Source: Mesostigma viride (taxonomy: Eukaryota; Streptophyta; Mesostigmatophyceae; Mesostigmatales; Mesostigmataceae). From it: a stretch of 64,000 bases of DNA. The notes beneath the pieces are model-generated. The model saw only the letters and a list, made by a program, of their open reading frames with translations. It made no database searches and had not been told where the DNA came from. The translations under genes and the position numbers were made by a program. Below, piece after piece: positions 1-64,000 of the stretch (position 1 is the stretch's first letter; every line of letters begins with the position of its first letter). The DNA lies in the NCBI GenBank assembly GCA_009746045.1, contig RPFO01000658.1, positions 26,193 through 90,192 on the forward strand. Reading direction: 5' to 3'.

Positions 1-257
1 CACACTTGCTCACTGACAGTCAGTCAGTCCTCAGTTTCCTTGCTAACCCCTATGCTGTCCACACTGATCTTGACTGGGTGGTCCTGAAACAGGAGTCCAC
101 CTACTGGGAGTCCACCCGTCACGTGGAGGACAAACACAACGCTGCTGATGCACTCACTAAAGTGCCTCAGCAGGCAGCTGAACAATATCAGCTGTTGTAC
201 CACTTGATGAACCCCTATGGCAAGCAGGCAACCCTGCCCCATAGGGGGGACGCCTAG
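1..257 (+). CDS. Ty1/copia retrotransposon polyprotein, C-terminal end (partial)
   Basis: The frame is open from the left window edge, so the real start lies outside. About 83 residues are visible. They carry a D-S-Q-S-V motif near the start and a later H-V-E-D-K-H-N-A-A-D-A-L-T-K stretch. This is the layout of the end of the RNase H domain in Ty1/copia polyproteins, where a D-x-x-S segment is followed by a V-P-T-K-x-x-x-A-D-x-x-T-K-like motif. RNase H removes the RNA template strand during reverse transcription in the cytoplasmic particle. The frame ends at TAG and no further domain follows, which fits the 3' end of pol. No matching 5' LTR can be seen in the window. The family call is fairly firm; whether the element is active cannot be judged. 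Confidence 0.7.
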   Translation, partial: HLLTDSQSVLSFLANPYAVHTDLDWVVLKQESTYWESTRHVEDKHNAADALTKVPQQAAEQYQLLYHLMNPYGKQATLPHRGDA

Positions 258-1767
258 CAGGGTCCTGTTCACCAGGGCCGCCTAGGTCACCCAGTACCCC
301 TTGGGCAGGTCCAAGGGGTAGGTTGTGGCTTCCAGCAAGGGGGTTGGTTGGAGTCTGTTTTTCATACATCTGCGTGCCCTATGCCCAATAAAATCTGTTT
401 TGATTTTCTCAACACCATGGAATTTCGTTATGCACACCTTCATAGGTGGGCATGGGATGTATCTCACACCTTTATTCCCTAGGGCGTATGCCTTGGTGGA
501 ATGGCCTTGAGCTCAGTGGCTCAGGTGCCCCCATTCAAGTGGAGGGTCAAAGCTCCCTTGACAGGTGGTTACCCAGGACCCCAGTTCACTGTGGATATCC
601 TGGGCCACCTGGCCTTACTGTTCAGTGGCAGTAAGGCATGGGTGCTGTCATGTTGTCTAGTACAACGTGCTCAGCACAGGTGCAGGATGAAATATTCCTG
701 TCACCTGTCACCAGGACTTCAGTCACCCATGTGCAGGGCAGGGGTGGCTGGTCTCCCACGTTGTGCAGGTGCAATGTGGCCAGGTCCAGGATGTCATAGT
801 CCTGTCACCTGTCACTCGGACTTCAGCCCCCTCTGTGCAGGGCAGGGGTGGCTGGTCCTCACATGTTGTGCAGGTACAACATGGACAGTGCAGGGTGCAA
901 TAAACCTGTCACTCCTCAGGTTGCAGGTAACCTGAGCTCAGTTGACCCAGCCTGGCTGGGTATTTTTCTCTGAGTGGGCGATGATGATGGAACAACATGG
1001 AACCTCTTAAACGGTTACCTTGGCATTTTTACAATGGCTTTCTTGGCTGGTGGTGCACTCCCTGGATAGGCAGACAGGCATAGCTATCTCCCTTGTGAGC
1101 TCGCGAGGAGGAGGAACTCCCCGGGCATGTTGAGCTAAACGTGATGCCATCACAAGTATTGCACGAGTTCTGGGGCCCATCTTTTTCAGTCCAGATGTTG
1201 CAGTATGGGTGTCAGTTGCTCAGCACCTCAGTCAGCTTGGAGTCAGTCTCCTAGCTGGGCAGGGTCAGGCTTGAAGTCGCTAGCCTTCAACCTGAAAGGA
1301 AAACATAATGGGAGTTAGATGAGATGCTTAGGCTGACACACGGATTTCCGGCCTGCGCGCCGCGTATTGCCTACCGCGGCTGAGCGGGACACCTCAGTAC
1401 AGTACGGCAGGGTGTACGGTACTGAGGTGTCATGTGGACCGATGTGCGGTTAGTGCCAGACTGTTCCTAGGTGCTAGCTCGACCCGCCAGGTCCGGTGTA
1501 GCCGGGCCTGACGGGCCGAGTCTTAGCTGGTTGCTAGTGACGTGGTCGCATGGCATTGCGGTGTACACTTGTCCACTGGTCGTGTGCTGCAGGTAGCACC
1601 GCCATAGGCATATAGGCGTAGCACTGGGGAGTGCCACAGCACCCGAGTCTGCCCAGTTCCATTCTGAGCCCTCAGCTTTCATCGCTCTCTCATTGTATTA
1701 TTGTAATACAATCATCATTCGCTCTCAGCTTTCGCAGTTGTTCGTCGTCCCTAGTCTCCATCCAACT
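258..1767. other. No gene recognised; possible LTR and downstream DNA
   Basis: A purine-rich stretch (AGCAAGGGGG, near 331-341) follows the copia stop and could be a polypurine tract. AATAAA occurs near 387 and 898. Together they make a 3' LTR beginning near 342 possible, but no terminal TG...CA pair could be fixed. I see no open frame with a recognisable product between 900 and 1767. Confidence 0.3.
650..920. repeat. Tandem repeat, ~105-bp period, about 2.5 copies
   Basis: The segment with CCTGTCACCTGTCAC followed by GGACTTCAG occurs near 697 and again 105 bases later. TGTGCAGGGCAGGGGTGGCT is repeated at the same spacing. A third, shorter copy ends near 915. The repeat sits in the putative LTR region and could be an LTR-internal duplication. 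Confidence 0.65.
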
Positions 1768-2210
1768 GGCCGAATTAACTTGGGTGCTCGGAAGTGGTTA
1801 TTCCGGGCAAAATAGTGTTACGGACCGATTTGCCTCAGGCGGCAAAAGGTTCCGGCACTATTTAACGTAACTAAAACCTGTGCACCTTGGAGGTCAGGGG
1901 TTCGAATCCTCACTGAGGCAGCTCCGGCGCATTTAGTGGTGCGTGCTCAGCGGCCTAGGCGGATGTCTCGGGCTCTTCGTCCCCCCTCCACGAGGCCAGG
2001 TTTTAGTTACGTTAAATAGTGCCGGAACCTTTTGCCGCCTGAGGCAAATCGGTCCGTAACACTATTTTGCCCGGAATAACCACTTCCGAGCACCCAAGTT
2101 AATTCGGCCGAATTAACTTGGGTGCTCGGAAGTGGTTATTCCGGGCAAAATAGTGTTACGGACCGATTTGCCTCAGGCGGCAAAAGGTTCCGGCACTATT
2201 TAACGTAACT
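1768..2210. repeat. Three-armed palindromic element (arm A, inverted A, A)
   Basis: A ~108-base arm beginning GGCCGAATTAACTTGGGTGC runs at 1768-1878. Its almost exact reverse complement is at 1996-2109 and a third forward copy at 2106-2210; arms two and three share the GGCC at their junction. The first two arms enclose a 117-base core, as in a MITE with long terminal inverted repeats. The third arm stops exactly where the 71-bp minisatellite starts. No transposase lies inside. Confidence 0.8.
1832..1920 (+). other. tRNA-like remnant (T-arm and acceptor stem only)
   Basis: GGTTCGAATCC at about 1899-1909 is a perfect B-box/T-loop, and the flanking bases form most of a T-stem. GCCTCAG (1832-1838) pairs fully with CTGAGGC (1913-1919), followed by A, like an acceptor stem with discriminator base. 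The length, 89 bases, would suit a long-variable-arm tRNA. However, the D-arm and anticodon stem do not fold: the bases opposite CTTGG are not complementary and there is no proper A-box. I read it as a tRNA-derived or SINE-like fragment, not a functional tRNA. Confidence 0.35.
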
Positions 2211-3030
2211 GGCTCCCATGGTGTCATCATGGCCCGTCTACGTACATGGATGTCAAAGAAAAAAAAAATGATGAGGATTCAGGCTCCCATGGGGTCATCA
2301 TGGCTTGTCTACGTACATGGATGGCATGTATGTAATTAATGAGGAGGATTCAGGCTCCCATGGTGTCTCCATGGTCCGTCTACGTACATGAATGGCAAGT
2401 ATGTAATTAATGATGAGGATTCAGGCTCCCATGGTGTCATCATGGCTGGCCTACGTACATGAATGGCATTTATGTAATTAATGATGAGGATTCAGGCTCC
2501 CATGGTGTCATCATGGCCCGTCTACGTACATGGATGGCATTTTTGTATATAATGATGAGGATTCAGGCTCCCATGGGGTCATCATGGCTTGTCTACGTAC
2601 ATGGTTGGCATTTATGTAATTAATGAGGAGGATTCAGGCTCCCATGGTGTCTCCATGGCTGGCCTACGTACATGGATGGCCTTTATGTAAGTAATGATGA
2701 GGATTCAGGCTCCCATGGTGTCATCATGGCCCGTCTACGTACATGGTTGGCATTTATGTAATTAATGAGGAGGATTCAGGCTCCCATGGTGTCATCATGG
2801 CCCGTCTACGTACATGGATGTCAAGGAATAGTAAATGATGAGGATTCAGGCTCCCATGGTGTCATCATGGCCCGTCTACGTACATGGATGTCAAGGAATA
2901 GTAAATGATGAGGATTCAGGCTCCCATGGTGTCTCCATGGCCCGTCTACGTACATGAATGGCAAGTATGTAATTAATGATGAGGATTCAGGCTCCCATGG
3001 TGTCATCATGGCTGGCCTACGTACATGAAT
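2211..3030. repeat. Minisatellite, ~71-bp unit, first block
   Basis: Units contain GAGGATTCAGGCTCCCATGG, then GTGTCATCATGGCCCGTCTA and CGTACATGGATG. Variant tails (GGCATTTATGTAATTAATG or TCAAGGAATAGTAAATG) alternate between units. Short open frames here are repeat artefacts. Confidence 0.9.
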
Positions 3031-4153
3031 TGCTGAGCTTCGCTCATTTTATATATGACGCGTGGACGGGCTCAAAGGGGACCGACCTGCCGTAGGTAGC
3101 GTAAGACTAGCGCTTGTCACGAGGGTACTGCACCGGCCGGCCCTTTTTGTGCCTAGGCTGAGTGTGGTTCCGGAGTGCAGGCCTAGGTAGCTTCTAACGT
3201 ACGTCACTAGACCTTGTTACCTGCGCCAGCCGCCAGGCGTGGCGCAACTGTGATTGGCAGTCAGTACACCTTGTACCTGCGCCAGCCGGCAGGCCTGCGT
3301 GGCGCAATGTGAATGATAGTCAGTACTTAGAGTGGTGTAGGGGACGTAGGGAGGCCTCTTTTCAGCTTCGCAACTTGATCCCAGCATTTGCTGGCAAGGT
3401 CGGCTGGCCGCTATGGCGGCTGCGCTGAATGTAAGACGATGCTATCGGCCTCTCCGGGCGTGGAGAGGCCTGGAATAAAATTCTTTATGTTCGCCACCCA
3501 CCGTTACAGGCCACGGTAATGGTTGTTGGGTGGGGGGCTCTACGTTTTGAGTAAAATGGTGTGATTTCCGGCGCTGGGCCCACTGACGATTCCCCTCTAC
3601 CCCTGGGTGCGGCAAGCGGCTTCCTGACACTGGGGAAGCTGCGATTTTAGTCGGACAACGTCAGGGAAGGAGCCATACAGGCCAGGGCCAGCGGCTACGG
3701 TGGAAAGAATCACAGGTGGAGGCGAATCTGCCTTAAACGTGGAGATGGCTAGCGCGGGGTGCCAGGGTAGCCCATAACTGCCAGGAGCCTGACAGCGGAC
3801 CCGATCTTTCGGCCTGTGGCCAGACGGGAGTTTCGGGGAGGATGCGGGGCTGGAGCGAATCTTGGTGGGAGGAGCGCGCTCTTCATCATTGCCCAGTTTT
3901 TCAGCAAAGAATGTCCGCCTGGCGGGGCTGAAATTCTTGCTGTTTTATCGCCTTGTTTTTATCCTGTATGATGCATTATAGGAAAAGCGATAAAGAGTTC
4001 GGTTCAGCCAGGGGGGCATATCTATGCCATAAAAAATTTCCTACAACAACACAAGCCCTGGTCAGGGCCTTGGCTAAGCAGTTTCCAAGCCAAAGCCTTG
4101 GTAGGGTAGAGGGCCTATCGCCACAAAGGTTTCAATGCCGGGAAATCCCAGCC
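3031..4153. other. Unique 1.1-kb insertion inside the minisatellite
   Basis: The array stops at ACATGAAT and resumes with GGCATTTATG. The DNA between is unrelated and GC-richer. It holds two copies of a motif with CTGCGCCAGCC and GGCGTGGCGCA (near 3220 and 3275) and one AATAAA (near 3475). I found no target-site duplication and no recognisable product. A solo LTR or non-autonomous transposon is possible but unproven. Confidence 0.45.
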
Positions 4154-7100
4154 TCGGCATTTATGTAATTAATGATGAGGATTCAGGCTCCCATGGGGTC
4201 ATCATGGCCCGTCTACGTACATGGATGGCATTTTTGTATATAATGATGAGGATTCAGGCTCCCATGGTGTCATCATGGCTTGTCTACGTACATGGATGGC
4301 ATTTATGTAATTAATGATGAGGATTCAGGCTCCCATGGTGTCTCCATGGCCCGTCTACGTACATGAATGGCAAGTATGTAATTAATGAGGAGGATTCAGG
4401 CTCCCATGGTGTCATCATGGCCCGTGTACGTACATGGATGGCATGTATGTAGTTAATGATGAGGATTCAGGCTCCCATGGTGTCATCATGGCCCGTCTAC
4501 GTACATGGATGGCATTTTTGTATATAATGATGAGGATTCAGGCTCCCATGGTGTCATCATGGCTTGTCTACGTACATGGATGGCATTTATGTAACCTGAA
4601 TCCTCTCATAAAAAAAATGAAGAGGATTCAGGCTCCATTGGTGTCATCATGGCCCGCCTACGTACATGAATGGCAAGTATGTAATTAATGAGGAGGATTC
4701 AGGCTCCCATGGTGTCATCATGGCCCGTGTACGTACATGGATGGCATGTATGTAGTTAATGATGAGGATTCAGGCTCCCATGGTGTCATCATGGCTTGTC
4801 TACGTACATGGATGGCATGTATGTAATTAATGAGGAGGATTCAGGCTCCCATGGTGTCTCCATGGCTGGCCTACGTACATGGATGTCAAGGAATAGTAAA
4901 TCATGAGGATTCAGGCTCCCATGGTGTCATCATGGCCCGTCCACGTACATGGATGTCAAGGAATAGTAAATGATGAGTATTCAGGCTCCCATGGTGTCAT
5001 CATGGCCTGTCTACATACATGGATGTCAAGGAATAGTAAATGATGAGGATTCAGGCTCCCATGGTGTCTCCATGGCCCGTCTACGTACATGAATGGCAAG
5101 TATGTAATTAATGATGAGGATTCAGGCTCCCATGGTGTCATCATGGCCCGTCTACGTACATGGATGTCAAGGAATAGTAAATGATGAGGATTCAGGCTCC
5201 CATGGTGTCATCATGGCCCGTCTACGTACATGGATGTCAAAGAAAAAAAAATGATGAGGATTCAGGCTCCCATGGGGTCATCATGGCTTGTCTACGTACA
5301 TGGATGGCATGTATGTAATTAATGAGGAGGATTCAGGCTCCCATGGGGTCATCATGGCCCGTCTACGTACATGGATGGCATTTTTGTATATAATGATGAG
5401 GATTCAGGCTCCCATGGTGTCATCATGGCTTGTCTACGTACATGGATGGCATTTATGTAATTAATGATGAGGATTCAGGCTCCCATGGTGTCTCCATGGC
5501 CCGTCTACGTACATGAATGGCAAGTATGTAATTAATGAGGAGGATTCAGGCTCCCATGGTGTCATCATGGCCCGTGTACGTACATGGATGGCATGTATGT
5601 AGTTAATGATGAGGATTCAGGCTCCCATGGTGTCATCATGGCCCGTCTACGTACATGGATGGCATTTTTGTATATAATGATGAGGATTCAGGCTCCCATG
5701 GTGTCATCATGGCTTGTCTACGTACATGGATGGCATTTATGTAACCTGAATCCTCTCATAAAAAAAATGAAGAGGATTCAGGCTCCATTGGTGTCATCAT
5801 GGCCCGCCTACGTACATGAATGGCAAGTATGTAATTAATGAGGAGGATTCAGGCTCCCATGGTGTCATCATGGCCCGTGTACGTACATGGATGGCATGTA
5901 TGTAGTTAATGATGAGGATTCAGGCTCCCATGGTGTCATCATGGCTTGTCTACGTACATGGATGGCATGTATGTAATTAATGAGGAGGATTCAGGCTCCC
6001 ATGGTGTCTCCATGGCTGGCCTACGTACATGGATGTCAAGGAATAGTAAATCATGAGGATTCAGGCTCCCATGGTGTCATCATGGCCCGTCCACGTACAT
6101 GGATGTCAAGGAATAGTAAATGATGAGTATTCAGGCTCCCATGGTGTCATCATGGCCTGTCTACATACATGGATGTCAAGGAATAGTAAATGATGAGGAT
6201 TCAGGCTCCCATGGTGTCTCCATGGCCCGTCTACGTACATGAATGGCAAGTATGTAATTAATGATGAGGATTCAGGCTCCCATGGTGTCATCATGGCCCG
6301 TCTACGTACATGGATGTCAAGGAATAGTAAATGATGAGGATTCAGGCTCCCATGGTGTCATCATGGCCCGTCTACGTACATGGATGTCAAAGAAAAAAAA
6401 ATGATGAGGATTCAGGCTCCCATGGGGTCATCATGGCTTGTCTACGTACATGGATGGCATGTATGTAATTAATGAGGAGGATTCAGGCTCCCATGGTGTC
6501 TCCATGGCTGGCCTACGTACATGGATGTCAAGGAATAGTAAATCATGAGGATTCAGGCTCCCATGGTGTCATCATGGCCCGTCCACGTACATGGATGTCA
6601 AGGAATAGTAAATGATGAGTATTCAGGCTCCCATGGTGTCATCATGGCCTGTCTACGTACATGGATGGCATGTATGTAATTAATGATGAGGATTCAGGCT
6701 CCATTGGTGTCATCATGGCTGGCCTACGTATGTACATGGATGTCAAAGAAAACAAAATGATGAGGATTCAGGCTCCCATGGTGTCATCATGGCCCGTCTA
6801 CGTACATGGATGTCAAGGAATAGTAAATGATGAGGATTCAGGCTCCCATGGTGTCATCATGGCCCGTCTACGTACATGGATGTCAAGGAATAGTAAATGA
6901 TGAGGATTCAGGCTCCCATGGTGTCATCATGGCCTGTCTACGTACATGGATGTCATTTATGTATTTAATGATGAGGATTCAGGCTCCCATGGTGTCATCA
7001 TGGCTTGTCTACGTACATGGATGTCAAGGAATAGTAAATGATGAGGATTCAGGCTCCCATGGTGTCATCATGGCCTGTCTACGTACATGGATGGCATGTA

Positions 7101-7310
7101 TGTAATTAATGATGAGGATTCAGGCTCCATTGGTGTCATCATGGCTGGCCTACGTATGTACATGGATGTCAAAGAAAACAAAATGATGAGGATTCAGGCT
7201 CCATTGGTGTCATCATGGCCCGTCTACGTACATGGGTGGCATTTATGTATTTAATGATGAGGATTTAGGCTCCCATGGGGTCATCATGGCTTGTCTACGT
7301 ACATGGAGTC
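4154..7310. repeat. Minisatellite, second block, with 1150-bp higher-order repeat
   Basis: The same 71-bp family continues. From about 4180 to 5330 the order of unit variants is copied almost base for base at 5330-6480, an offset of exactly 1150 bases. This includes the odd unit carrying the inverted scrap CCTGAATCCTCTCATAAAAA. A recent segmental duplication of ~16 units is the simplest reading. The array ends near 7310 in AT-rich single-copy DNA. Confidence 0.9.
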
Positions 7311-7575
7311 ATATTGATTCATGGAACAATGAGATACCATTCTTAATTGAAAATTGTTCTTGATACTTTCACATGCATGCCCGGAATCGTGAATTTGTGC
7401 GGGTTTCCATGATGACAATCCTCATTGAATTCTTGAGCACACAATATTGAGCAATTTAGGGGCACTTCGGCAATGTTGACCATTTTCATTCATGATAAAA
7501 TTAACATTTAATGCAATAAATACATATTCCACTCATTTTAATAAACCATGCAAAAACTTTACAAGCACGCTCAAG

Positions 7576-8012
7576 CTAGGGGTGGGCTGGCATGCACGCG
7601 TGGGTGTGGGGGTGGGCTGGCATGCATGCGTGGGTGTGGGGGTGGGCTAGCCTGCATGCGTGGGTGTGTGGGGGGGCTGGCATGCATGCGTGGGTGTGTG
7701 TGGGGGGCTAGCATGCATGCGTAAGTGTGGGGGGGGGCTGGCATGCATGCGTGGGTGTGTATGGGGGCTGGCATGCATGCGTGGGTGTGTGTGTGGGGCT
7801 AGCATGCATGCGTGGGTGTGGGGGGGGGCTGTCATGCATGCGTGGGTGTGGGGGGGGCTGGCATGCATGCGTGGGTGTGTGGGGGGGCTAGCATGCATGC
7901 GTGGGTGTGGGGGTGGGCTAGCATGCATGCGTGGGTGTGAGTGTGGGCTAGCATGCATGCGTGGGTGTGGGGGTGGGCTAGCATGCATGCGTGGGTGTGG
8001 GGGGGGCTAGCA
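7576..8012. repeat. Minisatellite, ~30-bp G/T-rich unit
   Basis: About fourteen units of GCATGCATGCGTGGGTGTG plus a run of G/T end in GGCTGGC or GGCTAGC. Long frames on both strands are artefacts of the repeat. The plus strand is strongly G-rich and each unit carries the palindrome GCATGCATGC. Confidence 0.9.
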
Positions 8013-8835
8013 CGCCCCACCCCTCCATCGGCACAGCCAGCCTTGTGAGTCTACCCTTAACAACAAGGCTGGTAGGACGACACGCCTGAGCAGCATATGT
8101 CATGCCTATCTCAGGCTAATAATGTGTGATTTTGTGCCAACAACCAAGTTGTTCCACCCAACAACACATTATAAACCCTCTTCCAAAATGCCCAACAAGC
8201 CGGACACGTGGAGGACCACACACGCAGTATATAAAGAGAAAATAAGCTGACTTTTTATCCAGCCAACCTGTGGCTAGCTGCTCTGGTTAGCATGACAAAT
8301 GCTAACATTTACTCAGTGGGAAAGGTGAAGAGACCATTGGAACAGCCTACCTGACGCATGTGCCACCAAAGCATTGTGTCCCGCAAAATGCACACTGCCT
8401 CCTTTCTAACAAGCACGAGCCGCTCTCTTTAGGAGACAGGTGCCAGCTCGTCAGTGTCTGGGGAAAATGATGCCGCTGCTTAGGAAGACCGCGTGAATTT
8501 CCTCGAACACAACTGTCTATAAAGCACAAGAAATTTCAGAGAAGCATGGAAATAAAAGCATTACACCTTCCCGACAGGTTGCGGGCCACGCGCTGCAGAA
8601 AGCCAGCCACGTCACAGACGATTAACTAGCTAAAAGACACCCAGGAATCCAGCGATGCAGCGCCAGGACCCGCAACTTTCTGGCTGCATCTGGCCGGAAA
8701 GAAGGCAAAAAGCTTACGCTCAACGAGCTAAGAAAGCAGGAAAACGCTAGCTTAAGACGTTTAACACAAGAACGTACCATAACGGGCATTTATTCGTGCC
8801 CAGGCGCACAAGAAAGTCCACCCTTTCATGGAGTG
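8013..8835. other. No feature recognised
   Basis: Mixed-composition DNA with only short open frames on both strands. I see no domain, RNA gene or repeat. Confidence 0.4.
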
Positions 8836-8839
8836 GTTG

Positions 8840-9230
8840 GGCAGTACGCATCGCGCAGGGCTAATGTTATCTTACCGCAAAATGACGGGAAAGGTAAAGA
8901 TAGCAGCGGGAATTTTTACGGCTTTAGAAACATCATTAAACTAGCTTTCCTTACGACCATCAAAACTGGCAACAATCGACAATCAACCCGGCAGGCATCC
9001 ATTATACTTTATTCATCCCGACAGAAATTCAGGCCGGACCCCCCCTGCCGATGGCAAAGAAAAAAAGCCCGCGACATTATAGATCGCAACCATCCCGCCA
9101 TAAATTAGAATCAGTAACTAATTTTCTCCAACAATCGAGCATTTTTTCTGCTTTCCGCGTGCCAGATTTGTCACGTTTCGTCTAAAGGCAGTCGCCATGG
9201 CCACTACCGCAAGGGGTGCGCGCACCGTGC
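8840..9230 (+). repeat. Diverged dispersed repeat, copy 1
   Basis: This stretch aligns, with many substitutions, to the reverse complement of about 21000-21420. The best block is GCAGTCGCCATGGCCACT followed by CCGCAAGGGGTGCGCGCACC (near 9188-9230). Another shared block is CTGCCGATGGCA (near 9048). It is likely an old transposable-element pair, though family and ends are unknown. Confidence 0.55.
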
Positions 9231-10416
9231 CGACATAGCTTTTGGGCCTCAATTTGCACCGAAATTTGGTCCGTACCGTCCAGCTCAGTCGGATTATGTA
9301 TGTGGATCGGCCGTGTTGGTTGCATACGCAGGTATATTAATTCTTGCATTCGCCCCGGACCTTCCCCAGGACAGGTCAGGATATAACAATAATTCTTGCA
9401 TTCGCCCCCGCCCTTTCCTATGGCCTGGTCAGGTTTGGGCGCGACGCCACTAGCGCGGCGCCCGCGACAGAGTGGCCAGGCTCGAGCACGTTTTCTGGAT
9501 CCCAAGCACCGGATTGGACACTGTCCGAGGACTGGACAGGAATTGGCTGACCAATCGGATGCATTGCATTACCGAAAGAGGCAACATTCGTTTCCCTTGA
9601 AAATTCAAGTACAACGGACGGCGCGCAAATTTCAGCGTACGGACTGATCCAGGACCGGATCGACCAAACCCGATCTGCCCAAATCTGCCCAAATCTTTCA
9701 CTTCACGAGTCACTACCGGATCTGTACGGCACCTGCGGGCCGACTTCCTGATTCCGTGGACTCCGAGCGTAGAACATTTTTTTCTGAGACGGCAGGCTTA
9801 GTCTTTAAATTAGACCAACCTCGGGCAGTGTTCGATGGCATGGAAGCTCTTGCTGTCGTTTAAACGGCGCTGTCAATTAAGTCTGTTGGTTTTTAATTTT
9901 GACAGGACTCGCCCAGCATGTTTTCCGCATGTTTTTAGCTCCAGGAATTATAACAGCTGTAATATCACCAGTGGAATGCGGGAGGGGAGGTCGGGCTTAA
10001 GGAAAACTTTCTTTCGTTGTCATGCCACCATTCAAGCTCCGTGGTTACATGCACGACAGTGTAAGGCCCCTTCAAGAGAAGTTTCTGCGATCATAGACCG
10101 ATAGTGCGCCACCGGTACTGGTAGAGAAATTTCATGCGTTTCTTGGAACGCCTATAGGCTTAATGACGGCTAGGCAAACGAGCTACTATCTCGCCCCGGC
10201 TAATCTATGAAACGTAAGTGTGCCGCCTTTCCCGTGCGCTTGCAAGTGTGGGGATCTCAGCGGGTCATTCGTTGTCACGTTTACGAAGCGTCTACCCATG
10301 TGTTCCATGGCAAACGCGGTGTGCCTGGCATCCGCAATGTGCTCTGAGCATGGGTGTGTTCGGCATTGGTCTCGGCCGCAGCTTGTCAGGCCCTGGGTCG
10401 CGATGCACGAAGCACG

Positions 10417-10448
<32 letters not shown>

Positions 10449-10772
10449 ATGACTCTTTGTGTCCGTAGCCAGTGTTGCCGCTTTAGTTCTGATGTATGAC
10501 TTGCATCGCAGCACTTTGATATCAACACGGCTCACATTACCAGATTACTAGCAACACTGGTTACATGTTGCAAACTGCATTGGTATACAGATAATATTAC
10601 AAATGCAAATAATCTGTACATAATATACAAAAGAGATGTCAATAATCTGCATTGAAGAAGATGCAGGTGTTTGACTGTGCATGGAGGCAAGAGCTGCTTG
10701 TTGATAGCAGCCACCGCCATGGGCTATGTTGTGTCGCTTTCACATATATTTGCCCATCGTCATTTTCTTCAG
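9231..10772. other. No gene recognised
   Basis: CTTGCATTCGCCCC occurs twice (near 9343 and 9393), a small local duplication. A short (GT)n tract lies near 10420-10445. No open frame shows a recognisable domain. Confidence 0.4.
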
Positions 10773-11001
10773 CGCTGTAGTGCATGATGGCAGTGCCACA
10801 ACAATCCATGCCAATGATTTGTCATGATGGGGGGAAAGGATGACATTTCTACCTGGCTGTTTGACACGTGCATGCTTGACTCGCTCACCCAGCCACTCCC
10901 TCCCTCACGCACCCACGCAAGCAAGCACACCCACATCCACACTGTCCCACACACCCAAGCACGCACACCCACCCACCCAGACAGCCAGACACACACACAT
11001 G

Positions 11002-11099
<98 letters not shown>

Positions 11100-11737
11100 C
11101 TCCACCCACCCACCCACCCACCCACCCACCCACCCACCCACCCACCCACCCACCCACCCACCCACCCACCCACCCACCCACCCACCCACCCACCCACCCA
11201 CCCACCCACCCACCCACCCACCCACCCCACCCACCCACCCACCCACCCACCCACCCACCCACCCACCCATCCACCCACCCACCCACCCACCCACCCACCC
11301 ACCCACCCACCCCACCCCACCCGCCCGCCCGCCCGCCCGCCCGCCCGCCCGCCCGCCCGCCCGCCCGCCCGCCCGCCCGCCCGCCGCCCGCCCACCCACC
11401 CGCCCACCCACCCACCCACCCACCCATCCATCAAACATGCATGCACGTCTAGTGTCTCTCCATTTGAGCACCTGTCCTTACACCCCCGCAGTGGCAGCCA
11501 AGCGAGGAAGCAACCAAGGGACCAAGCGAACCCCCCAACTGCCCGACATCACCGGAATGTACCGTCCGGAATGTTCGTATGGCACGTTAATTGCACAAAT
11601 ACCTGCCCCACATTTTCTTCAACGCTATATAATGCATCATCGCAGTGCCACAACAATCTGGGCTCTGAGATATTGAATCATACGGGGGGGGAAGATGACA
11701 GGCATACCTGGATGTTTCACACGTGCATGCCTGAACG
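10773..11737. repeat. Direct repeats (~110 bp) bracketing a microsatellite block
   Basis: The segment with GCAGTGCCACAACAATC, a G-run, GATGACA, TACCTGG, TGTTT and CACGTGCATGC occurs at about 10773-10875. It recurs, diverged, at about 11620-11737 in the same orientation. The microsatellites lie between the two copies. Confidence 0.6.
10999..11431. repeat. Compound microsatellite (CT)n, (CCCA)n, (CCCG)n
   Basis: The order is (CT)n to about 11097, (CCCA)n to about 11318 with a few interruptions, (CCCG)n to about 11388, then CCCA units again. The long frames rich in S-L, T-H-P-P or G-W-V are pure repeat translations and not genes. Confidence 0.95.
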
Positions 11738-13390
11738 GCACATGGATTATGAAACAAATTGAAAGCACGGGCGCACAACATCAACCAATATCATAACTTA
11801 TTTTACTGTACAAGGTAAGGTTCATTGGTACCACATGCATTACTGGACAACTTGGGAGTTGGGTTTGATATGGCCTGCAGGCTATCTATTGTGAAAACTG
11901 CAAGGCATGCTGGTATGGCTACTAAGTGGAACACCATGAATGGAATCCCTAGGAACACCAAGCCTAGTAATGTAAATTACAGGTGGCACAACTGGCACAC
12001 ACCACATCGTGGCAAATATAAGCCTGGACTGCAACAGATGATGGCATTTTCCTGTTATGGCATGGTCGATCGGAGGGAATTTTCAACTTTTAATGCCGAT
12101 GGACAATGTGAAAGTTATTCCACATAGGGCGGCCCGGCACTCAGCTGCTAACGTCTAGCTGACAACAAGCTTCACGGCCGAATCAGGGATGCAGCGTCCA
12201 CTATTAAACCAAGGCATATGAAAAAAAATTCCTGCACAACGTCGGCTTACCGATGGTTGTGGTTAGCATGCGTGAACAAGAAGATTGTGTGGTTTGTACG
12301 CCAGTCTGATCCGGCGACATGGCAGTGGCTGCCGGCCAGCACATGCGCATGCCATTCGACATGCTGAATGGGGGGCTGTGCGTTAAAATCAAAATGAACA
12401 TGACAAACATCTCATGTAAGAAATTTATATACAGCTTTCTGTCTCAAGCCAAAAAAGGGTGTGTCGTCATGCAATATATCAGTCCTGCCAGCCATAAACC
12501 TTAACTCCTAATCTGGAATTCACAATTGGCTTGTTTGAATCACATGCATAAACAAAGTAGTCGACACATGTCTACGGAAGCGGCATTTTGAACGTGAGAT
12601 TGGATTGATTCGCCGTTTGGTTAGTAAGTTTCCCAGACTGCCATCGCTAGCAAATTTACCATGGCTAGCAGGTGCTGAGGTGCATTTTTTTGCTTAGGCA
12701 ACGGGACCATTTTTCTTTAGTCTAGCGCAAAAAAGGCTAAGCATGGGCGGGTCGACATGGCGTCGCATGGGCCGTGAGGCCGGACTTGAACGGACGATAG
12801 TGTTGTACTAGTTCAGGCTGAAAATGATTCCACCGTTTTCCTTTTCTGATTCCACCGTTTTTCCTTTCCGATTCCTTGGATGAAATCTGGCCGAATCAGA
12901 CAGAATAGTTCCTGCGGTGCCAAAAGGGCGGTTACGAAAATGTGTGGCTGGAGTTTGTGCGAAGGGTAACTACTTTGACTGGTGCGCACTTGAAACTAGT
13001 CGGCATTGCTAGATGCCGCGGGGGTACACTCCAACTTGAAAGCCGGACGTCTTGGGGGTCAAGGCCTGGCTTTCGGTAATGCAATGCTTGCTCGTCGTCT
13101 CCAAAAACATATATAAAGAGCCAAATCGCGCGAACTACGCAATGATCCTTTAAGCAGCGTTACTCTGCCGAAATGTCAACCTAGGCCGGTCAAGTGACGC
13201 CGAGGTGTTCACCGATAGTTCAGGTCAGCCACAGCGCGCCTTCGAATGTAGGCACGGTCGCATTTTTTTTTAGGAAATGTAGAATTGTTGTCGACCAGCT
13301 ACCAACGCCCGACCGGACCCATACAACGGAAACATCAAGGCGAAGGCGATGTGATGTAGGTGTGTCTGATATCTCATTAATACACAGAGC
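11738..13390. other. No gene recognised
   Basis: A 100-codon open frame at 11825-12127 has no domain or motif I recognise and no coding support beyond its length. The rest holds only short frames. Confidence 0.35.
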
Positions 13391-13560
13391 ATCGTGAATA
13401 TAATATATAATATAAATTATATAATATACTATAATTAATATATAATTTTAATTTTATGTTAATTTTAATGTTATTTCATATAACATAATATAGCATAATA
13501 TAATTAATATAATATAATATTATATAAACTAGTATATAAAAAATTAAAATGTAAAAGAAA
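13391..13560. repeat. AT-only low-complexity tract
   Basis: Nearly pure A/T made of ATAAT, TATAA and AATTTTA steps, with almost no G or C over about 150 bases. Confidence 0.8.
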
Positions 13561-13854
13561 AATATCTACCTTATTGGGGTTTATTGTTCCTTTCCAGTTC
13601 AGCATAAGTACACTCTTGAGTGTGTGCAATGTTTGGTTATACGCCATTGTCTTAAAATAGCAACCAATGTAAACCTCCGTCCTAACCACATTTGGATACA
13701 ATAAAGACATTGATGCCTGACACATAGCATTCATTGCTTGAAATACCATGCATATTTTGTGTCAATGTTCTGCAGACCACAGCTTTAAGTGGGCATACTT
13801 CGCTTTCCTCAATATAATGGCGACATGGCATTTGGTGAAAGTGGTGAGTGCCAT

Positions 13855-14430
13855 GAAGTTGCGCCGGCCGTCGTTATCCATGACGAACTGAATGGGTTTC
13901 GTGCAAATCAAGTTTTTTGTTTTGGTGTTCCAGTTGCGCCGGCCGGCGTTTCCAATGGTATCTTGCGCGCATTTGCAAAAGCTTGCACGCTTATCAACAT
14001 TTTGTGTTGGTGAACATTTTATCACCTCTGGGATTTCCGCCTTCACTACCTGAGTTGCTTCTTTGTGGTTTTCAAATGCAACCGAGTTACGCCGGCCGTC
14101 GTTACTCATGACAAATTGTAGGGGTTTTGTGCAAATCACTTTTGTATGGTTTATGTACATGCATCCAGTTGCGCCGGCCGGCGTTTCCAATGGTATCTTG
14201 CAGTTGCGCAATCAGGCCCCATTACCAAAAGTGTGTTTGTACATCTTTTTTACACCTGAAGGATTTCTGCCTGCATATCCTGAGTTGCTTCTTAATGGTT
14301 TTTAATTGCGCCCGAGTTACGCCGGCCGTCGTTATTAATGACAAACTGTATGTGTTTCATAAAATCACTTTTGTATGGTTTACATGTATCCAGTTGCGCC
14401 GGCCGGCGTTATTAATGACGCTTGTCGTTC
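13855..14430 (+). repeat. Three ~230-bp tandem repeats with CGCCGGCC boxes
   Basis: Each unit holds GTTRCGCCGGCCGTCGTT followed by a TGACRAAYTG stretch. About 80 bases later comes GTTGCGCCGGCCGGCGTT. The pairs start near 13858/13934, 14085/14169 and 14316/14393. The same box lies in intron 2 of the downstream gene (near 17119), and a GTTGCGCC/GGCGTTTC variant fills intron 1. This block ends at a good acceptor (CATCCTCAG at 14487-14495), so it is probably an intron 5' of the gene. Confidence 0.7.
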
Positions 14431-14495
14431 TTGTTTGATGCCCATCGTTTTCGTCGTGTCTTTAATGGTGATTATTTATCATTACTCATCCTCAG

Positions 14496-17400
14496 GGCTT
14501 TCGGTGCCGCGGGATTAAGAGGCGAAAAAAATCAGCTGCCGTCTGACCAAAGTCTGATGGCGCAATCGGGGCGGGGGGCCGTTTCCGACGGTTCGCGTCC
14601 CTTGTCCAAGGACGACCGGGAGCCTGCACTTCGCGGTCCCCGGAGCGACAAGTACATCGAGAACAAGGGGTACAAAATTGCCAATGACATCTTTCCTATC
14701 ATGGCGGAACGCGTGAAAGCAAACAACCACAGGACGCCAGAGATGAGCGCGGAGGTTCTGTCTTGCGCAGCTTCAAGACTAAATGCCATGGTGGCCGAGA
14801 GCAACGGCATTAAGAAGAGGAAGAACTGTGACGACGGGCTTCCTGAAAGTTGGGCGGAATCTCTTCGGGATACCATCAAGAAGGCTTTTGGCGACTTGGG
14901 AACATCTGAGAAGGATCGTGGGCTTAGGTGGGCCTTGTGTGGACTTGTTACGAAGGCAATGGAGGGCGTCCCGGACAGGATTGTGGAGCGCGCGTTCGGG
15001 ATTGACAGGCGCTTTGTCGCAACTGTTCGGGGTCACAGGGATGGAATGGAAGAAGGGGAGGACGACCTTTTGATGAGTGCGCCAGAGAGGAGGAGGAGGA
15101 AAGACGAGCTTCCGACGGAAGTCATTGCCCTGATACAAGCGTGCTGGAGGGATGATAACTTGACGCGGGCGTCTCCGAACATGAAGGATGTTCATTGTGA
15201 ATGGACAAGAAAGGATTACAAACATACACTAGCGTTTTCGGAGGGTGCGCGCTACTATACTGTCTCCAAGTCGAAGATTTACGAAGTGTTCATTTCCCGC
15301 CATCCGGAGTTGAAGCCACCGCGGCGGATGGACACTAGGGAGGGGGGGGGGTGGAGGGAGAGGAGGGCGTGAGGGGGGGAAATCAGGTGATTATGGAGAC
15401 GGAGGAGGGGATGTCAATGCCTCGCACGAATCAGAAGAGCACAGTTCATGTGGGATACACTTCTTTTTGCAAGCATATGCCCGCATGCGTCAAGGGGCGG
15501 TGGAAAATGCGGAACTTGTGCGCATGCCAGCACCACACTACCATGCAGTCCATGGTTGGGGGGTTGGCCAAATTTCGTGCAACTTTTCATGCCAGATGCG
15601 AGTGCGGACCTGAATGCCACGCGTGCGATCATGGTAGCCAGCTCGACGTGGGGTCCTCCGTGCCCACATGTTCCATTTTCAAAGCCACTCACACGACAGA
15701 GTGGGTGAACAAGTTTACTTGTGAGGTGGAGGGGATGAGGGAGGGGGGAGGTTCGAGGTCGTCTGTGGGGTCGTCGCGGCCGCAGGTTCAGCCTTTTCAG
15801 GGCGAACTTGAGGATCTGCCCATGCATGGGAGGGTGCTGGACGACGAGGAAGGGGTGCCCGATCATGACCTGGGCGAGGAGTTGGGGGTTTGCTCGATCC
15901 GGCGTAAGGCTTGTGTGTTGGGCACTTGCCGGGCTCCCAAGTGTGGAATTCGGAACTTCATGTTATGCGAACGGGAGGAGGCTTCCAACCACCTGATTTC
16001 ATGGACCAGATACGAGATGCAGGATGTGCCGCCGGGTGCGGTTCTTGGGCCAGAGGTAATTTTTAGTGGAGTGGTTGCGCCCCAAGGCGTTTCTTTTGCA
16101 ATGTTTCCTGAGGTTCTTGGGCCAGAGGTAATTTTTAGTGGAGTGGTTGCGCCCCAAGGCGTTTCTTAAGCAATGTTTCCTGAGGTTCTTGGGCCAGAGG
16201 TAATTTTTAGTGGAGTGGTTGCGCCCCAAGGCGTTTCTTTTTCAATTTTTCCTGAGGTCCTGTCTTTTTTCTTCCTACAGGTCATTGGTGGGTCGAAGTT
16301 GATGTCTTTTCTGTATGTGCACATTGCGCATATGCAGGACGACTGTGACGAGATCGCAAAGGCTGGTGGGCAGCGATTGACGCAAGTCGACGTCAAGTCC
16401 ACACCAACGGAGCTAAAGGAGGCGATTGTGGACAAGTGGCCGGACTTCATCCAGCATTGCTTCAACGCGTGGTGGCAAGCGGACGCCTCCAAGGAATGTC
16501 TCTCAAGGATGCGGGTGGGGGACCTTGTATGCCACACAGATTACGCCGAGAACTACCAGTCTTACACCTATCACAATCTCCAAGCACAGTATTGGCATCC
16601 AGTCACATTCGTCCTTATGCCCTGGATCGTGCGCTACTTGGATCCAGCGTCGGGAAAGGTCGTGAGAAGGGAGTTTCACTTCATCGGACAGGGCGGAATG
16701 AAAAGGGACGGGCGGGCCCTCCGTTTTGCTATCCTCAAAATCCTGGCGACACTACGGTCAGAAGGGGTAGAGGTGAAGCGCTTCATTGGGTGGTCGGACA
16801 ATTGCTCCATGCAGTTCAAGTCAAGGAATGTGATCGCGGAAATGGCCCGGCTGCTGACGGAGGATCCGCACCTGGAGTCATTTGAGTGGAATTACTTTGG
16901 GGAGCAGCACGGAAAGGGGGAGGTGGATGGAGCTGGTGGGACTGTGAAGTGCATGTTGAGGAGGTGGCACATCAGGGAAGAGAACCAGGACAAACAGACG
17001 GCCGCCCAGTTGGTGGAGAATCTGGCGTCGGGGGCGGTGGGCGGGACCACAACGACCAGGCGTAACTTCTTCGAGTTCCCCGAGGTAATTAAGTGTACAG
17101 TCCTCGTTCAGGGAATAGTTACGCCGGCCGTCGTTTCTAGGGCGTTCTTGGAGTCCTGGCGATCAGGAGTGCTTAATAAAACACAACTAGCTCGATGGTC
17201 TCGTAACTTCAACTTTCCCTTGTGCAAATCTTGTCTTCGACGCGCAGGTGCTTCCTTACAGCCCAGGGCGCGGCGAAATCAAAGGAGTGAAGAAGGCGCA
17301 CTGGTGGCGCATGGACAAGTCGAATGTGACGCGCTTAATGCTGCGCCAGTATTCCTGCTATTGTGGCGGTGCGTGCGCCGAGGAAAGGTGGTGGGATTGT

Positions 17401-17979
17401 CGAAAGGAGTGGACCGACATGGACGGCTGGAATGTGGGAGGTGCTCGGATGAAGCTCCACAAACTGGGGGAGCCAGTGCAAAGGAACCCAAACGGACAAG
17501 GGGGGCACGCAGGGACGCGACTGAACAGACTACAGGCAGAGAGGACGATGATGGGAAGGAGACTGAAGCTGCGAGACATTTTTGCCGTCGAGTCCTACTC
17601 TGGTGATGGGTCCCACGATCCAGATCATCCATATTGGCTAGCGGAAGTCTTGCAGGAGCCTTATCAGGTGGCCGCTACTTTCGTGAGGCGAGTGGCCGAC
17701 AGAAACGGCAAGGTCGATAGGGAGTTGTTCCGTAAGGGACAATGGGTGGTGGGGGTGCGCTACTGGGACAGATTTCCGGGTATGGCGACGATGTTCAAAA
17801 TGGACGCCGATGCCCAACCTGAACAGCCAAACTTGGTCAATTGCTACCTGTGCATGGACGCGGGGTTCGAACACACCATTGTTGTCAACCCAGCTAACAA
17901 TCGCCAGGCCATCTTGACCATTCCGACAGACGTCGAGAAACGGCTCACGAACTTGGCCAAGAAGAGACCTGTTCAGTAG
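14496..17979 (+). CDS. DDE-transposase-like protein (spliced; domesticated or transposon-borne)
   Basis: Coding exons are 14496-16055, 16281-17084 and 17248-17979; both introns are GT...AG and phase 0. The first coding exon is interrupted once, near 15345-15352, in a run of nine G. One base there puts the two halves in one frame, so an assembly indel is likely. A Cys/His-rich block (F-C-K-H-M, C-A-C-Q-H-H) near 15460-15540 precedes the core. The core has H-T-D-Y-A-E-N-Y (near 16533), W-S-D-N-C-S-M-Q-F-K (near 16791) and H-G-K-G-E-V-D-G-A-G-G-T-V-K (near 16907). This D...D...E order, with the HGKG-x-x-DG signature, is that of an RNase H-fold transposase-like family seen in many eukaryotes. The last exon adds a domain I do not recognise. 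The N-terminus is uncertain, as an upstream exon probably exists. No flanking terminal repeats were found. Confidence 0.6.
16041..16256 (+). repeat. Three tandem 72-bp units forming most of intron 1
   Basis: Units start at 16041, 16113 and 16185. Each begins GTTCTTGGGCCAGAGGTAAT and contains GTTGCGCC, CCAA, GGCGTTTC. Every unit carries its own CAGAG/GTAATT donor. Only one acceptor follows (CTTCCTACAG at 16271-16280), giving an intron of 225 bases from 16056. The middle unit contains an in-frame TAA, so the region must be spliced for the protein to be whole. Confidence 0.85.
17085..17247 (+). other. Intron 2 of the DDE-like gene
   Basis: The donor GAG/GTAATT matches intron 1, and the acceptor is GACGCGCAG/GTG. 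The exon frame closes at a GAG codon and reopens at GTG, phase 0. The intron holds one GTTACGCCGGCCGTCGTT box shared with the 13.86-14.43 kb repeats. Confidence 0.75.
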
Positions 17980-18090
17980 GCCAGCTCGCCCGGGCTTGGT
18001 TGGACGAGGTGGACAGCCTTGAGAGCACGTGCTTCGTTGTGAGCACTTGCCTTTCAGCCGTGATTTGCAAACGAGTTCCTTGTCCTGAAT

Positions 18091-18095
18091 TGTAA
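18091..18095 (+). terminator. Possible TGTAA polyadenylation signal
   Basis: TGTAA lies 112 bases after the stop of the DDE-like gene. It is the usual green-algal poly(A) motif. A 5-base match is weak evidence alone. Confidence 0.3.
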
Positions 18096-18149
18096 AGCTC
18101 GATTCATGCTCTTTTAAGGAAGTGTATAATATTATCCAGATCATGTATA

Positions 18150-18530
18150 TATTTTAAAAATATAATTACTTACAGCAGAGTGAAATCACTCAAACCAAAG
18201 CAAACGCCCAGCTATAAACCTATATACAGAGCCATGTCAAAGCTCTATACTACGATAAGACCAATGGAAACGCCTAACGGGAGGAACCTAATAGCCCTGC
18301 TGCACCGCAAAATCAGCCCGCGTACGGCGGAGCATGATGTCAGCCATGGCCCGAGTCAGCGCCACCGACAGGCGCTGACGCCAATATGACGTCCAGGTCC
18401 GCGCCGACCATGGGGCCCGCTGGCCCTCCAGGTCCAGCCGGTCCTCCCGGAGCCGGCAACACTCCTTGAAGAAGGCGGAGGTCAGGGGCCCCATGGCCCC
18501 AAACTCCTCCAGGACAAAAAGATGTATATA
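18150..18530 (-). mobile_element. REL-endonuclease LINE, 5'-truncated copy A
   Basis: On the minus strand this is the last ~80 codons of the LINE described at 24166-27150, its stop, and its 3' UTR ending GTAAGTAATTATATTTTT. Both borders are AT-rich (TATATATTTTAAA and GATGTATATAT), which matches the TA-tract targeting of the other copies. Confidence 0.85.
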
Positions 18531-18533
18531 TTT

Positions 18534-20127
18534 ACATCTAGACCTGAGTTCAAATAACATTTCTTAGAGGGATGAGATGCGCGAGGTCCAGCATACATGT
18601 ATATATCCATGGAGACATGTTACAAACTCAAATGTTTCATTGTACGTACCACTAGCTCGTCGACGGGGGTATCCCATGTAATGTATGATTTATGAATTAA
18701 TTAATCGCTTAATTGTACAATTTAAATGGATCATGAACTTGTCAAGTGGCCTAATTTGGTTTATTTGGTTCATCATTTATTGATCTCAATCATTCTTAAT
18801 TGAATCTCGAGCAATAGCAATCGTGAAGCAGATCCTAATCATGTGATTCGCATAACATTTGAGAATAGGCAACAAGTGCTACTTTGAGGAATGCGGGGTT
18901 GGTCAGGTTATTATAGAGCTAGAGCTACAAACGGCACATATATTGCAAACTTTGCGCTCCAGGCATGGAATTTCAAAAGTACCAAAATTGGAGCAGTAGA
19001 TGTTGGGGACGCCCCTGGGTATGCCCCTAAAACCCCTCAGGCTCCGGGAGAGGCCGTTATATTTTCCCAAACCGGCCGGCGCCTCTAAATGTGTTCCACT
19101 GAAGCCTATCTGTGGGCTCTGGACCATGGGGCAGCCCTACTGTGCATATCCGCTATTATGAGTCAGCCATGCATGCCATGCTTTGCCCATCAGTGCAGCT
19201 CTAGATCGAGCCACTCTCTCATGCTGCGACGCCATCATTATTAATTAATTAATCAGGTAGACACCTCACGTGGCCCCCCCGCGGGGCTGCGCCCAGCTCA
19301 GCCTGGCCGGCACCTCCTTACGTGGGCTGGCCGGCTGGGCCCCGCCATGCTCGACGCCGCAAGGCCCGCACCTTCAAAGAACAGCTAGTAGAGGATATGG
19401 GGGGCCTACTAGGCCTCTCCGTGATTGGAACAAGATGATCAATTAATAGAAACAAGATGATGGACAAGCAAGGCCAAGTGGGACCAGGTCATAGAGGACA
19501 ACCGGAACCCCCCCCAGTGGGGAAGCGCCCGCGTTTGCAAACCCGCGGGAAGCACACCAAGTAAGTAAGTACTTGCGTGTCATGCGCAAAGGCATGCCAC
19601 GGAGTACTATGCTAATCTCATTAGAAAAATAATTACACAAAAGTTTAAACAAATATCGTCTGCATCATCCCCCAACCGTTAAGCACTATAGATGGGGATG
19701 TAATCCTCATCCGAGCTGTCCTCTACTGTAATGGCAGACGAGGCGGTAGTGTAGCGGCTATCCTCACGGACCAATAACCTCGACCTGCGGACTTCTATAC
19801 CCTGGCTATAGCAACGGGCCGCGGGGCCCGTGGGGAGAAAACAGGAGCATACCCCTCGGGAAGGTGCTTGATCGCAGATGGCAGCCCATTTCTCCTTGTC
19901 AATCATGCCGGCGCAGAGTACGGATAGTCCCACCAGTTAAGCCCTGCATCTTCAAGCAGTTGTGTCACATAGGTCCGGGTCGGGCCGCGCCGGTGCCCGG
20001 CGCGCGCAAGTTTGCCAGCACACCAGACAGGTCCCATAGGGTAGAGAGCCTAGACTATACTGAGTTGGCTTGATGTTGTAGATAGATTAGACCGGTAGGA
20101 TTGTGTGTCCCCATCCATGCATCCATC
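18534..20127. other. No gene recognised
   Basis: AT-rich to about 18900, then mixed DNA with short frames. An 84-codon minus-strand frame at 19679-19933 has an acidic C-terminus but no recognisable domain. Confidence 0.35.
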
Positions 20128-20470
20128 CATCGGGGTTAATTAATGCTCCGTGACTCCCCAACGGGAGCACGAGTCTAATTAATTATGGGTTAATTAATTA
20201 ATTAATTAAGCTCGTGCTCCCGTTGGGGAGTCACGGAGCACCGAAGTGCTTTTAATCCCTGTGTGTGCGTGCAACAGGAGAAAGGGCAGAGACCCCCAGT
20301 CTCCTTCATGCCAGAGGCATGCCACAGCTGCACTCGGGCGCGCTAGCTACTAAACGGACACGCTAACGATCCGGCAATCTGTGGGTGCAATAAGCCCCAT
20401 GTGAGCATGGCATAACAAGTCCTGAGCGTGGGCGAGTAAACTGATCATAGCCAAGACGTAGCATGGCTGT
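20128..20470 (-). repeat. Second LINE family, probable 3' region, with a TTAA-centred palindrome
   Basis: A reverse-complement copy, roughly 85-90% alike by eye, lies at about 37155-37415. Within it, GCTCCGTGACTCCCCAACGG and its inverse (20143-20240) flank a (TTAA)n core. It follows directly downstream, on the minus strand, of the LINE ORF remnant at 20555-20960. The 3'-UTR role is therefore inferred from position. Confidence 0.6.
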
Positions 20471-20554
20471 ACAAGGACGAAGCTAAGGCTACTTAATTGG
20501 CTGCATGGTTGTGTACCGTGCGTTAGCGGTGCACGTGACTAGGTATGTTGGCAC

Positions 20555-20960
20555 GGCTAGGCAAACGTTCTAAGGATGGCTGCCATAGCGGCAGTGCCTA
20601 CCATGCAGTGGATACAACAAGCTAGGGCTATTAGCTGTACGTCTAGCCCGCAGGGGGGCGTCCACATCTTGTGGTTGATCATCAGGTCCCCGCCCCTCCA
20701 GTACACCTTGGTGCGAGCTAAGTGCCCTAGTACTAACTGCAGGCGCCACTGCTTTATGGTGCTGGTGATAATAATATGGCATGCCGAGGTACAGCTCCTC
20801 ATTGCGAACGTGGGCAGTGTAGCCTACACGGAAAATGGATCGCAGCATGTTGGTGACCGCGCCGTCTAGCTTTCTGGCCAGCTCGGCGGTGAGGGTCCAC
20901 GTCTTGGCCCCGTACGTAAGAACAGTGAGGACTAGGACCTTAAGGGGACGGGACACCCCC
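20555..20960 (-). pseudogene. LINE reverse transcriptase C-terminal remnant (family 2)
   Basis: The minus strand shows V-L-T-Y-G-A-K-T-W-T-L, then L-D-G-A-V-T-N-M-L-R and V-R-N-E-E-L-Y. This is the usual end of non-LTR retrotransposon ORF2 proteins after the RT domain. A frame change follows. The next frame carries an R-L-Q-L-V-L-G-H-L-A-R segment and ends K-V-Y-W-R-G-G...W-T-P-P-C-G. That end is nearly the same as the end of the ORF1-like piece at 23262-23604. The copy is therefore a broken, possibly mosaic LINE fragment. No intact RT core is present. Confidence 0.6.
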
Positions 20961-20999
20961 GAATTTTTTGGCGCCAAAAAATTCGCGCCGGAGCCGAAG

Positions 21000-21480
21000 G
21001 TCACAAATTTCACGTGCACGGTGCGCGCACCCCTTGCGGAAGTGGCCATGGCGACTGCGTTCAGGCGAAACTACCACACTAGGGCAGGCGAAATGCAAAA
21101 ATTTTACTCGAATCTAAAAGGAGATGAGTATATGATGTTAGTTTGCGGCGGAAATCAGCTGGTTTACAATATCGCTGTTGTTTTTTTATGCCATCGGCAT
21201 GGGGGGTAATCTGAATTTTTTGGTCGCGCGGAATGAAATAGAATTCATGATAGCGGCTGTAAAATAGCGGTTTGGGGGGCTGTTCTGACCGTGAAGCAGG
21301 CATTAATATCGGTTGCATCGAATTCTTAACCGAGCTGGTGCTTTTTGCCAGATTTTCGGCCATTATCGGTAAGTAATTGTTCAGACCTGCGCATTGCGTG
21401 TCTGACCTGTCCATGGAAGAACGGCTGTTGTTGCGCGCCTGGGCGAGGGATTTACGAGGGCAAGGTACAGCTTTGTCGCG
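21000..21480 (-). repeat. Diverged dispersed repeat, copy 2
   Basis: Inverted partner of 8840-9230. Shared blocks include GGTGCGCGCACCCCTTGCGG, GTGGCCATGGCGACTGCG and TGCCATCGGCA. Similarity fades beyond about 21400. Confidence 0.55.
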
Positions 21481-22325
21481 AATGTTATCTGCTATCGGTG
21501 CTTTCTTCTATGAGCTCATCGTTCGAGGTTTTTTGCGTTCTTTTTGGGCAGTTTCCGCCAGCTAGCTCGCCGTCGCTTGCCGTTGTGTTGTCGAATACCT
21601 GGCAGCTTTAGATTGTTTTCGTTGATGTCGTGATCAGGGCCGCTTCAGTCGCAGCCTGTAGCTCTTCGGGAAGGTATAAGGCATTTCATAAAACGTGTTC
21701 TGGCAAGGATGTTGTGCGTATGGACGCTTCTTGTTGTTTGAGAGTGACGCACCCTCTCTTCGCAGGCCGCAGCGGCATCACAGCGCTCATGCGGTGAAGG
21801 GCCGCCAATGGTTTCTTTGCATTTTATCGTGCAGGGATGGAAGTGTTATAGTGATGATGATGTTGGAGATATTGCATTTGTGTGACTGCATGTAGATAGC
21901 TGGCACCAATGGTTGTTTGAGCTTTCCTTTGTGATGATGACGTGACAAGACTACAATGTGCTGAGCCAACCATGGTTGACATGCATGACTGCATGCAAGC
22001 TATATATACCATGTTCCTACTTGGTTCCTTGCCCTCCATAGTCCCAGTTTGTCATCCATGCCGGGGAGGACAGTTTAGGAGGTGTTGTTGTGTTGATTAG
22101 CTTGGTTGGCATCAACCTTACACTCTAACCTGGGAGAAACATAGGAAATACTGCTTAGGCATGTTAGGGCTACCATCGTCAAGGCTATGCACATATTTAC
22201 AAGGCTGGCCATGCTGGAGGGATGATGAAGACATATGAGGTGCGTGGCCACCCCTTTGTACATTGTAAACATACTCAGCATGGTTTTGGTGCATGTTGGA
22301 TGGCATATGAAGTGGCACTGTGGGG
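21481..22325. other. No gene recognised
   Basis: Only short frames without motifs. Nothing else stands out. Confidence 0.35.
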
Positions 22326-22329
22326 CTAC

Positions 22330-22800
22330 TAACTTACTGAGTGGTCCTTAGCGCCTTGTCATGTGGTCATATAGGAAACCCATCAACTTGAGCAGTTCTT
22401 GTCGCAATGACCCCCCACATTGAGCATGCGTTGCCGTCAGCGTGCAAGAGTTGATTATGTGTGCTTTGGTCAGTTTGCAGATGTCTTTGATGAAGAAGGA
22501 GGTGCTAGTGTGGCTAAATGGTTACTCTAATTTCCTTGTAGCGTCTACATGGGTGGCCGTCTTGGAGTGGTTGTAACTTGGGCAGTTCTTGTCAGAATGG
22601 CGTCAAACCTTGAACATAGGAGGTACCATATGTGCAGAGAATGGTAGTATGTGGTTTGGCCAGTTTTCATGAGGCTTAGATGTATAAAGGGGTGTTGGTG
22701 TGGTTAAATACTAGCTAAAACCTCCCTTAGCTTCGTCACAGGTGGCAATCTAGGAATATCCATCAAATAGGGCTGCGCTTGTCAGAATGACCTGAAAATT
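22330..22800. repeat. Imperfect tandem repeat, ~190-200-bp period
   Basis: Segments with AACTTGAGCAGTTCTTGTC, AATG, a GTGGTTTGGCCAGTTT-like stretch and GTGTGGCTAAAT recur near 22388, 22576 and 22760. They show many differences. Confidence 0.5.
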
Positions 22801-23255
22801 TGGGGCTGCATGTCCCCCCTCTCTAGTATTTGAAAATATAAGATATGGCATGATCCCATGTGTTTATGATTTGTTTTATTTTTTTGGTGAAAAAAAGTAC
22901 CCTTTTTGCGGGAAAATCCATCAATGTGTCTAAACATCAGTGTTTTGTGCTCAAAATTAGGCAGACTTTCTCAAAAGTGGGGGAACTATATGGAAATATA
23001 TGATTTGGTCCAAATATGTTTGCCCATTGTCCTAGGGAAAATATGCCAAAAGTAGCGTCTTTTTCTATTTTTAGCGCGTAACCGGCATCTGGTGGGGGCT
23101 AGTACCCCCCCCAAGTGGTTGGAATTTTTTTTTTAAATCATATTTATGGTCCCCAATCATAATTGGATTTTTAGCACATGCATAGGTATGGTTTCCAGAA
23201 AAGTGCCCTTTAGGGGTGTCCCCTCCCCTTAAACAGGTCCTGTTTCTCTACTTCT
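22801..23255. other. No gene recognised
   Basis: AT-rich with homopolymer runs of T and A; no feature seen. Confidence 0.35.
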
Positions 23256-23261
23256 TGCCCA

Positions 23262-23604
23262 AGGGCTTACCCTCATGGGCCTGGTAGCTGAGGTAGAACT
23301 GCGTGGGTGCCACCGCCTTCCCCACTCACGGGACAAGGCGGCTCCCCCACCAGTCCTGCTCACCTTCCCCTCCCGTGAGGACAAGCAGCGGTTCCTTTCT
23401 CGTCGCAAGAGGCTGCACGACCTCACCTGGACGCTGGACGACGACCTGACCCCCGCTCAGCAGCAGCAGCGACGCGACCTGTGGCCGGAATACCTGGCCG
23501 CCACAAGTGCTCAGGACCCCCAGAAGCCAAAGGTGTACTGGAGGGGCGGGCCCCTGACGGTCCTGATGATCAACCACAAGATGTGGACGCCCCCTGCGGG
23601 CTAG
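23262..23604 (+). pseudogene. LINE ORF1-like RNA-binding domain remnant (family 2)
   Basis: About 110 residues are readable. They include H-R-L-P near the start, V-L-L-T-F-P-S-R-E-D-K, then a D-D-D-L-T-P-A-Q-Q segment, L-W-P-E-Y-L and Y-W-R-G-G. This order fits the C-terminal RRM-like region of L1-type ORF1 or related retrotransposon proteins. Those proteins bind the element's RNA as nucleoprotein. The upstream part and any RT are missing. About 150 bases after the stop match the minus-strand DNA at 20520-20620, tying this remnant to the family at 20.1-20.96 kb. The ORF1 assignment rests on pattern memory only. Confidence 0.5.
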
Positions 23605-23789
23605 AATAGCTAATAGCCCTAGCTTGTATCCATTGGTAGTCACTGCCGCCATGGCAGCCATGCTTAGAATCAGTGTTCGCCTATATAGGTGTGCCACCAT
23701 ATATACCTATAGTCACGTGCACCGCTAACACACAGTACACAACCAGCCATATATATATTAATTAATTAATTAAAATCATAGCTCAGTGG

Positions 23790-24165
23790 GGAGCATATAT
23801 ATTAAAAATATAATTACTTACAGCAGAGTGAAATCACTCAAACCAAAGCAAACGCCCAGCTATAAACCTATATACAGAGCCATGTCAAAGCTCTATACTA
23901 CGAAGTACGATAAGACCAATGGAAACGCCTAACGGGAGGAACCTAATAGCCCTGCTGCACCGCAAAATCAGCCCGCGTACGGCGGAGCATGATGTCCGCC
24001 ATGGCCCGAGTCAGCGCCACCGACAAGCGCTGACGCCAATATGACGTCCAGGTCCGCGCCGACCATGGGGCCCGCTGGCCCTCCAGGTCCAGCCGGTCCT
24101 CCCGGAGCCGGCAACACTCCTTGAAGAAGGCGGAGGTCAGGGGCCCCATGGGGAGCATATATATG
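23790..24165 (-). mobile_element. REL-endonuclease LINE, 5'-truncated copy B, with TSD
   Basis: It carries the same C-terminal codons and 3' UTR as copy A, on the minus strand. GGGGAGCATATATAT stands on both sides (about 23789 and 24150), a clear target-site duplication of about 15 bases. Copy C starts directly after it, in the opposite orientation, from the same TA tract. Confidence 0.85.
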
Positions 24166-27150
24166 TAACCCTGACCGACCTCCCCCACCGCGCGCGTAGC
24201 CTTTTCGCGCAATGTGCAATCGTTTCTCTCCGGCGCATGCACGCCGCTCCGGACGACCCGCTGGGCTTTAAACTGCACATGGTGACCCCCCGCCTGCTCC
24301 TCACCCCTCTCGGGCGTGGTGTGCGCGGCCTCCAGGGTGCGGTTATTGCCCGTTGCCGACGCTTTCTGCAGGGGGACTGGGAGGGGCTGTTTGGCGTGCC
24401 GCCCCCGCGCACGGCCCGGCTGTCGGGGGAGGTCAACTTCGAGCGGGTGGCCGCCGATGTCATCCGCCTCGTCCGCGAGGGGCAGCTCAGCCGGGCCATG
24501 ACCCGCTTGGAAATGGCCAAGCTGGCCCCCGCCAATGCGGCTACCCTGGCGGCCTTGGAGGCTCTTCACCCTGCGGAGCCCGGATTCCAGCTGCCCGTGC
24601 CGGACCCCCTGCCGGCCCCCTCCGGCTGGACCGCGACTGCTTCCTGGAGGTGATGCGTGCGGTCCCGCGGGCTTCCTCTACCGGGCCGTCGGGCTGGCGC
24701 TACGAGCACTTGGAGGTCCTGGTGGGGCATGGGGGCGAGGACATTCTCTTTGACACCCTCATTGACCTGGCGGCTGGTCGCGTTCCTCCCGCTGCGCGCG
24801 AGTGGTTAGCGGGCGCTCGCCTCCTCGCTCTGCTCAAGGGTGTCTTGCCCCCCCCGAGGGCAAGGTGCGCCCGATCGCCTGCGGTGAGGTGCTCCGCAAG
24901 CTCGTGGGCAAAGTGATCTGCCGCCAAAAGGCGCCCGAGCTCCGTGCCTTTTTCTGCCCGCCCCTCGCAGCGGGTGAGACCTCGGTGGCGGCCCAGCTGG
25001 GGGTGACGACTCCAGGCGGGGCGGATATCCTCATCCATTCGGTGCAGGCCTACCTCGAGGCCCACCCCACCCACGCTGTCGTCAAGGTCGACTGCCACAA
25101 CGCGTTCAACAGTCTGTCCCGCGCCAGCATGTTTGCGGCCGTCATGGAGTCCTTCGAGGACTTGTACGCTTGGACAGCCGTGTGCTACGGCCAGCCCGGC
25201 CAACTGGTTCACATCATGGAGGACGGCACTCGCGGCGGCCTGCTGTCGCGGTCGGGCACCCAGCAAGGGGACCCCCTGGGACCCCTGTACTTTGCCGCCC
25301 CCCTCCAGGGTTGCCTCCAAGCGGTCCATGCTGCCCACCCGGCGGTCGCTATTCAGGCCTACTTGGATGATATCTACCTTCTGGGCCCTGTGCCGGACAC
25401 CACCGCGGCTCTGCTGGCACTGCAGACCGCGGTGGCCGACATCAACCTCCAGTTGACCCTGGCCAAGTTCGCGGTGTACTCGCCCCAAGGTGATTGCTCC
25501 GGCTTTCCGCCCCAGCTCTTGGGCCGGGACGAGCGCCTCCATGGGTTGGATGTCCTCGGCATTCCGGTTGGCGACCCCGCGTTTGTCATCGATGCTCTGC
25601 GGGCCGCCCTCGAGGCACGCACTGAGGTACTGCCCTTGATTGCGCGCCTTCATGATTCGCAGACCAAGGGTCTGCTTCTGTGGTTTTGCGCTCACCCTCG
25701 CGTCGTTCACTGGCTCCGGGGCGCTCTTCCGGCTCAGGTCCGGCTGGCCGCCGAGGGCCACGACGAACGCATCCAGTCGGCCTTGGCGCAGCTGGTCCCG
25801 GGCCCCGACCTCCCGCCACATGCTATTCGCATTGCCTCCCTGCCTGCACGGATGGGTGGCTGCGGTCTGACTCGTGCCGCCCGGCTGGCCCCAGCAGCAT
25901 TTTTGGGCTCCGTCGCTCAGTCGTGGGCGGAAAGCTGCCGGCTCCTGCCCCTTTTGGCAACAGCAGCGCCTGACCTCCTGGACCCCAGCAGCCCTTTGCC
26001 CTTCGTCACCGCCATCCAGGAGGCCTATGCTGAGATCCAGCAGGCCTGTTCTCCCGTCCGTGCCGCTCAGGCGGTACAGCGCCACCTCCCTCGCGGCACT
26101 CCCTCGGTCGCCTCCGTTCAATCTCCCGCCGCATTCCCTGCTCGCGTCATCGATAAACACCAGAAAACCTACGCGGGTATTCTGCACACGGCTGATTGGA
26201 TTGCTCTTTTCGCGGACCTCAACGCCCAGGGACGTGCGTGGCTGTTCTCGCTTTCCTTGCGGAGTGTGGGCTCGGCGTACCTTCGTGCTCTTCCCATGGC
26301 CCCCCCATTCGCCTTGGCTCCCAGCCACTACTCGGTGGCGCTCCGGCACCAGCTATTTGCCCCGCAGCCTCTTGTTCCGGCCGGGCGGCCTTGTGGTAGC
26401 TGTGGGCAGCCGCTGGATCCCACGGGGACTCACTACCTTGCCTGCATGGGGGGCCAACAGAATCAGAATTGGTATTTGTATTTGCACACTGTCCTCCTGA
26501 CGGTGGTGCTCGCCATGATTCGGTCGGTCTTCCCCCACGCGAACATCCGGTCCGAGGATGCGGATGGCGCTGCCTTCTATTCCCCCAACCACCGGCCTGA
26601 CATCGTGGTGCTGGACTTTGAGGGGGGTGGACGGCATCTGCTTATTGACGTTTCGGTGGCGCGGCCCTTGGCTCTTAGCCACGTGGCTGGGGCCTCCCTC
26701 ACGGCAGGTTACACGGCGGACCGGGCGGAGCGGGCCAAGCTCCTGGCCTACGGCGACGTCGGGCACCATCGTGTGGTGCCCTTTGTCCTGGAGGAGTTTG
26801 GGGCCATGGGGCCCCTGACCTCCGCCTTCTTCAAGGAGTGTTGCCGGCTCCGGGAGGACCGGCTGGACCTGGAGGGCCAGCGGGCCCCATGGTCGGCGCG
26901 GACCTGGACGTCATATTGGCGTCAGCGCTTGTCGGTGGCGCTGACTCGGGCCATGGCTTACATCATGCTCCGCCGTACGCGGGCTGATTTTGCGGTGCAG
27001 CAGGGCTATTAGGTTCCTCCCGTTAGGCGTTTCCATTGGTCTTATCGTAGTATAGAGCTTTGACATGGCTCTGTATATAGGTTCATAGCTGGGCGTTTGC
27101 TTTGGTTTGAGTGATTTCACTCTGCTGTAAGTAATTATATTTTTAATATA
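24166..27150 (+). mobile_element. REL-endonuclease LINE, longest copy (C)
   Basis: About 3 kb with an RT and endonuclease ORF and a 135-base 3' UTR. ATATATATGTAAC stands at its 5' side (near 24165) and again after its 3' end (near 27147), a target-site duplication within a TA tract. The element is probably still 5'-truncated, because no untranslated leader and no N-terminal domain beyond ~190 codons before the RT motifs is visible. Confidence 0.85.
24237..27012 (+). pseudogene. Non-LTR retrotransposon ORF: reverse transcriptase, zinc knuckle, restriction-like endonuclease
   Basis: Three frames join into one product. Breaks lie near 24625 and near 24850, both in short runs of C. The RT domain shows G-K-V-R-P-I-A (24865), K-V-D-C-H-N-A-F-N-S-L (25085), Q-Q-G-D-P-L-G-P-L-Y (25261) and the catalytic A-Y-L-D-D-I (25357). 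Then come C-x2-C, H and C of a CCHC knuckle (26391-26448) and R-P-D-I-V-V with I-D-V-S-V (26593-26660). The latter is a PD-(D/E)xK restriction-like endonuclease, as in the R2, R4, NeSL and CRE groups. Such enzymes nick the target and prime reverse transcription from the RNA. The frame from 24802 to the stop is open for 736 codons. The shared indel type suggests assembly errors, but natural decay cannot be excluded. Confidence 0.8.
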
Positions 27151-27159
27151 TATGTAACA

Positions 27160-27520
27160 TTCGGTGGCGCGGCCCTTGGCTCTTAGCCACGTGGCTGGGG
27201 CCTCCCTCCCGGCAGGTTACACGGCGGACCGGGCGGAGCGGGCCAAGCTCCTGGCCTACGGCGACGTCGGGCACCATCGTGTGGTGCCCTTTGTCCTGGA
27301 GGAGTTTGGGGCCATGGGGCCCCTGACCTCCGCCTTCTTCAAGGAGTGTTGCCGGCTCCGGGAGGACCGGCTGGACCTGGAGGGCCAGCGGGCCCCATGG
27401 TCGGCGCGGACCTGGACGTCATATTGGCGTCAGCGCTTGTCGGTGGCGCTGACTCGGGCCATGGCTGACATCATGCTCCGCCGTACGCGGGCTGATTTTG
27501 CGGTGCAGCAGGGCTATTAG
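27160..27520 (+). mobile_element. REL-endonuclease LINE fragment D, without 3' UTR
   Basis: It directly follows copy C's tail and reads from the endonuclease domain to the stop codon. The sequence then leaves the element at once, and no 3' UTR follows. Loss of the 3' end is unusual for target-primed insertion and points to a later deletion or a recombination product. Confidence 0.75.
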
Positions 27521-27521
27521 C

Positions 27522-29249
27522 CCTTAATTTGTACTGAGTCCGTTTTCGTGGCGCCAGTTGAACTCGCGCCACTCTAACGGACTGAGTTTGTGGCAGAACC
27601 AGGCGCCGCGCCAAAAATAATTCAACGGTCAAACCTGGGGGGATCGAAAGATCTAGACGTAAGCTATGCCTGGCACTATTCAGACCGTACTTTGGACAAC
27701 TGGCCAGGGAGATATACTCAATCAAAGTTGGGGGGGTACCATGGTCAAACGGGACCGACGTGAATGAAAATAATTGACTTCCGCGGCTATGGCGGTGCAG
27801 GCAAATGACTGGTACGAGAGCATGGCTTGGAATTTTGAACTCAAATCTTGTAGTAGTTATCCTTGAGTGTTATAAAGGTTATATCTCTGGCCGTGAAGCG
27901 TCTGGATGTGCGCAAGTATGTCTCTAGGTTCTAATCGGTGCGGCAGATCCTGTCAGCGGTCAGGCGGTGACAGTGCGTATGCTACCTGTTGTTCGGCAGC
28001 AAACGTCCATATATTTGCGCGTGGATAGACTTGTTACGTTATTCTTGACATGTTTTATTAGCGATGACGGCCAGGAAAGGTTCGAGGCTATGTCCGTGAG
28101 GTGGGAGTGATGGCTCCCGCACAGCAGGTAATCTGCGGTTTCGACCTGGTACGTATTAACATGTTAGCGTTTATACATTACAGTACCAAGTCGTCCTATC
28201 GTTTATAAACTAGTTGTAGACATGTAATCGATGCATGGTTTTTGCTTGTCGTTTTGTTGCTTTAGTGCTTGTACGCGTACGTTCGCTTGTGATGGTTGGG
28301 GCATACCACTATGTCACGCAGATTTTGGACCAGATTTGATTGCTATTAGCTGAGGCTTCAACGAAACCAGTGAAGTAGCGTTTGGTATTGTCTCTAAACA
28401 TGGTGGGCTTGATAACGGGATGCTTTTCCCTGCACAGACATTGCGAGACAAGTGGTTTTCTGGCCAGCTCTAGGCATTGCTTCTTGGTTTGCTGGCCCAA
28501 GTTATCCTTCTGCTTGTGCGTCCATAATGCATGCAAGAAACATGAATGGCCAGGGCCTGCTTGCACGGAAGCATAACCAGGACAGTTCTTTTGTTTTTTC
28601 TATCATTGCCAATCATTGGAATTGCTTTATAGTGTGTTGGATGCATTGATAATGTAGCTCCTTGTGAACCCGTTATACGCTTGGTTTGGGGCCTTGCATG
28701 GCACAAGCTTTATACTTGTTGTATAGCATGCTGTTGTGACTTTTAAGCTGGAAACGTGTTTGGGAATCCATGTGTGGCCATCTATGATGTTTTGTGCCAC
28801 GTTGGAATTGAATGCCTATACGGTAGTGCTAGCAAGACACCCCAAAGTAACTGCACCCGTTATAACGGTCTGAGCTATTTTGGGCTGTATGCTAGCTAGC
28901 CTGTGCAGTTCTATGGCATGTCATGTTGTGAATGCATCTATGGCATGCCTGTGATTATCTTAAACTCCCCTCAAAGGGCCAGGGTCGGCAGATTTTGAGA
29001 AATGGTCCATATTGCATTATATATCTCTTGAACCCCATCTGCACCGTACCCCCTTGGGGGGGGTGCTATTTATAGCAGCTGTGGGGCATAGATATGTGAC
29101 CAATGACATGACCCCAAAGTTATTTGATATAAAAGCATCCTTGGTTCCAAGGGTGGGCCAGAAAATGTTATTTGGCTAGATACTCTCATACTTACTAAGA
29201 TGCCCATACTCAGTCCGTTCTGGTGGTTCCAATTGACACAATTGAAGGG
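27522..29249. other. No gene recognised
   Basis: Only short frames. No element or RNA gene was identified. Confidence 0.35.
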
Positions 29250-29400
29250 TTAGGTTCCTCCCGTTAGGAGTTTCCATTGGTCTTATCGTAGTATAGAGCT
29301 TTGACATGGCTCTGTATATAGGTTTATAGCTGGGCGTTTGCTTTGGTTTGAGTGATTTCACTCTGCTGTAAGTAATTATATTTTTATAATATATATGTAA
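29250..29400 (+). mobile_element. REL-endonuclease LINE, 3' UTR-only copy E
   Basis: Starts at TTAGGTTCCTCCCGTTAGG, just before the stop codon of the family, and runs to GTAAGTAATTATATTTTTAT. It is followed by ATATATATGTAAC, as is copy C. It is extremely 5'-truncated. Confidence 0.8.
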
Positions 29401-30180
29401 CACATATCCCTGAGAAAGGGGCATCTATGGGTTTTTAATACAATCAGGGCGACAACCTGCAGGTGTAGGATGTACAACTATCATATGCACCTGCTCTGGG
29501 TGCACAAGGTGCACCTGCACCGCCATGATGGTTCATGCCTTCTAAACAAGCACAAGTACACAGGCCGGGCGGCTTGAGGAGAGGGCCTATAGAAGGCCTG
29601 CATGACATATGGGGTGGAAGGTATGTGGCTAGGCTATAGCTGGTGTACACATGGCATCTCAGCAGAGATCGAGTAACTCCCTGCATAGGCATAGCATGGC
29701 TAAATTCGTAATGCAACATCCATGGGAGGTCCCATTGTAGGCATTAATTAATTAATTAATTATCAACATCACTCCATTGGGAGTCAATGTATATAGCACA
29801 TATCCCTGAGAAGGGGCATATGGCTTTAAATACATCCTAGGCTACTTCATGCAAGGGTGGGAATGTAAGCAACACTTGCTCTAGTAGGTGCCGCAAGGGC
29901 ACCGGCACCACCATGCTGTCTCAGGTTCAACCCAACTATATAAGGGGATCCTGGCACGGGGGAGGAAGATCATCATGGCTATACAAGGGCTAGGGCATGG
30001 CTTCTCGACAGAGAGCATCTCTCTGCATGGCATAGCATGGCTAAATTCATGCAACATCCATGGGGGTCCCATTATAGACAAAGCATGGCTAAATGTTGAA
30101 GGCATCATCCATGGGGGCCATTATGGGCGCACATGCGCGTGGGCCACATGCTAGGCTAAGCCTTACTAATCTACACTACT
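29401..30180. repeat. Diverged ~396-bp tandem duplication
   Basis: CACATATCCCTGAGAAGGGGC-like starts at 29401 and 29797 begin two segments of similar order. Both then show a TTTAAATACAAT-like stretch and CACC-rich text, then GGCATAGCATGGCTAAATTC and GCAACATCCATGGG. Differences are many. Confidence 0.6.
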
Positions 30181-30183
30181 GGT

Positions 30184-31758
30184 ATATATATTCAAGGTGC
30201 GGGCCGCCCTCGAGGCACGCACTGAGGTACTGCCCTTGATTGCGCGCCTTCATGATTCGCAGACCAAGGGTCTGCTTCTGTGGTTTTGCGCTCACCCTCG
30301 CGTCGTTCACTGGCTCCGGGGCGCTCTTCCGGCTCAGGTCCGGCTGGCCGCCGAGGGCCACGACGAACGCATCCAGTCGGCCTTGGCGCAGCTGGTCCCG
30401 GGCCCCGACCTCCCGCCACATGCTATTCGCATTGCCTCCCTGCCTGCACGGATGGGTGGCTGCGGTCTGACTCGTGCCGCCCGGCTGGCCCCAGCAGCAT
30501 TTTTGGGCTCCGTCGCTCAGTCGTGGGCGGAAAGCTGCCGGCTCCTGCCCCTTTTGGCAACAGCAGCGCCTGACCTCCTGGACCCCAGCAGCCCTTTGCC
30601 CTTCGTCACCGCCATCCAGGAGGCCTATGCTGAGATCCAGCAGGCCTGTTCTCCCGTCCGTGCCGCTCAGGCGGTACAGCGCCACCTCCCTCGCGGCACT
30701 CCCTCGGTCGCCTCCGTTCAATCTCCCGCCGCATTCCCTGCTCGCGTCATCGATAAACACCAGAAAACCTACGCGGGTATTCTGCACACGGCTGATTGGA
30801 TTGCTCTTTTCGCGGACCTCAACGCCCAGGGACGTGCGTGGCTGTTCTCGCTTTCCTTGCGGAGTGTGGGCTCGGCGTACCTTCGTGCTCTTCCCATGGC
30901 CCCCCCATTCGCCTTGGCTCCCAGCCACTACTCGGTGGCGCTCCGGCACCAGCTATTTGCCCCGCAGCCTCTTGTTCCGGCCGGGCGGCCTTGTGGTAGC
31001 TGTGGGCAGCCGCTGGATCCCACGGGGACTCACTACCTTGCCTGCATGGGGGGCCAACAGAATCAGAATTGGTATTTGTATTTGCACACTGTCCTCCTGA
31101 CGGTGGTGCTCGCCATGATTCGGTCGGTCTTCCCCCACGCGAACATCCGGTCCGAGGATGCGGATGGCGCTGCCTTCTATTCCCCAACCACCGGCCTGAC
31201 ATCGTGGTGCTGGACTTTGAGGGGGGTGGACGGCATCTGCTTATTGACGTTTCGGTGGCGCGGCCCTTGGCTCTTAGCCACGTGGCTGGGGCCTCCCTCA
31301 CGGCAGGTTACACGGCGGACCGGGCGGAGCGGGCCAAGCTCCTGGCCTATGGCGACGTCGGGCACCATCGTGTGGTGCCCTTTGTCCTGGAGGAGTTTGG
31401 GGCCATGGGGCCCCTGACCTCCGCCTTCTTCAAGGAGTGTTGCCGGCTCCGGGAGGACCGGCTGGACCTGGAGGGCCAGCGGGCCCCATGGTCGGCGCGG
31501 ACCTGGACGTCATATTGGCGTCAGCGCTTGTCGGTGGCGCTGACTCGGGCCATGGCTTACATCATGCTCCGCCGTACGCGGGCTGATTTTGCGGTGCAGC
31601 AGGGCTATTAGGTTCCTCCCGTTAGGCGTTTCCATTGGTCTTATCGTAGTATAGAGCTTTGACATGGCTCTGTATATAGGTCTATAGCTGGGCGTTTGCT
31701 TTGGTTTGAGTGATTTCACTCTGTTGTAAGTAATTATATTTTTAATATATATTCAAGG
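30184..31758 (+). mobile_element. REL-endonuclease LINE, 5'-truncated copy F, with TSD
   Basis: Nearly identical to copy C from its position 25597 to the 3' end. TATATATTCAAGG occurs on both sides (30185 and 31746). Compared with C, one C is missing in the run at about 31180, which shifts the frame inside the endonuclease domain. The near identity to C means recent activity of this family. Confidence 0.85.
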
Positions 31759-32075
31759 AGTGTTGCCGGCTCCGGGAGGACCGGCTGGACCTGGAGGGCC
31801 AGCGGGCCCCATGGTCGGCGCGGACCTGGACGTCATATTGGCGTCAGCGCTTGTCGGTGGCGCTGACTCGGGCCATGGCTGACATCATGCTCCGCCGTAC
31901 GCGGGCTGATTTTGCGGTGCAGCAGGGCTATTAGGTTCCTCCCGTTAGGCGTTTCCATTGGTCTTATCGTAGTATAGAGCTTTGACATGGCTCTGTATAT
32001 AGGTTTATAGCTGGGCGTTGGCTTTGGTTTGAGTGATTTCACTCTGCTGTAAGTAATTATATTTTTAAAATATAT
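31750..32075 (+). mobile_element. REL-endonuclease LINE, 5'-truncated copy G
   Basis: Lies head-to-tail behind copy F: last ~60 codons, stop and 3' UTR. TATATATTC stands before F, between F and G, and after G (near 32068). Two insertions therefore used the same TA target in turn. Confidence 0.85.
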
Positions 32076-32092
32076 ATTCCTATAGTCTGAGG

Positions 32093-32251
32093 TGGCAGGA
32101 GGGGGCTGCCAGGACTTGTGGTCAACGTGGATGACCGCCCCCCTCCAGTATACCGGCTTCCCCCTTGCGCTCTGCCGGAGCTGAAGGTAGGTCGGCCATA
32201 GCTCGCGTCGCCGTTGTTGCTGGGCCAGGGTCAAGTCGTCGTCCAGCGTGC
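32093..32251 (-). pseudogene. LINE ORF1-like C-terminal scrap (family 2 relative)
   Basis: The minus strand reads L-D-D-D-L-T-L-A-Q-Q, L-W-P-T-Y-L and Y-W-R-G-A. It is a diverged relative of the end of the remnant at 23262-23604. No other part of the element is present. Confidence 0.5.
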
Positions 32252-32479
32252 ACATCAATCCAAAAACGCGTTTTGGTTCCCTGGTAATTATTTCAAGATA
32301 GGCTAATAGTCAGTTTGGCCTCAAATTTGGCACCAAGGTACCTAATCAGATATCTTATGATGCCATGTGGTCAAAAACTTTTTTGGGAGTCGGCACCATG
32401 GTAACATGGTGACATTTGCTAGCATAAAATACCGCACTTTTAGCACTTTCTGGCATGCATGCCTATATGAATGACACTA

Positions 32480-33000
32480 AATGAACTCAGTTGGGGCTAT
32501 AACTTTGCACATGTTATAAACACATCCCATGCAGCATGCCCACAAAGTTTCAGGCTGGTTGGATCACAAAATGGTGACAGATGCTAGCATAAATACCCCC
32601 AAAATGCAGTTTTTCAGGGTTTTCCAAGGGTTTCATCACACATATGCATATATAATGACACCAAATGAACTCAGTTGGGCGTGGAACTTTGCATATGTTC
32701 TAAACACATCCCATGCAGCATGCCCACAAAGTTTCAGGCTGGTTGGATGACAAATTGGCGACAGATGCTAGCATAAATACCACAAAAATGCAGTTTTTCA
32801 GGGTTTTCCAAGGGTTTCATCACACATTTGCATATATAATGACATCAAATGAACTCAGTTGGACCTGGGACTTGGCACATGTTCGAAACACATCCCATGC
32901 AGCCTGCCCACAAAGCTTCAGGCTGGTTGGATGACAAATTGGTGACAGATGCTAGCATAAATACCACAGAAAAAGCAGCTTTCTATTGTTCTTACAAGGG
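32480..33000. repeat. Tandem repeat, 184-bp period, ~2.8 copies
   Basis: AACACATCCCATGCAGCATG and CAAAGTTTCAGGCTGGTTGG recur at 32519, 32703 and 32886. Units differ by a few bases. Confidence 0.85.
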
Positions 33001-33399
33001 TTTCATGGCAATCATTCCACCTTGGTGTACAGAAGGTTCCAAACAACACATCATTACATTATGCATCATATTTACAATGCAGGAAGAAGGCCGCATACTT
33101 GGGGGCACATGCCTATAGTACAATGCATTAATAACACAGCTCTAGCCAGCTAGCTAGCTATATAGTGGCTAATGCCACACCCGGGGGCACGTTCTCACGG
33201 CCCTGCTGCATCCTTTTCCTTTTCTTCTTCTCTGCATCTGACAGGGGCCTGCCCCCCATCTTGTCATCCACCAGCCTGGTGAGCACCCTGACGTTGGTGA
33301 CTTGCGTCCGCTACCCTACCCCCATGGCACGCTTGGCCTTACGCTTGGTGAAGGTGGAGGGGTGGGTGCGACAGTTGGTCTGGGTTTTCATCACCCCCT

Positions 33400-33452
33400 C
33401 ACTATACTTTTCGTCCGAGGGTGGTAAAAAGGATCCGAGGCGTAAATTACCA
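33400..33452 (+). repeat. 53-bp terminal inverted repeat, left end
   Basis: Identical to the reverse complement of 61939-61991 over 53 bases, then the two diverge. Followed by GGTAATCTTACCACG and ACGATCCCACGC subterminal motifs to about 33690. Confidence 0.85.
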
Positions 33453-34306
33453 CGCGGTAATCTTACCACGCACGATCCCACGCCTGAGATCCAAGGCGGT
33501 AATAATTACAACGTCGAGTCTTAGGTAGTAAATTTACTAGCCGTAACGTTACCACGACGTATCTTTCGTAGTACTGTACCGACAAGGGAGATTACCGCGA
33601 CGGATCTTAGTTGAGAAGTTACCACCGGTAAATTAGGTGCCAGTGATCCGATGCTGTAAGATTACGTTTTAGTAAGTTACTAAGGGGGTCTTTGCCTGTC
33701 CACGGCCAGATGGATGTGATATATTGTAATGGTGAAGTGGGAGAACGTGCGTGTCTATTAGCAAATGCAGCGAAATATAAAAATGTAGTTATCAGCCTTT
33801 GTCGCCTGTTCAGCAGTTGTCGTTGTCGGCCGTTGTCAGTAAGCGGCTATAGATTATGTGTGCTGGGGCCGGTGAAAAGACGCTAGCAAAGTTCGTCTGA
33901 ATGGCGTCCAATAGAGGGGATTTCATTCTTATAGTGGATTGTTCGACGAGGAGAAGGCGAGGTTGCTGGCGGAGAATGCGAAAGAGCAGAGGGAAGCAGC
34001 GGAAGCCGTGCGTGGAAGATGAGGTAACGGGATGGAGTGTGGGCCCTGGCTTCTGGTTATGAAATGATGGCGGTTGCAGGCCAGCCGTGCTCGCTGGTAA
34101 TGGGTGTGTGGTGTTGAAATCCAAGTTCTGCGCTTATTCTCTTCTTTGGTCAATGATTGAAGGGATGTCGCCTTTTTTATTTTTGTGCATCTGCGTCCCG
34201 TCGTGACTGCCTCGTCATGGACGCCCAGGCGTAGAAGTTCGAACGAGGGAATGATTTTTCAAACGCCTGGATATGTTATGATGGTACGAATAAATGGTAA
34301 TGGGTA

Positions 34307-35075
34307 GAGGCGGCCAAAATTTTGTTGGAAGTGTGCCAACGCCGCACATACGACTTGAACAACCCTAGGTATCTTAGGAAAAGGAAGCACGGATACGTCG
34401 GAGTGGAGGAAGAGGAAGACGGTGACGATGGTGAAGACGGAGAGGTTTACAATGGAGGCCTTGAGAATGGGGAGACATTGAAGCAGGAGAGCAGGCTAGC
34501 GGTGAGTGGCCCGTCATGAATTACATTGTGGTTGCAGTTGTTAGCTAGGCGTGTTGATTGCTTCTTGCCGCGGGTAATCGCTAGCATGCATAACCTTCTT
34601 TTTTCAACAGGTGTTCTGGTGCATTGACTGCCGCAAAGCAATTAATGGGACTGATTATGTGCCTATCATGCCGTTTGGGAATCATACATTGCCAACAATT
34701 TGTGTTTAGAAGGCGCGCCTTCAGAAGCATATTCAGCACCGCACGAACCAGGTGCTGAAGGCGTGCTTGGAGAGGAAGGGGTATAAAGTGCGCATGACTG
34801 CATCGAAGAAGAAGAAGCAGCAGGAATCGGGCAAGACCATGATAACCGAGCCAGGATTGGCTTTCGTGCATGCAGTACATGGTGCGGCGCAGGCAGTGAA
34901 TGCTGCATCGATTGCAGCGGTGCAGCCTGTGGCCATGGCGGTGCAGTGCACGGGTCCTGATGTGTGGGCGTTGGCGAAGGAGATTCACGATGCTGTCATG
35001 GCCACATTGTCAAGCCAAGGAATGGGTGTTGGTTCCAGTCAGGTGCCTCGCCCGGAGGAAGCTTTTCTTCTGTAA
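34307..35075 (+). CDS. Candidate spliced gene of unknown function
   Basis: An exon ending at 34501 reads as a basic, then acidic protein segment (Y-L-R-K-R-K-H-G-Y-V-G followed by an E/D-rich run). A consensus donor (GTGAGT, 34502) and an acceptor (TTTTTCAACAG, 34610) bound a 109-base phase-0 intron. The next exon starts with V-F-W-C-I-D-C-R. An in-frame TAG at 34707 follows, then the same frame continues to 35075 with a lysine-rich stretch (S-K-K-K-K-Q-Q) and an Ala/Val-rich tail. Either the TAG region is a further intron or the gene is broken. No domain was recognised and the 5' end is unclear. It sits inside the 53-bp TIR pair. Confidence 0.35.
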
Positions 35076-35082
35076 GCAGAGG

Positions 35083-35182
35083 TGCGGCATCAAGCATTTG
35101 CAATCGCCATGAGAGCAGTGGAGATGTCTGCGGCATGAAGCATTTGCAATCGCCACGAGAGCAGTGGAGATGTCTGCGGCAT
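35083..35182. repeat. Tandem duplication of ~47 bp
   Basis: AAGCATTTGCAATCGCCA, a few bases, then GAGAGCAGTGGAGATGTCTG occurs twice in a row, just 3' of the candidate gene. Confidence 0.75.
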
Positions 35183-36542
35183 TTGGAGATCTGCAGACAA
35201 TTGCAGGAGGACATTGTGCGGTACGCTTGTAGGGTGTATGCTGTGTTCCGCTCGCTAATGGACATGTGCCCCTGTAACCTCTTCCAGGCTAGTATCTGCT
35301 ATCCACCTGTTCAGGCTTGAAAAGTAAATTGCTGTACGGTTCACAATTGGCATGGCTTGACATGCACGCGTCCTTGACTGTGTTCTGCATGGGTTTGGGT
35401 TTTAGCGGTTTACATCAGACTCTGCTGTGTATCTGCTTAATCAGCCGACGTGTCACATAGGGACAGCAACGGCGCTGGGATGCCGCCCGGTGTGAATGCG
35501 AGTGAGGTACGCGCTGTCATGCATGGCGGATGGGGCGTGGAAGCCACGACCCACGTTTTTGTGTTTGCACGGGGGGCTAGGGTGCAAGTTGTTGTGTTGC
35601 CCTGTCATTCATATGGCCATGGATACGCGGGAAGCTTTCCCCGTACCCATACTTAATGATGCATGGACTGGTTGTCACAGCCAAGGGTTTAGCTGTCGTG
35701 GGTTTGCTGAGTAATCATGGCAGGCTGCTAGGCTGGTGCTAGAACAGCCATAGCGCGGTTACTGCTATGTCTTGCCCGTGCTAACTGATGCTGCAGCCAC
35801 ATGTGCGTGGAGCGCGAATCGTCCCGTGAGGAGAAGGAGGAGGCGGGGCCGGTGCACCCACGGTCAGGCCGGTCCGGAGAAGAAGGAGGCGGAGCACCCA
35901 GTGTGGGAGAAGGAGAAGGCGGGGAAGCACTGAAGCTCCACCCCATGTCAGGCCTCTAGTATAGGTGGCAGTTAACTAAACCCATGCACCTGCAGGTTGT
36001 AGCTCAGAATGTATTAAAAATCATATGCCCCTTTGCAGGTATATGTGTAACAGTGACTCCCAACGGATATATGTTCCTAATTTGTTAAATTCTTACTGAA
36101 TAATTGTTGTCTTTATGAACCCATGAAGAGCAAAGCCCGGTGGGGAGTACATGTAACGCATTACCACGAGAAGGGGTCCCCACACCGCATTTCTTTGCTC
36201 TCTGTTCCTACTATGCAGAACAAGAAGAGGTGGAAGACCAATGTCCCGGCTCACACGCCAGCCCCTGTGGGTAAGCCCCCTCCCCCAAAGCGGAAGGGGC
36301 GCTTTGGGGAGAAGTGTAGTTAGGATTTTGTAGACTAGATAGCTTAGAGTTAGCTTATTTCGATGTCGCGGCTTGACCCACCTCCACCCATTCAGCAAGG
36401 AATATGTGCTACATGATCTCCCAACGGAGGCATGTTATAATTTTATTTGATTGTTTAATGTAGTGTCTTGGGGCATGATGCAGATGAGATTTGTAACTTC
36501 CGTGTAATTATGTTTCTATAGAGATTAGCATAGCACTATAAA
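35183..36542. other. No gene recognised
   Basis: Short frames only. A 66-codon plus-strand frame at 36123-36323 is basic but shows no domain. Confidence 0.35.
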
Positions 36543-37081
36543 CATCCATCCATCCATCCATCCATCCATCCATCCATCCATCCATCCATCCATCCATCCA
36601 TCCATCCATCCATCCATCCATCCATCCATCCATCCATCCATCCATCCATCCATCCATCCATCCATCCATCCATCCATCCATCCATCCATCCATCCATCCA
36701 TCCATCCATCCATCCATCCATCCATCCATCCATCCATCCATCCATCCATCCATCCATCCATCCATCCATCCATCCATCCATCCATCCATCCATCCATCCA
36801 TCCATCCATCCATCCATCCATCCATCCATCCATCCATCCATCCATCCATCCATCCATCCATCCATCCATCCATCCATCCATCCATCCATCCATCCATCCA
36901 TCCATCCATCCATCCATCCATCCATCCATCCATCCATCCATCCATCCATCCATCCATCCATCCATCCATCCATCCATCCATCCATCCATCCATCCATCCA
37001 TCCATCCATCCATCCATCCATCCATCCATCCATCCATCCATCCATCCATCCATCCATCCATCCATCCATCCATCCATCCAT
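36543..37081. repeat. (ATCC)n microsatellite, ~135 units
   Basis: Uninterrupted CATC/ATCC tetranucleotide over about 538 bases. The minus-strand M-D-G-W frames are repeat artefacts. Confidence 0.98.
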
Positions 37082-37140
37082 TGATCGGGGTATCAAGGAG
37101 ACAACCAGCGCAGGCCAGAAATCGGGAGAATCAGAAATCG

Positions 37141-37455
37141 GGGTATAGTCCTAGTACAGCCATGCTACGTCCTGGCTATGATGAGATTACTTGCCCACGC
37201 TCCTAGTGTTATGCCATGCTCACATGGGTCTTATTGCACCCACAGATTGCCGGATCGTTAGCGTGTCCGTTTAGCTAGCGTTCCCGAATGCAGTTGTGGC
37301 ATGCCTTAGGCATGAAGGAGACTGGGGGTCTCTGCCCTTTCTCCTGTTGTGCACACACAGGGCTTAAAAGCACAAGTTTCGGTGCTCCGTGACTCCCCAA
37401 CGGGAGCACGTGTTTAATTAATTAATTAATTAATTAATTAATTAATTAATTAATT
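37141..37455 (+). mobile_element. LINE family 2, 3' fragment, with (TTAA)n tail
   Basis: Inverted copy of 20128-20470. It ends GCTCCGTGACTCCCCAACGG-GAGCACG and then a TTAA-type tail that directly abuts the left provirus end. The same (TTAA)n also abuts the right provirus end (55858 on). The virus therefore sits in or beside this tail. Confidence 0.65.
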
Positions 37456-38524
37456 AGCTTTCATCATCATTCCGTCATCATTCCGTCATCGCGGCTCACA
37501 GAAGGGCACCAGCCTTATGCTGGCATCTGCCACCCCTATAGTGACCCTATAGTGACCGCGGCCTGGGGTGGGGTATCACCCTAAACCCTAAACCCTAAAC
37601 CCTAAACCCTAAACCCTAAACCCTAAACCCTAAACCCTAACACCGTCTCCAGACACCCACGGCATCCCCCCACCCTGGCTATCACCCTCCCACTGTGACT
37701 AAATTTACTAAGTTTACTATGGTTTTTTGGTTTTTTTTCTAGGAAATTCAAGCCAGCTGCCATTAGGTCAAGGTGCTACAGGTGCTGTGTGGTACAGGGT
37801 AGCTATAGTGACCTTATAGTGACCATGGTGGTAGACTCTTATGCTGGCATCCCAGGGTGACTAAATTTACTAAGTTTACTATGGGTTTTGGGTTTTTTTT
37901 CTAGGAAATTCAAGCCACCTGCCACGAGGTCGGTTGTGATCCAGTCCCACCATGCCATAAGAGGGTGAGGCGTGTGGGATATGGGACTAAGTCATTTCCC
38001 GTGGGAGACTATGTTTACTAAGTTTACTATGGGTTTTGGGTTTTATTCCTAGGAAATTAATTCAGGTGTGCACCACCAAAAACATGTCTGAATTTCCCAA
38101 AAAAAGAACCCCCAAAAAACTTAGTAAATATAGTCTCCCACGACAAATGGTCATGAAAACGTAGTTTCCCACGGCAAAATGACCAATAAATCCATCTCCC
38201 ACGGAAAAGGCCATGGGGGCCGGCCAGCGGGGATGCAGCGGAGGGGCGCGGACTGCCAAGCAGTGGCGGGACTGCCAGGTGGTGGTGTGTGTGTGAGGGC
38301 TTGCTGTGTTTTCTCGTGGGAAACTATATTTACTACTAAATTGATATTTTCAGTTGGAAATGGAGGTTTTATTCGATGTGAGTGAGAGTGCATGCACAGG
38401 CTTGCATAATTTCCCGCAGACAAAACCCAAAACCTGTAGTTAGCTTAGTAAATTTAGTAAGGTGCTGGAGGGTCGAGCAGTGCGTGGGAGTTGGCGGACC
38501 CGGCGAGGGCCGCGCGGCGGGGTG
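37456..38524 (+). repeat. Provirus left inverted terminal repeat
   Basis: Begins AGCTTTCATCATCATTCCGT and ends CCGCGCGGCGGGGTG. It matches the right repeat with only a few small differences, the clearest near 38350-38370. Inside are eight CCCTAAA units, paired CTATAGTGACC motifs, and three copies (near 37698, 37858, 38008) of a segment with ACTAAGTTTACTATGG and CTAGGAAATT. Several CCCACG boxes lie in the inner half. No gene is seen. Confidence 0.95.
37579..37641 (+). repeat. Telomere-like (CCCTAAA)8, left
   Basis: Eight exact units and one partial, 123 bases inside the provirus end. The G-rich strand runs outward, the polarity of a real left telomere. Confidence 0.97.
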
Positions 38525-38783
38525 TGCAGAGTGTTAGGGTATATTACCCTGGAAACTCGGACGATCTATGCAAGAATCCCAGACAACCTGCGTCGATGCA
38601 TGAGAGGTTTAACCCATAGTTAGAACTGCAATTCGAGACGAAATGAAAATTGTTTTCAGCATACATTGACGCGTTTTATACTGCATAAACGAATTCATTA
38701 AAAAATATAACACGTTTACATTCGTTATCAGCTCAACAAGAGCGAAATGGCAAGCTCGTTGCCGTCGTCAACAAGACGACACT

Positions 38784-39359
38784 CTACTCCTTGTCCTTGG
38801 AGTTTCCAGTCTGGCTCTTCACAACGTTCGAGCCGGTCTTCCTCTTGTAGACATGGCCGTGGGAGCTTGACGCTTCCTCGCGGCTCCTCTTCCTGCCATT
38901 GGAAGTGGCGGTCTTTGCGTCCTCGAAACCCTTCTTTACCTCCTCCCATGCCCTGTAGAGCGCAATGGGGGAAATGCCTGGCTGGCGCTTGGACTTGGAG
39001 AAGCCATTGAGGAAATCGTCAACCATCTTAACGCACCCGTCGGCTTGGTCGAGGCGAATCCACTCGCAGCGGTCCTCGACCTTCCTCGGCTTTGCCGCAT
39101 TCTTCTCGTAGACCCACTCGACGCAAATTTTTGGCGTCTTGCGGTCGACATCGTCATATCCGGCGTCGTGAATCTTGAAGACCTCGCAGGTAGGTCCGGT
39201 GCCTCCAACAGCACCTTCGTTTCCGGAAAGAAGGGAGACCTTGTGCGTCAGGTGTGCGAGCTGGTCAGATATCTTTGTCTGGCCGTCCTCGAGACCATCG
39301 AGGATTTTTCCAAGCATTGCCAGCGCTTTCTCGCAAGGCCCTGCGTTTCGGGAAGCCAT
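38784..39359 (-). CDS. Hypothetical virus protein, 191 aa
   Basis: First gene inside the left ITR, with an ATG start and an intact frame. The N-terminus (to residue ~45) is predicted helical with heptad-like Leu/Ile spacing. The middle has W-V-Y-E-K and C-E-W-I-R-L stretches. The C-terminal third is basic and low-complexity (G-R-K-R-S-R-E-E and K-R-K-T), like a nuclear localisation or DNA-binding tail. I recognise no family. It is last in the leftward gene series, and the A/T-rich DNA after the stop may hold the 3' end signal. A DNA-associated or virion-internal role is only a guess. Confidence 0.6.
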   Translation of the reverse strand: MASRNAGPCEKALAMLGKILDGLEDGQTKISDQLAHLTHKVSLLSGNEGAVGGTGPTCEVFKIHDAGYDDVDRKTPKICVEWVYEKNAAKPRKVEDRCEWIRLDQADGCVKMVDDFLNGFSKSKRQPGISPIALYRAWEEVKKGFEDAKTATSNGRKRSREEASSSHGHVYKRKTGSNVVKSQTGNSKDKE

Positions 39360-39508
39360 GGCTACCGGCAGAGAGCTTGCAACGTGAGATGCGTGACTTG
39401 CACGTGATTTTGCCTATTTGTGCACAATGTGCCAAGGTCCGTTACGTCTGCTGGCACGGCCTGGACAGGACGCGAAGGTGGCTGGACTTGTACAAGTGTC
39501 GAACTTGG

Positions 39509-40208
39509 CTAAATTTCGGAGCGATGCAAGTCTAAGGTGGCCTCTACCACGTGGCGAGTTCTGGGACGTGAATTTAGGTAAAAAGACTCGTAAGCGTGCG
39601 AGTAATCAACTGGGTCACTTGTCAAGCGCCTGAACGAAGATTCTAGAGTGTCCACGAGAGTGAATTTTCCGAAGCAACCACCCATATATGATGCGCAGAA
39701 ATTACTTGCCATGACAATTGCACTTGTTGAACCCGCGAATCTTTTCAAAACGTAGGATGCACAAAAAACCATTCGTCTGCAACGGGGGAATTGAGTCTCG
39801 TTTCCGTCAAGTCTGTCAATGTACGACGCTCCTACCGTAATATGTCCTCCGTTTCTGAACAGGTGTGGGTTCTTTAGGTTAAAAAACGCGTGTTCGTTGA
39901 TCATGGCGTAAGAAAAGATGTCCCCGTCTGATCCACCATGACAGTCTCTGTGCATAAAACAATGCAATCCTGTTGGTTATGCTCACCACCGGAGAAACTC
40001 GGGGAAACAAGCCCGACAATAGCATGGTCCTCATCAAAAGGTACTGCGTCAACGTAGGCATAATGCACACCACCACGCCATGTACTGTCAATGATGGGCG
40101 CCCTCGGGTCTGGTTTGATTCTAAATTGACGTAACCCGGTGGTGGAGTCAATCACGTTTTCAGAGGCATTGGAATCTAGCACTATTTGATAATAGGTGGG
40201 TATTCCAT
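39509..40208 (-). pseudogene. Hypothetical virus protein, ~230 aa, two frame breaks
   Basis: The ATG at 40206-40208 lies 7 bases after the stop of the fibre gene. The frame changes within the first ten codons (a C-run near 40195) and again near 39953 (a T-run). The three pieces overlap and join into one continuous reading. Recognisable landmarks are Y-Y-Q-I-V-L-D-S-N, W-R-G-G-V-H-Y-A-Y, G-G-S-D-G-D-I-F-S-Y and G-A-S-Y-I-D-R-L-D-G. The composition is rich in beta-formers and aromatic residues. I do not recognise the family. A cysteine protease was considered and rejected because the H-to-C spacing is too short. Position next to the fibre suggests a virion or host-contact role. Confidence 0.5.
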
Positions 40209-40215
40209 TGCTTTA

Positions 40216-41929
40216 TTACAAATTGGAAGAGATAATAGTTTCTACGCTGGGATGGCGGCGGGAGTGCCCCACTTGGCACGAGTACCCGCGGATCCGTTCA
40301 AGTTCCGCTGACGTCTTGGCTGTGTTGTAGATAAGGATCTCGCCGATCCACCCGTCAAAGGCACGACTCGCGTTGGATGAGTCTCCTCCAATAGCGAGAT
40401 TTCCTGAACCAGTTGTAGGGTCCGATCCGATTCTGTTATAACCAGCTCTTCCGTCGAAGCGGGTGAAAAGTGCGTTTGTACTGCTGTTGCATGAAATCGC
40501 CATGACGTGTGCCTTGTTGTCAAAGAACTGAGCCCTGGTGCTCACGGTTTCGTATACACTACCGGGAGCGAATAGGAGAACGGTCTGTACCTCTGACTGA
40601 TAAGACATGAGATAACCATTGCCATCCGTCGATCCAAGCATATAACCTCTAATACCCGTATAACCCCCTATTTCTGGATACGTTGCAGTCGTTAGCTGTT
40701 TGGCGACTAGGAGGATGCTCGCACTGACCCCAATCGCGCTCCAGAAATTGCTCACGGACGCTAACAAGCCAGACCGCGAGTTGATAAAGCGGAGGGACCG
40801 TTTCGAGTTAAGCTCCGCCGCATCCAGCGTAGGACACTTGGTGGAAGTGGCCTGTGTCACGTGGTACCCATTCGGTCCCTTGTCTTTCACGCGCATCACG
40901 TTCCCTCCTGCCGTGTTTTGCTGGGTTGTGCCCGACGCGTCGCTGAACACCGTGGCGCTGTCTGACGGGTCGTACCACGCAAACAACGCTGGGTCTGTTG
41001 CCGGGTTGTAATAGTACGTGAATGACAGCGTGTTGGATGATGCATTTCCAAGCCCTGACGTTGCGCCCGTCACGGCGCCCGCGCCCACGCTTACCGTCGT
41101 CGTGAAGTCCGACATGGTAGTGGTCACATCGAATGTGTACGTGGCACCGCTTCCCAGCAAGTTGGACACGGTTCCGTTGGTCACGGCGATGTCGCCCAAC
41201 GTGAACCCAGTGACCGATGTGCTAAAAGTGGCCGTGATCGGATAAACAGCACCCGTCGGAGTTCCGGACGCAAGAGTCACCGACGGATTTGCCGAGTACG
41301 TGAACGACAGTGTGTTAGAGGCCGCGTTGGCGTTCCCTGTCGATGCGTCCACAACAGTGCCCGCGCCCACGCTGACGTTCGTTGAAGAATTGGCGATGGT
41401 TGGCGTCACTTGGAAGGCGTACGACGCCCCACTTCCGGTCAGGTTGGCGGCGGTCCCGTTGGTCACGGTGATGTCGCCCAACGCGAACCCCGTCACCGAC
41501 CTGCTGAACGTGGCTGTCACGTCCACGGGCGATGAGGATGGCGTCAAGCCCGCGGTCGTCGCGAGGGTTACCGTTGGAGGTGGCGAATACGTGAAGACTA
41601 ACGGAGTTGCTGCGGTGTTGCCGGTTCCTAGCACGCTGCTTGCTGCGTTCCCTCCAACAGTGACTGTTGTCAGTGAATAAGCTACAGCTGGAGTCACAGA
41701 GAATGTGTAAGAGGCGCCGCTACCCGTTAAACCAGATGCAGTACCATTTATGACAACGATATCACCCAAGGTGAACCCGGTGACTGTTTCGCTGAATGCT
41801 GCTGTCATTGTAATCGGTACCGCGCTAGGATACAGTCCGTGTGGTTGTTAACGTGATTGACGGCGCTGTCCTTGCCGGTTTGCGCTTCTTGCGAATCAAA
41901 GCAGGACAAATACCATAATCAAACGACAT
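40216..41929 (-). CDS. Fibre-like protein: Ig-like repeats plus C-terminal LamG-type domain
   Basis: From residue ~20 of the long frame there are repeats of about 85-90 residues. Each has F-x-x-x-V-T-G-F-x-L-G-D-I, a T-N-G-T step, L-x-G-S-G-A-x-Y-x-F and T-L-S-F-T-Y. This matches bacterial-type Ig-like domains, with at least three full copies. After residue ~270 comes F-A-W-Y-D-P-S-D, a V-K-D-K-G-P-N-G-Y-H segment and I-G-E-I-L-I-Y. This is the concanavalin/LamG-like pattern of sugar-binding domains. The long frame starts at 41808, but a better start is the ATG at 41927-41929. Its frame reads a basic N-terminus and the beginning of another Ig repeat before one break near 41840 (beside a G-pair). 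The protein probably projects from the virion and binds host surface glycans. Confidence 0.7.
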
Positions 41930-42153
41930 GGAGCTAATATAATATCATCGTCACATTATTTTTTAGAGTTTGGTAGCGGATACTTGAAGGTGGGGAGAAG
42001 GGGCAATGCTCGTCTAGCTGGCATTGTCATGGACAGACCAGAATCTGCCATTTCAGGAATGTCAAAATCAACTTCAACCTGTTAAACGGATTAGCTGTGA
42101 TGCTAGGGTCTCGAAAGTAGTCCATCGTTTGTCATTACACACGTATATATTTT

Positions 42154-43460
42154 TTAGAGGTACACGGCTGCCTGCCTGCCTGCAGCGATGTCCATCTTTG
42201 ATTCGCATTCCGTGAAGATGTAGGAAATGCAGTCCGTTGCTCCCTTCTCGACTCGCAGCGTGACCACCGATGCCGTGCCACGAAGGTCAAGGCCGCTCAT
42301 GTACTCTGGACCGGCACACGGCATATTAAGGTGACACGCCATCGTGAAGTTGTTGTTTAGCCACGTGGTAGGAGTCATGCCCTCACGGACACAGGACAAA
42401 ACATTCCCTTGGTCACCGAACGCGGACAACAGATTGATCCACGCCTCCGTTGCGTTCGTACGGTATCCAGGCGCCAGGTTGGATCCGTTGATGTCGTATT
42501 GGTAGGAAGTCATACCATCCGCGATGTGATTGAACATCGTATTGCCAGATGCGTTGGTCACGTCCGCGCCGGCAGCAACCTGAATCGCCAGGAGTTTGCT
42601 GGCGGACGCGGAAGACAGCGACGCCTTGATGGCATAGGGAGTGCGAGTCCCGAGCGACTGTTTGGTAGACTGCCACGTCCGCCACTTGAAGGAGAGAGTT
42701 CCACCCTCGGCAAGCCTGGACGAGAAAATCTGGCCCACGATATCTTCTTGGAACCTGTACGTGTCGATGCTAAAGTGGATGTTGCTCAGTTCGAAACCAA
42801 CACCTGTCGCTGCTGGAACGCCACGATGCCATCGCCAGCAGCAGCTGCCTGAACGACGCTAGGAGCATCACCCCTCCGTCCATGAGTGTGATTCGGATCT
42901 CGATGGGGGGAAGAGACTCAGATCCACGATCCGAGGCTCGCCGCTCAGGAATCCCAAAAAGTGGTCGATGACGCCGTCCACTGCGGTGTTTGCCTTCACG
43001 TTGTTTGTGAGAGTGCCAGCCACGTCAGCGGTGACGATGTTGTTATTCTTCGACCAACCAGCGGGAGCCTGCGCGAGATTGTACTCGACACCGCCGTGCA
43101 CCGAGAGCAGCGTATGGAACAGCTGGGAGTAGTCGTTGATGCTGTCGACGGTCTGACCTCCTGCCAGTACCTCGAGGCGCCTGATGATGGAGGACGTGTA
43201 CGCGGGGAACTTTGCGAACCCCGCCGTGGTCGTGGGGGTCCCCGTGAAAAACATTGCGAAGGAGTGCAAGTCCACGAACCCGGACGTGGGGAGGCGACCG
43301 CGACCACAGACCCTTGTTTGATGCCGTCGCTTGCTGAGAGGGTGCTGAGATGGACTCGTTGAGTCGTGTGCTGACCCAGCGCCTTCACGAGGTATTGCAT
43401 GGACTTGGGGATAGCGCGCGAGTACCAGGAATTGTCCGAAGCCATAGATTGTGTATACAT
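42154..43460 (-). pseudogene. Major capsid protein, double jelly-roll, three frame breaks
   Basis: Reading from 43460 or the second Met at 43445, Y-S-R-A-I-P-K-S-M is an early landmark. Then come G-F-V-D-L-H-S-F-A-M-F-F, I-I-R-R-L-E-V-L-A-G-G-Q and S-I-N-D-Y-S-Q-L-F. The I-R-R-L-E-x-x-x-G-G-Q-x-V-x-S-I-N-D-Y pattern is typical of PLV capsid proteins. Breaks lie near 43288 (C-run), 42905-42915 (C-run), 42875-42885 (G-run) and a final change near 42798. The last piece runs to the stop as a clean 194-codon frame. Total length, ~435 codons, suits a PLV or virophage hexon-like protein. It would form trimeric capsomers. The gene lies in the middle of the leftward virion cluster. Whether the breaks are natural is unclear; all lie in homopolymers. 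Confidence 0.75.
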
Positions 43461-43475
43461 TCGAATGAGATATTT

Positions 43476-43832
43476 TTACTGAAGAAGCTGGCCGAGTATG
43501 GGATTTTTTACCTTCGCTCCATCAACCCGTCTTTCGAGGTTGGACAAGGCGCTCAGACCAGTGTTTGCGACCGAGTACGCTTTCCCGAGCAGCGTACTCT
43601 TCGCGATCATGTTGGATGGGATGTGTCCGAGCGCGGAATCGACAATGCCCGCCGCCTGTTTGGCAGCCCGCGCCCCGTCGCCAATTTTTGAGATGACTTC
43701 GCCAGCGACGTGCCCGGCTTTCTTGACAGCTGACACGATGGCCGCCCCGTCGCCGACCCTCTTGATAGCGTTGCCGGCAAACTCTCCCACGCGTCTAGCC
43801 ACGTTTCCGATTGCTCCAAAATTAACTTTCAT
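43476..43832 (-). CDS. Small basic Ala/Gly-rich virion protein candidate, 118 aa
   Basis: The frame is open from 43895, but the ATG at 43830-43832 is preferred. It overlaps the last codons of the gene before it by 11 bases, a compact viral arrangement, and is followed by F-G-A-I-G-N-V-A-R-R. Repeated amphipathic helices (A-G-N-A-I-K-R-V-G-D-G-A, A-G-H-V-A-G-E-V-I) fill the protein. Short, alanine-rich, amphipathic proteins next to the capsid gene are often minor capsid or membrane-active components in adenovirus-like lineages. That role is an inference. No catalytic motif is present. Confidence 0.55.
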   Translation of the reverse strand: MKVNFGAIGNVARRVGEFAGNAIKRVGDGAAIVSAVKKAGHVAGEVISKIGDGARAAKQAAGIVDSALGHIPSNMIAKSTLLGKAYSVANTGLSALSNLERRVDGAKVKNPILGQLLQ

Positions 43833-44685
43833 CGTCCTCGATAGTACTAGATGGCTGAGAAATAAATCTGGTTTGTGGCTGGACGGTCCTGTCAAGGGCC
43901 ATATACTTCAAAACGCTCCCGATCTTCCTCGCCTCTATTCCCATCGCCTTCTGAGGGCTTATGCGGAAGGAGAGCTGAAGAGCCCAATCCGAGTAGACAG
44001 TTATAGGAGCGTCGTCCTCGTCGAGCAGTCGGATCGTGATGTTGCTGGGAGAGTCCTTGAGATGCTGCCACAAAGGGGTCGCTGCCTGCCAAACAATGGG
44101 TTCTAAGAACTGCGACATGTTGGGACAGACGGCCAAAAGGCCTCCATATCCCGTGCCTGTCGACGATGATATCACGTTTCCTCGAACGATGTCGCTGTAT
44201 ACATACACCATTCTCAGTCTCCCATTCGTTGCTGGCCGGTTGCTAGCGAGGACACCTGTGAAAGGATATGATCCTTCCATGAGCCCCAACACCCGGCCCG
44301 TGGGCTCATCCACCGCGACAGAGAACTCGGTGGCATTTGTCACGGTAAAAAGACTAGTCGCCCTGTTGTACGTGACCGAGAACCCAGGATCTACCGCCTT
44401 CAAAGCTTCCTCTATGTTTTTTCGGTTTTCGATAGTCGTGTACGAGCCGAGCGGCAAGGTCACCTTCGTAGGGGACTCGCTGCCAGACAAACGGACAGTG
44501 AAGTATCGGTTTCCTTCGCTGATGTGAGTCTGTTCAAACGGGATGGTCATGAGGGTAAGCCCGACGTCGTGATAATCGTCAAGGAGTCCCGCCGGGATGT
44601 CCCATACCGGATCCACTAGCGTCCCGCGAGTTCGGTTCTCCGTGCGAAGAGTGAGTGTCAGCGTTTCCTGGATGAACTCCTTCAT
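43822..44685 (-). CDS. Candidate penton/minor capsid protein, ~287 aa
   Basis: The longest frame begins with a TTG at 44757. The first ATG, at 44683-44685 before K-E-F-I-Q-E-T-L, is the likely start. Near residue 80 is V-T-L-P-L-G-S-Y-T-T followed by N-I-E-E-A-L. Then F-S-V-T-Y-N and a L-F-T-V-T-N step lead to R-V-L-G-L-M. This order (T-L-P-x-G-x-Y, helix, strand, strand, L-G-x) recurs in penton or fibre-base proteins of PLVs, adintoviruses and related viruses. A predicted beta-rich core and the place beside the capsid gene support a vertex role. The family call is tentative. Another small ATG frame (44579-44779) overlaps the start region and could be an N-terminal extension lost by an indel. 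Confidence 0.5.
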   Translation of the reverse strand: MKEFIQETLTLTLRTENRTRGTLVDPVWDIPAGLLDDYHDVGLTLMTIPFEQTHISEGNRYFTVRLSGSESPTKVTLPLGSYTTIENRKNIEEALKAVDPGFSVTYNRATSLFTVTNATEFSVAVDEPTGRVLGLMEGSYPFTGVLASNRPATNGRLRMVYVYSDIVRGNVISSSTGTGYGGLLAVCPNMSQFLEPIVWQAATPLWQHLKDSPSNITIRLLDEDDAPITVYSDWALQLSFRISPQKAMGIEARKIGSVLKYMALDRTVQPQTRFISQPSSTIEDDES

Positions 44686-44924
44686 CGGCCACTTCTTCTG
44701 ACAATAGCTCAGAAGTAATTTCGTTTGTCCCAAAAACCTTGACGACGCCTTCCTCAATTTTCGCCGATGCCCTTTTCATGGCGCGCTTCGTCTTCCCTGT
44801 GAGTGGCTTCTTCTACAGTAGAGCATGGCTGCCTCAATGAACTCTCGCGGGACATTTGGATGGAGGGTCATCCATTGAGAGATCTCGAGCATCTCGGCGT
44901 CAGTGAACAGCGGGCTGCTCATGT

Positions 44925-45428
44925 TTACTCTTCTGTGAGATTTTTTTCAGCGCCTTCTTTTGGAATTCCCACGACCGTGTTGTGGACCCTCCTGAGATGC
45001 AGCAGGAGGTTTTTTTCGTTTGCGAACGTGCTCTTACACCCGGGTTGTGGGCATTTCCACCTCGCGCCTCCCACCTGGACTCGTTTCCCGACAGGTACAC
45101 CCGCAGGCTCCGGGGGTGCCGCCACTGCTTCATCGACGACAACCGGTTCGGGAGCCGGCGCGACAGGGGCCGGTTGGGCATACGCGGACAACGGGGGGTA
45201 CGCGACCGGTCTAGAGTTCGCCATCACTGACGCCATGAGAAGGGCATCCTTGAACCCTCGCGCCTCTGCGACCTTCCCTTTGTTCACCGCTCTTCGGACC
45301 GGCGCGCTGTGGATGACAATGGTGTTGGTCGATGAAGCGGTCACCTGCGACTGGGGTGCGACCTTACGCTTCGGTTTTCCCCTTTTACTTGAAGGACGGC
45401 GCCGTGCTGATTTCTGACGCCTTGCCAT
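44925..45428 (-). CDS. C2H2 zinc-finger protein with basic N-terminus, 167 aa
   Basis: Residues 1-25 are strongly basic (R-R-Q-K-S-A-R-R-R-P and K-R-G-K-P-K-R-K), fit for nucleic-acid binding and nuclear import. A Pro/Ala-rich linker follows (residues ~75-110). Near residue 125 is one complete finger, C-P-Q-P-G-C, then F, L and H-L-R-R-V-H. Single C2H2 fingers of this kind are common in PLVs and virophages. The protein could package DNA or act as a late regulator. An A/T-rich TTATAAAAAT lies about 25-35 bases before the ATG and may be a TATA element. The coding frame is intact. Confidence 0.65.
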   Translation of the reverse strand: MARRQKSARRRPSSKRGKPKRKVAPQSQVTASSTNTIVIHSAPVRRAVNKGKVAEARGFKDALLMASVMANSRPVAYPPLSAYAQPAPVAPAPEPVVVDEAVAAPPEPAGVPVGKRVQVGGARWKCPQPGCKSTFANEKNLLLHLRRVHNTVVGIPKEGAEKNLTEE

Positions 45429-45475
45429 TTCTGCATATAATCATAGATTTTTATAACGTCCAAGTGAGGGTCTTG

Positions 45476-45946
45476 TTAGTCGACACGGCCATTTTTCCAG
45501 CGCGCGACTTGCAAAACGCCGTAGAGAGCTATGTTTGTTGACGTGTCAGTGGTGATGCGAGGAATCCGCAATGCGATTTCAAACACCCCGTCATCCTCCT
45601 CGTATCCTGAAACAACATTCCAGTTGCTGCCAATTATAACGTTTACCGGCCAGACGGACAGGCCGCTAGCCGTTAAGCGATATGGGTTTGATATGTCGAG
45701 AATCGTTGGTGGGTTGTTATCAAATGTTAACCTGACAAGGATATTGGTCAACGCGGTCGGAAGAGTTAGTTCCGATTGTGTGGCCGGGTCGTGGAAAGAC
45801 ATCACGGCCACAGGGGCGCCGTGCCAAAATTGCGGAAGCGGGTAGTCGTATATGGGCTGCCTCAGACCGACCAAAGAATCTGCTTCCAATATCGTGTGCG
45901 ATATACGCCTAGTTTCTCGGACATCTTCATACAGGGCCACGTCCAT
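45476..45946 (-). CDS. Predicted beta-rich virion protein, 156 aa
   Basis: Clean frame with an ATG start. Landmarks are Y-E-D-V-R-E-T-R-R, L-P-Q-F-W-H-G-A-P-V and I-L-V-R-L-T-F-D. The alternation of hydrophobic and polar residues over most of the length suggests a single jelly-roll or fibre-knob fold. It lies 47 bases before the zinc-finger gene on the same strand and so is probably co-expressed late. No family is recognised. Penton or fibre-associated protein is the most likely class. Confidence 0.5.
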   Translation of the reverse strand: MDVALYEDVRETRRISHTILEADSLVGLRQPIYDYPLPQFWHGAPVAVMSFHDPATQSELTLPTALTNILVRLTFDNNPPTILDISNPYRLTASGLSVWPVNVIIGSNWNVVSGYEEDDGVFEIALRIPRITTDTSTNIALYGVLQVARWKNGRVD

Positions 45947-45993
45947 CCCGTGATTGCCGCCAATTGACGACAGGCTTGAACCATAATAGTAGC

Positions 45994-46698
45994 TTAGGCT
46001 AGAAGCAAATAAAAGCGGGTCGGGCCAGATACTGTTGGATCTAATACCTGGAACGTCACGGTCGCCAAATGGATCATACCAGTAACTGGAGGATCAACCA
46101 GTGAAATATGATCACAGGTTATGTCAACGTACGACGAGGATTTTGATATTGTCGTTGTAGAAAAACCGCCAGTCCACGCTTCTCCAACGACTACGCTGAT
46201 AAGCAACGGATCATTGCTCAACTTGGTGTTTGAAAATCCAAGTCTTACATAAAACTTCCTCACCGACTGACGAGCTGGTAGAATCCCATATATTTTGGCA
46301 GTATATTGGTTCATTTGCACGCCGTATTGAACATCGGGACACTTAACAACCGTGCGGATGACACTCTCATTCGTGAGTGTTAGCTCCTTAAACCAAGTAT
46401 CCGCCACACCCGGTACGGGTTTTGTGACGCTATATTTGCCAAAAATGCTACAATTCCTCGACGAGGTGGACCTGTGACGCAACTCCAACACGTCTCCAAC
46501 GGCCGTGTACGCTCCGGAAGGATTGTTGGTTTTTAGGAGTCGAACTCTATGTCTGAAGGTTATCTTGATGGCCAGACATGCGCGCCGTGGTACTCTCCGC
46601 TCAAGTGGAAAATGGTCGGATGGGCATCGGAATGTACGGGTCAATAATGTCTGTAGGATGGCTGTAAATATACCGGACGAGTTTGAGATTTTGGTCAT
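45994..46698 (-). CDS. Predicted virion protein, 234 aa
   Basis: The ATG directly follows the TGA of the upstream gene with no spacer. The N-terminal 50 residues are basic (L-E-R-R-V-P-R-R, F-R-H-R-V-R). The rest is predicted beta-rich, with Y-G-V-Q-M-N-Q-Y-T-A-K and F-Y-V-R-L-G-F-S-N. The end, F-Y-L-L-L-A, is hydrophobic. No family match is recognised. The abutting start and stop, the shared strand and the composition place it with the structural genes; a fibre or tail-spike part is possible. Confidence 0.5.
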   Translation of the reverse strand: MTKISNSSGIFTAILQTLLTRTFRCPSDHFPLERRVPRRACLAIKITFRHRVRLLKTNNPSGAYTAVGDVLELRHRSTSSRNCSIFGKYSVTKPVPGVADTWFKELTLTNESVIRTVVKCPDVQYGVQMNQYTAKIYGILPARQSVRKFYVRLGFSNTKLSNDPLLISVVVGEAWTGGFSTTTISKSSSYVDITCDHISLVDPPVTGMIHLATVTFQVLDPTVSGPTRFYLLLA

Positions 46699-46959
46699 TC
46701 ACTCAGTTTTGAGGAGTTGTTTTTGATATATAACGCTCACTTCCATCCGATTTTCTTCGAAATGCCACCCAGTAGCTGTTTTGTTGCCTCCATTGAGTTT
46801 AACGTGTATCGAACCTTTGACTTGGTTGTCAAACAGGTCGAGTGCATAGTCACTGTGGTGGAGATTGATACCCAGCATACCCCAATGCGTCGTTGCCGCA
46901 TTTCTCCAGTTCTGATGGGCATCTGTCGTGGCCGGGTGATATTTATTCGTCAAAGACAT
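46699..46959 (-). CDS. Small virus protein, 86 aa
   Basis: The open frame reaches back to a GTG at 47013, but the first ATG is at 46957-46959 (M-S-L-T-N-K-Y-H-P). It is rich in His, Asn and Trp (H-Q-N-W-R-N, G-W-H-F-E-E-N-R). The pattern S-I-H-V-K-L-N and M-E-V-S-V-I-Y suggests beta strands. It joins the following gene with no spacer. Function unknown. It may instead be the N-terminal part of the 234-aa protein if the junction TGA is an artefact, but no homopolymer lies there to support that. Confidence 0.45.
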   Translation of the reverse strand: MSLTNKYHPATTDAHQNWRNAATTHWGMLGINLHHSDYALDLFDNQVKGSIHVKLNGGNKTATGWHFEENRMEVSVIYQKQLLKTE

Positions 46960-47110
46960 AGTGTTTTCCGCGAACGAAAAAGCATCGTTGCTCCCAAATA
47001 TAGTTGAAAACACAGAAGAAAGGGCCGTCTATGAGCTGCTCTGAAAAAACACACATTTGCTAGGTGCAGGAGTGGCTGTTTTTACGAAATAGAATTTTTC
47101 GGGAGACCCT

Positions 47111-48733
47111 TCAAAGTAATATTTCGTCGCTTCTGTTTGCAGCGGTCACGAGTGGCGCGAGAATGATTCTAGGAATGAAGAGTCGTAACAGGCCCGTATA
47201 TCTCCATGTTCCCCCTGACAGATTTGGCGAGTCCTTTGCGGTTATAATCCTGTATCTGAGTTCTACATCATCGCCTTCGGATGGATTTTGAAACGTCGTT
47301 GTCTTCAACGTCCCATCCAAGGCCCCTTGAGATACTCCGTTCGCCAACAGATGAAAACCGGTGAGAGGAGGCAACGACTTTCCCCACCCCACATCATGGT
47401 CCGCGTAGACGCCGTTGATCGCGATTTTTACAGGATTTAGATATGAAATGTAGGAACTTGGTGTCCGGATGCCGGAGTGCAGTTGGCTCATTTTTGAAAC
47501 GCATACCATCACCCCTCCTTTGTGGGTGGTGTAGGAGGTGAGGGTCGAGTCGTTGTAGACGTCTATCTCGTAGTTCATATACTTGTTACTATCTGCCGCG
47601 ACTGGCGCGGTGATTACGGCGTCTTCCCCGCGCAGTCCCCCGTTTTGCGAGAGGGAGACTCCGCCGATGGTCGGAGTGGTCGGCGTGAGCTGGGTGGAAT
47701 TCATGTACCACCTGATGGGGAGTTTGCGTTGGTATGCGAAGGGGGTCGTCATCTTTATGCCCTGTTTGAGGGTCGTTCCCTCTACGACCTCCCAATTAGC
47801 GGTGGTTGGATTGGTGCTCCAGTAGAGTGCGTTCACAGGGTCAATCGGACCCATTCGCCAGTCCGTCAGTGGCGAGTATGTACGCGTGATGGTGAAGGAT
47901 CTCCCAGTTAGTGGAAGGCGGCGGTTGTCGTCGCGAATCGTGGCGAAAGACAACAACTCCACGCGGAGAGGGAGGCCGTTAAATCGAGATCCGCCGAGAC
48001 CATAGAAAGAGTCGGAAAAGTATGGATATCCTACCTCTCCGTCCACAACGCTCTCCCCCGTGCGCGCCTGGGTCGTGTGGTAGTCGCGATAGGTAAACTT
48101 ACAGATTCCACTCGCGTCGCCATTCGTAACGTTGTAGGGCAGCTGGACTCGCACATCCTGGTCATTGATGACGTTGAACGCGTTTTGGTGCGACACGGTC
48201 GTCCCGTCTTCGAGATGGAGGACGAAATCCCCGTTCAAGTTAGCTATCGACGTTTTGCCTACCCCGTGTTGGTCAAAAAGGTAGTCCAATTGCGCGCGGG
48301 TCAGGACTCTGCCACCAGGGTCTAGCAACGTATCAGGGCTAAAGTCGAAGACGTGGTACTGGGTCGCTCCCACTTTCGCCGTAAGGTAAGGTTCATTTAG
48401 AGTGAGATCGTCGACTAAAGTAGTCCCTGATTTAAAATAGGAATACCCATTCACGACGAGACTGTAAGCAAGTTCCGATGGGTCGCTTGCGGTCTCGTCG
48501 TCGTAATTGTCTCCGAGTCGCACATTTGTCGGCTGGCTCGGGTAGAAAATTTTGAATCCGTCGACAACGAGTGACTCATCGAATGGATGTGAAATGCCAA
48601 GAAGTAACGTCACGCTAGCTTGAAGCCCATCTATGTCTGTTTCGATGTTAGAAACACGCTCCTCCATTTCAGGGTCGAGCGTTAACCCGGTGGCGAGATT
48701 GGTCGGTCTGCTCAATGTTGTTAGAACGACCAT
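47111..48733 (-). CDS. Large fibre/spike-like virion protein, 540 aa
   Basis: Intact frame, the first gene of the leftward arm, starting 24 bases from the rightward arm. Residues ~20-45 (E-M-E-E-R-V-S-N-I-E-T-D-I-D-G-L-Q-A-S-V) form a short heptad coiled coil, as at the base of trimeric phage and adenoviral fibres. The remainder is long, Thr/Ser/Tyr-rich and predicted beta-structured, with no cysteine-rich or enzymatic motif. G-V-G-K-T-S near residue 155 looks like half a P-loop but lacks the rest of an ATPase. A receptor-binding or vertex spike role is inferred. It is one of two large fibre candidates in this virus. Confidence 0.55.
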   Translation of the reverse strand: MVVLTTLSRPTNLATGLTLDPEMEERVSNIETDIDGLQASVTLLLGISHPFDESLVVDGFKIFYPSQPTNVRLGDNYDDETASDPSELAYSLVVNGYSYFKSGTTLVDDLTLNEPYLTAKVGATQYHVFDFSPDTLLDPGGRVLTRAQLDYLFDQHGVGKTSIANLNGDFVLHLEDGTTVSHQNAFNVINDQDVRVQLPYNVTNGDASGICKFTYRDYHTTQARTGESVVDGEVGYPYFSDSFYGLGGSRFNGLPLRVELLSFATIRDDNRRLPLTGRSFTITRTYSPLTDWRMGPIDPVNALYWSTNPTTANWEVVEGTTLKQGIKMTTPFAYQRKLPIRWYMNSTQLTPTTPTIGGVSLSQNGGLRGEDAVITAPVAADSNKYMNYEIDVYNDSTLTSYTTHKGGVMVCVSKMSQLHSGIRTPSSYISYLNPVKIAINGVYADHDVGWGKSLPPLTGFHLLANGVSQGALDGTLKTTTFQNPSEGDDVELRYRIITAKDSPNLSGGTWRYTGLLRLFIPRIILAPLVTAANRSDEILL

Positions 48734-48757
48734 TTATTATCTACCTAGAATATAAAC
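48734..48757. promoter_or_regulatory. 24-bp divergent promoter gap
   Basis: Only 24 bases, A/T-rich (TTATTATCTACCTAGAATAT plus AAAC), separate the ATGs of the leftward and rightward arms. Both promoters must overlap coding DNA or lie within this gap. Confidence 0.55.
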
Positions 48758-49285
48758 ATGGCCTCTGAGGCTTCAGAGACCCCAACGAGCTACCAAGACG
48801 AAACCTTCGCCGAGACGCGGGAAGAGCAGGTTGACCTGGTCAAGACAATTCGAAAGGGACAACCGCTGAATGATGAACAGAAAAAAGCCCTTCGCGACAA
48901 AATGAGGGTTTACCAGCAACGCGCAAAAGCCGAGAGGGAGAAGAGACGAAACGAAGAAAAGGAGGCAGAGATAACGAAACGAAAGGTCCTTGCAAAGGAA
49001 TTGGAGATTCAGCGGCAAAGGCTAGTCGAACTCGAGCTGCAAGAAGCTCGTAACAAATCGCGGATTGAACGCCTTCTCGCTGAAGATTCCGTCGCCTCAA
49101 CCCCCGCCGACACGCCAAAACCAAGACGGGGTCGAAAGCCCAAGGAGACAGAGCCGGACTCTCCGCCACCCCCGATCAAGACCCGACAGCTCCCACCTCC
49201 ACCACCGCCACCTGTCGCGATGACGCCATACGAGATGCGCATGGCCGCCATCCGCGCGTCTCTCCTTGCTAGTCTGGACGATTAA
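48758..49285 (+). CDS. AT-hook, coiled-coil protein, 175 aa
   Basis: First gene of the rightward arm. Residues ~45-110 are a continuous charged helix (E/K/R/Q-rich) with a strong coiled-coil pattern. Near residue 125 is R-R-G-R-K-P-K, close to an AT-hook core. A poly-proline stretch follows (P-P-P-P-P-P near residue 150). The C-terminus is helical. The stop lies 12 bases before the ATPase ATG, so the two are probably co-expressed. A DNA-tethering, scaffold or packaging-accessory role fits but is not shown. No family is recognised. Confidence 0.6.
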   Translation: MASEASETPTSYQDETFAETREEQVDLVKTIRKGQPLNDEQKKALRDKMRVYQQRAKAEREKRRNEEKEAEITKRKVLAKELEIQRQRLVELELQEARNKSRIERLLAEDSVASTPADTPKPRRGRKPKETEPDSPPPPIKTRQLPPPPPPPVAMTPYEMRMAAIRASLLASLDD

Positions 49286-49297
49286 AATGTCTTCAGA

Positions 49298-50182
49298 ATG
49301 ATAATGGCTATCATCGAAGAGCGACGAATTCATTCACTTGAGAACAAAGACATCAAGCAACGATACGCCCCACAGCGTCCTGCTCCACCGAATATGCCGA
49401 GTCTTCATTTCATCGCAAACTTCTGCGGAGCTCGACGGTCTGGGAAAACTACATCGGCAGTCAACATGGCGAAGGCTTACTTTGCTAACAACTCATTCGA
49501 CAAGCTGTACCTCATTTCAGGGAGTGCCCACACGGAGCCGAAATACAAGGAGCTCCCGGAACCAGCTATGACGATGGAAGTCTACTCTAACCTGGCATTC
49601 GATGGGATGATAGATCATATAAAGTCTGACCTCCACGAATACGAGAGGTACAAGGACGATCTCAAGGTCTGGGAAACGTTCAAACGCGAATACGTGGATG
49701 GGAAAAAAAACGCAGAACTCATGGACCTCTCCATGTACCTACGCCTTGATGCAATGAACTGGGATAAACCTGCGACAAGGTTCGAGCACGGTCCTCCTTC
49801 GTCGCTCATTCTGATAGACGACATGCAAGGCAGTGCCCTCTATCAGAGCTCTAGCAAAAACGCTGTTGCGGCTTTCGCGTTCAAACACAGACACTTCCTC
49901 ACGAGCATGATTTTCCTGACACAGGCGTACACGAGCGGTGGCGTACCACGAGCAGTGCGAGCGAATATATCGTTTCTTGCGCTGTTCAGAACGAAGGACC
50001 ATCGAGCCGCGCGACAGATCGCGGAAGAGAGCGCGGGGTCTGTGGCGCCGGATGAGTTTCTCGCGCTATGGGACCACGCCGTCAAGGACGATCCTCACGA
50101 CTTCTTTGCTGTCGACTTCGACCAGCGCGACCCGAAAAAAATGTTTCGTCGAAACTTCAATACATTTCTCTCGATAAAATAA
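49298..50182 (+). CDS. Genome-packaging ATPase, FtsK/HerA (A32) type
   Basis: 294 residues, the usual size for PLV and virophage packaging ATPases. The Walker A motif G-A-R-R-S-G-K-T is at residues 44-51, preceded by the strand H-F-I-A-N-F-C. The Walker B motif, S-S-L-I-L-I-D-D, is at about 168-175, and A-F-K-H-R-H and F-L-T-Q-A-Y follow in the sensor region. The enzyme pumps the genome into preformed capsids using ATP. It starts 12 bases after the AT-hook gene; a second Met at codon 3 is an alternative start. The frame is intact, one of the clearest genes of the element. The match is by motif order only. Confidence 0.88.
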   Translation: MIMAIIEERRIHSLENKDIKQRYAPQRPAPPNMPSLHFIANFCGARRSGKTTSAVNMAKAYFANNSFDKLYLISGSAHTEPKYKELPEPAMTMEVYSNLAFDGMIDHIKSDLHEYERYKDDLKVWETFKREYVDGKKNAELMDLSMYLRLDAMNWDKPATRFEHGPPSSLILIDDMQGSALYQSSSKNAVAAFAFKHRHFLTSMIFLTQAYTSGGVPRAVRANISFLALFRTKDHRAARQIAEESAGSVAPDEFLALWDHAVKDDPHDFFAVDFDQRDPKKMFRRNFNTFLSIK

Positions 50183-50204
50183 TTTTCTCTGAACATGATA
50201 TACT

Positions 50205-50384
50205 ATGGATATTCCGTCCATCAAACGATACGCAGGCGCCGAGAAGGAGTACGTGTTGGACACCCAAGCACTCCTCCGATATTGTTCGGGTTCTCGACTG
50301 GGGCAGAAAACTCTAGAACGTGTCGTCAGGATCCTTCAAGAAGCAGGCCACCACGACACGATTCCGTCCACTGTCACGACATGA
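50205..50384 (+). CDS. Small virus ORF, 59 aa
   Basis: The ATG follows the ATPase stop by 22 bases. The product is helical and charged (I-K-R-Y-A-G-A-E-K-E-Y, T-L-E-R-V-V-R-I-L-Q-E-A). Its TGA overlaps the ATG of the next frame (ATGA at 50381-50384), a compact arrangement that argues for real coding. No family recognised. Confidence 0.45.
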   Translation: MDIPSIKRYAGAEKEYVLDTQALLRYCSGSRLGQKTLERVVRILQEAGHHDTIPSTVTT

Positions 50385-50698
50385 GCCCCGAAATCCGATT
50401 GGCCATCCTCGCCTTGGTGGGCGATCGCAGGCGTCCACGTGGGCGCTCACCCTCCAAAACGGAAAAACGACACGAACCGAAACGGCCTCGAGGGCGCCCA
50501 AGGATCCACCCCGTAGGGTATAAAAAGCCTCGAGCCAAAAAATTGTCTCATGTTCAGTCATCAGATGACGGTGACCGTAGAGGAGCGTCGCGAGCAATGG
50601 CGACGGGCCCAGGCGAAGAGGCGAGCAATCGCCCGCGACCAGACGAACTGCATCTCGGCGAAAAGCAAGGTCAAGAAGGGCGTCTGGAATCCCAGTGA
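50381..50698 (+). CDS. AT-hook protein, 105 aa, or N-terminal part of the recombinase
   Basis: Starts at the ATGA overlap. Near residue 35 it has K-R-P-R-G-R-P-R-I-H-P, a canonical AT-hook (core R-G-R-P), and R-R-P-R-G-R-S-P just before it. AT-hooks bind the minor groove of A/T-rich DNA, notable for a virus that lies in a TTAA tract. Its last 50 codons overlap the start of the recombinase frame. Either it is a separate gene, or one indel splits a longer recombinase with an AT-hook N-terminus. The frame beyond codon ~55 is doubtful. Confidence 0.45.
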   Translation: MSPEIRLAILALVGDRRRPRGRSPSKTEKRHEPKRPRGRPRIHPVGYKKPRAKKLSHVQSSDDGDRRGASRAMATGPGEEASNRPRPDELHLGEKQGQEGRLESQ

Positions 50699-51833
50699 CC
50701 GATGGATCGCAAATAACCCCGAGTGCGCGGAAAAAATCGGCTTGCAGGCGACCTCTCCACCCTCGCCGGAGCCACCGCACCACGAGGAACCGCCTGCGCG
50801 ACCTACTGATGGACGATATTGGACGTTCAACGAGGCCGTCGCCGCAGCGGATTCCCGGCCAGAGCATCACGAGCCTGGCAGGCCCTCGAGAGAGCGCGGG
50901 GCGACGCGCAAAACCGCGAAGGGGTATATCGGCAGGCTGCGAGTTCTCCTTGACAAAATGGGGTGCTCGCAGGACGAATCAGTCGACTGCCTCGCAGACA
51001 CCGCCCGTGTCCTGCGCGTCGTCCACGAAACCTCGGAACCCAAACGCAAGCTCGCACACTCGAAAGAGGATGCGTGGAGGGAGAACGAGAAGAACTTGCT
51101 CGGAGTGATAAACGGGGTGAATCGAATGATGCCACCTGAGAAGAGGCTCCCACGCGACGTGACGGACGCGTACGCTGCTCGAGTCAATGAGCTGAAGGTC
51201 GGCGATCTCGACAGGAAATTCGACAGGGCCGAGAGCAAGCCACTGAGGTACACGTACGAGCAGCTCCAGCGGATCGCCGCCGCCGAGTACAAAAAGGACC
51301 CTACGTCTGACGCCGCTTTGATGGGTCTTATTTACCTGTCCGGCGAGAAACTGCCACCGACCAGGTACGACCACGACAAAATGCGCATCGTCAGTTCTAT
51401 CAGCGAGCTCGAGCCACACGAGAACGGATACATTCCGAGCGAGCGCCGCATGATAATTCAACGTTTTAAGACGGCAGAGACGTACGGCACGTACGACTAC
51501 CAAATTCCAGACGGGTACAAGAAGCTGATTAACGCGTTGCAGGCTCGAGCTGATCAGAAGTACGTGTTCGAGGACCCAAAAAATCCAGGCGAATACATGA
51601 AGCACGAGTATTATTCTGCGAAGTACAACCGCATCTACCACGGCATTGATGCAACGAGGCAGGCGTACATCACCCGTTTCTTGAAGGGCGCTTCGTGGAA
51701 AAAGCGAAAATGGGCTGGTGACTTGATGGGGCACGACGTACTTACAGGAGCCGTTTACGAGCGGCAGGCGGGGGACCCCTCTCCCCAGGGCGGCGAGACT
51801 GGCGGACGTCGGCTGAGGCCGAGGAAAAAGTAG
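50550..51833 (+). CDS. Tyrosine recombinase/integrase
   Basis: 427 residues. The C-terminal half carries the catalytic set: Arg at 272 in P-P-T-R-Y-D-H-D-K-M, a second Arg at 370 in A-T-R-Q-A-Y, His 395 in M-G-H-D and the nucleophile Tyr 403 in A-V-Y-E-R. The x-P-P-x-R-x-D-Y/H-x-x-M form of the first box is typical of PLV and virophage tyrosine recombinases. These enzymes join viral DNA ends or circles to host DNA through a covalent 3'-phosphotyrosine. The N-terminal 230 residues hold a helical DNA-binding arm. The catalytic residues and frame are intact. It was probably used for integration into the TTAA tract, although that site would be unusual for this enzyme class. Confidence 0.8.
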   Translation: MFSHQMTVTVEERREQWRRAQAKRRAIARDQTNCISAKSKVKKGVWNPSDRWIANNPECAEKIGLQATSPPSPEPPHHEEPPARPTDGRYWTFNEAVAAADSRPEHHEPGRPSRERGATRKTAKGYIGRLRVLLDKMGCSQDESVDCLADTARVLRVVHETSEPKRKLAHSKEDAWRENEKNLLGVINGVNRMMPPEKRLPRDVTDAYAARVNELKVGDLDRKFDRAESKPLRYTYEQLQRIAAAEYKKDPTSDAALMGLIYLSGEKLPPTRYDHDKMRIVSSISELEPHENGYIPSERRMIIQRFKTAETYGTYDYQIPDGYKKLINALQARADQKYVFEDPKNPGEYMKHEYYSAKYNRIYHGIDATRQAYITRFLKGASWKKRKWAGDLMGHDVLTGAVYERQAGDPSPQGGETGGRRLRPRKK

Positions 51834-52182
51834 ACAGTTTTCCCGTGGGAAATTTTCATGAATGTCGAAAAGGATATCCTAAACTGCATGCATTATACAG
51901 GAAATAAAAAAGTTCCATGGGACCATTTTTCTCAAGGGTCGAGGTTCGAGGGTCTGTGTGGTTTTTAGACGAACTGAAATTTTTTAATCGAAACTTTTTT
52001 TTTTCTAAGCATACGGTATACAACCTTCCAGAATGGTCTCGAACTTCAACCTGCATGACGACACGGTCGACCGACACGACGTAACCGACAAGCCGACACG
52101 ATTCGATTCCTCGTGGGAGATCTCCCACGGGAATAAAGGCGGACTCTCCCACGACAATCCGCACTCTCGCGCTCACACCACC
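51834..52182 (+). promoter_or_regulatory. Replication-gene upstream region with CCCACG palindrome
   Basis: A perfect 18-base palindrome CGTGGGAGATCTCCCACG lies at 52112-52129. Another CTCCCACG follows at about 52143, and CCGTGGGAAA near 51844. The same box recurs in both ITRs. Translation from the upstream ATG at 52033 would run through it, so the start at 52183 is preferred. It could be a promoter or a replication-protein site. Confidence 0.5.
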
Positions 52183-54713
52183 ATGGAGGCTCCCGGTCCA
52201 CCCATCACCGCAAAGATGATCAAGCTCGCGCGGAGGATTAAATCTAAGAACTGGAACGATAACGCCCTAGAGCTATCCGCTAACGAAGCGCTCAGGCTCA
52301 TTCGCGCTGGCGGCCATTGGTGCGAGGTTCTAAAAGAAGACGATGTTGTCAAGCCATATCTCGATTACGACCTCAAATTCGATCACGAGGAAGGAGAGCC
52401 GGGAGTCACCGTCGACGACATCATCAACGACGTCTTCGAAAATTGTAACATCAACCATGAGAACGTCAAAGTACTCACGCGTCGTCCGCGTTGGGTCGAA
52501 ACCAAGGGCAAGAGGACGTTCAAGTACTCGTTCCGTGTCTACGTGAAGGGTTGGAAAGTGACGGTGAAGGATATGGGGCGTCTCATGAAGGCCAAACTTC
52601 TGCAGCTCCCCGGATGGGACGATTCCATTTACAACGACGGCCGATTGCTGAACTGTGTGTATAACACGAAGGACGTCGAGCCAGGATGCCCAATTCTCTC
52701 TCCCGTTGACGACAACGAGCCCATCGAAACGTTTGTCGCTCAATTGGTGGACGACGATGCAAAGTGGCTGCCTGTCGACGACTTGATCGACGGTCTCGAG
52801 CCTCCAGCAAAAAAAGGGAAAAAGTCGAGCGGTGGCAAGCGTGACGTTGGACGCCCTTCGACGAGGGTTTTCGCCACTAGCAGCGACGAAATCACGCACC
52901 TGGACAGTGACGACATCGCCAACGTCACTTCGCGCATCGTGGCCAGGTGGACCGAGCGTTACCCGAATTTTGAAGACCACGCGCTGGATGCTGCGAGCCT
53001 TCACTACTCGAAGGACCGTGACAACTACGTCCTGCGCACGTTCAGCCACTTGTGCCTCGGAGCTGGCCGCGAGCACGGGAGCAACCACACTTACCTCGTC
53101 GTATCGCGTGACGGCATCGTTCAGAAATGCCACGACTCGGACTGCCGCGACTTCTCGAGCGAAGTTGTCGCTCTCGGCGACGAACTCAAGTCTTTGCTTT
53201 TCCCATCCGAGGACGCCACGACGTCTACATCCTCGCGCACTTCGAGAATTCTCATCGCGGTGTAGCCGAGGCCTGTGTGGTGGGATTTGCTGGGACTTGG
53301 CGGTACAGCGGTGGGTCGTTGTGGAATTTCAGGGACCACAGGTGGCGCCAGCTGATGACTGACGAACCTCTGCGGAACGCCATCGCTGAGATGGACAAGC
53401 TCCCGTCCAAGTACGGGAGGTGTCGCGCTATTTTTCTGAACGGCGTGACAAGGCCGAGTATCTGGGCGACGACAAGAAGGCGGCGTACTTCGAAGCCCTG
53501 GCTGACTCCGCTGTGAAGATCTCCCACAACTTGCGTGACGGCCCTTACATCAACAACATCCGCAACGAGGTCAAGGGAATCATCTACGCCGAGCCAACCG
53601 AATTCGTGGAGAGGCTCGACAAAGATCCGCTGCTCCTGTGCTTCACTAACGGGGTTCTGGAACTCGCTACCATGACCCTGCGACCTGGACGGCCCGACGA
53701 CATGATTTCCAAGCAGATGGACTTCCCTACACGCCAGACGCCGACACTTGTGCTATGGAAGTGAAGTTGGAGGAAATTTTCCCAGACGCTGTGACCCGGG
53801 CCCACTTCAAGCGTTTCCTTGGCTCACTGATGGTGGGGGACAATCGTGACGAGCAAGGATACTTCTGGAAGGGTTCAGGACGGAACGGGAAGGGCTTCCT
53901 GATGAGCGTCATCAGGTCAGCGTACGGCGACAACGTGAACAACGTTCGTGCTGCTTTCTACACTTCGCAGGAGCGGGACAGCGATGTGGCGACGCCAGAA
54001 GTTTTGGAATGCGCGGCATGCGCGTTGGTTTGACGAACGAGCTCCAGCGCAACGTCCCTATCGTGGCGTCGAAGTTCAAGAATATCACTGGCAACGGGGT
54101 CCTGAAGGCGCGTGCTCTCCACTCGAACGAGTACGTGCAATTTCCTACGACGTTCAAGCTAGTTTTGGACACCAACAACGACGTGAAATTTGACGAGCAC
54201 TGCGAGGGATTGTGGGACCGCGCTGTCATGTACCCTTTCGTGAGCAAGTTTTGCACGCAGGAGGAAATTGACGCGGAACCTGAGCGTCAGCACATGAAGC
54301 TCATCGACACCACACTGGGCACTCGCGCCAAGGAGTTTGCGTTAGGATTGATGGCGATTTCGATTAGAGAGTGCGTAGTATACCTGGCAGCAACTAGCAA
54401 GGACGAGAGGTGGCCGCCTAGGTCGGAGGAGATGAGAGTCCTGAAGACGGACTCGAAGGTTTCGTCTGATGGTGTGGGTGCCTTTATCGAGGAGCTAAAG
54501 AAAAGCGGCGAGCTCGTCAAGTGCAGCGGAGAGGCAGTGCCTGTCAAGGTTCTTCTCGACGAGTACATTGCTTCGACTGGTATGGATAGCTACAAGGCGA
54601 AATTATTTGGAGACGAGGCAAAGGCGGTTTTGGGCTGCAGGCTGACTCAGTACAAATTGAGCGACGGTTCCAGGCCGAACTGCTTTATTGGATGGCGGTA
54701 TTGCCCTTCGTAA
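52183..54713 (+). pseudogene. Primase-SF3 helicase fusion, four frame breaks
   Basis: Start at ATG 52183 (context CACCACCATGG). The N-terminal primase has Y-L-D-Y-D-L-K-F-D, with the catalytic D-x-D at residues 61 and 63, then K-Y-S-F-R-V-Y-V. C-H-D-S-D-C (316-321) fits the zinc site often found between primase and helicase. Downstream, F-T-N-G-V-L-E-L and R-P-G-R-P-D-D mark the D5 N-terminal region. G-S-G-R-N-G-K-G (53873) is the SF3 Walker A. G-L-T-N-E-L-Q (54024) and L-D-T-N-N-D-V (54165) fit the B and C motifs. Breaks lie near 53217 (C), 53430 (T-run), 53735 (C) and 54010 (A). Each needs one base and all lie in short homopolymers. The enzyme would unwind DNA and lay primers. The last gene of the right arm, it ends 78 bases before the ITR. 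Confidence 0.8.
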
Positions 54714-54791
54714 GTAATATTTTAATGAAACGATTTTTCACATGTCAATCGATGGTCCTTCCGCTTTCAGATGGACCCCCAGACGTCACCT

Positions 54792-55857
54792 CACCCCGCC
54801 GCGCGGCCCTCGCCGGGTCCGCCAACTCCCACGCACTGCTCGACCCTCCAGCACCTTACTAAATTTACTAAGCTAACTACAGGTTTTGGGTTTTGTCTGC
54901 GGGAAATTATGCAAGCCTGTGCATGCACTCTCACTCACATCGAATAAAACATTATTTCCAACTGAAAATATCAATTTAGTAGTAAATATAGTTTCCCACG
55001 AGAAAACACAGCAAGCCCTCACACACACACCACCACCTGGCAGTCCCGCCACTGCTTGGCAGTCCGCGCCCCTCCGCTGCATCCCCGCTGGCCGGCCCCC
55101 ATGGCCTTTCCGTGGGAGATGGATTTATTGGTCATTTTGCCGTGGGAAACTACGTTTTCATAACCATTTGTCGTGGGAGACTATATTTACTAAGTTTTTT
55201 GGGGGTTCTTTTTTTGGGAAATTCAGGTGTGTTTTTGGTGGTGCACACCTGAATTAATTTCCTAGGAATAAAACCCAAAACCCATAGTAAACTTAGTAAA
55301 CATAGTTCCCACGGGAAATGACTTAGTCCCATATCCCACACGCCTCACCCTCTTATGGCATGGTGGGACTGGATCACAACCGACCTCATGGCAGGTGGCT
55401 TGAATTTCCTAGAAAAAAAACCCAAAACCCATAGTAAACTTAGTAAATTTAGTCACCCTGGGATGCCAGCATAAGAGTCTACCACCATGGTCACTATAAG
55501 GTCACTATAGCTACCCTGTACCACACAGCACCTGTAGCACCTTGACCTAATGGCAGCTGGCTTGAATTTCCTAGAAAAAAAACCAAAAAACCATAGTAAA
55601 CTTAGTAAATTTAGTCACAGTGGGAGGGTGATAGCCAGGGTGGGGGGATGCCGTGGGTGTCTGGAGACGGTGTTAGGGTTTAGGGTTTAGGGTTTAGGGT
55701 TTAGGGTTTAGGGTTTAGGGTTTAGGGTTTAGGGTGATACCCCACCCCAGGCCGCGGTCACTATAGGGTCACTATAGGGGTGGCAGATGCCAGCATAAGG
55801 CTGGTGCCCTTCTGTGAGCCGCGATGACGGAATGATGACGGAATGATGATGAAAGCT
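54792..55857 (-). repeat. Provirus right inverted terminal repeat
   Basis: Reverse complement of the left repeat, with a few small indels (for instance at about 54945-54960). It ends GATGATGAAAGCT and is followed at once by (AATT)n/(TTAA)n. It contains the same CCCACG boxes, the three ACTAAG repeats and the telomere-like tract. Confidence 0.95.
55673..55735 (+). repeat. Telomere-like (TTTAGGG)8, right
   Basis: Eight exact units, the G-rich strand again pointing outward to the provirus end about 120 bases away. Confidence 0.97.
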
Positions 55858-57050
55858 AATTAATTAATTAATTAATTAATTAATTAATTAATTAATCGGG
55901 GTTAACTAATGCTCCTTGACTCCCTAATGGGGGCATGAGTTTAATAAATGAATTAAGTAGTTAGTTAATAAATCAGGTTGATTCAGATGAGGTCCCTGCT
56001 GGTTCCTTGTGGACTGGCCAGCCAGGGAGATATCTTGTTACATGGTCAGGCCCTTGCCGACCATGTAAGAACGAACCTGTTAGGCGACGCAGTGGCCAAC
56101 ATTGGACATACCGCCATATGTTTGTCTCCGCGATATGATTTTAGCTGACATGCAGAGCACAGACACTGTTGGCGTCATCCGCTCAACCCCTCTTATTCAG
56201 ACATGGGACCTCGGATATGTAGGATTAGTAGCGTTGCCCAGGCGGACATTGTCAAAGACTACGACCCCCCAGTTGTGGGTCCTAGGAAATTTAACAAGCA
56301 TGATTGTCTCCTTGTTGATAGGCATTAATTAATCCTTGATGATAGGCATTGCTTGCGTGCAAGAGTAGCTCGAGGCCCATATTTTAGACTACTAGCTGAG
56401 CTGTGGACATACATGTAGTTATTGACGTCTTGACGGATATTGACGTCTTGGGGTGACTTCCACTATATCTTCTTTGGGGAATTCAGAGATCCCGGTCCCC
56501 CAACATGGACATGAGACTAACTAAAATCAATTAATCAATGTCATGAATAGAGCGCGTTCATGACGTTCAGTCATGAACAGAGCCCTAACCTTAAACACAT
56601 AAGAAAACAATTATGGCGGGCCATGTGACCAATGTAAGAAGCTTAGCCCCCAAACATATTGTTGTCTCACGTAATGAATCACTTGCTGATCAACAAATCG
56701 ATGGTTATCTCATAGGCACAATGTACCTCTGACCATCATTGCTGGCCCATGCATGCATGCACCAATGGCAGCCTACATGACACATACATCGCTTATTTGC
56801 CATGTAAAAAATGCGACAAAGTGTCCATATAGGTACTCATAGATTAGCACAAATTCCTTAGCACGATGTGGACAACTTTACTTAACGGTGAAAGCCTGTC
56901 TCGCCCTTATTGCCTTGAGGGTTCCCGGCGATAGGTCCTGTCTGTTGGTCGACATTTTTCTTTTGCAGCTGGCCATCGTCGGTAGGTATGAATGATCTCG
57001 ATGCTAGCAATTACGATGATGATACCCGAGGTAGTCTATACCTCGGATCG
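55858..57050. other. Flank with (TTAA)n, then no gene recognised
   Basis: The first ~35 bases are AATT/TTAA repeats. CGGGGTTAACTAATGCTCC and GACTCCCTAATGGGGGCATGA follow, related to 20128-20180, so it is the same host repeat in the opposite sense to the left flank. The remainder has only short frames. Confidence 0.45.
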
Positions 57051-57059
57051 AGAGCTTCT

Positions 57060-57880
57060 TCTTGTATGGCAATGCCGGCAGGGCGATGACGGTGACGGCC
57101 GTCACCGTCATCGCTCTCGACGGGCGTGATGGAAAGGACCTGTTTGATAGGCGGCAGCTATTTTTAATATAGGTCGTTTACTATTACTCCCAATAAAGAG
57201 TTATGAGGTTGGCCCTCGGCATGGCGATCACGGGGCGATGACGGGGCGATGACGGGGCGATGACGGGGCGTTGACGCGCGTGATGAATAGGATCTGTTTG
57301 ATAGGCGGCGGCTATTGGTAATATAGTTTGTTGATTAAGAGAAGAGTTTAGATGTTGGCCCGTCGAGGGCGATGACGGTGACGGCGTCACCGTCATCGCC
57401 CTCGACGGGCGTCATGAATACGACCTTTTTTATATGCGGCGGCTATTGGTAGTATAGGTCGTTGACTATTACTCCGAATAAAGAGTTAAGAGGTTGGCCC
57501 TCGGCATGGCGATCACGGGGCGATGACGGGGCGATGACGGGGCGTTGACGCGCGTGATGAATAGGATCTGTTTGATAGGCGGCGGCTATTGGTAATATAG
57601 ATTGTTGATTAAGAGAAGAGTTTAGATGTTGGCCCGTCGAGGGCGATGACGGTGACGGTCGTCACCGTCATCGCCCTCGACGGGCGTGATGATAAGCCCA
57701 TGTTTGATATGCGGCAGCTATTGGTAGTATAGGTCGTTGACTATCACTCCGAATAAAGAGTTAACAGGTTAAGGCCCTCGGCCGGGCGATGACGGGGCGA
57801 TGACGGGGCGTTGACGCTCGTGATGAATAGGACCTGTTTGATAGGCGGCGGCTATTGCTAATATATAGGTCGGATATTTG
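57060..57880. repeat. Satellite of ~270-290-bp units with long perfect palindromes
   Basis: Three to four units carry ATAGGCGGCGGCTATTGGTA, GAATAAAGAGTTA, GGTTGGCCCTCGG and several GGGGCGATGAC blocks. Two units contain 24-base perfect inverted arms: 57633-57656 with 57661-57684 (4-base loop) and 57359-57382 with 57386-57409 (3-base loop). Confidence 0.8.
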
Positions 57881-57884
57881 TGTA

Positions 57885-58215
57885 CCACCCCCTCCTTCCC
57901 ACGGCAGGTACGCAGCGACCCGCTGTTGTCCTGGCTGCAATTGTGTATCACTTGTACGGTATTTGTGTATCACTTGTAGCGTATTTGTGTATCACTTGTC
58001 CTCCTTCCCACGGCAGGTACGCAGCGACCCGCTGTTGTCCTGCCTGCAATTGTGTATCACTTGTACGGTATTTGTGTATCACTTGTAGCGTATTTGTGTA
58101 TCACTTGTCCTCCTTCCCACGGCAGGTACGCAGCGACCCGCTGTTATACTGGCGGTATTTGTGTATCACTTGTAGCGTATTTGTGTATCACTTGTACGGT
58201 ATTTGTGTACCACCA
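57885..58215. repeat. Tandem repeat, 109-bp period, three copies
   Basis: CGGCAGGTACGCAGCGACCC occurs at 57902, 58011 and 58120. Each unit ends with two or three ~22-base sub-repeats TATTTGTGTATCACTTGTA. The frames across it are artefacts. Confidence 0.9.
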
Positions 58216-59220
58216 CCCTCCATGGCCCATGCAGCCCGGCCCGGCATCGTGCCGTCGCCGACCCGACAACGTTTTCTCGAACAACACGAATTTGAATTTT
58301 AGGCACTGGAGCGGCTGGCACGCTAGCGGCACGACCAACGGAACAAGAGAACCGAGAAACTGTGGCCGCCAGGAGGATAAAGGTTTCAAGGCGCATGCGT
58401 TTGAGGCTAGCCAGAACCGAATGCGAGGTTTTACTTTATCAAACCGATGTATATCAATGTGGCCAGAATTCTTTTCCAGTTGCGGGGTCGTGTGTCGCCA
58501 ATTTGTTGTTGGGCCGGGCACTTTAATCGTGATTGCAAGAAGTCAGTTCACGACGCCGTTAGCGTGGCATTTATGTACAGCAATTCATCGTTCGGCTTCT
58601 TTATCCTATCGGCAACTCCTCACGACGTGTGAGCGTGAGTCGGCTGTCGTGTGAATGGACACTTTCTGGGAAAGTAAGTCACTAGAGTGCCAATTTCACC
58701 GATCGCAAAACATTTACCCAGTTTGGGCAGATAGACCTGGCTGAATACGAGGGCGAGCGGAAGTAATTGTTGATGCATAGCCATCTGCTTCCTGCGCTTT
58801 GTAATTGTAATGAGTTGTTCGCAAATCGGCGTCTCTAGCGGTTACTCCTCTGTGCACAGCTGGCTACCAAGAAGACTTCATTGGCAGCCGGACTGCGGAT
58901 GCGCGTCGTTGGAATATTAGCAACGTCAACATGTTTGCTGCGTTTTTTGTGAAGCTTGTCTAGCCGACTGCATTTGGGAGACTTGGCAAGGTTGCCTCCA
59001 ATCGTTGAAGTCACAACCTGGGTGTCAATTCACGTTTACTAGCCACGGTCATAGTAACATTCTAATGGCATTTGTCCCAGTTTCAACATGGGTTTTCACT
59101 CTGATCTGATGGAGTTAAGGGCCTAGCTCCGTGGTTTTGTGTCATTGTAGCAGTTTAGTCGCCTGCTAACGCAGTGAATCTTCCATCCCACCTCTCCCAC
59201 CCCCACCCGCACTTCTTGCA
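58216..59220. other. No gene recognised
   Basis: Mixed DNA with short frames on both strands and no motif. Confidence 0.35.
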
Positions 59221-59221
59221 C

Positions 59222-59393
<172 letters not shown>

Positions 59394-59599
59394 TCCCACC
59401 CCCGCTCTCTTGTCCCTCCCGCACCTCTCCTCTCTCTTTCCCTTTCCCTTGGCTGTTGAGAAGGACTGGGGTGAAAAATCCAGACCGTTGGTGGCTGCCT
59501 TCAAGCAGGAAGTTTCAAGGATCAACAAGTTTTTGTGAGCTGTCTCATATGGTCACTGCTGCGACGAAGGTGAGTTATCTTGTTTTTCATGCAATTTTT

Positions 59600-60115
59600 T
59601 TGCTGTAGCTAGGTAAGCCGGCCGTTTTGTACTCCTCTTTCTTTTGCTCTCACGATTATTCTTGTTGTGGTTTATATGGTCCCGTTAAGTGGCATGCATT
59701 ATCATTATCCACATTAGTGTGAGAAACCATCAGCAGTGTTGTAGCTTGCATCTACAACAACAGTTTTTGCTGCCGCCACCACTGCTATTACCAACATAAA
59801 GTCATTCTTGCTTTCTAAGCACTCTTTTTCCTCTTGGGCTGTTGGTTGGGATACCAGCCACCCTTGCACGCATAAATTCCAGCACCGGGTGCATGTGAAA
59901 ACACAACCAAGGCAAGAATGTCCCCCTATCGCAATATCCCACCCACGCAACGCACCCAATGCAGCAAGAATGGGACCACCTTGTTGCCATGAGCTCTAGC
60001 ACCGTTGCCACCTCTAGCTTTCTACTGTTCCCGTCCATCCTTATTTACACTGGCTGCTTTGCTTGCATTTCTGGCTCAGTGCCAGTTTGCACTTGCTAGC
60101 TTGCTAAGACAATAA
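59600..60115. other. No gene recognised
   Basis: A GTGAGT donor-like site at about 59570 follows a short open stretch, so a host exon just upstream is possible but unsupported. Nothing else seen. Confidence 0.25.
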
Positions 60116-60119
60116 TGCA

Positions 60120-60520
60120 GCTTGCAAACGGCAAGGGCAAGCACCCGGGTAAGAGCAAAGGCAACCGCACGAGCAAAGGAAAGGGAAACTGGAAGAGCAA
60201 GCACAAGGCCAAGGAAAGGATTAAGGCACTTGTGCTTGCCAAAAGGGCAGGCTCAAGGGAAATGACAAGGGCAGGGGCAGGCACAAGGGAAGCGGATAAG
60301 GGCAAGGGCAGGCGCAAGGGAAAGAGATTAGGACAAGTCAAGCACGAGGGAACGGACAAGGGCACGGGCAGGCACAAGGGAAAAGATGAAGACAAGGGCA
60401 GGCACTAGGGAAAGGATGAGGGCAACGGCAAACACTGGGGATCAAAGGATAGGGGCAAGGGCAGATGCTAGGGTAACAGTTAGGGCAAAGGCAGGCACAA
60501 GAGAAGAATAAGGGGCCGTG
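60120..60520. repeat. Degenerate A/G-rich minisatellite, ~30-bp period
   Basis: Variants of GGGCAAGGGCAGGCACAAGG and GAAAGGA recur about twelve times. The Lys/Gly-rich frame at 60115-60408 is best seen as repeat translation. Confidence 0.65.
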
Positions 60521-60759
60521 AAGTATAAGTGGAAATGCGGGTGGCGACATGGGGTTCGATCGGGCCTGCTGATGCAAATGCAGATTTCAACTGCAGTGAC
60601 AAACACAAGCGTAGACATAGGCAACGACAAATTCCTTGCATGCGTGCCTTGCTCTTCACCGGCTGGCTCGTTTGCTAGTTGTCTAACAGTTTCTACCGAT
60701 AAACATCACTTGCCATTGTAAGGTCTGCCTTGCTGCCGTGCTAGTGGGTAGCTGGGTGA

Positions 60760-60985
60760 TCGTGCTTGTTCCTTGTCAAGGGAGGGATGCATGTGGAGTA
60801 GGTGGGTGGGTGTGCTTGTTCCTTGCCAAGGAAGGGATGCACAAAGGTTAGATAGGTGCACGTGCTTGTTTCTTGTCAAGGGAGGGACGCACAAAGGGTA
60901 GGTGGGGGCACATGGTTGTGCCTCGTCAAGGGCGGGATGCACGAAGGGTAGGTGGGGGCATGTGGTTGGTCCTTGTCTTTTCACC
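60760..60985. repeat. Tandem repeat, ~52-60-bp period, four copies
   Basis: GTGCTTGTTCCTTGTCAAGG, GAGGGATGCAC and AAAGGGTAGGTGGG recur four times with drift. Confidence 0.7.
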
Positions 60986-61680
60986 GCCCAAGCGATGGCG
61001 ATGTAGCATGCATTATACATTTATTCGTGCATTAAAAATCACTTTCCTTACAAGCGGCCTTAGCCGACTCCATCTGCCGTTGCCATTTCTCCGTATTGCA
61101 TTGTCCGGACACGGTTTTTGTGTCGCAGGTCTTCCCCCGTAAAGGCACAAGCTGCCTGCGCGCGGAATTCTGTGCAGACACCTCGGTTTCCAACACGACG
61201 GCTTCCCGCACATATCGAGCTCTGGATGTACAACATCTTCCCCCGGCGCACTTGCTCCCGGATGGAGCTTCTGTGCGGTGCCGACATCCCCGGAGCTGTC
61301 CTAAGCACCGCATGGAAACAGTATTTCAAGCCACGAAGAGAAGCCACGAATTTGATATTGACTTGATATTGTCGTCAGAAGACTTGATATGCTCTTTCTG
61401 TGAAGGCGTTGGATTTTTGTGCATGACATGTAATCCTGCATTTAATAATGAAATTTTTTATGAAATAGGAACTCGTCTTGCATGAGCCTTGCTGCAAATG
61501 CCATTCATTTTTTTTTTTTTCCGGGTAAATGGGTGTTAGGGGTTAGGTTGACCGAAATGATAAGTGAAATCAGTGAAATTCTAAGTGACATGCGTACTGC
61601 AATTCAGAACGACATAGCGACATGATTGTAGTACCGGTAGTGTACGCGAGAAGCATACGACGTCGTAACCTACGGGACCG
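60986..61680. other. No gene recognised
   Basis: A 129-codon plus-strand frame at 61096-61485 ends with a cysteine-rich piece (L-I-C-S-F-C and L-C-M-T-C). I cannot assign it, and an opposing frame of similar length overlaps it. Confidence 0.3.
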
Positions 61681-61689
61681 AGTACCGGG

Positions 61690-61880
61690 ATCGTAAACTA
61701 CCAGGTGGTAAATTACCGTACGTACATTACCACGTCGGAATCTTACCACGTCGTAATCTTACCACGTCGGAATCTTACCACGTCGGAATCTTACCACGTC
61801 GGAATCTTACCACGTCGTAACTTACCACCTCGTAACTTACGGCGTGGGATCGTAGGTAGGATCTCAGCGATAACTTACTG
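61690..61880 (+). repeat. Subterminal 16-bp repeats, right transposon end
   Basis: TTACCACGTCGGAATC and its TCGTAAT/TCGTAAC variants occur about seven times in a row. GGCGTGGGATCGTAGGT follows twice. Single TTACCACG and ACGATCCCACGC copies lie inside the left end as well. Confidence 0.85.
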
Positions 61881-61938
61881 CGTGGGATCGTAGGTGAGAT
61901 GTATATAGTAAGAATGAGCCGAGGCGTAATTTACCACC

Positions 61939-61991
61939 TGGTAATTTACGCCTCGGATCCTTTTTACCACCCTCGGACGAAAAGTATAGTG
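61939..61991 (-). repeat. 53-bp terminal inverted repeat, right end
   Basis: Exact reverse complement of 33400-33452. Just inside, bases ~61918-61955 form a hairpin (CCGAGGCGTAAT and its inverse around a short loop). Confidence 0.85.
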
Positions 61992-62031
61992 CTTCCTCCA
62001 GTGCATGCGTGTGCTCCAACGCCTAAGCAGA

Positions 62032-62764
<733 letters not shown>

Positions 62765-62774
62765 GTCATACATA

Positions 62775-64000
62775 CCCTCCCTCCCTCCCTCCCTCCCTCC
62801 CTCCCTCCCTCCCTCCCTCCCTCCCTCCCTCCCTCCCTCCTCCCTCCCTCCTCCTCCCTCCCTCCCTCCCTCCCTCCCTCCCTCCCTCCCTCCCTCCCTC
62901 CTCCCTCCTCCCTCCCTCCCTCCCTCCCTCCCTCCCTCCCTCCCTCCTCCCTCCCTCCTCCCTCCCTCCCTCCCTCCCTCCCTCCTCCCTCCCTCCCTCC
63001 CTCCCTCCTAGCTCCCTCCCTCCTCTCCTCCCTCCCTCCCTCCCTCCCTCCTCCCTCCTCCCTCCCTCCCTCCTCCTCCCTCCCTCCTCCCTCCCTCCTC
63101 CTCCTCCCTCCCTCCCTCCCTCCCTCCCTCCTCCCTCCTCCCTCCCTCCCTCCTCCCTCCCTCCCTCCTCCCTCCCTCCCTCTCCCTCCCTCCTCCCTCC
63201 CTCCCTCCCTCCCTCCCTCCCTCTCCCTCCTCCCTCCCTCCCTCCCCTCCCTCCCTCCTCCTCCCTCCCTCCCTCCTCCCTCCCTCCCTCCCTCCCTCCC
63301 TCCCTCCCTCCCTCCCTCCCTCCCTCCTCGTCCTCCCTCCTCCCTCCCTCCCTCCCTCCCTCCCTCCCTCCTAGCTCCCTCCCTCCCTCCCTCCCCCTCT
63401 CTCCCTCCCTCCCTCCATCCCTCCCTCCTCCTCCCTCCCTCCTCCTCCCTCCCTCCCTCCCTCCCTCCCTCCCTCCCTCCCTCCCTCCCCTCCCTCCCTC
63501 CCTCCTCCCTCCCTCCCTCCCTCCCTCCCTCCCTCCCTCCTCCCTCCCTCCCTCCTCCCCTCCCTCCCTCCCCTCCCTCCCTCCCTCCTAGCTCCCTCCT
63601 CCCTCCCTCCCTCCCTCCCTCCCTCCCCCTCCCTCCTCCCTCCCTCCCTCCCTCCCTCCCTCCCTCCCTCCCTCCCTCCCTCCCTCCTCCCTCCCTCCTC
63701 CCTCCCTCCCTCCCTCCTCCCTCCCTCCTCCCTCCCTCCCTCCCTCCCTCCCTCCTCCCTCCCTCCCTCCTCCCTCCCTCCCTCCCTCCTCCTCCCTCCC
63801 TCCCTCCCTCCCTCCTCCCTCTCCTCCTCCCTCCCATCCTCCCTCCCTCCTCCCTCCCTCCTCCCTCCCTCCCTCCCTCCCTCCCCCTCCCTCCCTCCCT
63901 CCCTCCCTCCTCCCTCCCTCCCTCCCTCCTCCCTCCCTCCCTCCTCCTCCCTCCCTCCCTCCTCCCTCCCTCCCTCTCCCTCCCTCCCCTCCTCCCTCCC
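62775..64000. repeat. (CTCC)n/(CTC)n array to window end
   Basis: Over 1.2 kb of CTCC units with frequent TCC slips. CTAGCTCCCTCC marks near 63008, 63372 and 63589 hint at longer duplicated blocks. It continues beyond the window. Confidence 0.97.

What the first reader, a model, noticed from the sequence alone, without database searches (positions are those of the whole stretch)
37456..55857. Apparently complete Polinton-like virus integrated in a host repeat
Two ~1.07-kb inverted terminal repeats bound 18.4 kb. Inside are a capsid protein, A32-type ATPase, tyrosine recombinase, primase-SF3 helicase, two fibre candidates and several minor virion proteins. The element is bounded on both sides by the same TTAA-type tract. 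All hallmark genes are present, so it may be a live or recently live provirus.
Basis: partly seen in the sequence, partly recalled or inferred. Interest (0 to 1): 0.9.

Follow-up and report, generated by a model that had tools for sequence, protein, structure and literature searches.

The report
Green-alga provirus with telomere-like ends
This is one copy of a large family of virus-like DNA elements living in the chromosomes of a green alga; its ends carry the alga's own chromosome-end repeat, and sister copies carry very different sets of shell genes on an otherwise nearly identical body.

Summary
37,457-55,856 is an 18.4-kb Polinton-like provirus with 1.07-kb inverted repeats (99.1% identical) between TTAA tracts. 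A homologue of its capsid protein folds like double-jelly-roll capsids; ATPase, tyrosine recombinase and primase-SF3 helicase are supported. "Complete, live" is not shown: the capsid and helicase genes of this assembled copy change frame several times, though the excess of one-base indels over substitutions suggests assembly error. Host: probably Mesostigma viride. New here: (1) all 39 readable ends of the 40 scored repeat copies abut a TTAA tract of 11-63 nt; (2) all 39 carry 3-11 perfect host-type telomere units (TTTAGGG) at one fixed place about 120 nt inside the end, G-strand outward; (3) elements sharing the repeats and a 96-100% identical ATPase-recombinase-replication half (as far as read) carry capsid genes only 56-61% identical; in one, about 9 kb of virion genes differs between near-identical arms. 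A known kind, with two unusual, testable features.

The parts
37414..37456 (.). left (TTAA)n tract, 43 nt
37457..38524 (.). left inverted terminal repeat
   Evidence: 99.1% identical to the right one
37578..37640 (-). telomere-type array, 9.0 periods of ACCCTAA (TTTAGGG on the minus strand, pointing outward)
   Evidence: present in 39 of 39 readable ends of the family
38784..39359 (-). 191-aa protein of unknown function, in the left shared arm
   Evidence: 91% identical in C1185; no Pfam match
40216..41808 (-). fibre candidate: Ig-like (Big_12) repeats and lectin-like domain
   Evidence: 58-70% identical in C1185
42154..43460 (-). major capsid protein gene, frame broken in this assembly
   Evidence: fold of homologue P0004
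43476..43895 (-). 139-aa ORF; its homologue is fused to the capsid protein in one Mesostigma gene model (P0005)
   Evidence: 36% in C1185
43822..44757 (-). 287-311-aa protein, minor capsid (penton) candidate by position; fold not tested
   Evidence: no family match; 58% in C1185
44925..46698 (-). three small ORFs (one with a weak C2H2 zinc-finger match), virion candidates by cassette membership
   Evidence: 34-54% in C1185
47111..48733 (-). 540-aa protein, second fibre candidate, no family match
48758..49285 (+). 175-aa charged protein, first gene of the shared right half
   Evidence: 99-100% in C2100, C1579, C1185
49298..50182 (+). A32-like packaging ATPase, open frame
50550..51833 (+). tyrosine recombinase, open frame
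   Evidence: conserved R272, K307, R370, H395, Y403; 100% in C2100 and C1579
52033..54713 (+). primase-SF3 helicase, frame broken in this assembly
54792..55856 (.). right inverted terminal repeat
55673..55735 (+). telomere-type array, 9.0 periods of TTAGGGT, pointing outward
55857..55896 (.). right (TTAA)n tract, 40 nt
20129..20478 (-). element-free copy of the host repeat that holds the left junction, with its own TTAA tract

Best explanation
An endogenous Polinton-like virus of a multi-copy family in Mesostigma viride or a very close relative. Shown: inverted-repeat ends; a capsid gene of the double-jelly-roll kind (through a homologue); ATPase; recombinase with its conserved residue set; primase-helicase; junctions at TTAA tracts in every readable end; a host-type telomere array at a fixed place in every readable end; different virion cassettes on a shared chassis. 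Inferred: the recombinase joins the viral ends to (TTAA)n tracts, several of them in host repeats, and because the tract is a short palindromic repeat no target duplication can be measured; the genome replicates through its primase-helicase and is packaged by the ATPase; co-resident or co-infecting elements recombine through their near-identical arms, so one replication and integration chassis acquires other capsids and fibres; the telomere arrays, oriented as at a chromosome end, change in length by repeat turnover and may recruit host telomere proteins. The frame breaks in this copy are more likely assembly errors than decay.
Confidence: 0.8

Rival explanations
1. A decaying fossil: capsid and helicase were truly inactivated after insertion and the element is dead.
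For: Several frame changes in two essential genes; end repeats differ at 7 positions and 3 gaps; frame changes in some sisters too.
Against: No premature stop apart from the frame changes in the pieces read; 6 one-base indels against 4 substitutions in 6,034 nt versus C2100, and 3 one-base losses plus one 2-nt gain against 4 substitutions in the capsid gene versus C1664; controls between sisters give 3 indels to 12 and 1 to 7 substitutions. Bellas 2023 reports frame breaks of that kind as artefacts.
Confidence: 0.3
2. The TTAA tract is part of the element, not its target: each copy brings its own terminal (TTAA)n.
For: Every readable end has at least 11 nt of tract, and the bases next to it vary with the terminus subtype.
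Against: An element-free host repeat copy has a tract at the junction position; L019, L022 and L024 lie at the same site of host repeats 91-96% identical; tract length varies from 11 to 63 nt. A short element-borne tract recombining with host tracts is not excluded.
Confidence: 0.3
3. The telomere array is a passenger microsatellite, inherited from one ancestor and without function.
For: It varies from 3 to 11 units like any tandem repeat; one inheritance explains its presence in all copies, which were found by similarity of the neighbouring sequence.
Against: It is the host telomere unit exactly, oriented as at chromosome ends, never lost in 39 of 39 readable ends although the repeats have diverged to 93%.
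Confidence: 0.55
4. The cassette difference is an artefact of chimeric assembly or of one element inserted in another.
For: Many near-identical copies invite misassembly; C1435 lacks the expected ATPase and recombinase in the 8-kb piece read.
Against: Seen in C1579 and C1185 as well as C1435, with the same gene order as the window in the C1185 pieces and with capsid loci about 90-99% alike among the four.
Confidence: 0.15

Closest known systems
Polinton-like viruses of algae, PgVV and related groups (Yutin 2015 PMC4642659, passages; Bellas 2023 PMC10120064, passages and section 7)
   Same: Size, long terminal inverted repeats, capsid gene, packaging ATPase, SF3 helicase with primase, tyrosine recombinase in some; integrated in algal genomes, Streptophyta named among hosts of PgVV-group capsids.
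   Different: Telomere-type arrays in every readable end and capsid cassettes varying on a near-identical chassis are not described in the passages I read. Group membership was not tested.
PLV expansions in cryptophytes with tyrosine recombinase (Bulzu 2025 PMC12220804, passages)
   Same: Many copies in one genome; recombinase-bearing elements with unusual, partly symmetric flanking repeats of 7-23 bp.
   Different: Here the junction is always a TTAA tract, with no measurable duplication; host is a green alga.
Endogenous virophages of Cafeteria (Hackl 2021 PMC8547959, passages)
   Same: Many related integrated elements in one protist; [quoted passage not shown]
   Different: Different capsid lineage (mavirus-like); here a block of about 9 kb of virion genes differs between near-identical arms.
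Herpesviruses with telomeric repeats at their termini, such as HHV-6 (passage in PMC10175614)
   Same: Viral genome ends carry the host's telomere unit.
   Different: Those integrate into telomeres; here the elements sit at TTAA tracts and the array lies about 120 nt inside the end. No sequence relation is implied.

Membership tests
Polinton-like virus | double-jelly-roll major capsid protein | tested here: met
   homologue P0004 (55% identical) matches such capsids in all 50 listed rows; low-confidence model
Polinton-like virus | A32-like packaging ATPase | tested here: met
   Pox_A32 E 4.6e-4, slightly under the curated cut-off
Polinton-like virus | minor capsid (penton) protein | not tested
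   the 287-311-aa product is a candidate by position only; no family match
Polinton-like virus | linear genome with long terminal inverted repeats, 14-40 kb | tested here: met
   18.4 kb with 1.07-kb repeats; linearity of the free form not tested
PgVV group of PLVs | capsid placed with PgVV in a tree | not testable with these tools
   no reference PLV capsids were in reach; IMG/VR scans found no relative
Tyrosine recombinase | catalytic set R-K-(H/x)xxR-H-Y (recalled) | tested here: met
   R272, K307, R370, H395, Y403 invariant in 4 sequences
Tyrosine recombinase | fold of the catalytic domain | tested here: inconclusive
Polinton/Maverick | protein-primed PolB and retroviral-type integrase | tested here: inconclusive
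   no such match among the ORFs given to Pfam; not all ORFs were given
Virophage (Maveriviricetes) | virophage-type capsid and cysteine protease | tested here: inconclusive
   no protease match among the ORFs given to Pfam; mavirus and Sputnik capsids are among the fold matches but not the best

The most novel reading that the evidence does not exclude
The family makes use of its telomere arrays: host telomere proteins bind the ends of the linear viral DNA and protect or tether it, which would make these Polinton-like viruses with telomere-mimic ends, built on a shared chassis that takes on different capsid cassettes and so changes its virion type.
Probability: 0.25. Interest if true: 0.82.

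Novelty: new variant of a known kind. Interest (0 to 1): 0.62.

Why it matters
It reveals a large, recently spreading PLV family in a genome that is probably that of an early-branching relative of land plants, gives a natural case of a whole virion-gene block differing between near-identical proviruses, and raises a directly testable question: do linear viral DNAs of algae borrow the protection of chromosome ends?

Full report
What is there. The element spans 37,457-55,856 (18,400 nt) between (TTAA)n tracts of 43 and 40 nt. The inverted repeats align over 1,068 nt with 7 mismatches and 3 gaps, all but one of these in the inner half. Genes form two divergent blocks that meet near 48.75 kb: capsid, fibre and small ORFs on the minus strand; a 175-aa charged protein, ATPase, recombinase and primase-helicase on the plus strand. 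GC content is that of the rest of the window (0.528 and 0.526).

Frame breaks. The capsid gene changes frame near 43.28-43.30 kb and again within about 42.80-42.91 kb; the primase-helicase several times between about 53.2 and 54.05 kb. ATPase and recombinase are open. Against the sister on C2100 the right half differs by 4 substitutions and 6 one-base indels in 6,034 nt; the capsid gene against C1664 by 4 substitutions, 3 one-base losses and one two-base gain; sister-to-sister controls give 12 substitutions with 3 indels and 7 with 1. About half of the right-half indels lie in runs of three or more equal bases (3 of 6). Neutral change usually gives far more substitutions than indels (recalled), so I favour assembly error on this 90,192-nt contig, without proof. 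Against that, sisters also show frame changes: the helicase end in C2100, the ATPase in C1579 and C1185, the recombinase in C1185. In C1579 all primase-helicase pieces lie in one frame. Bellas 2023 describes frame breaks of integrated viruses that vanished on error correction (section 7).

Host. The assembly G000 has 439.9 Mb in 2,243 contigs. Mesostigma viride is inferred from the protein matches; the direct check did not complete. Of 20 ends of 10 contigs, two carry more than 200 TTTAGGG units in 1,500 nt, three read N, fifteen have no such array; the host telomere is therefore TTTAGGG.

The family. The inner 860 nt of the repeat has 40 scored places of 112 candidates, 93-100% identical. I read the outer edge of all 40: 38 fetched and the window's two; one (L055) runs into N. 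In 39 of 39 the terminus abuts a TTAA tract of 11-63 nt, median 18; L026 holds two nested termini and is ambiguous, and L052 lacks the usual cap. In 39 of 39 an array of 3-11 consecutive perfect CCCTAAA units lies at the same place between conserved flanking words; L035 has a variant unit inside the array, and a few copies end in a degenerate unit. Two pairs of ends (L029/L048, L039/L043) have nearly identical host flanks and may be alleles or duplicates, so about 37 distinct ends. Of 8 same-contig pairs, six have equal unit numbers (window, C113, C2100, C1762, C1106, C1790), C1435 has 5 + variant + 2 against 8, and C1 has 3 against 9; C1790 and C1 may not be single elements, as their termini differ at 12 and 45 of 115 nt. 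The G-rich strand runs outward at both ends, as at the host chromosome ends. In the window the 14-nt telomere word occurs 14 times, only in these repeats. Other words confined to the repeats: TTTACTAA 10 of 10, TATAGTGACC 8 of 8.

Target. An element-free copy of the left flank lies at 20,176-20,478 with a TTAA tract at the junction position. The right flank holds a diverged direct copy of the same host hairpin (81% over 64 nt), so the site lies in a host repeat cluster and the empty copy does not match both flanks in line. L019, L022 and L024 lie at the same site of another host repeat (91-96% identical flanks).

Virion cassettes. A capsid search of the genome scored 103 places of 515 candidates; 102 of 103 have no internal stop, but these are the best-scoring ones and several are partial. 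Twelve capsid loci were fetched. Those of C2100, C1106, C1664 and C1835 are 97-100% identical to the window's two pieces; those of C1435, C1 (2.485 Mb), C1185 and C1579 only 56-61%; C1468 goes with the second group; C335, C667 and C224 form a third (58-71% to the window's pieces). The first eight lie near end repeats of this family; that they belong to the same element is inferred from distance and, for C1185, from gene order. The right half of C1579 matches the window at 98-100% (recombinase 427 of 427 aligned residues identical), that of C1185 at 98-100% except one 21-aa piece at 76%, and the primase-helicase of C1435 at 96-100% in the main pieces. In C1435 no ATPase, recombinase or 175-aa match lies in the 8-kb piece read; in C1185 the helicase lies beyond the contig end. 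In C1185 identity is 94.6% from 37,688 to 39,716, drops to scattered matches of 65-77% between about 40.05 and 47.09 kb, and returns to 94.8% from 48,667. Proteins in between are 34-70% identical in the pieces that match. The 540-aa protein was not compared as protein with the piece where it would lie (L092); by DNA that piece shows no match of more than 80 nt between 47,094 and 48,667. So one block of about 9 kb differs while both arms are shared. Homologous recombination through the arms is the simplest route (inference).

Literature. No held paper has 'Mesostigma viride' with 'polinton-like' or 'Mesostigma' with 'virophage'. Of 15 papers holding 'polinton-like' and 'telomer' (13 listed) I searched six; the passages shown do not describe telomere arrays in PLV repeats; in PMC8547959 the term did not occur in the held text. 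Seven listed papers were not opened for this. Bellas 2023 names Streptophyta among hosts of the PgVV group, so PLVs in this lineage are not new. Hackl 2021 states gene exchange among endogenous virophages. One search was seen as a listing only.

Verdict. A genuine PLV provirus of a known kind; the telomere arrays and the cassette difference make it a variant worth following.

Noticed in passing
25,598-27,153 and 30,198-31,752: Two near-identical copies (99.7%) of a reverse-transcriptase element; one has a one-base indel in a run of C that breaks its frame.
   Followed up: partly
2,211-3,027 and 4,156-7,311: Large satellite arrays of a 70-71-nt unit with higher-order periods.
   Followed up: no
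36,543-37,081; 62,137-64,000; 11,002-11,430: Long arrays of 2- and 4-nt units (CATC, CACG, CCCT, CCAC, TC), one directly left of the element.
   Followed up: no
L091 1165-2045 and L092 2423-3303 (G000 C1579, C1185): The ATPase gene changes frame near residue 247 in both copies with the second capsid type, so that change is shared by two copies.
   Followed up: no
L001, L006, L007 (IMG/VR): Viral contigs with inner arrays of plant-type telomere units and of 15-16-nt repeats, unrelated to the window ORFs in the search made.
   Followed up: partly
P0010: A Mesostigma gene model fuses the capsid end to a lectin-like fibre domain, as if the neighbouring fibre gene had been read into it.
   Followed up: no
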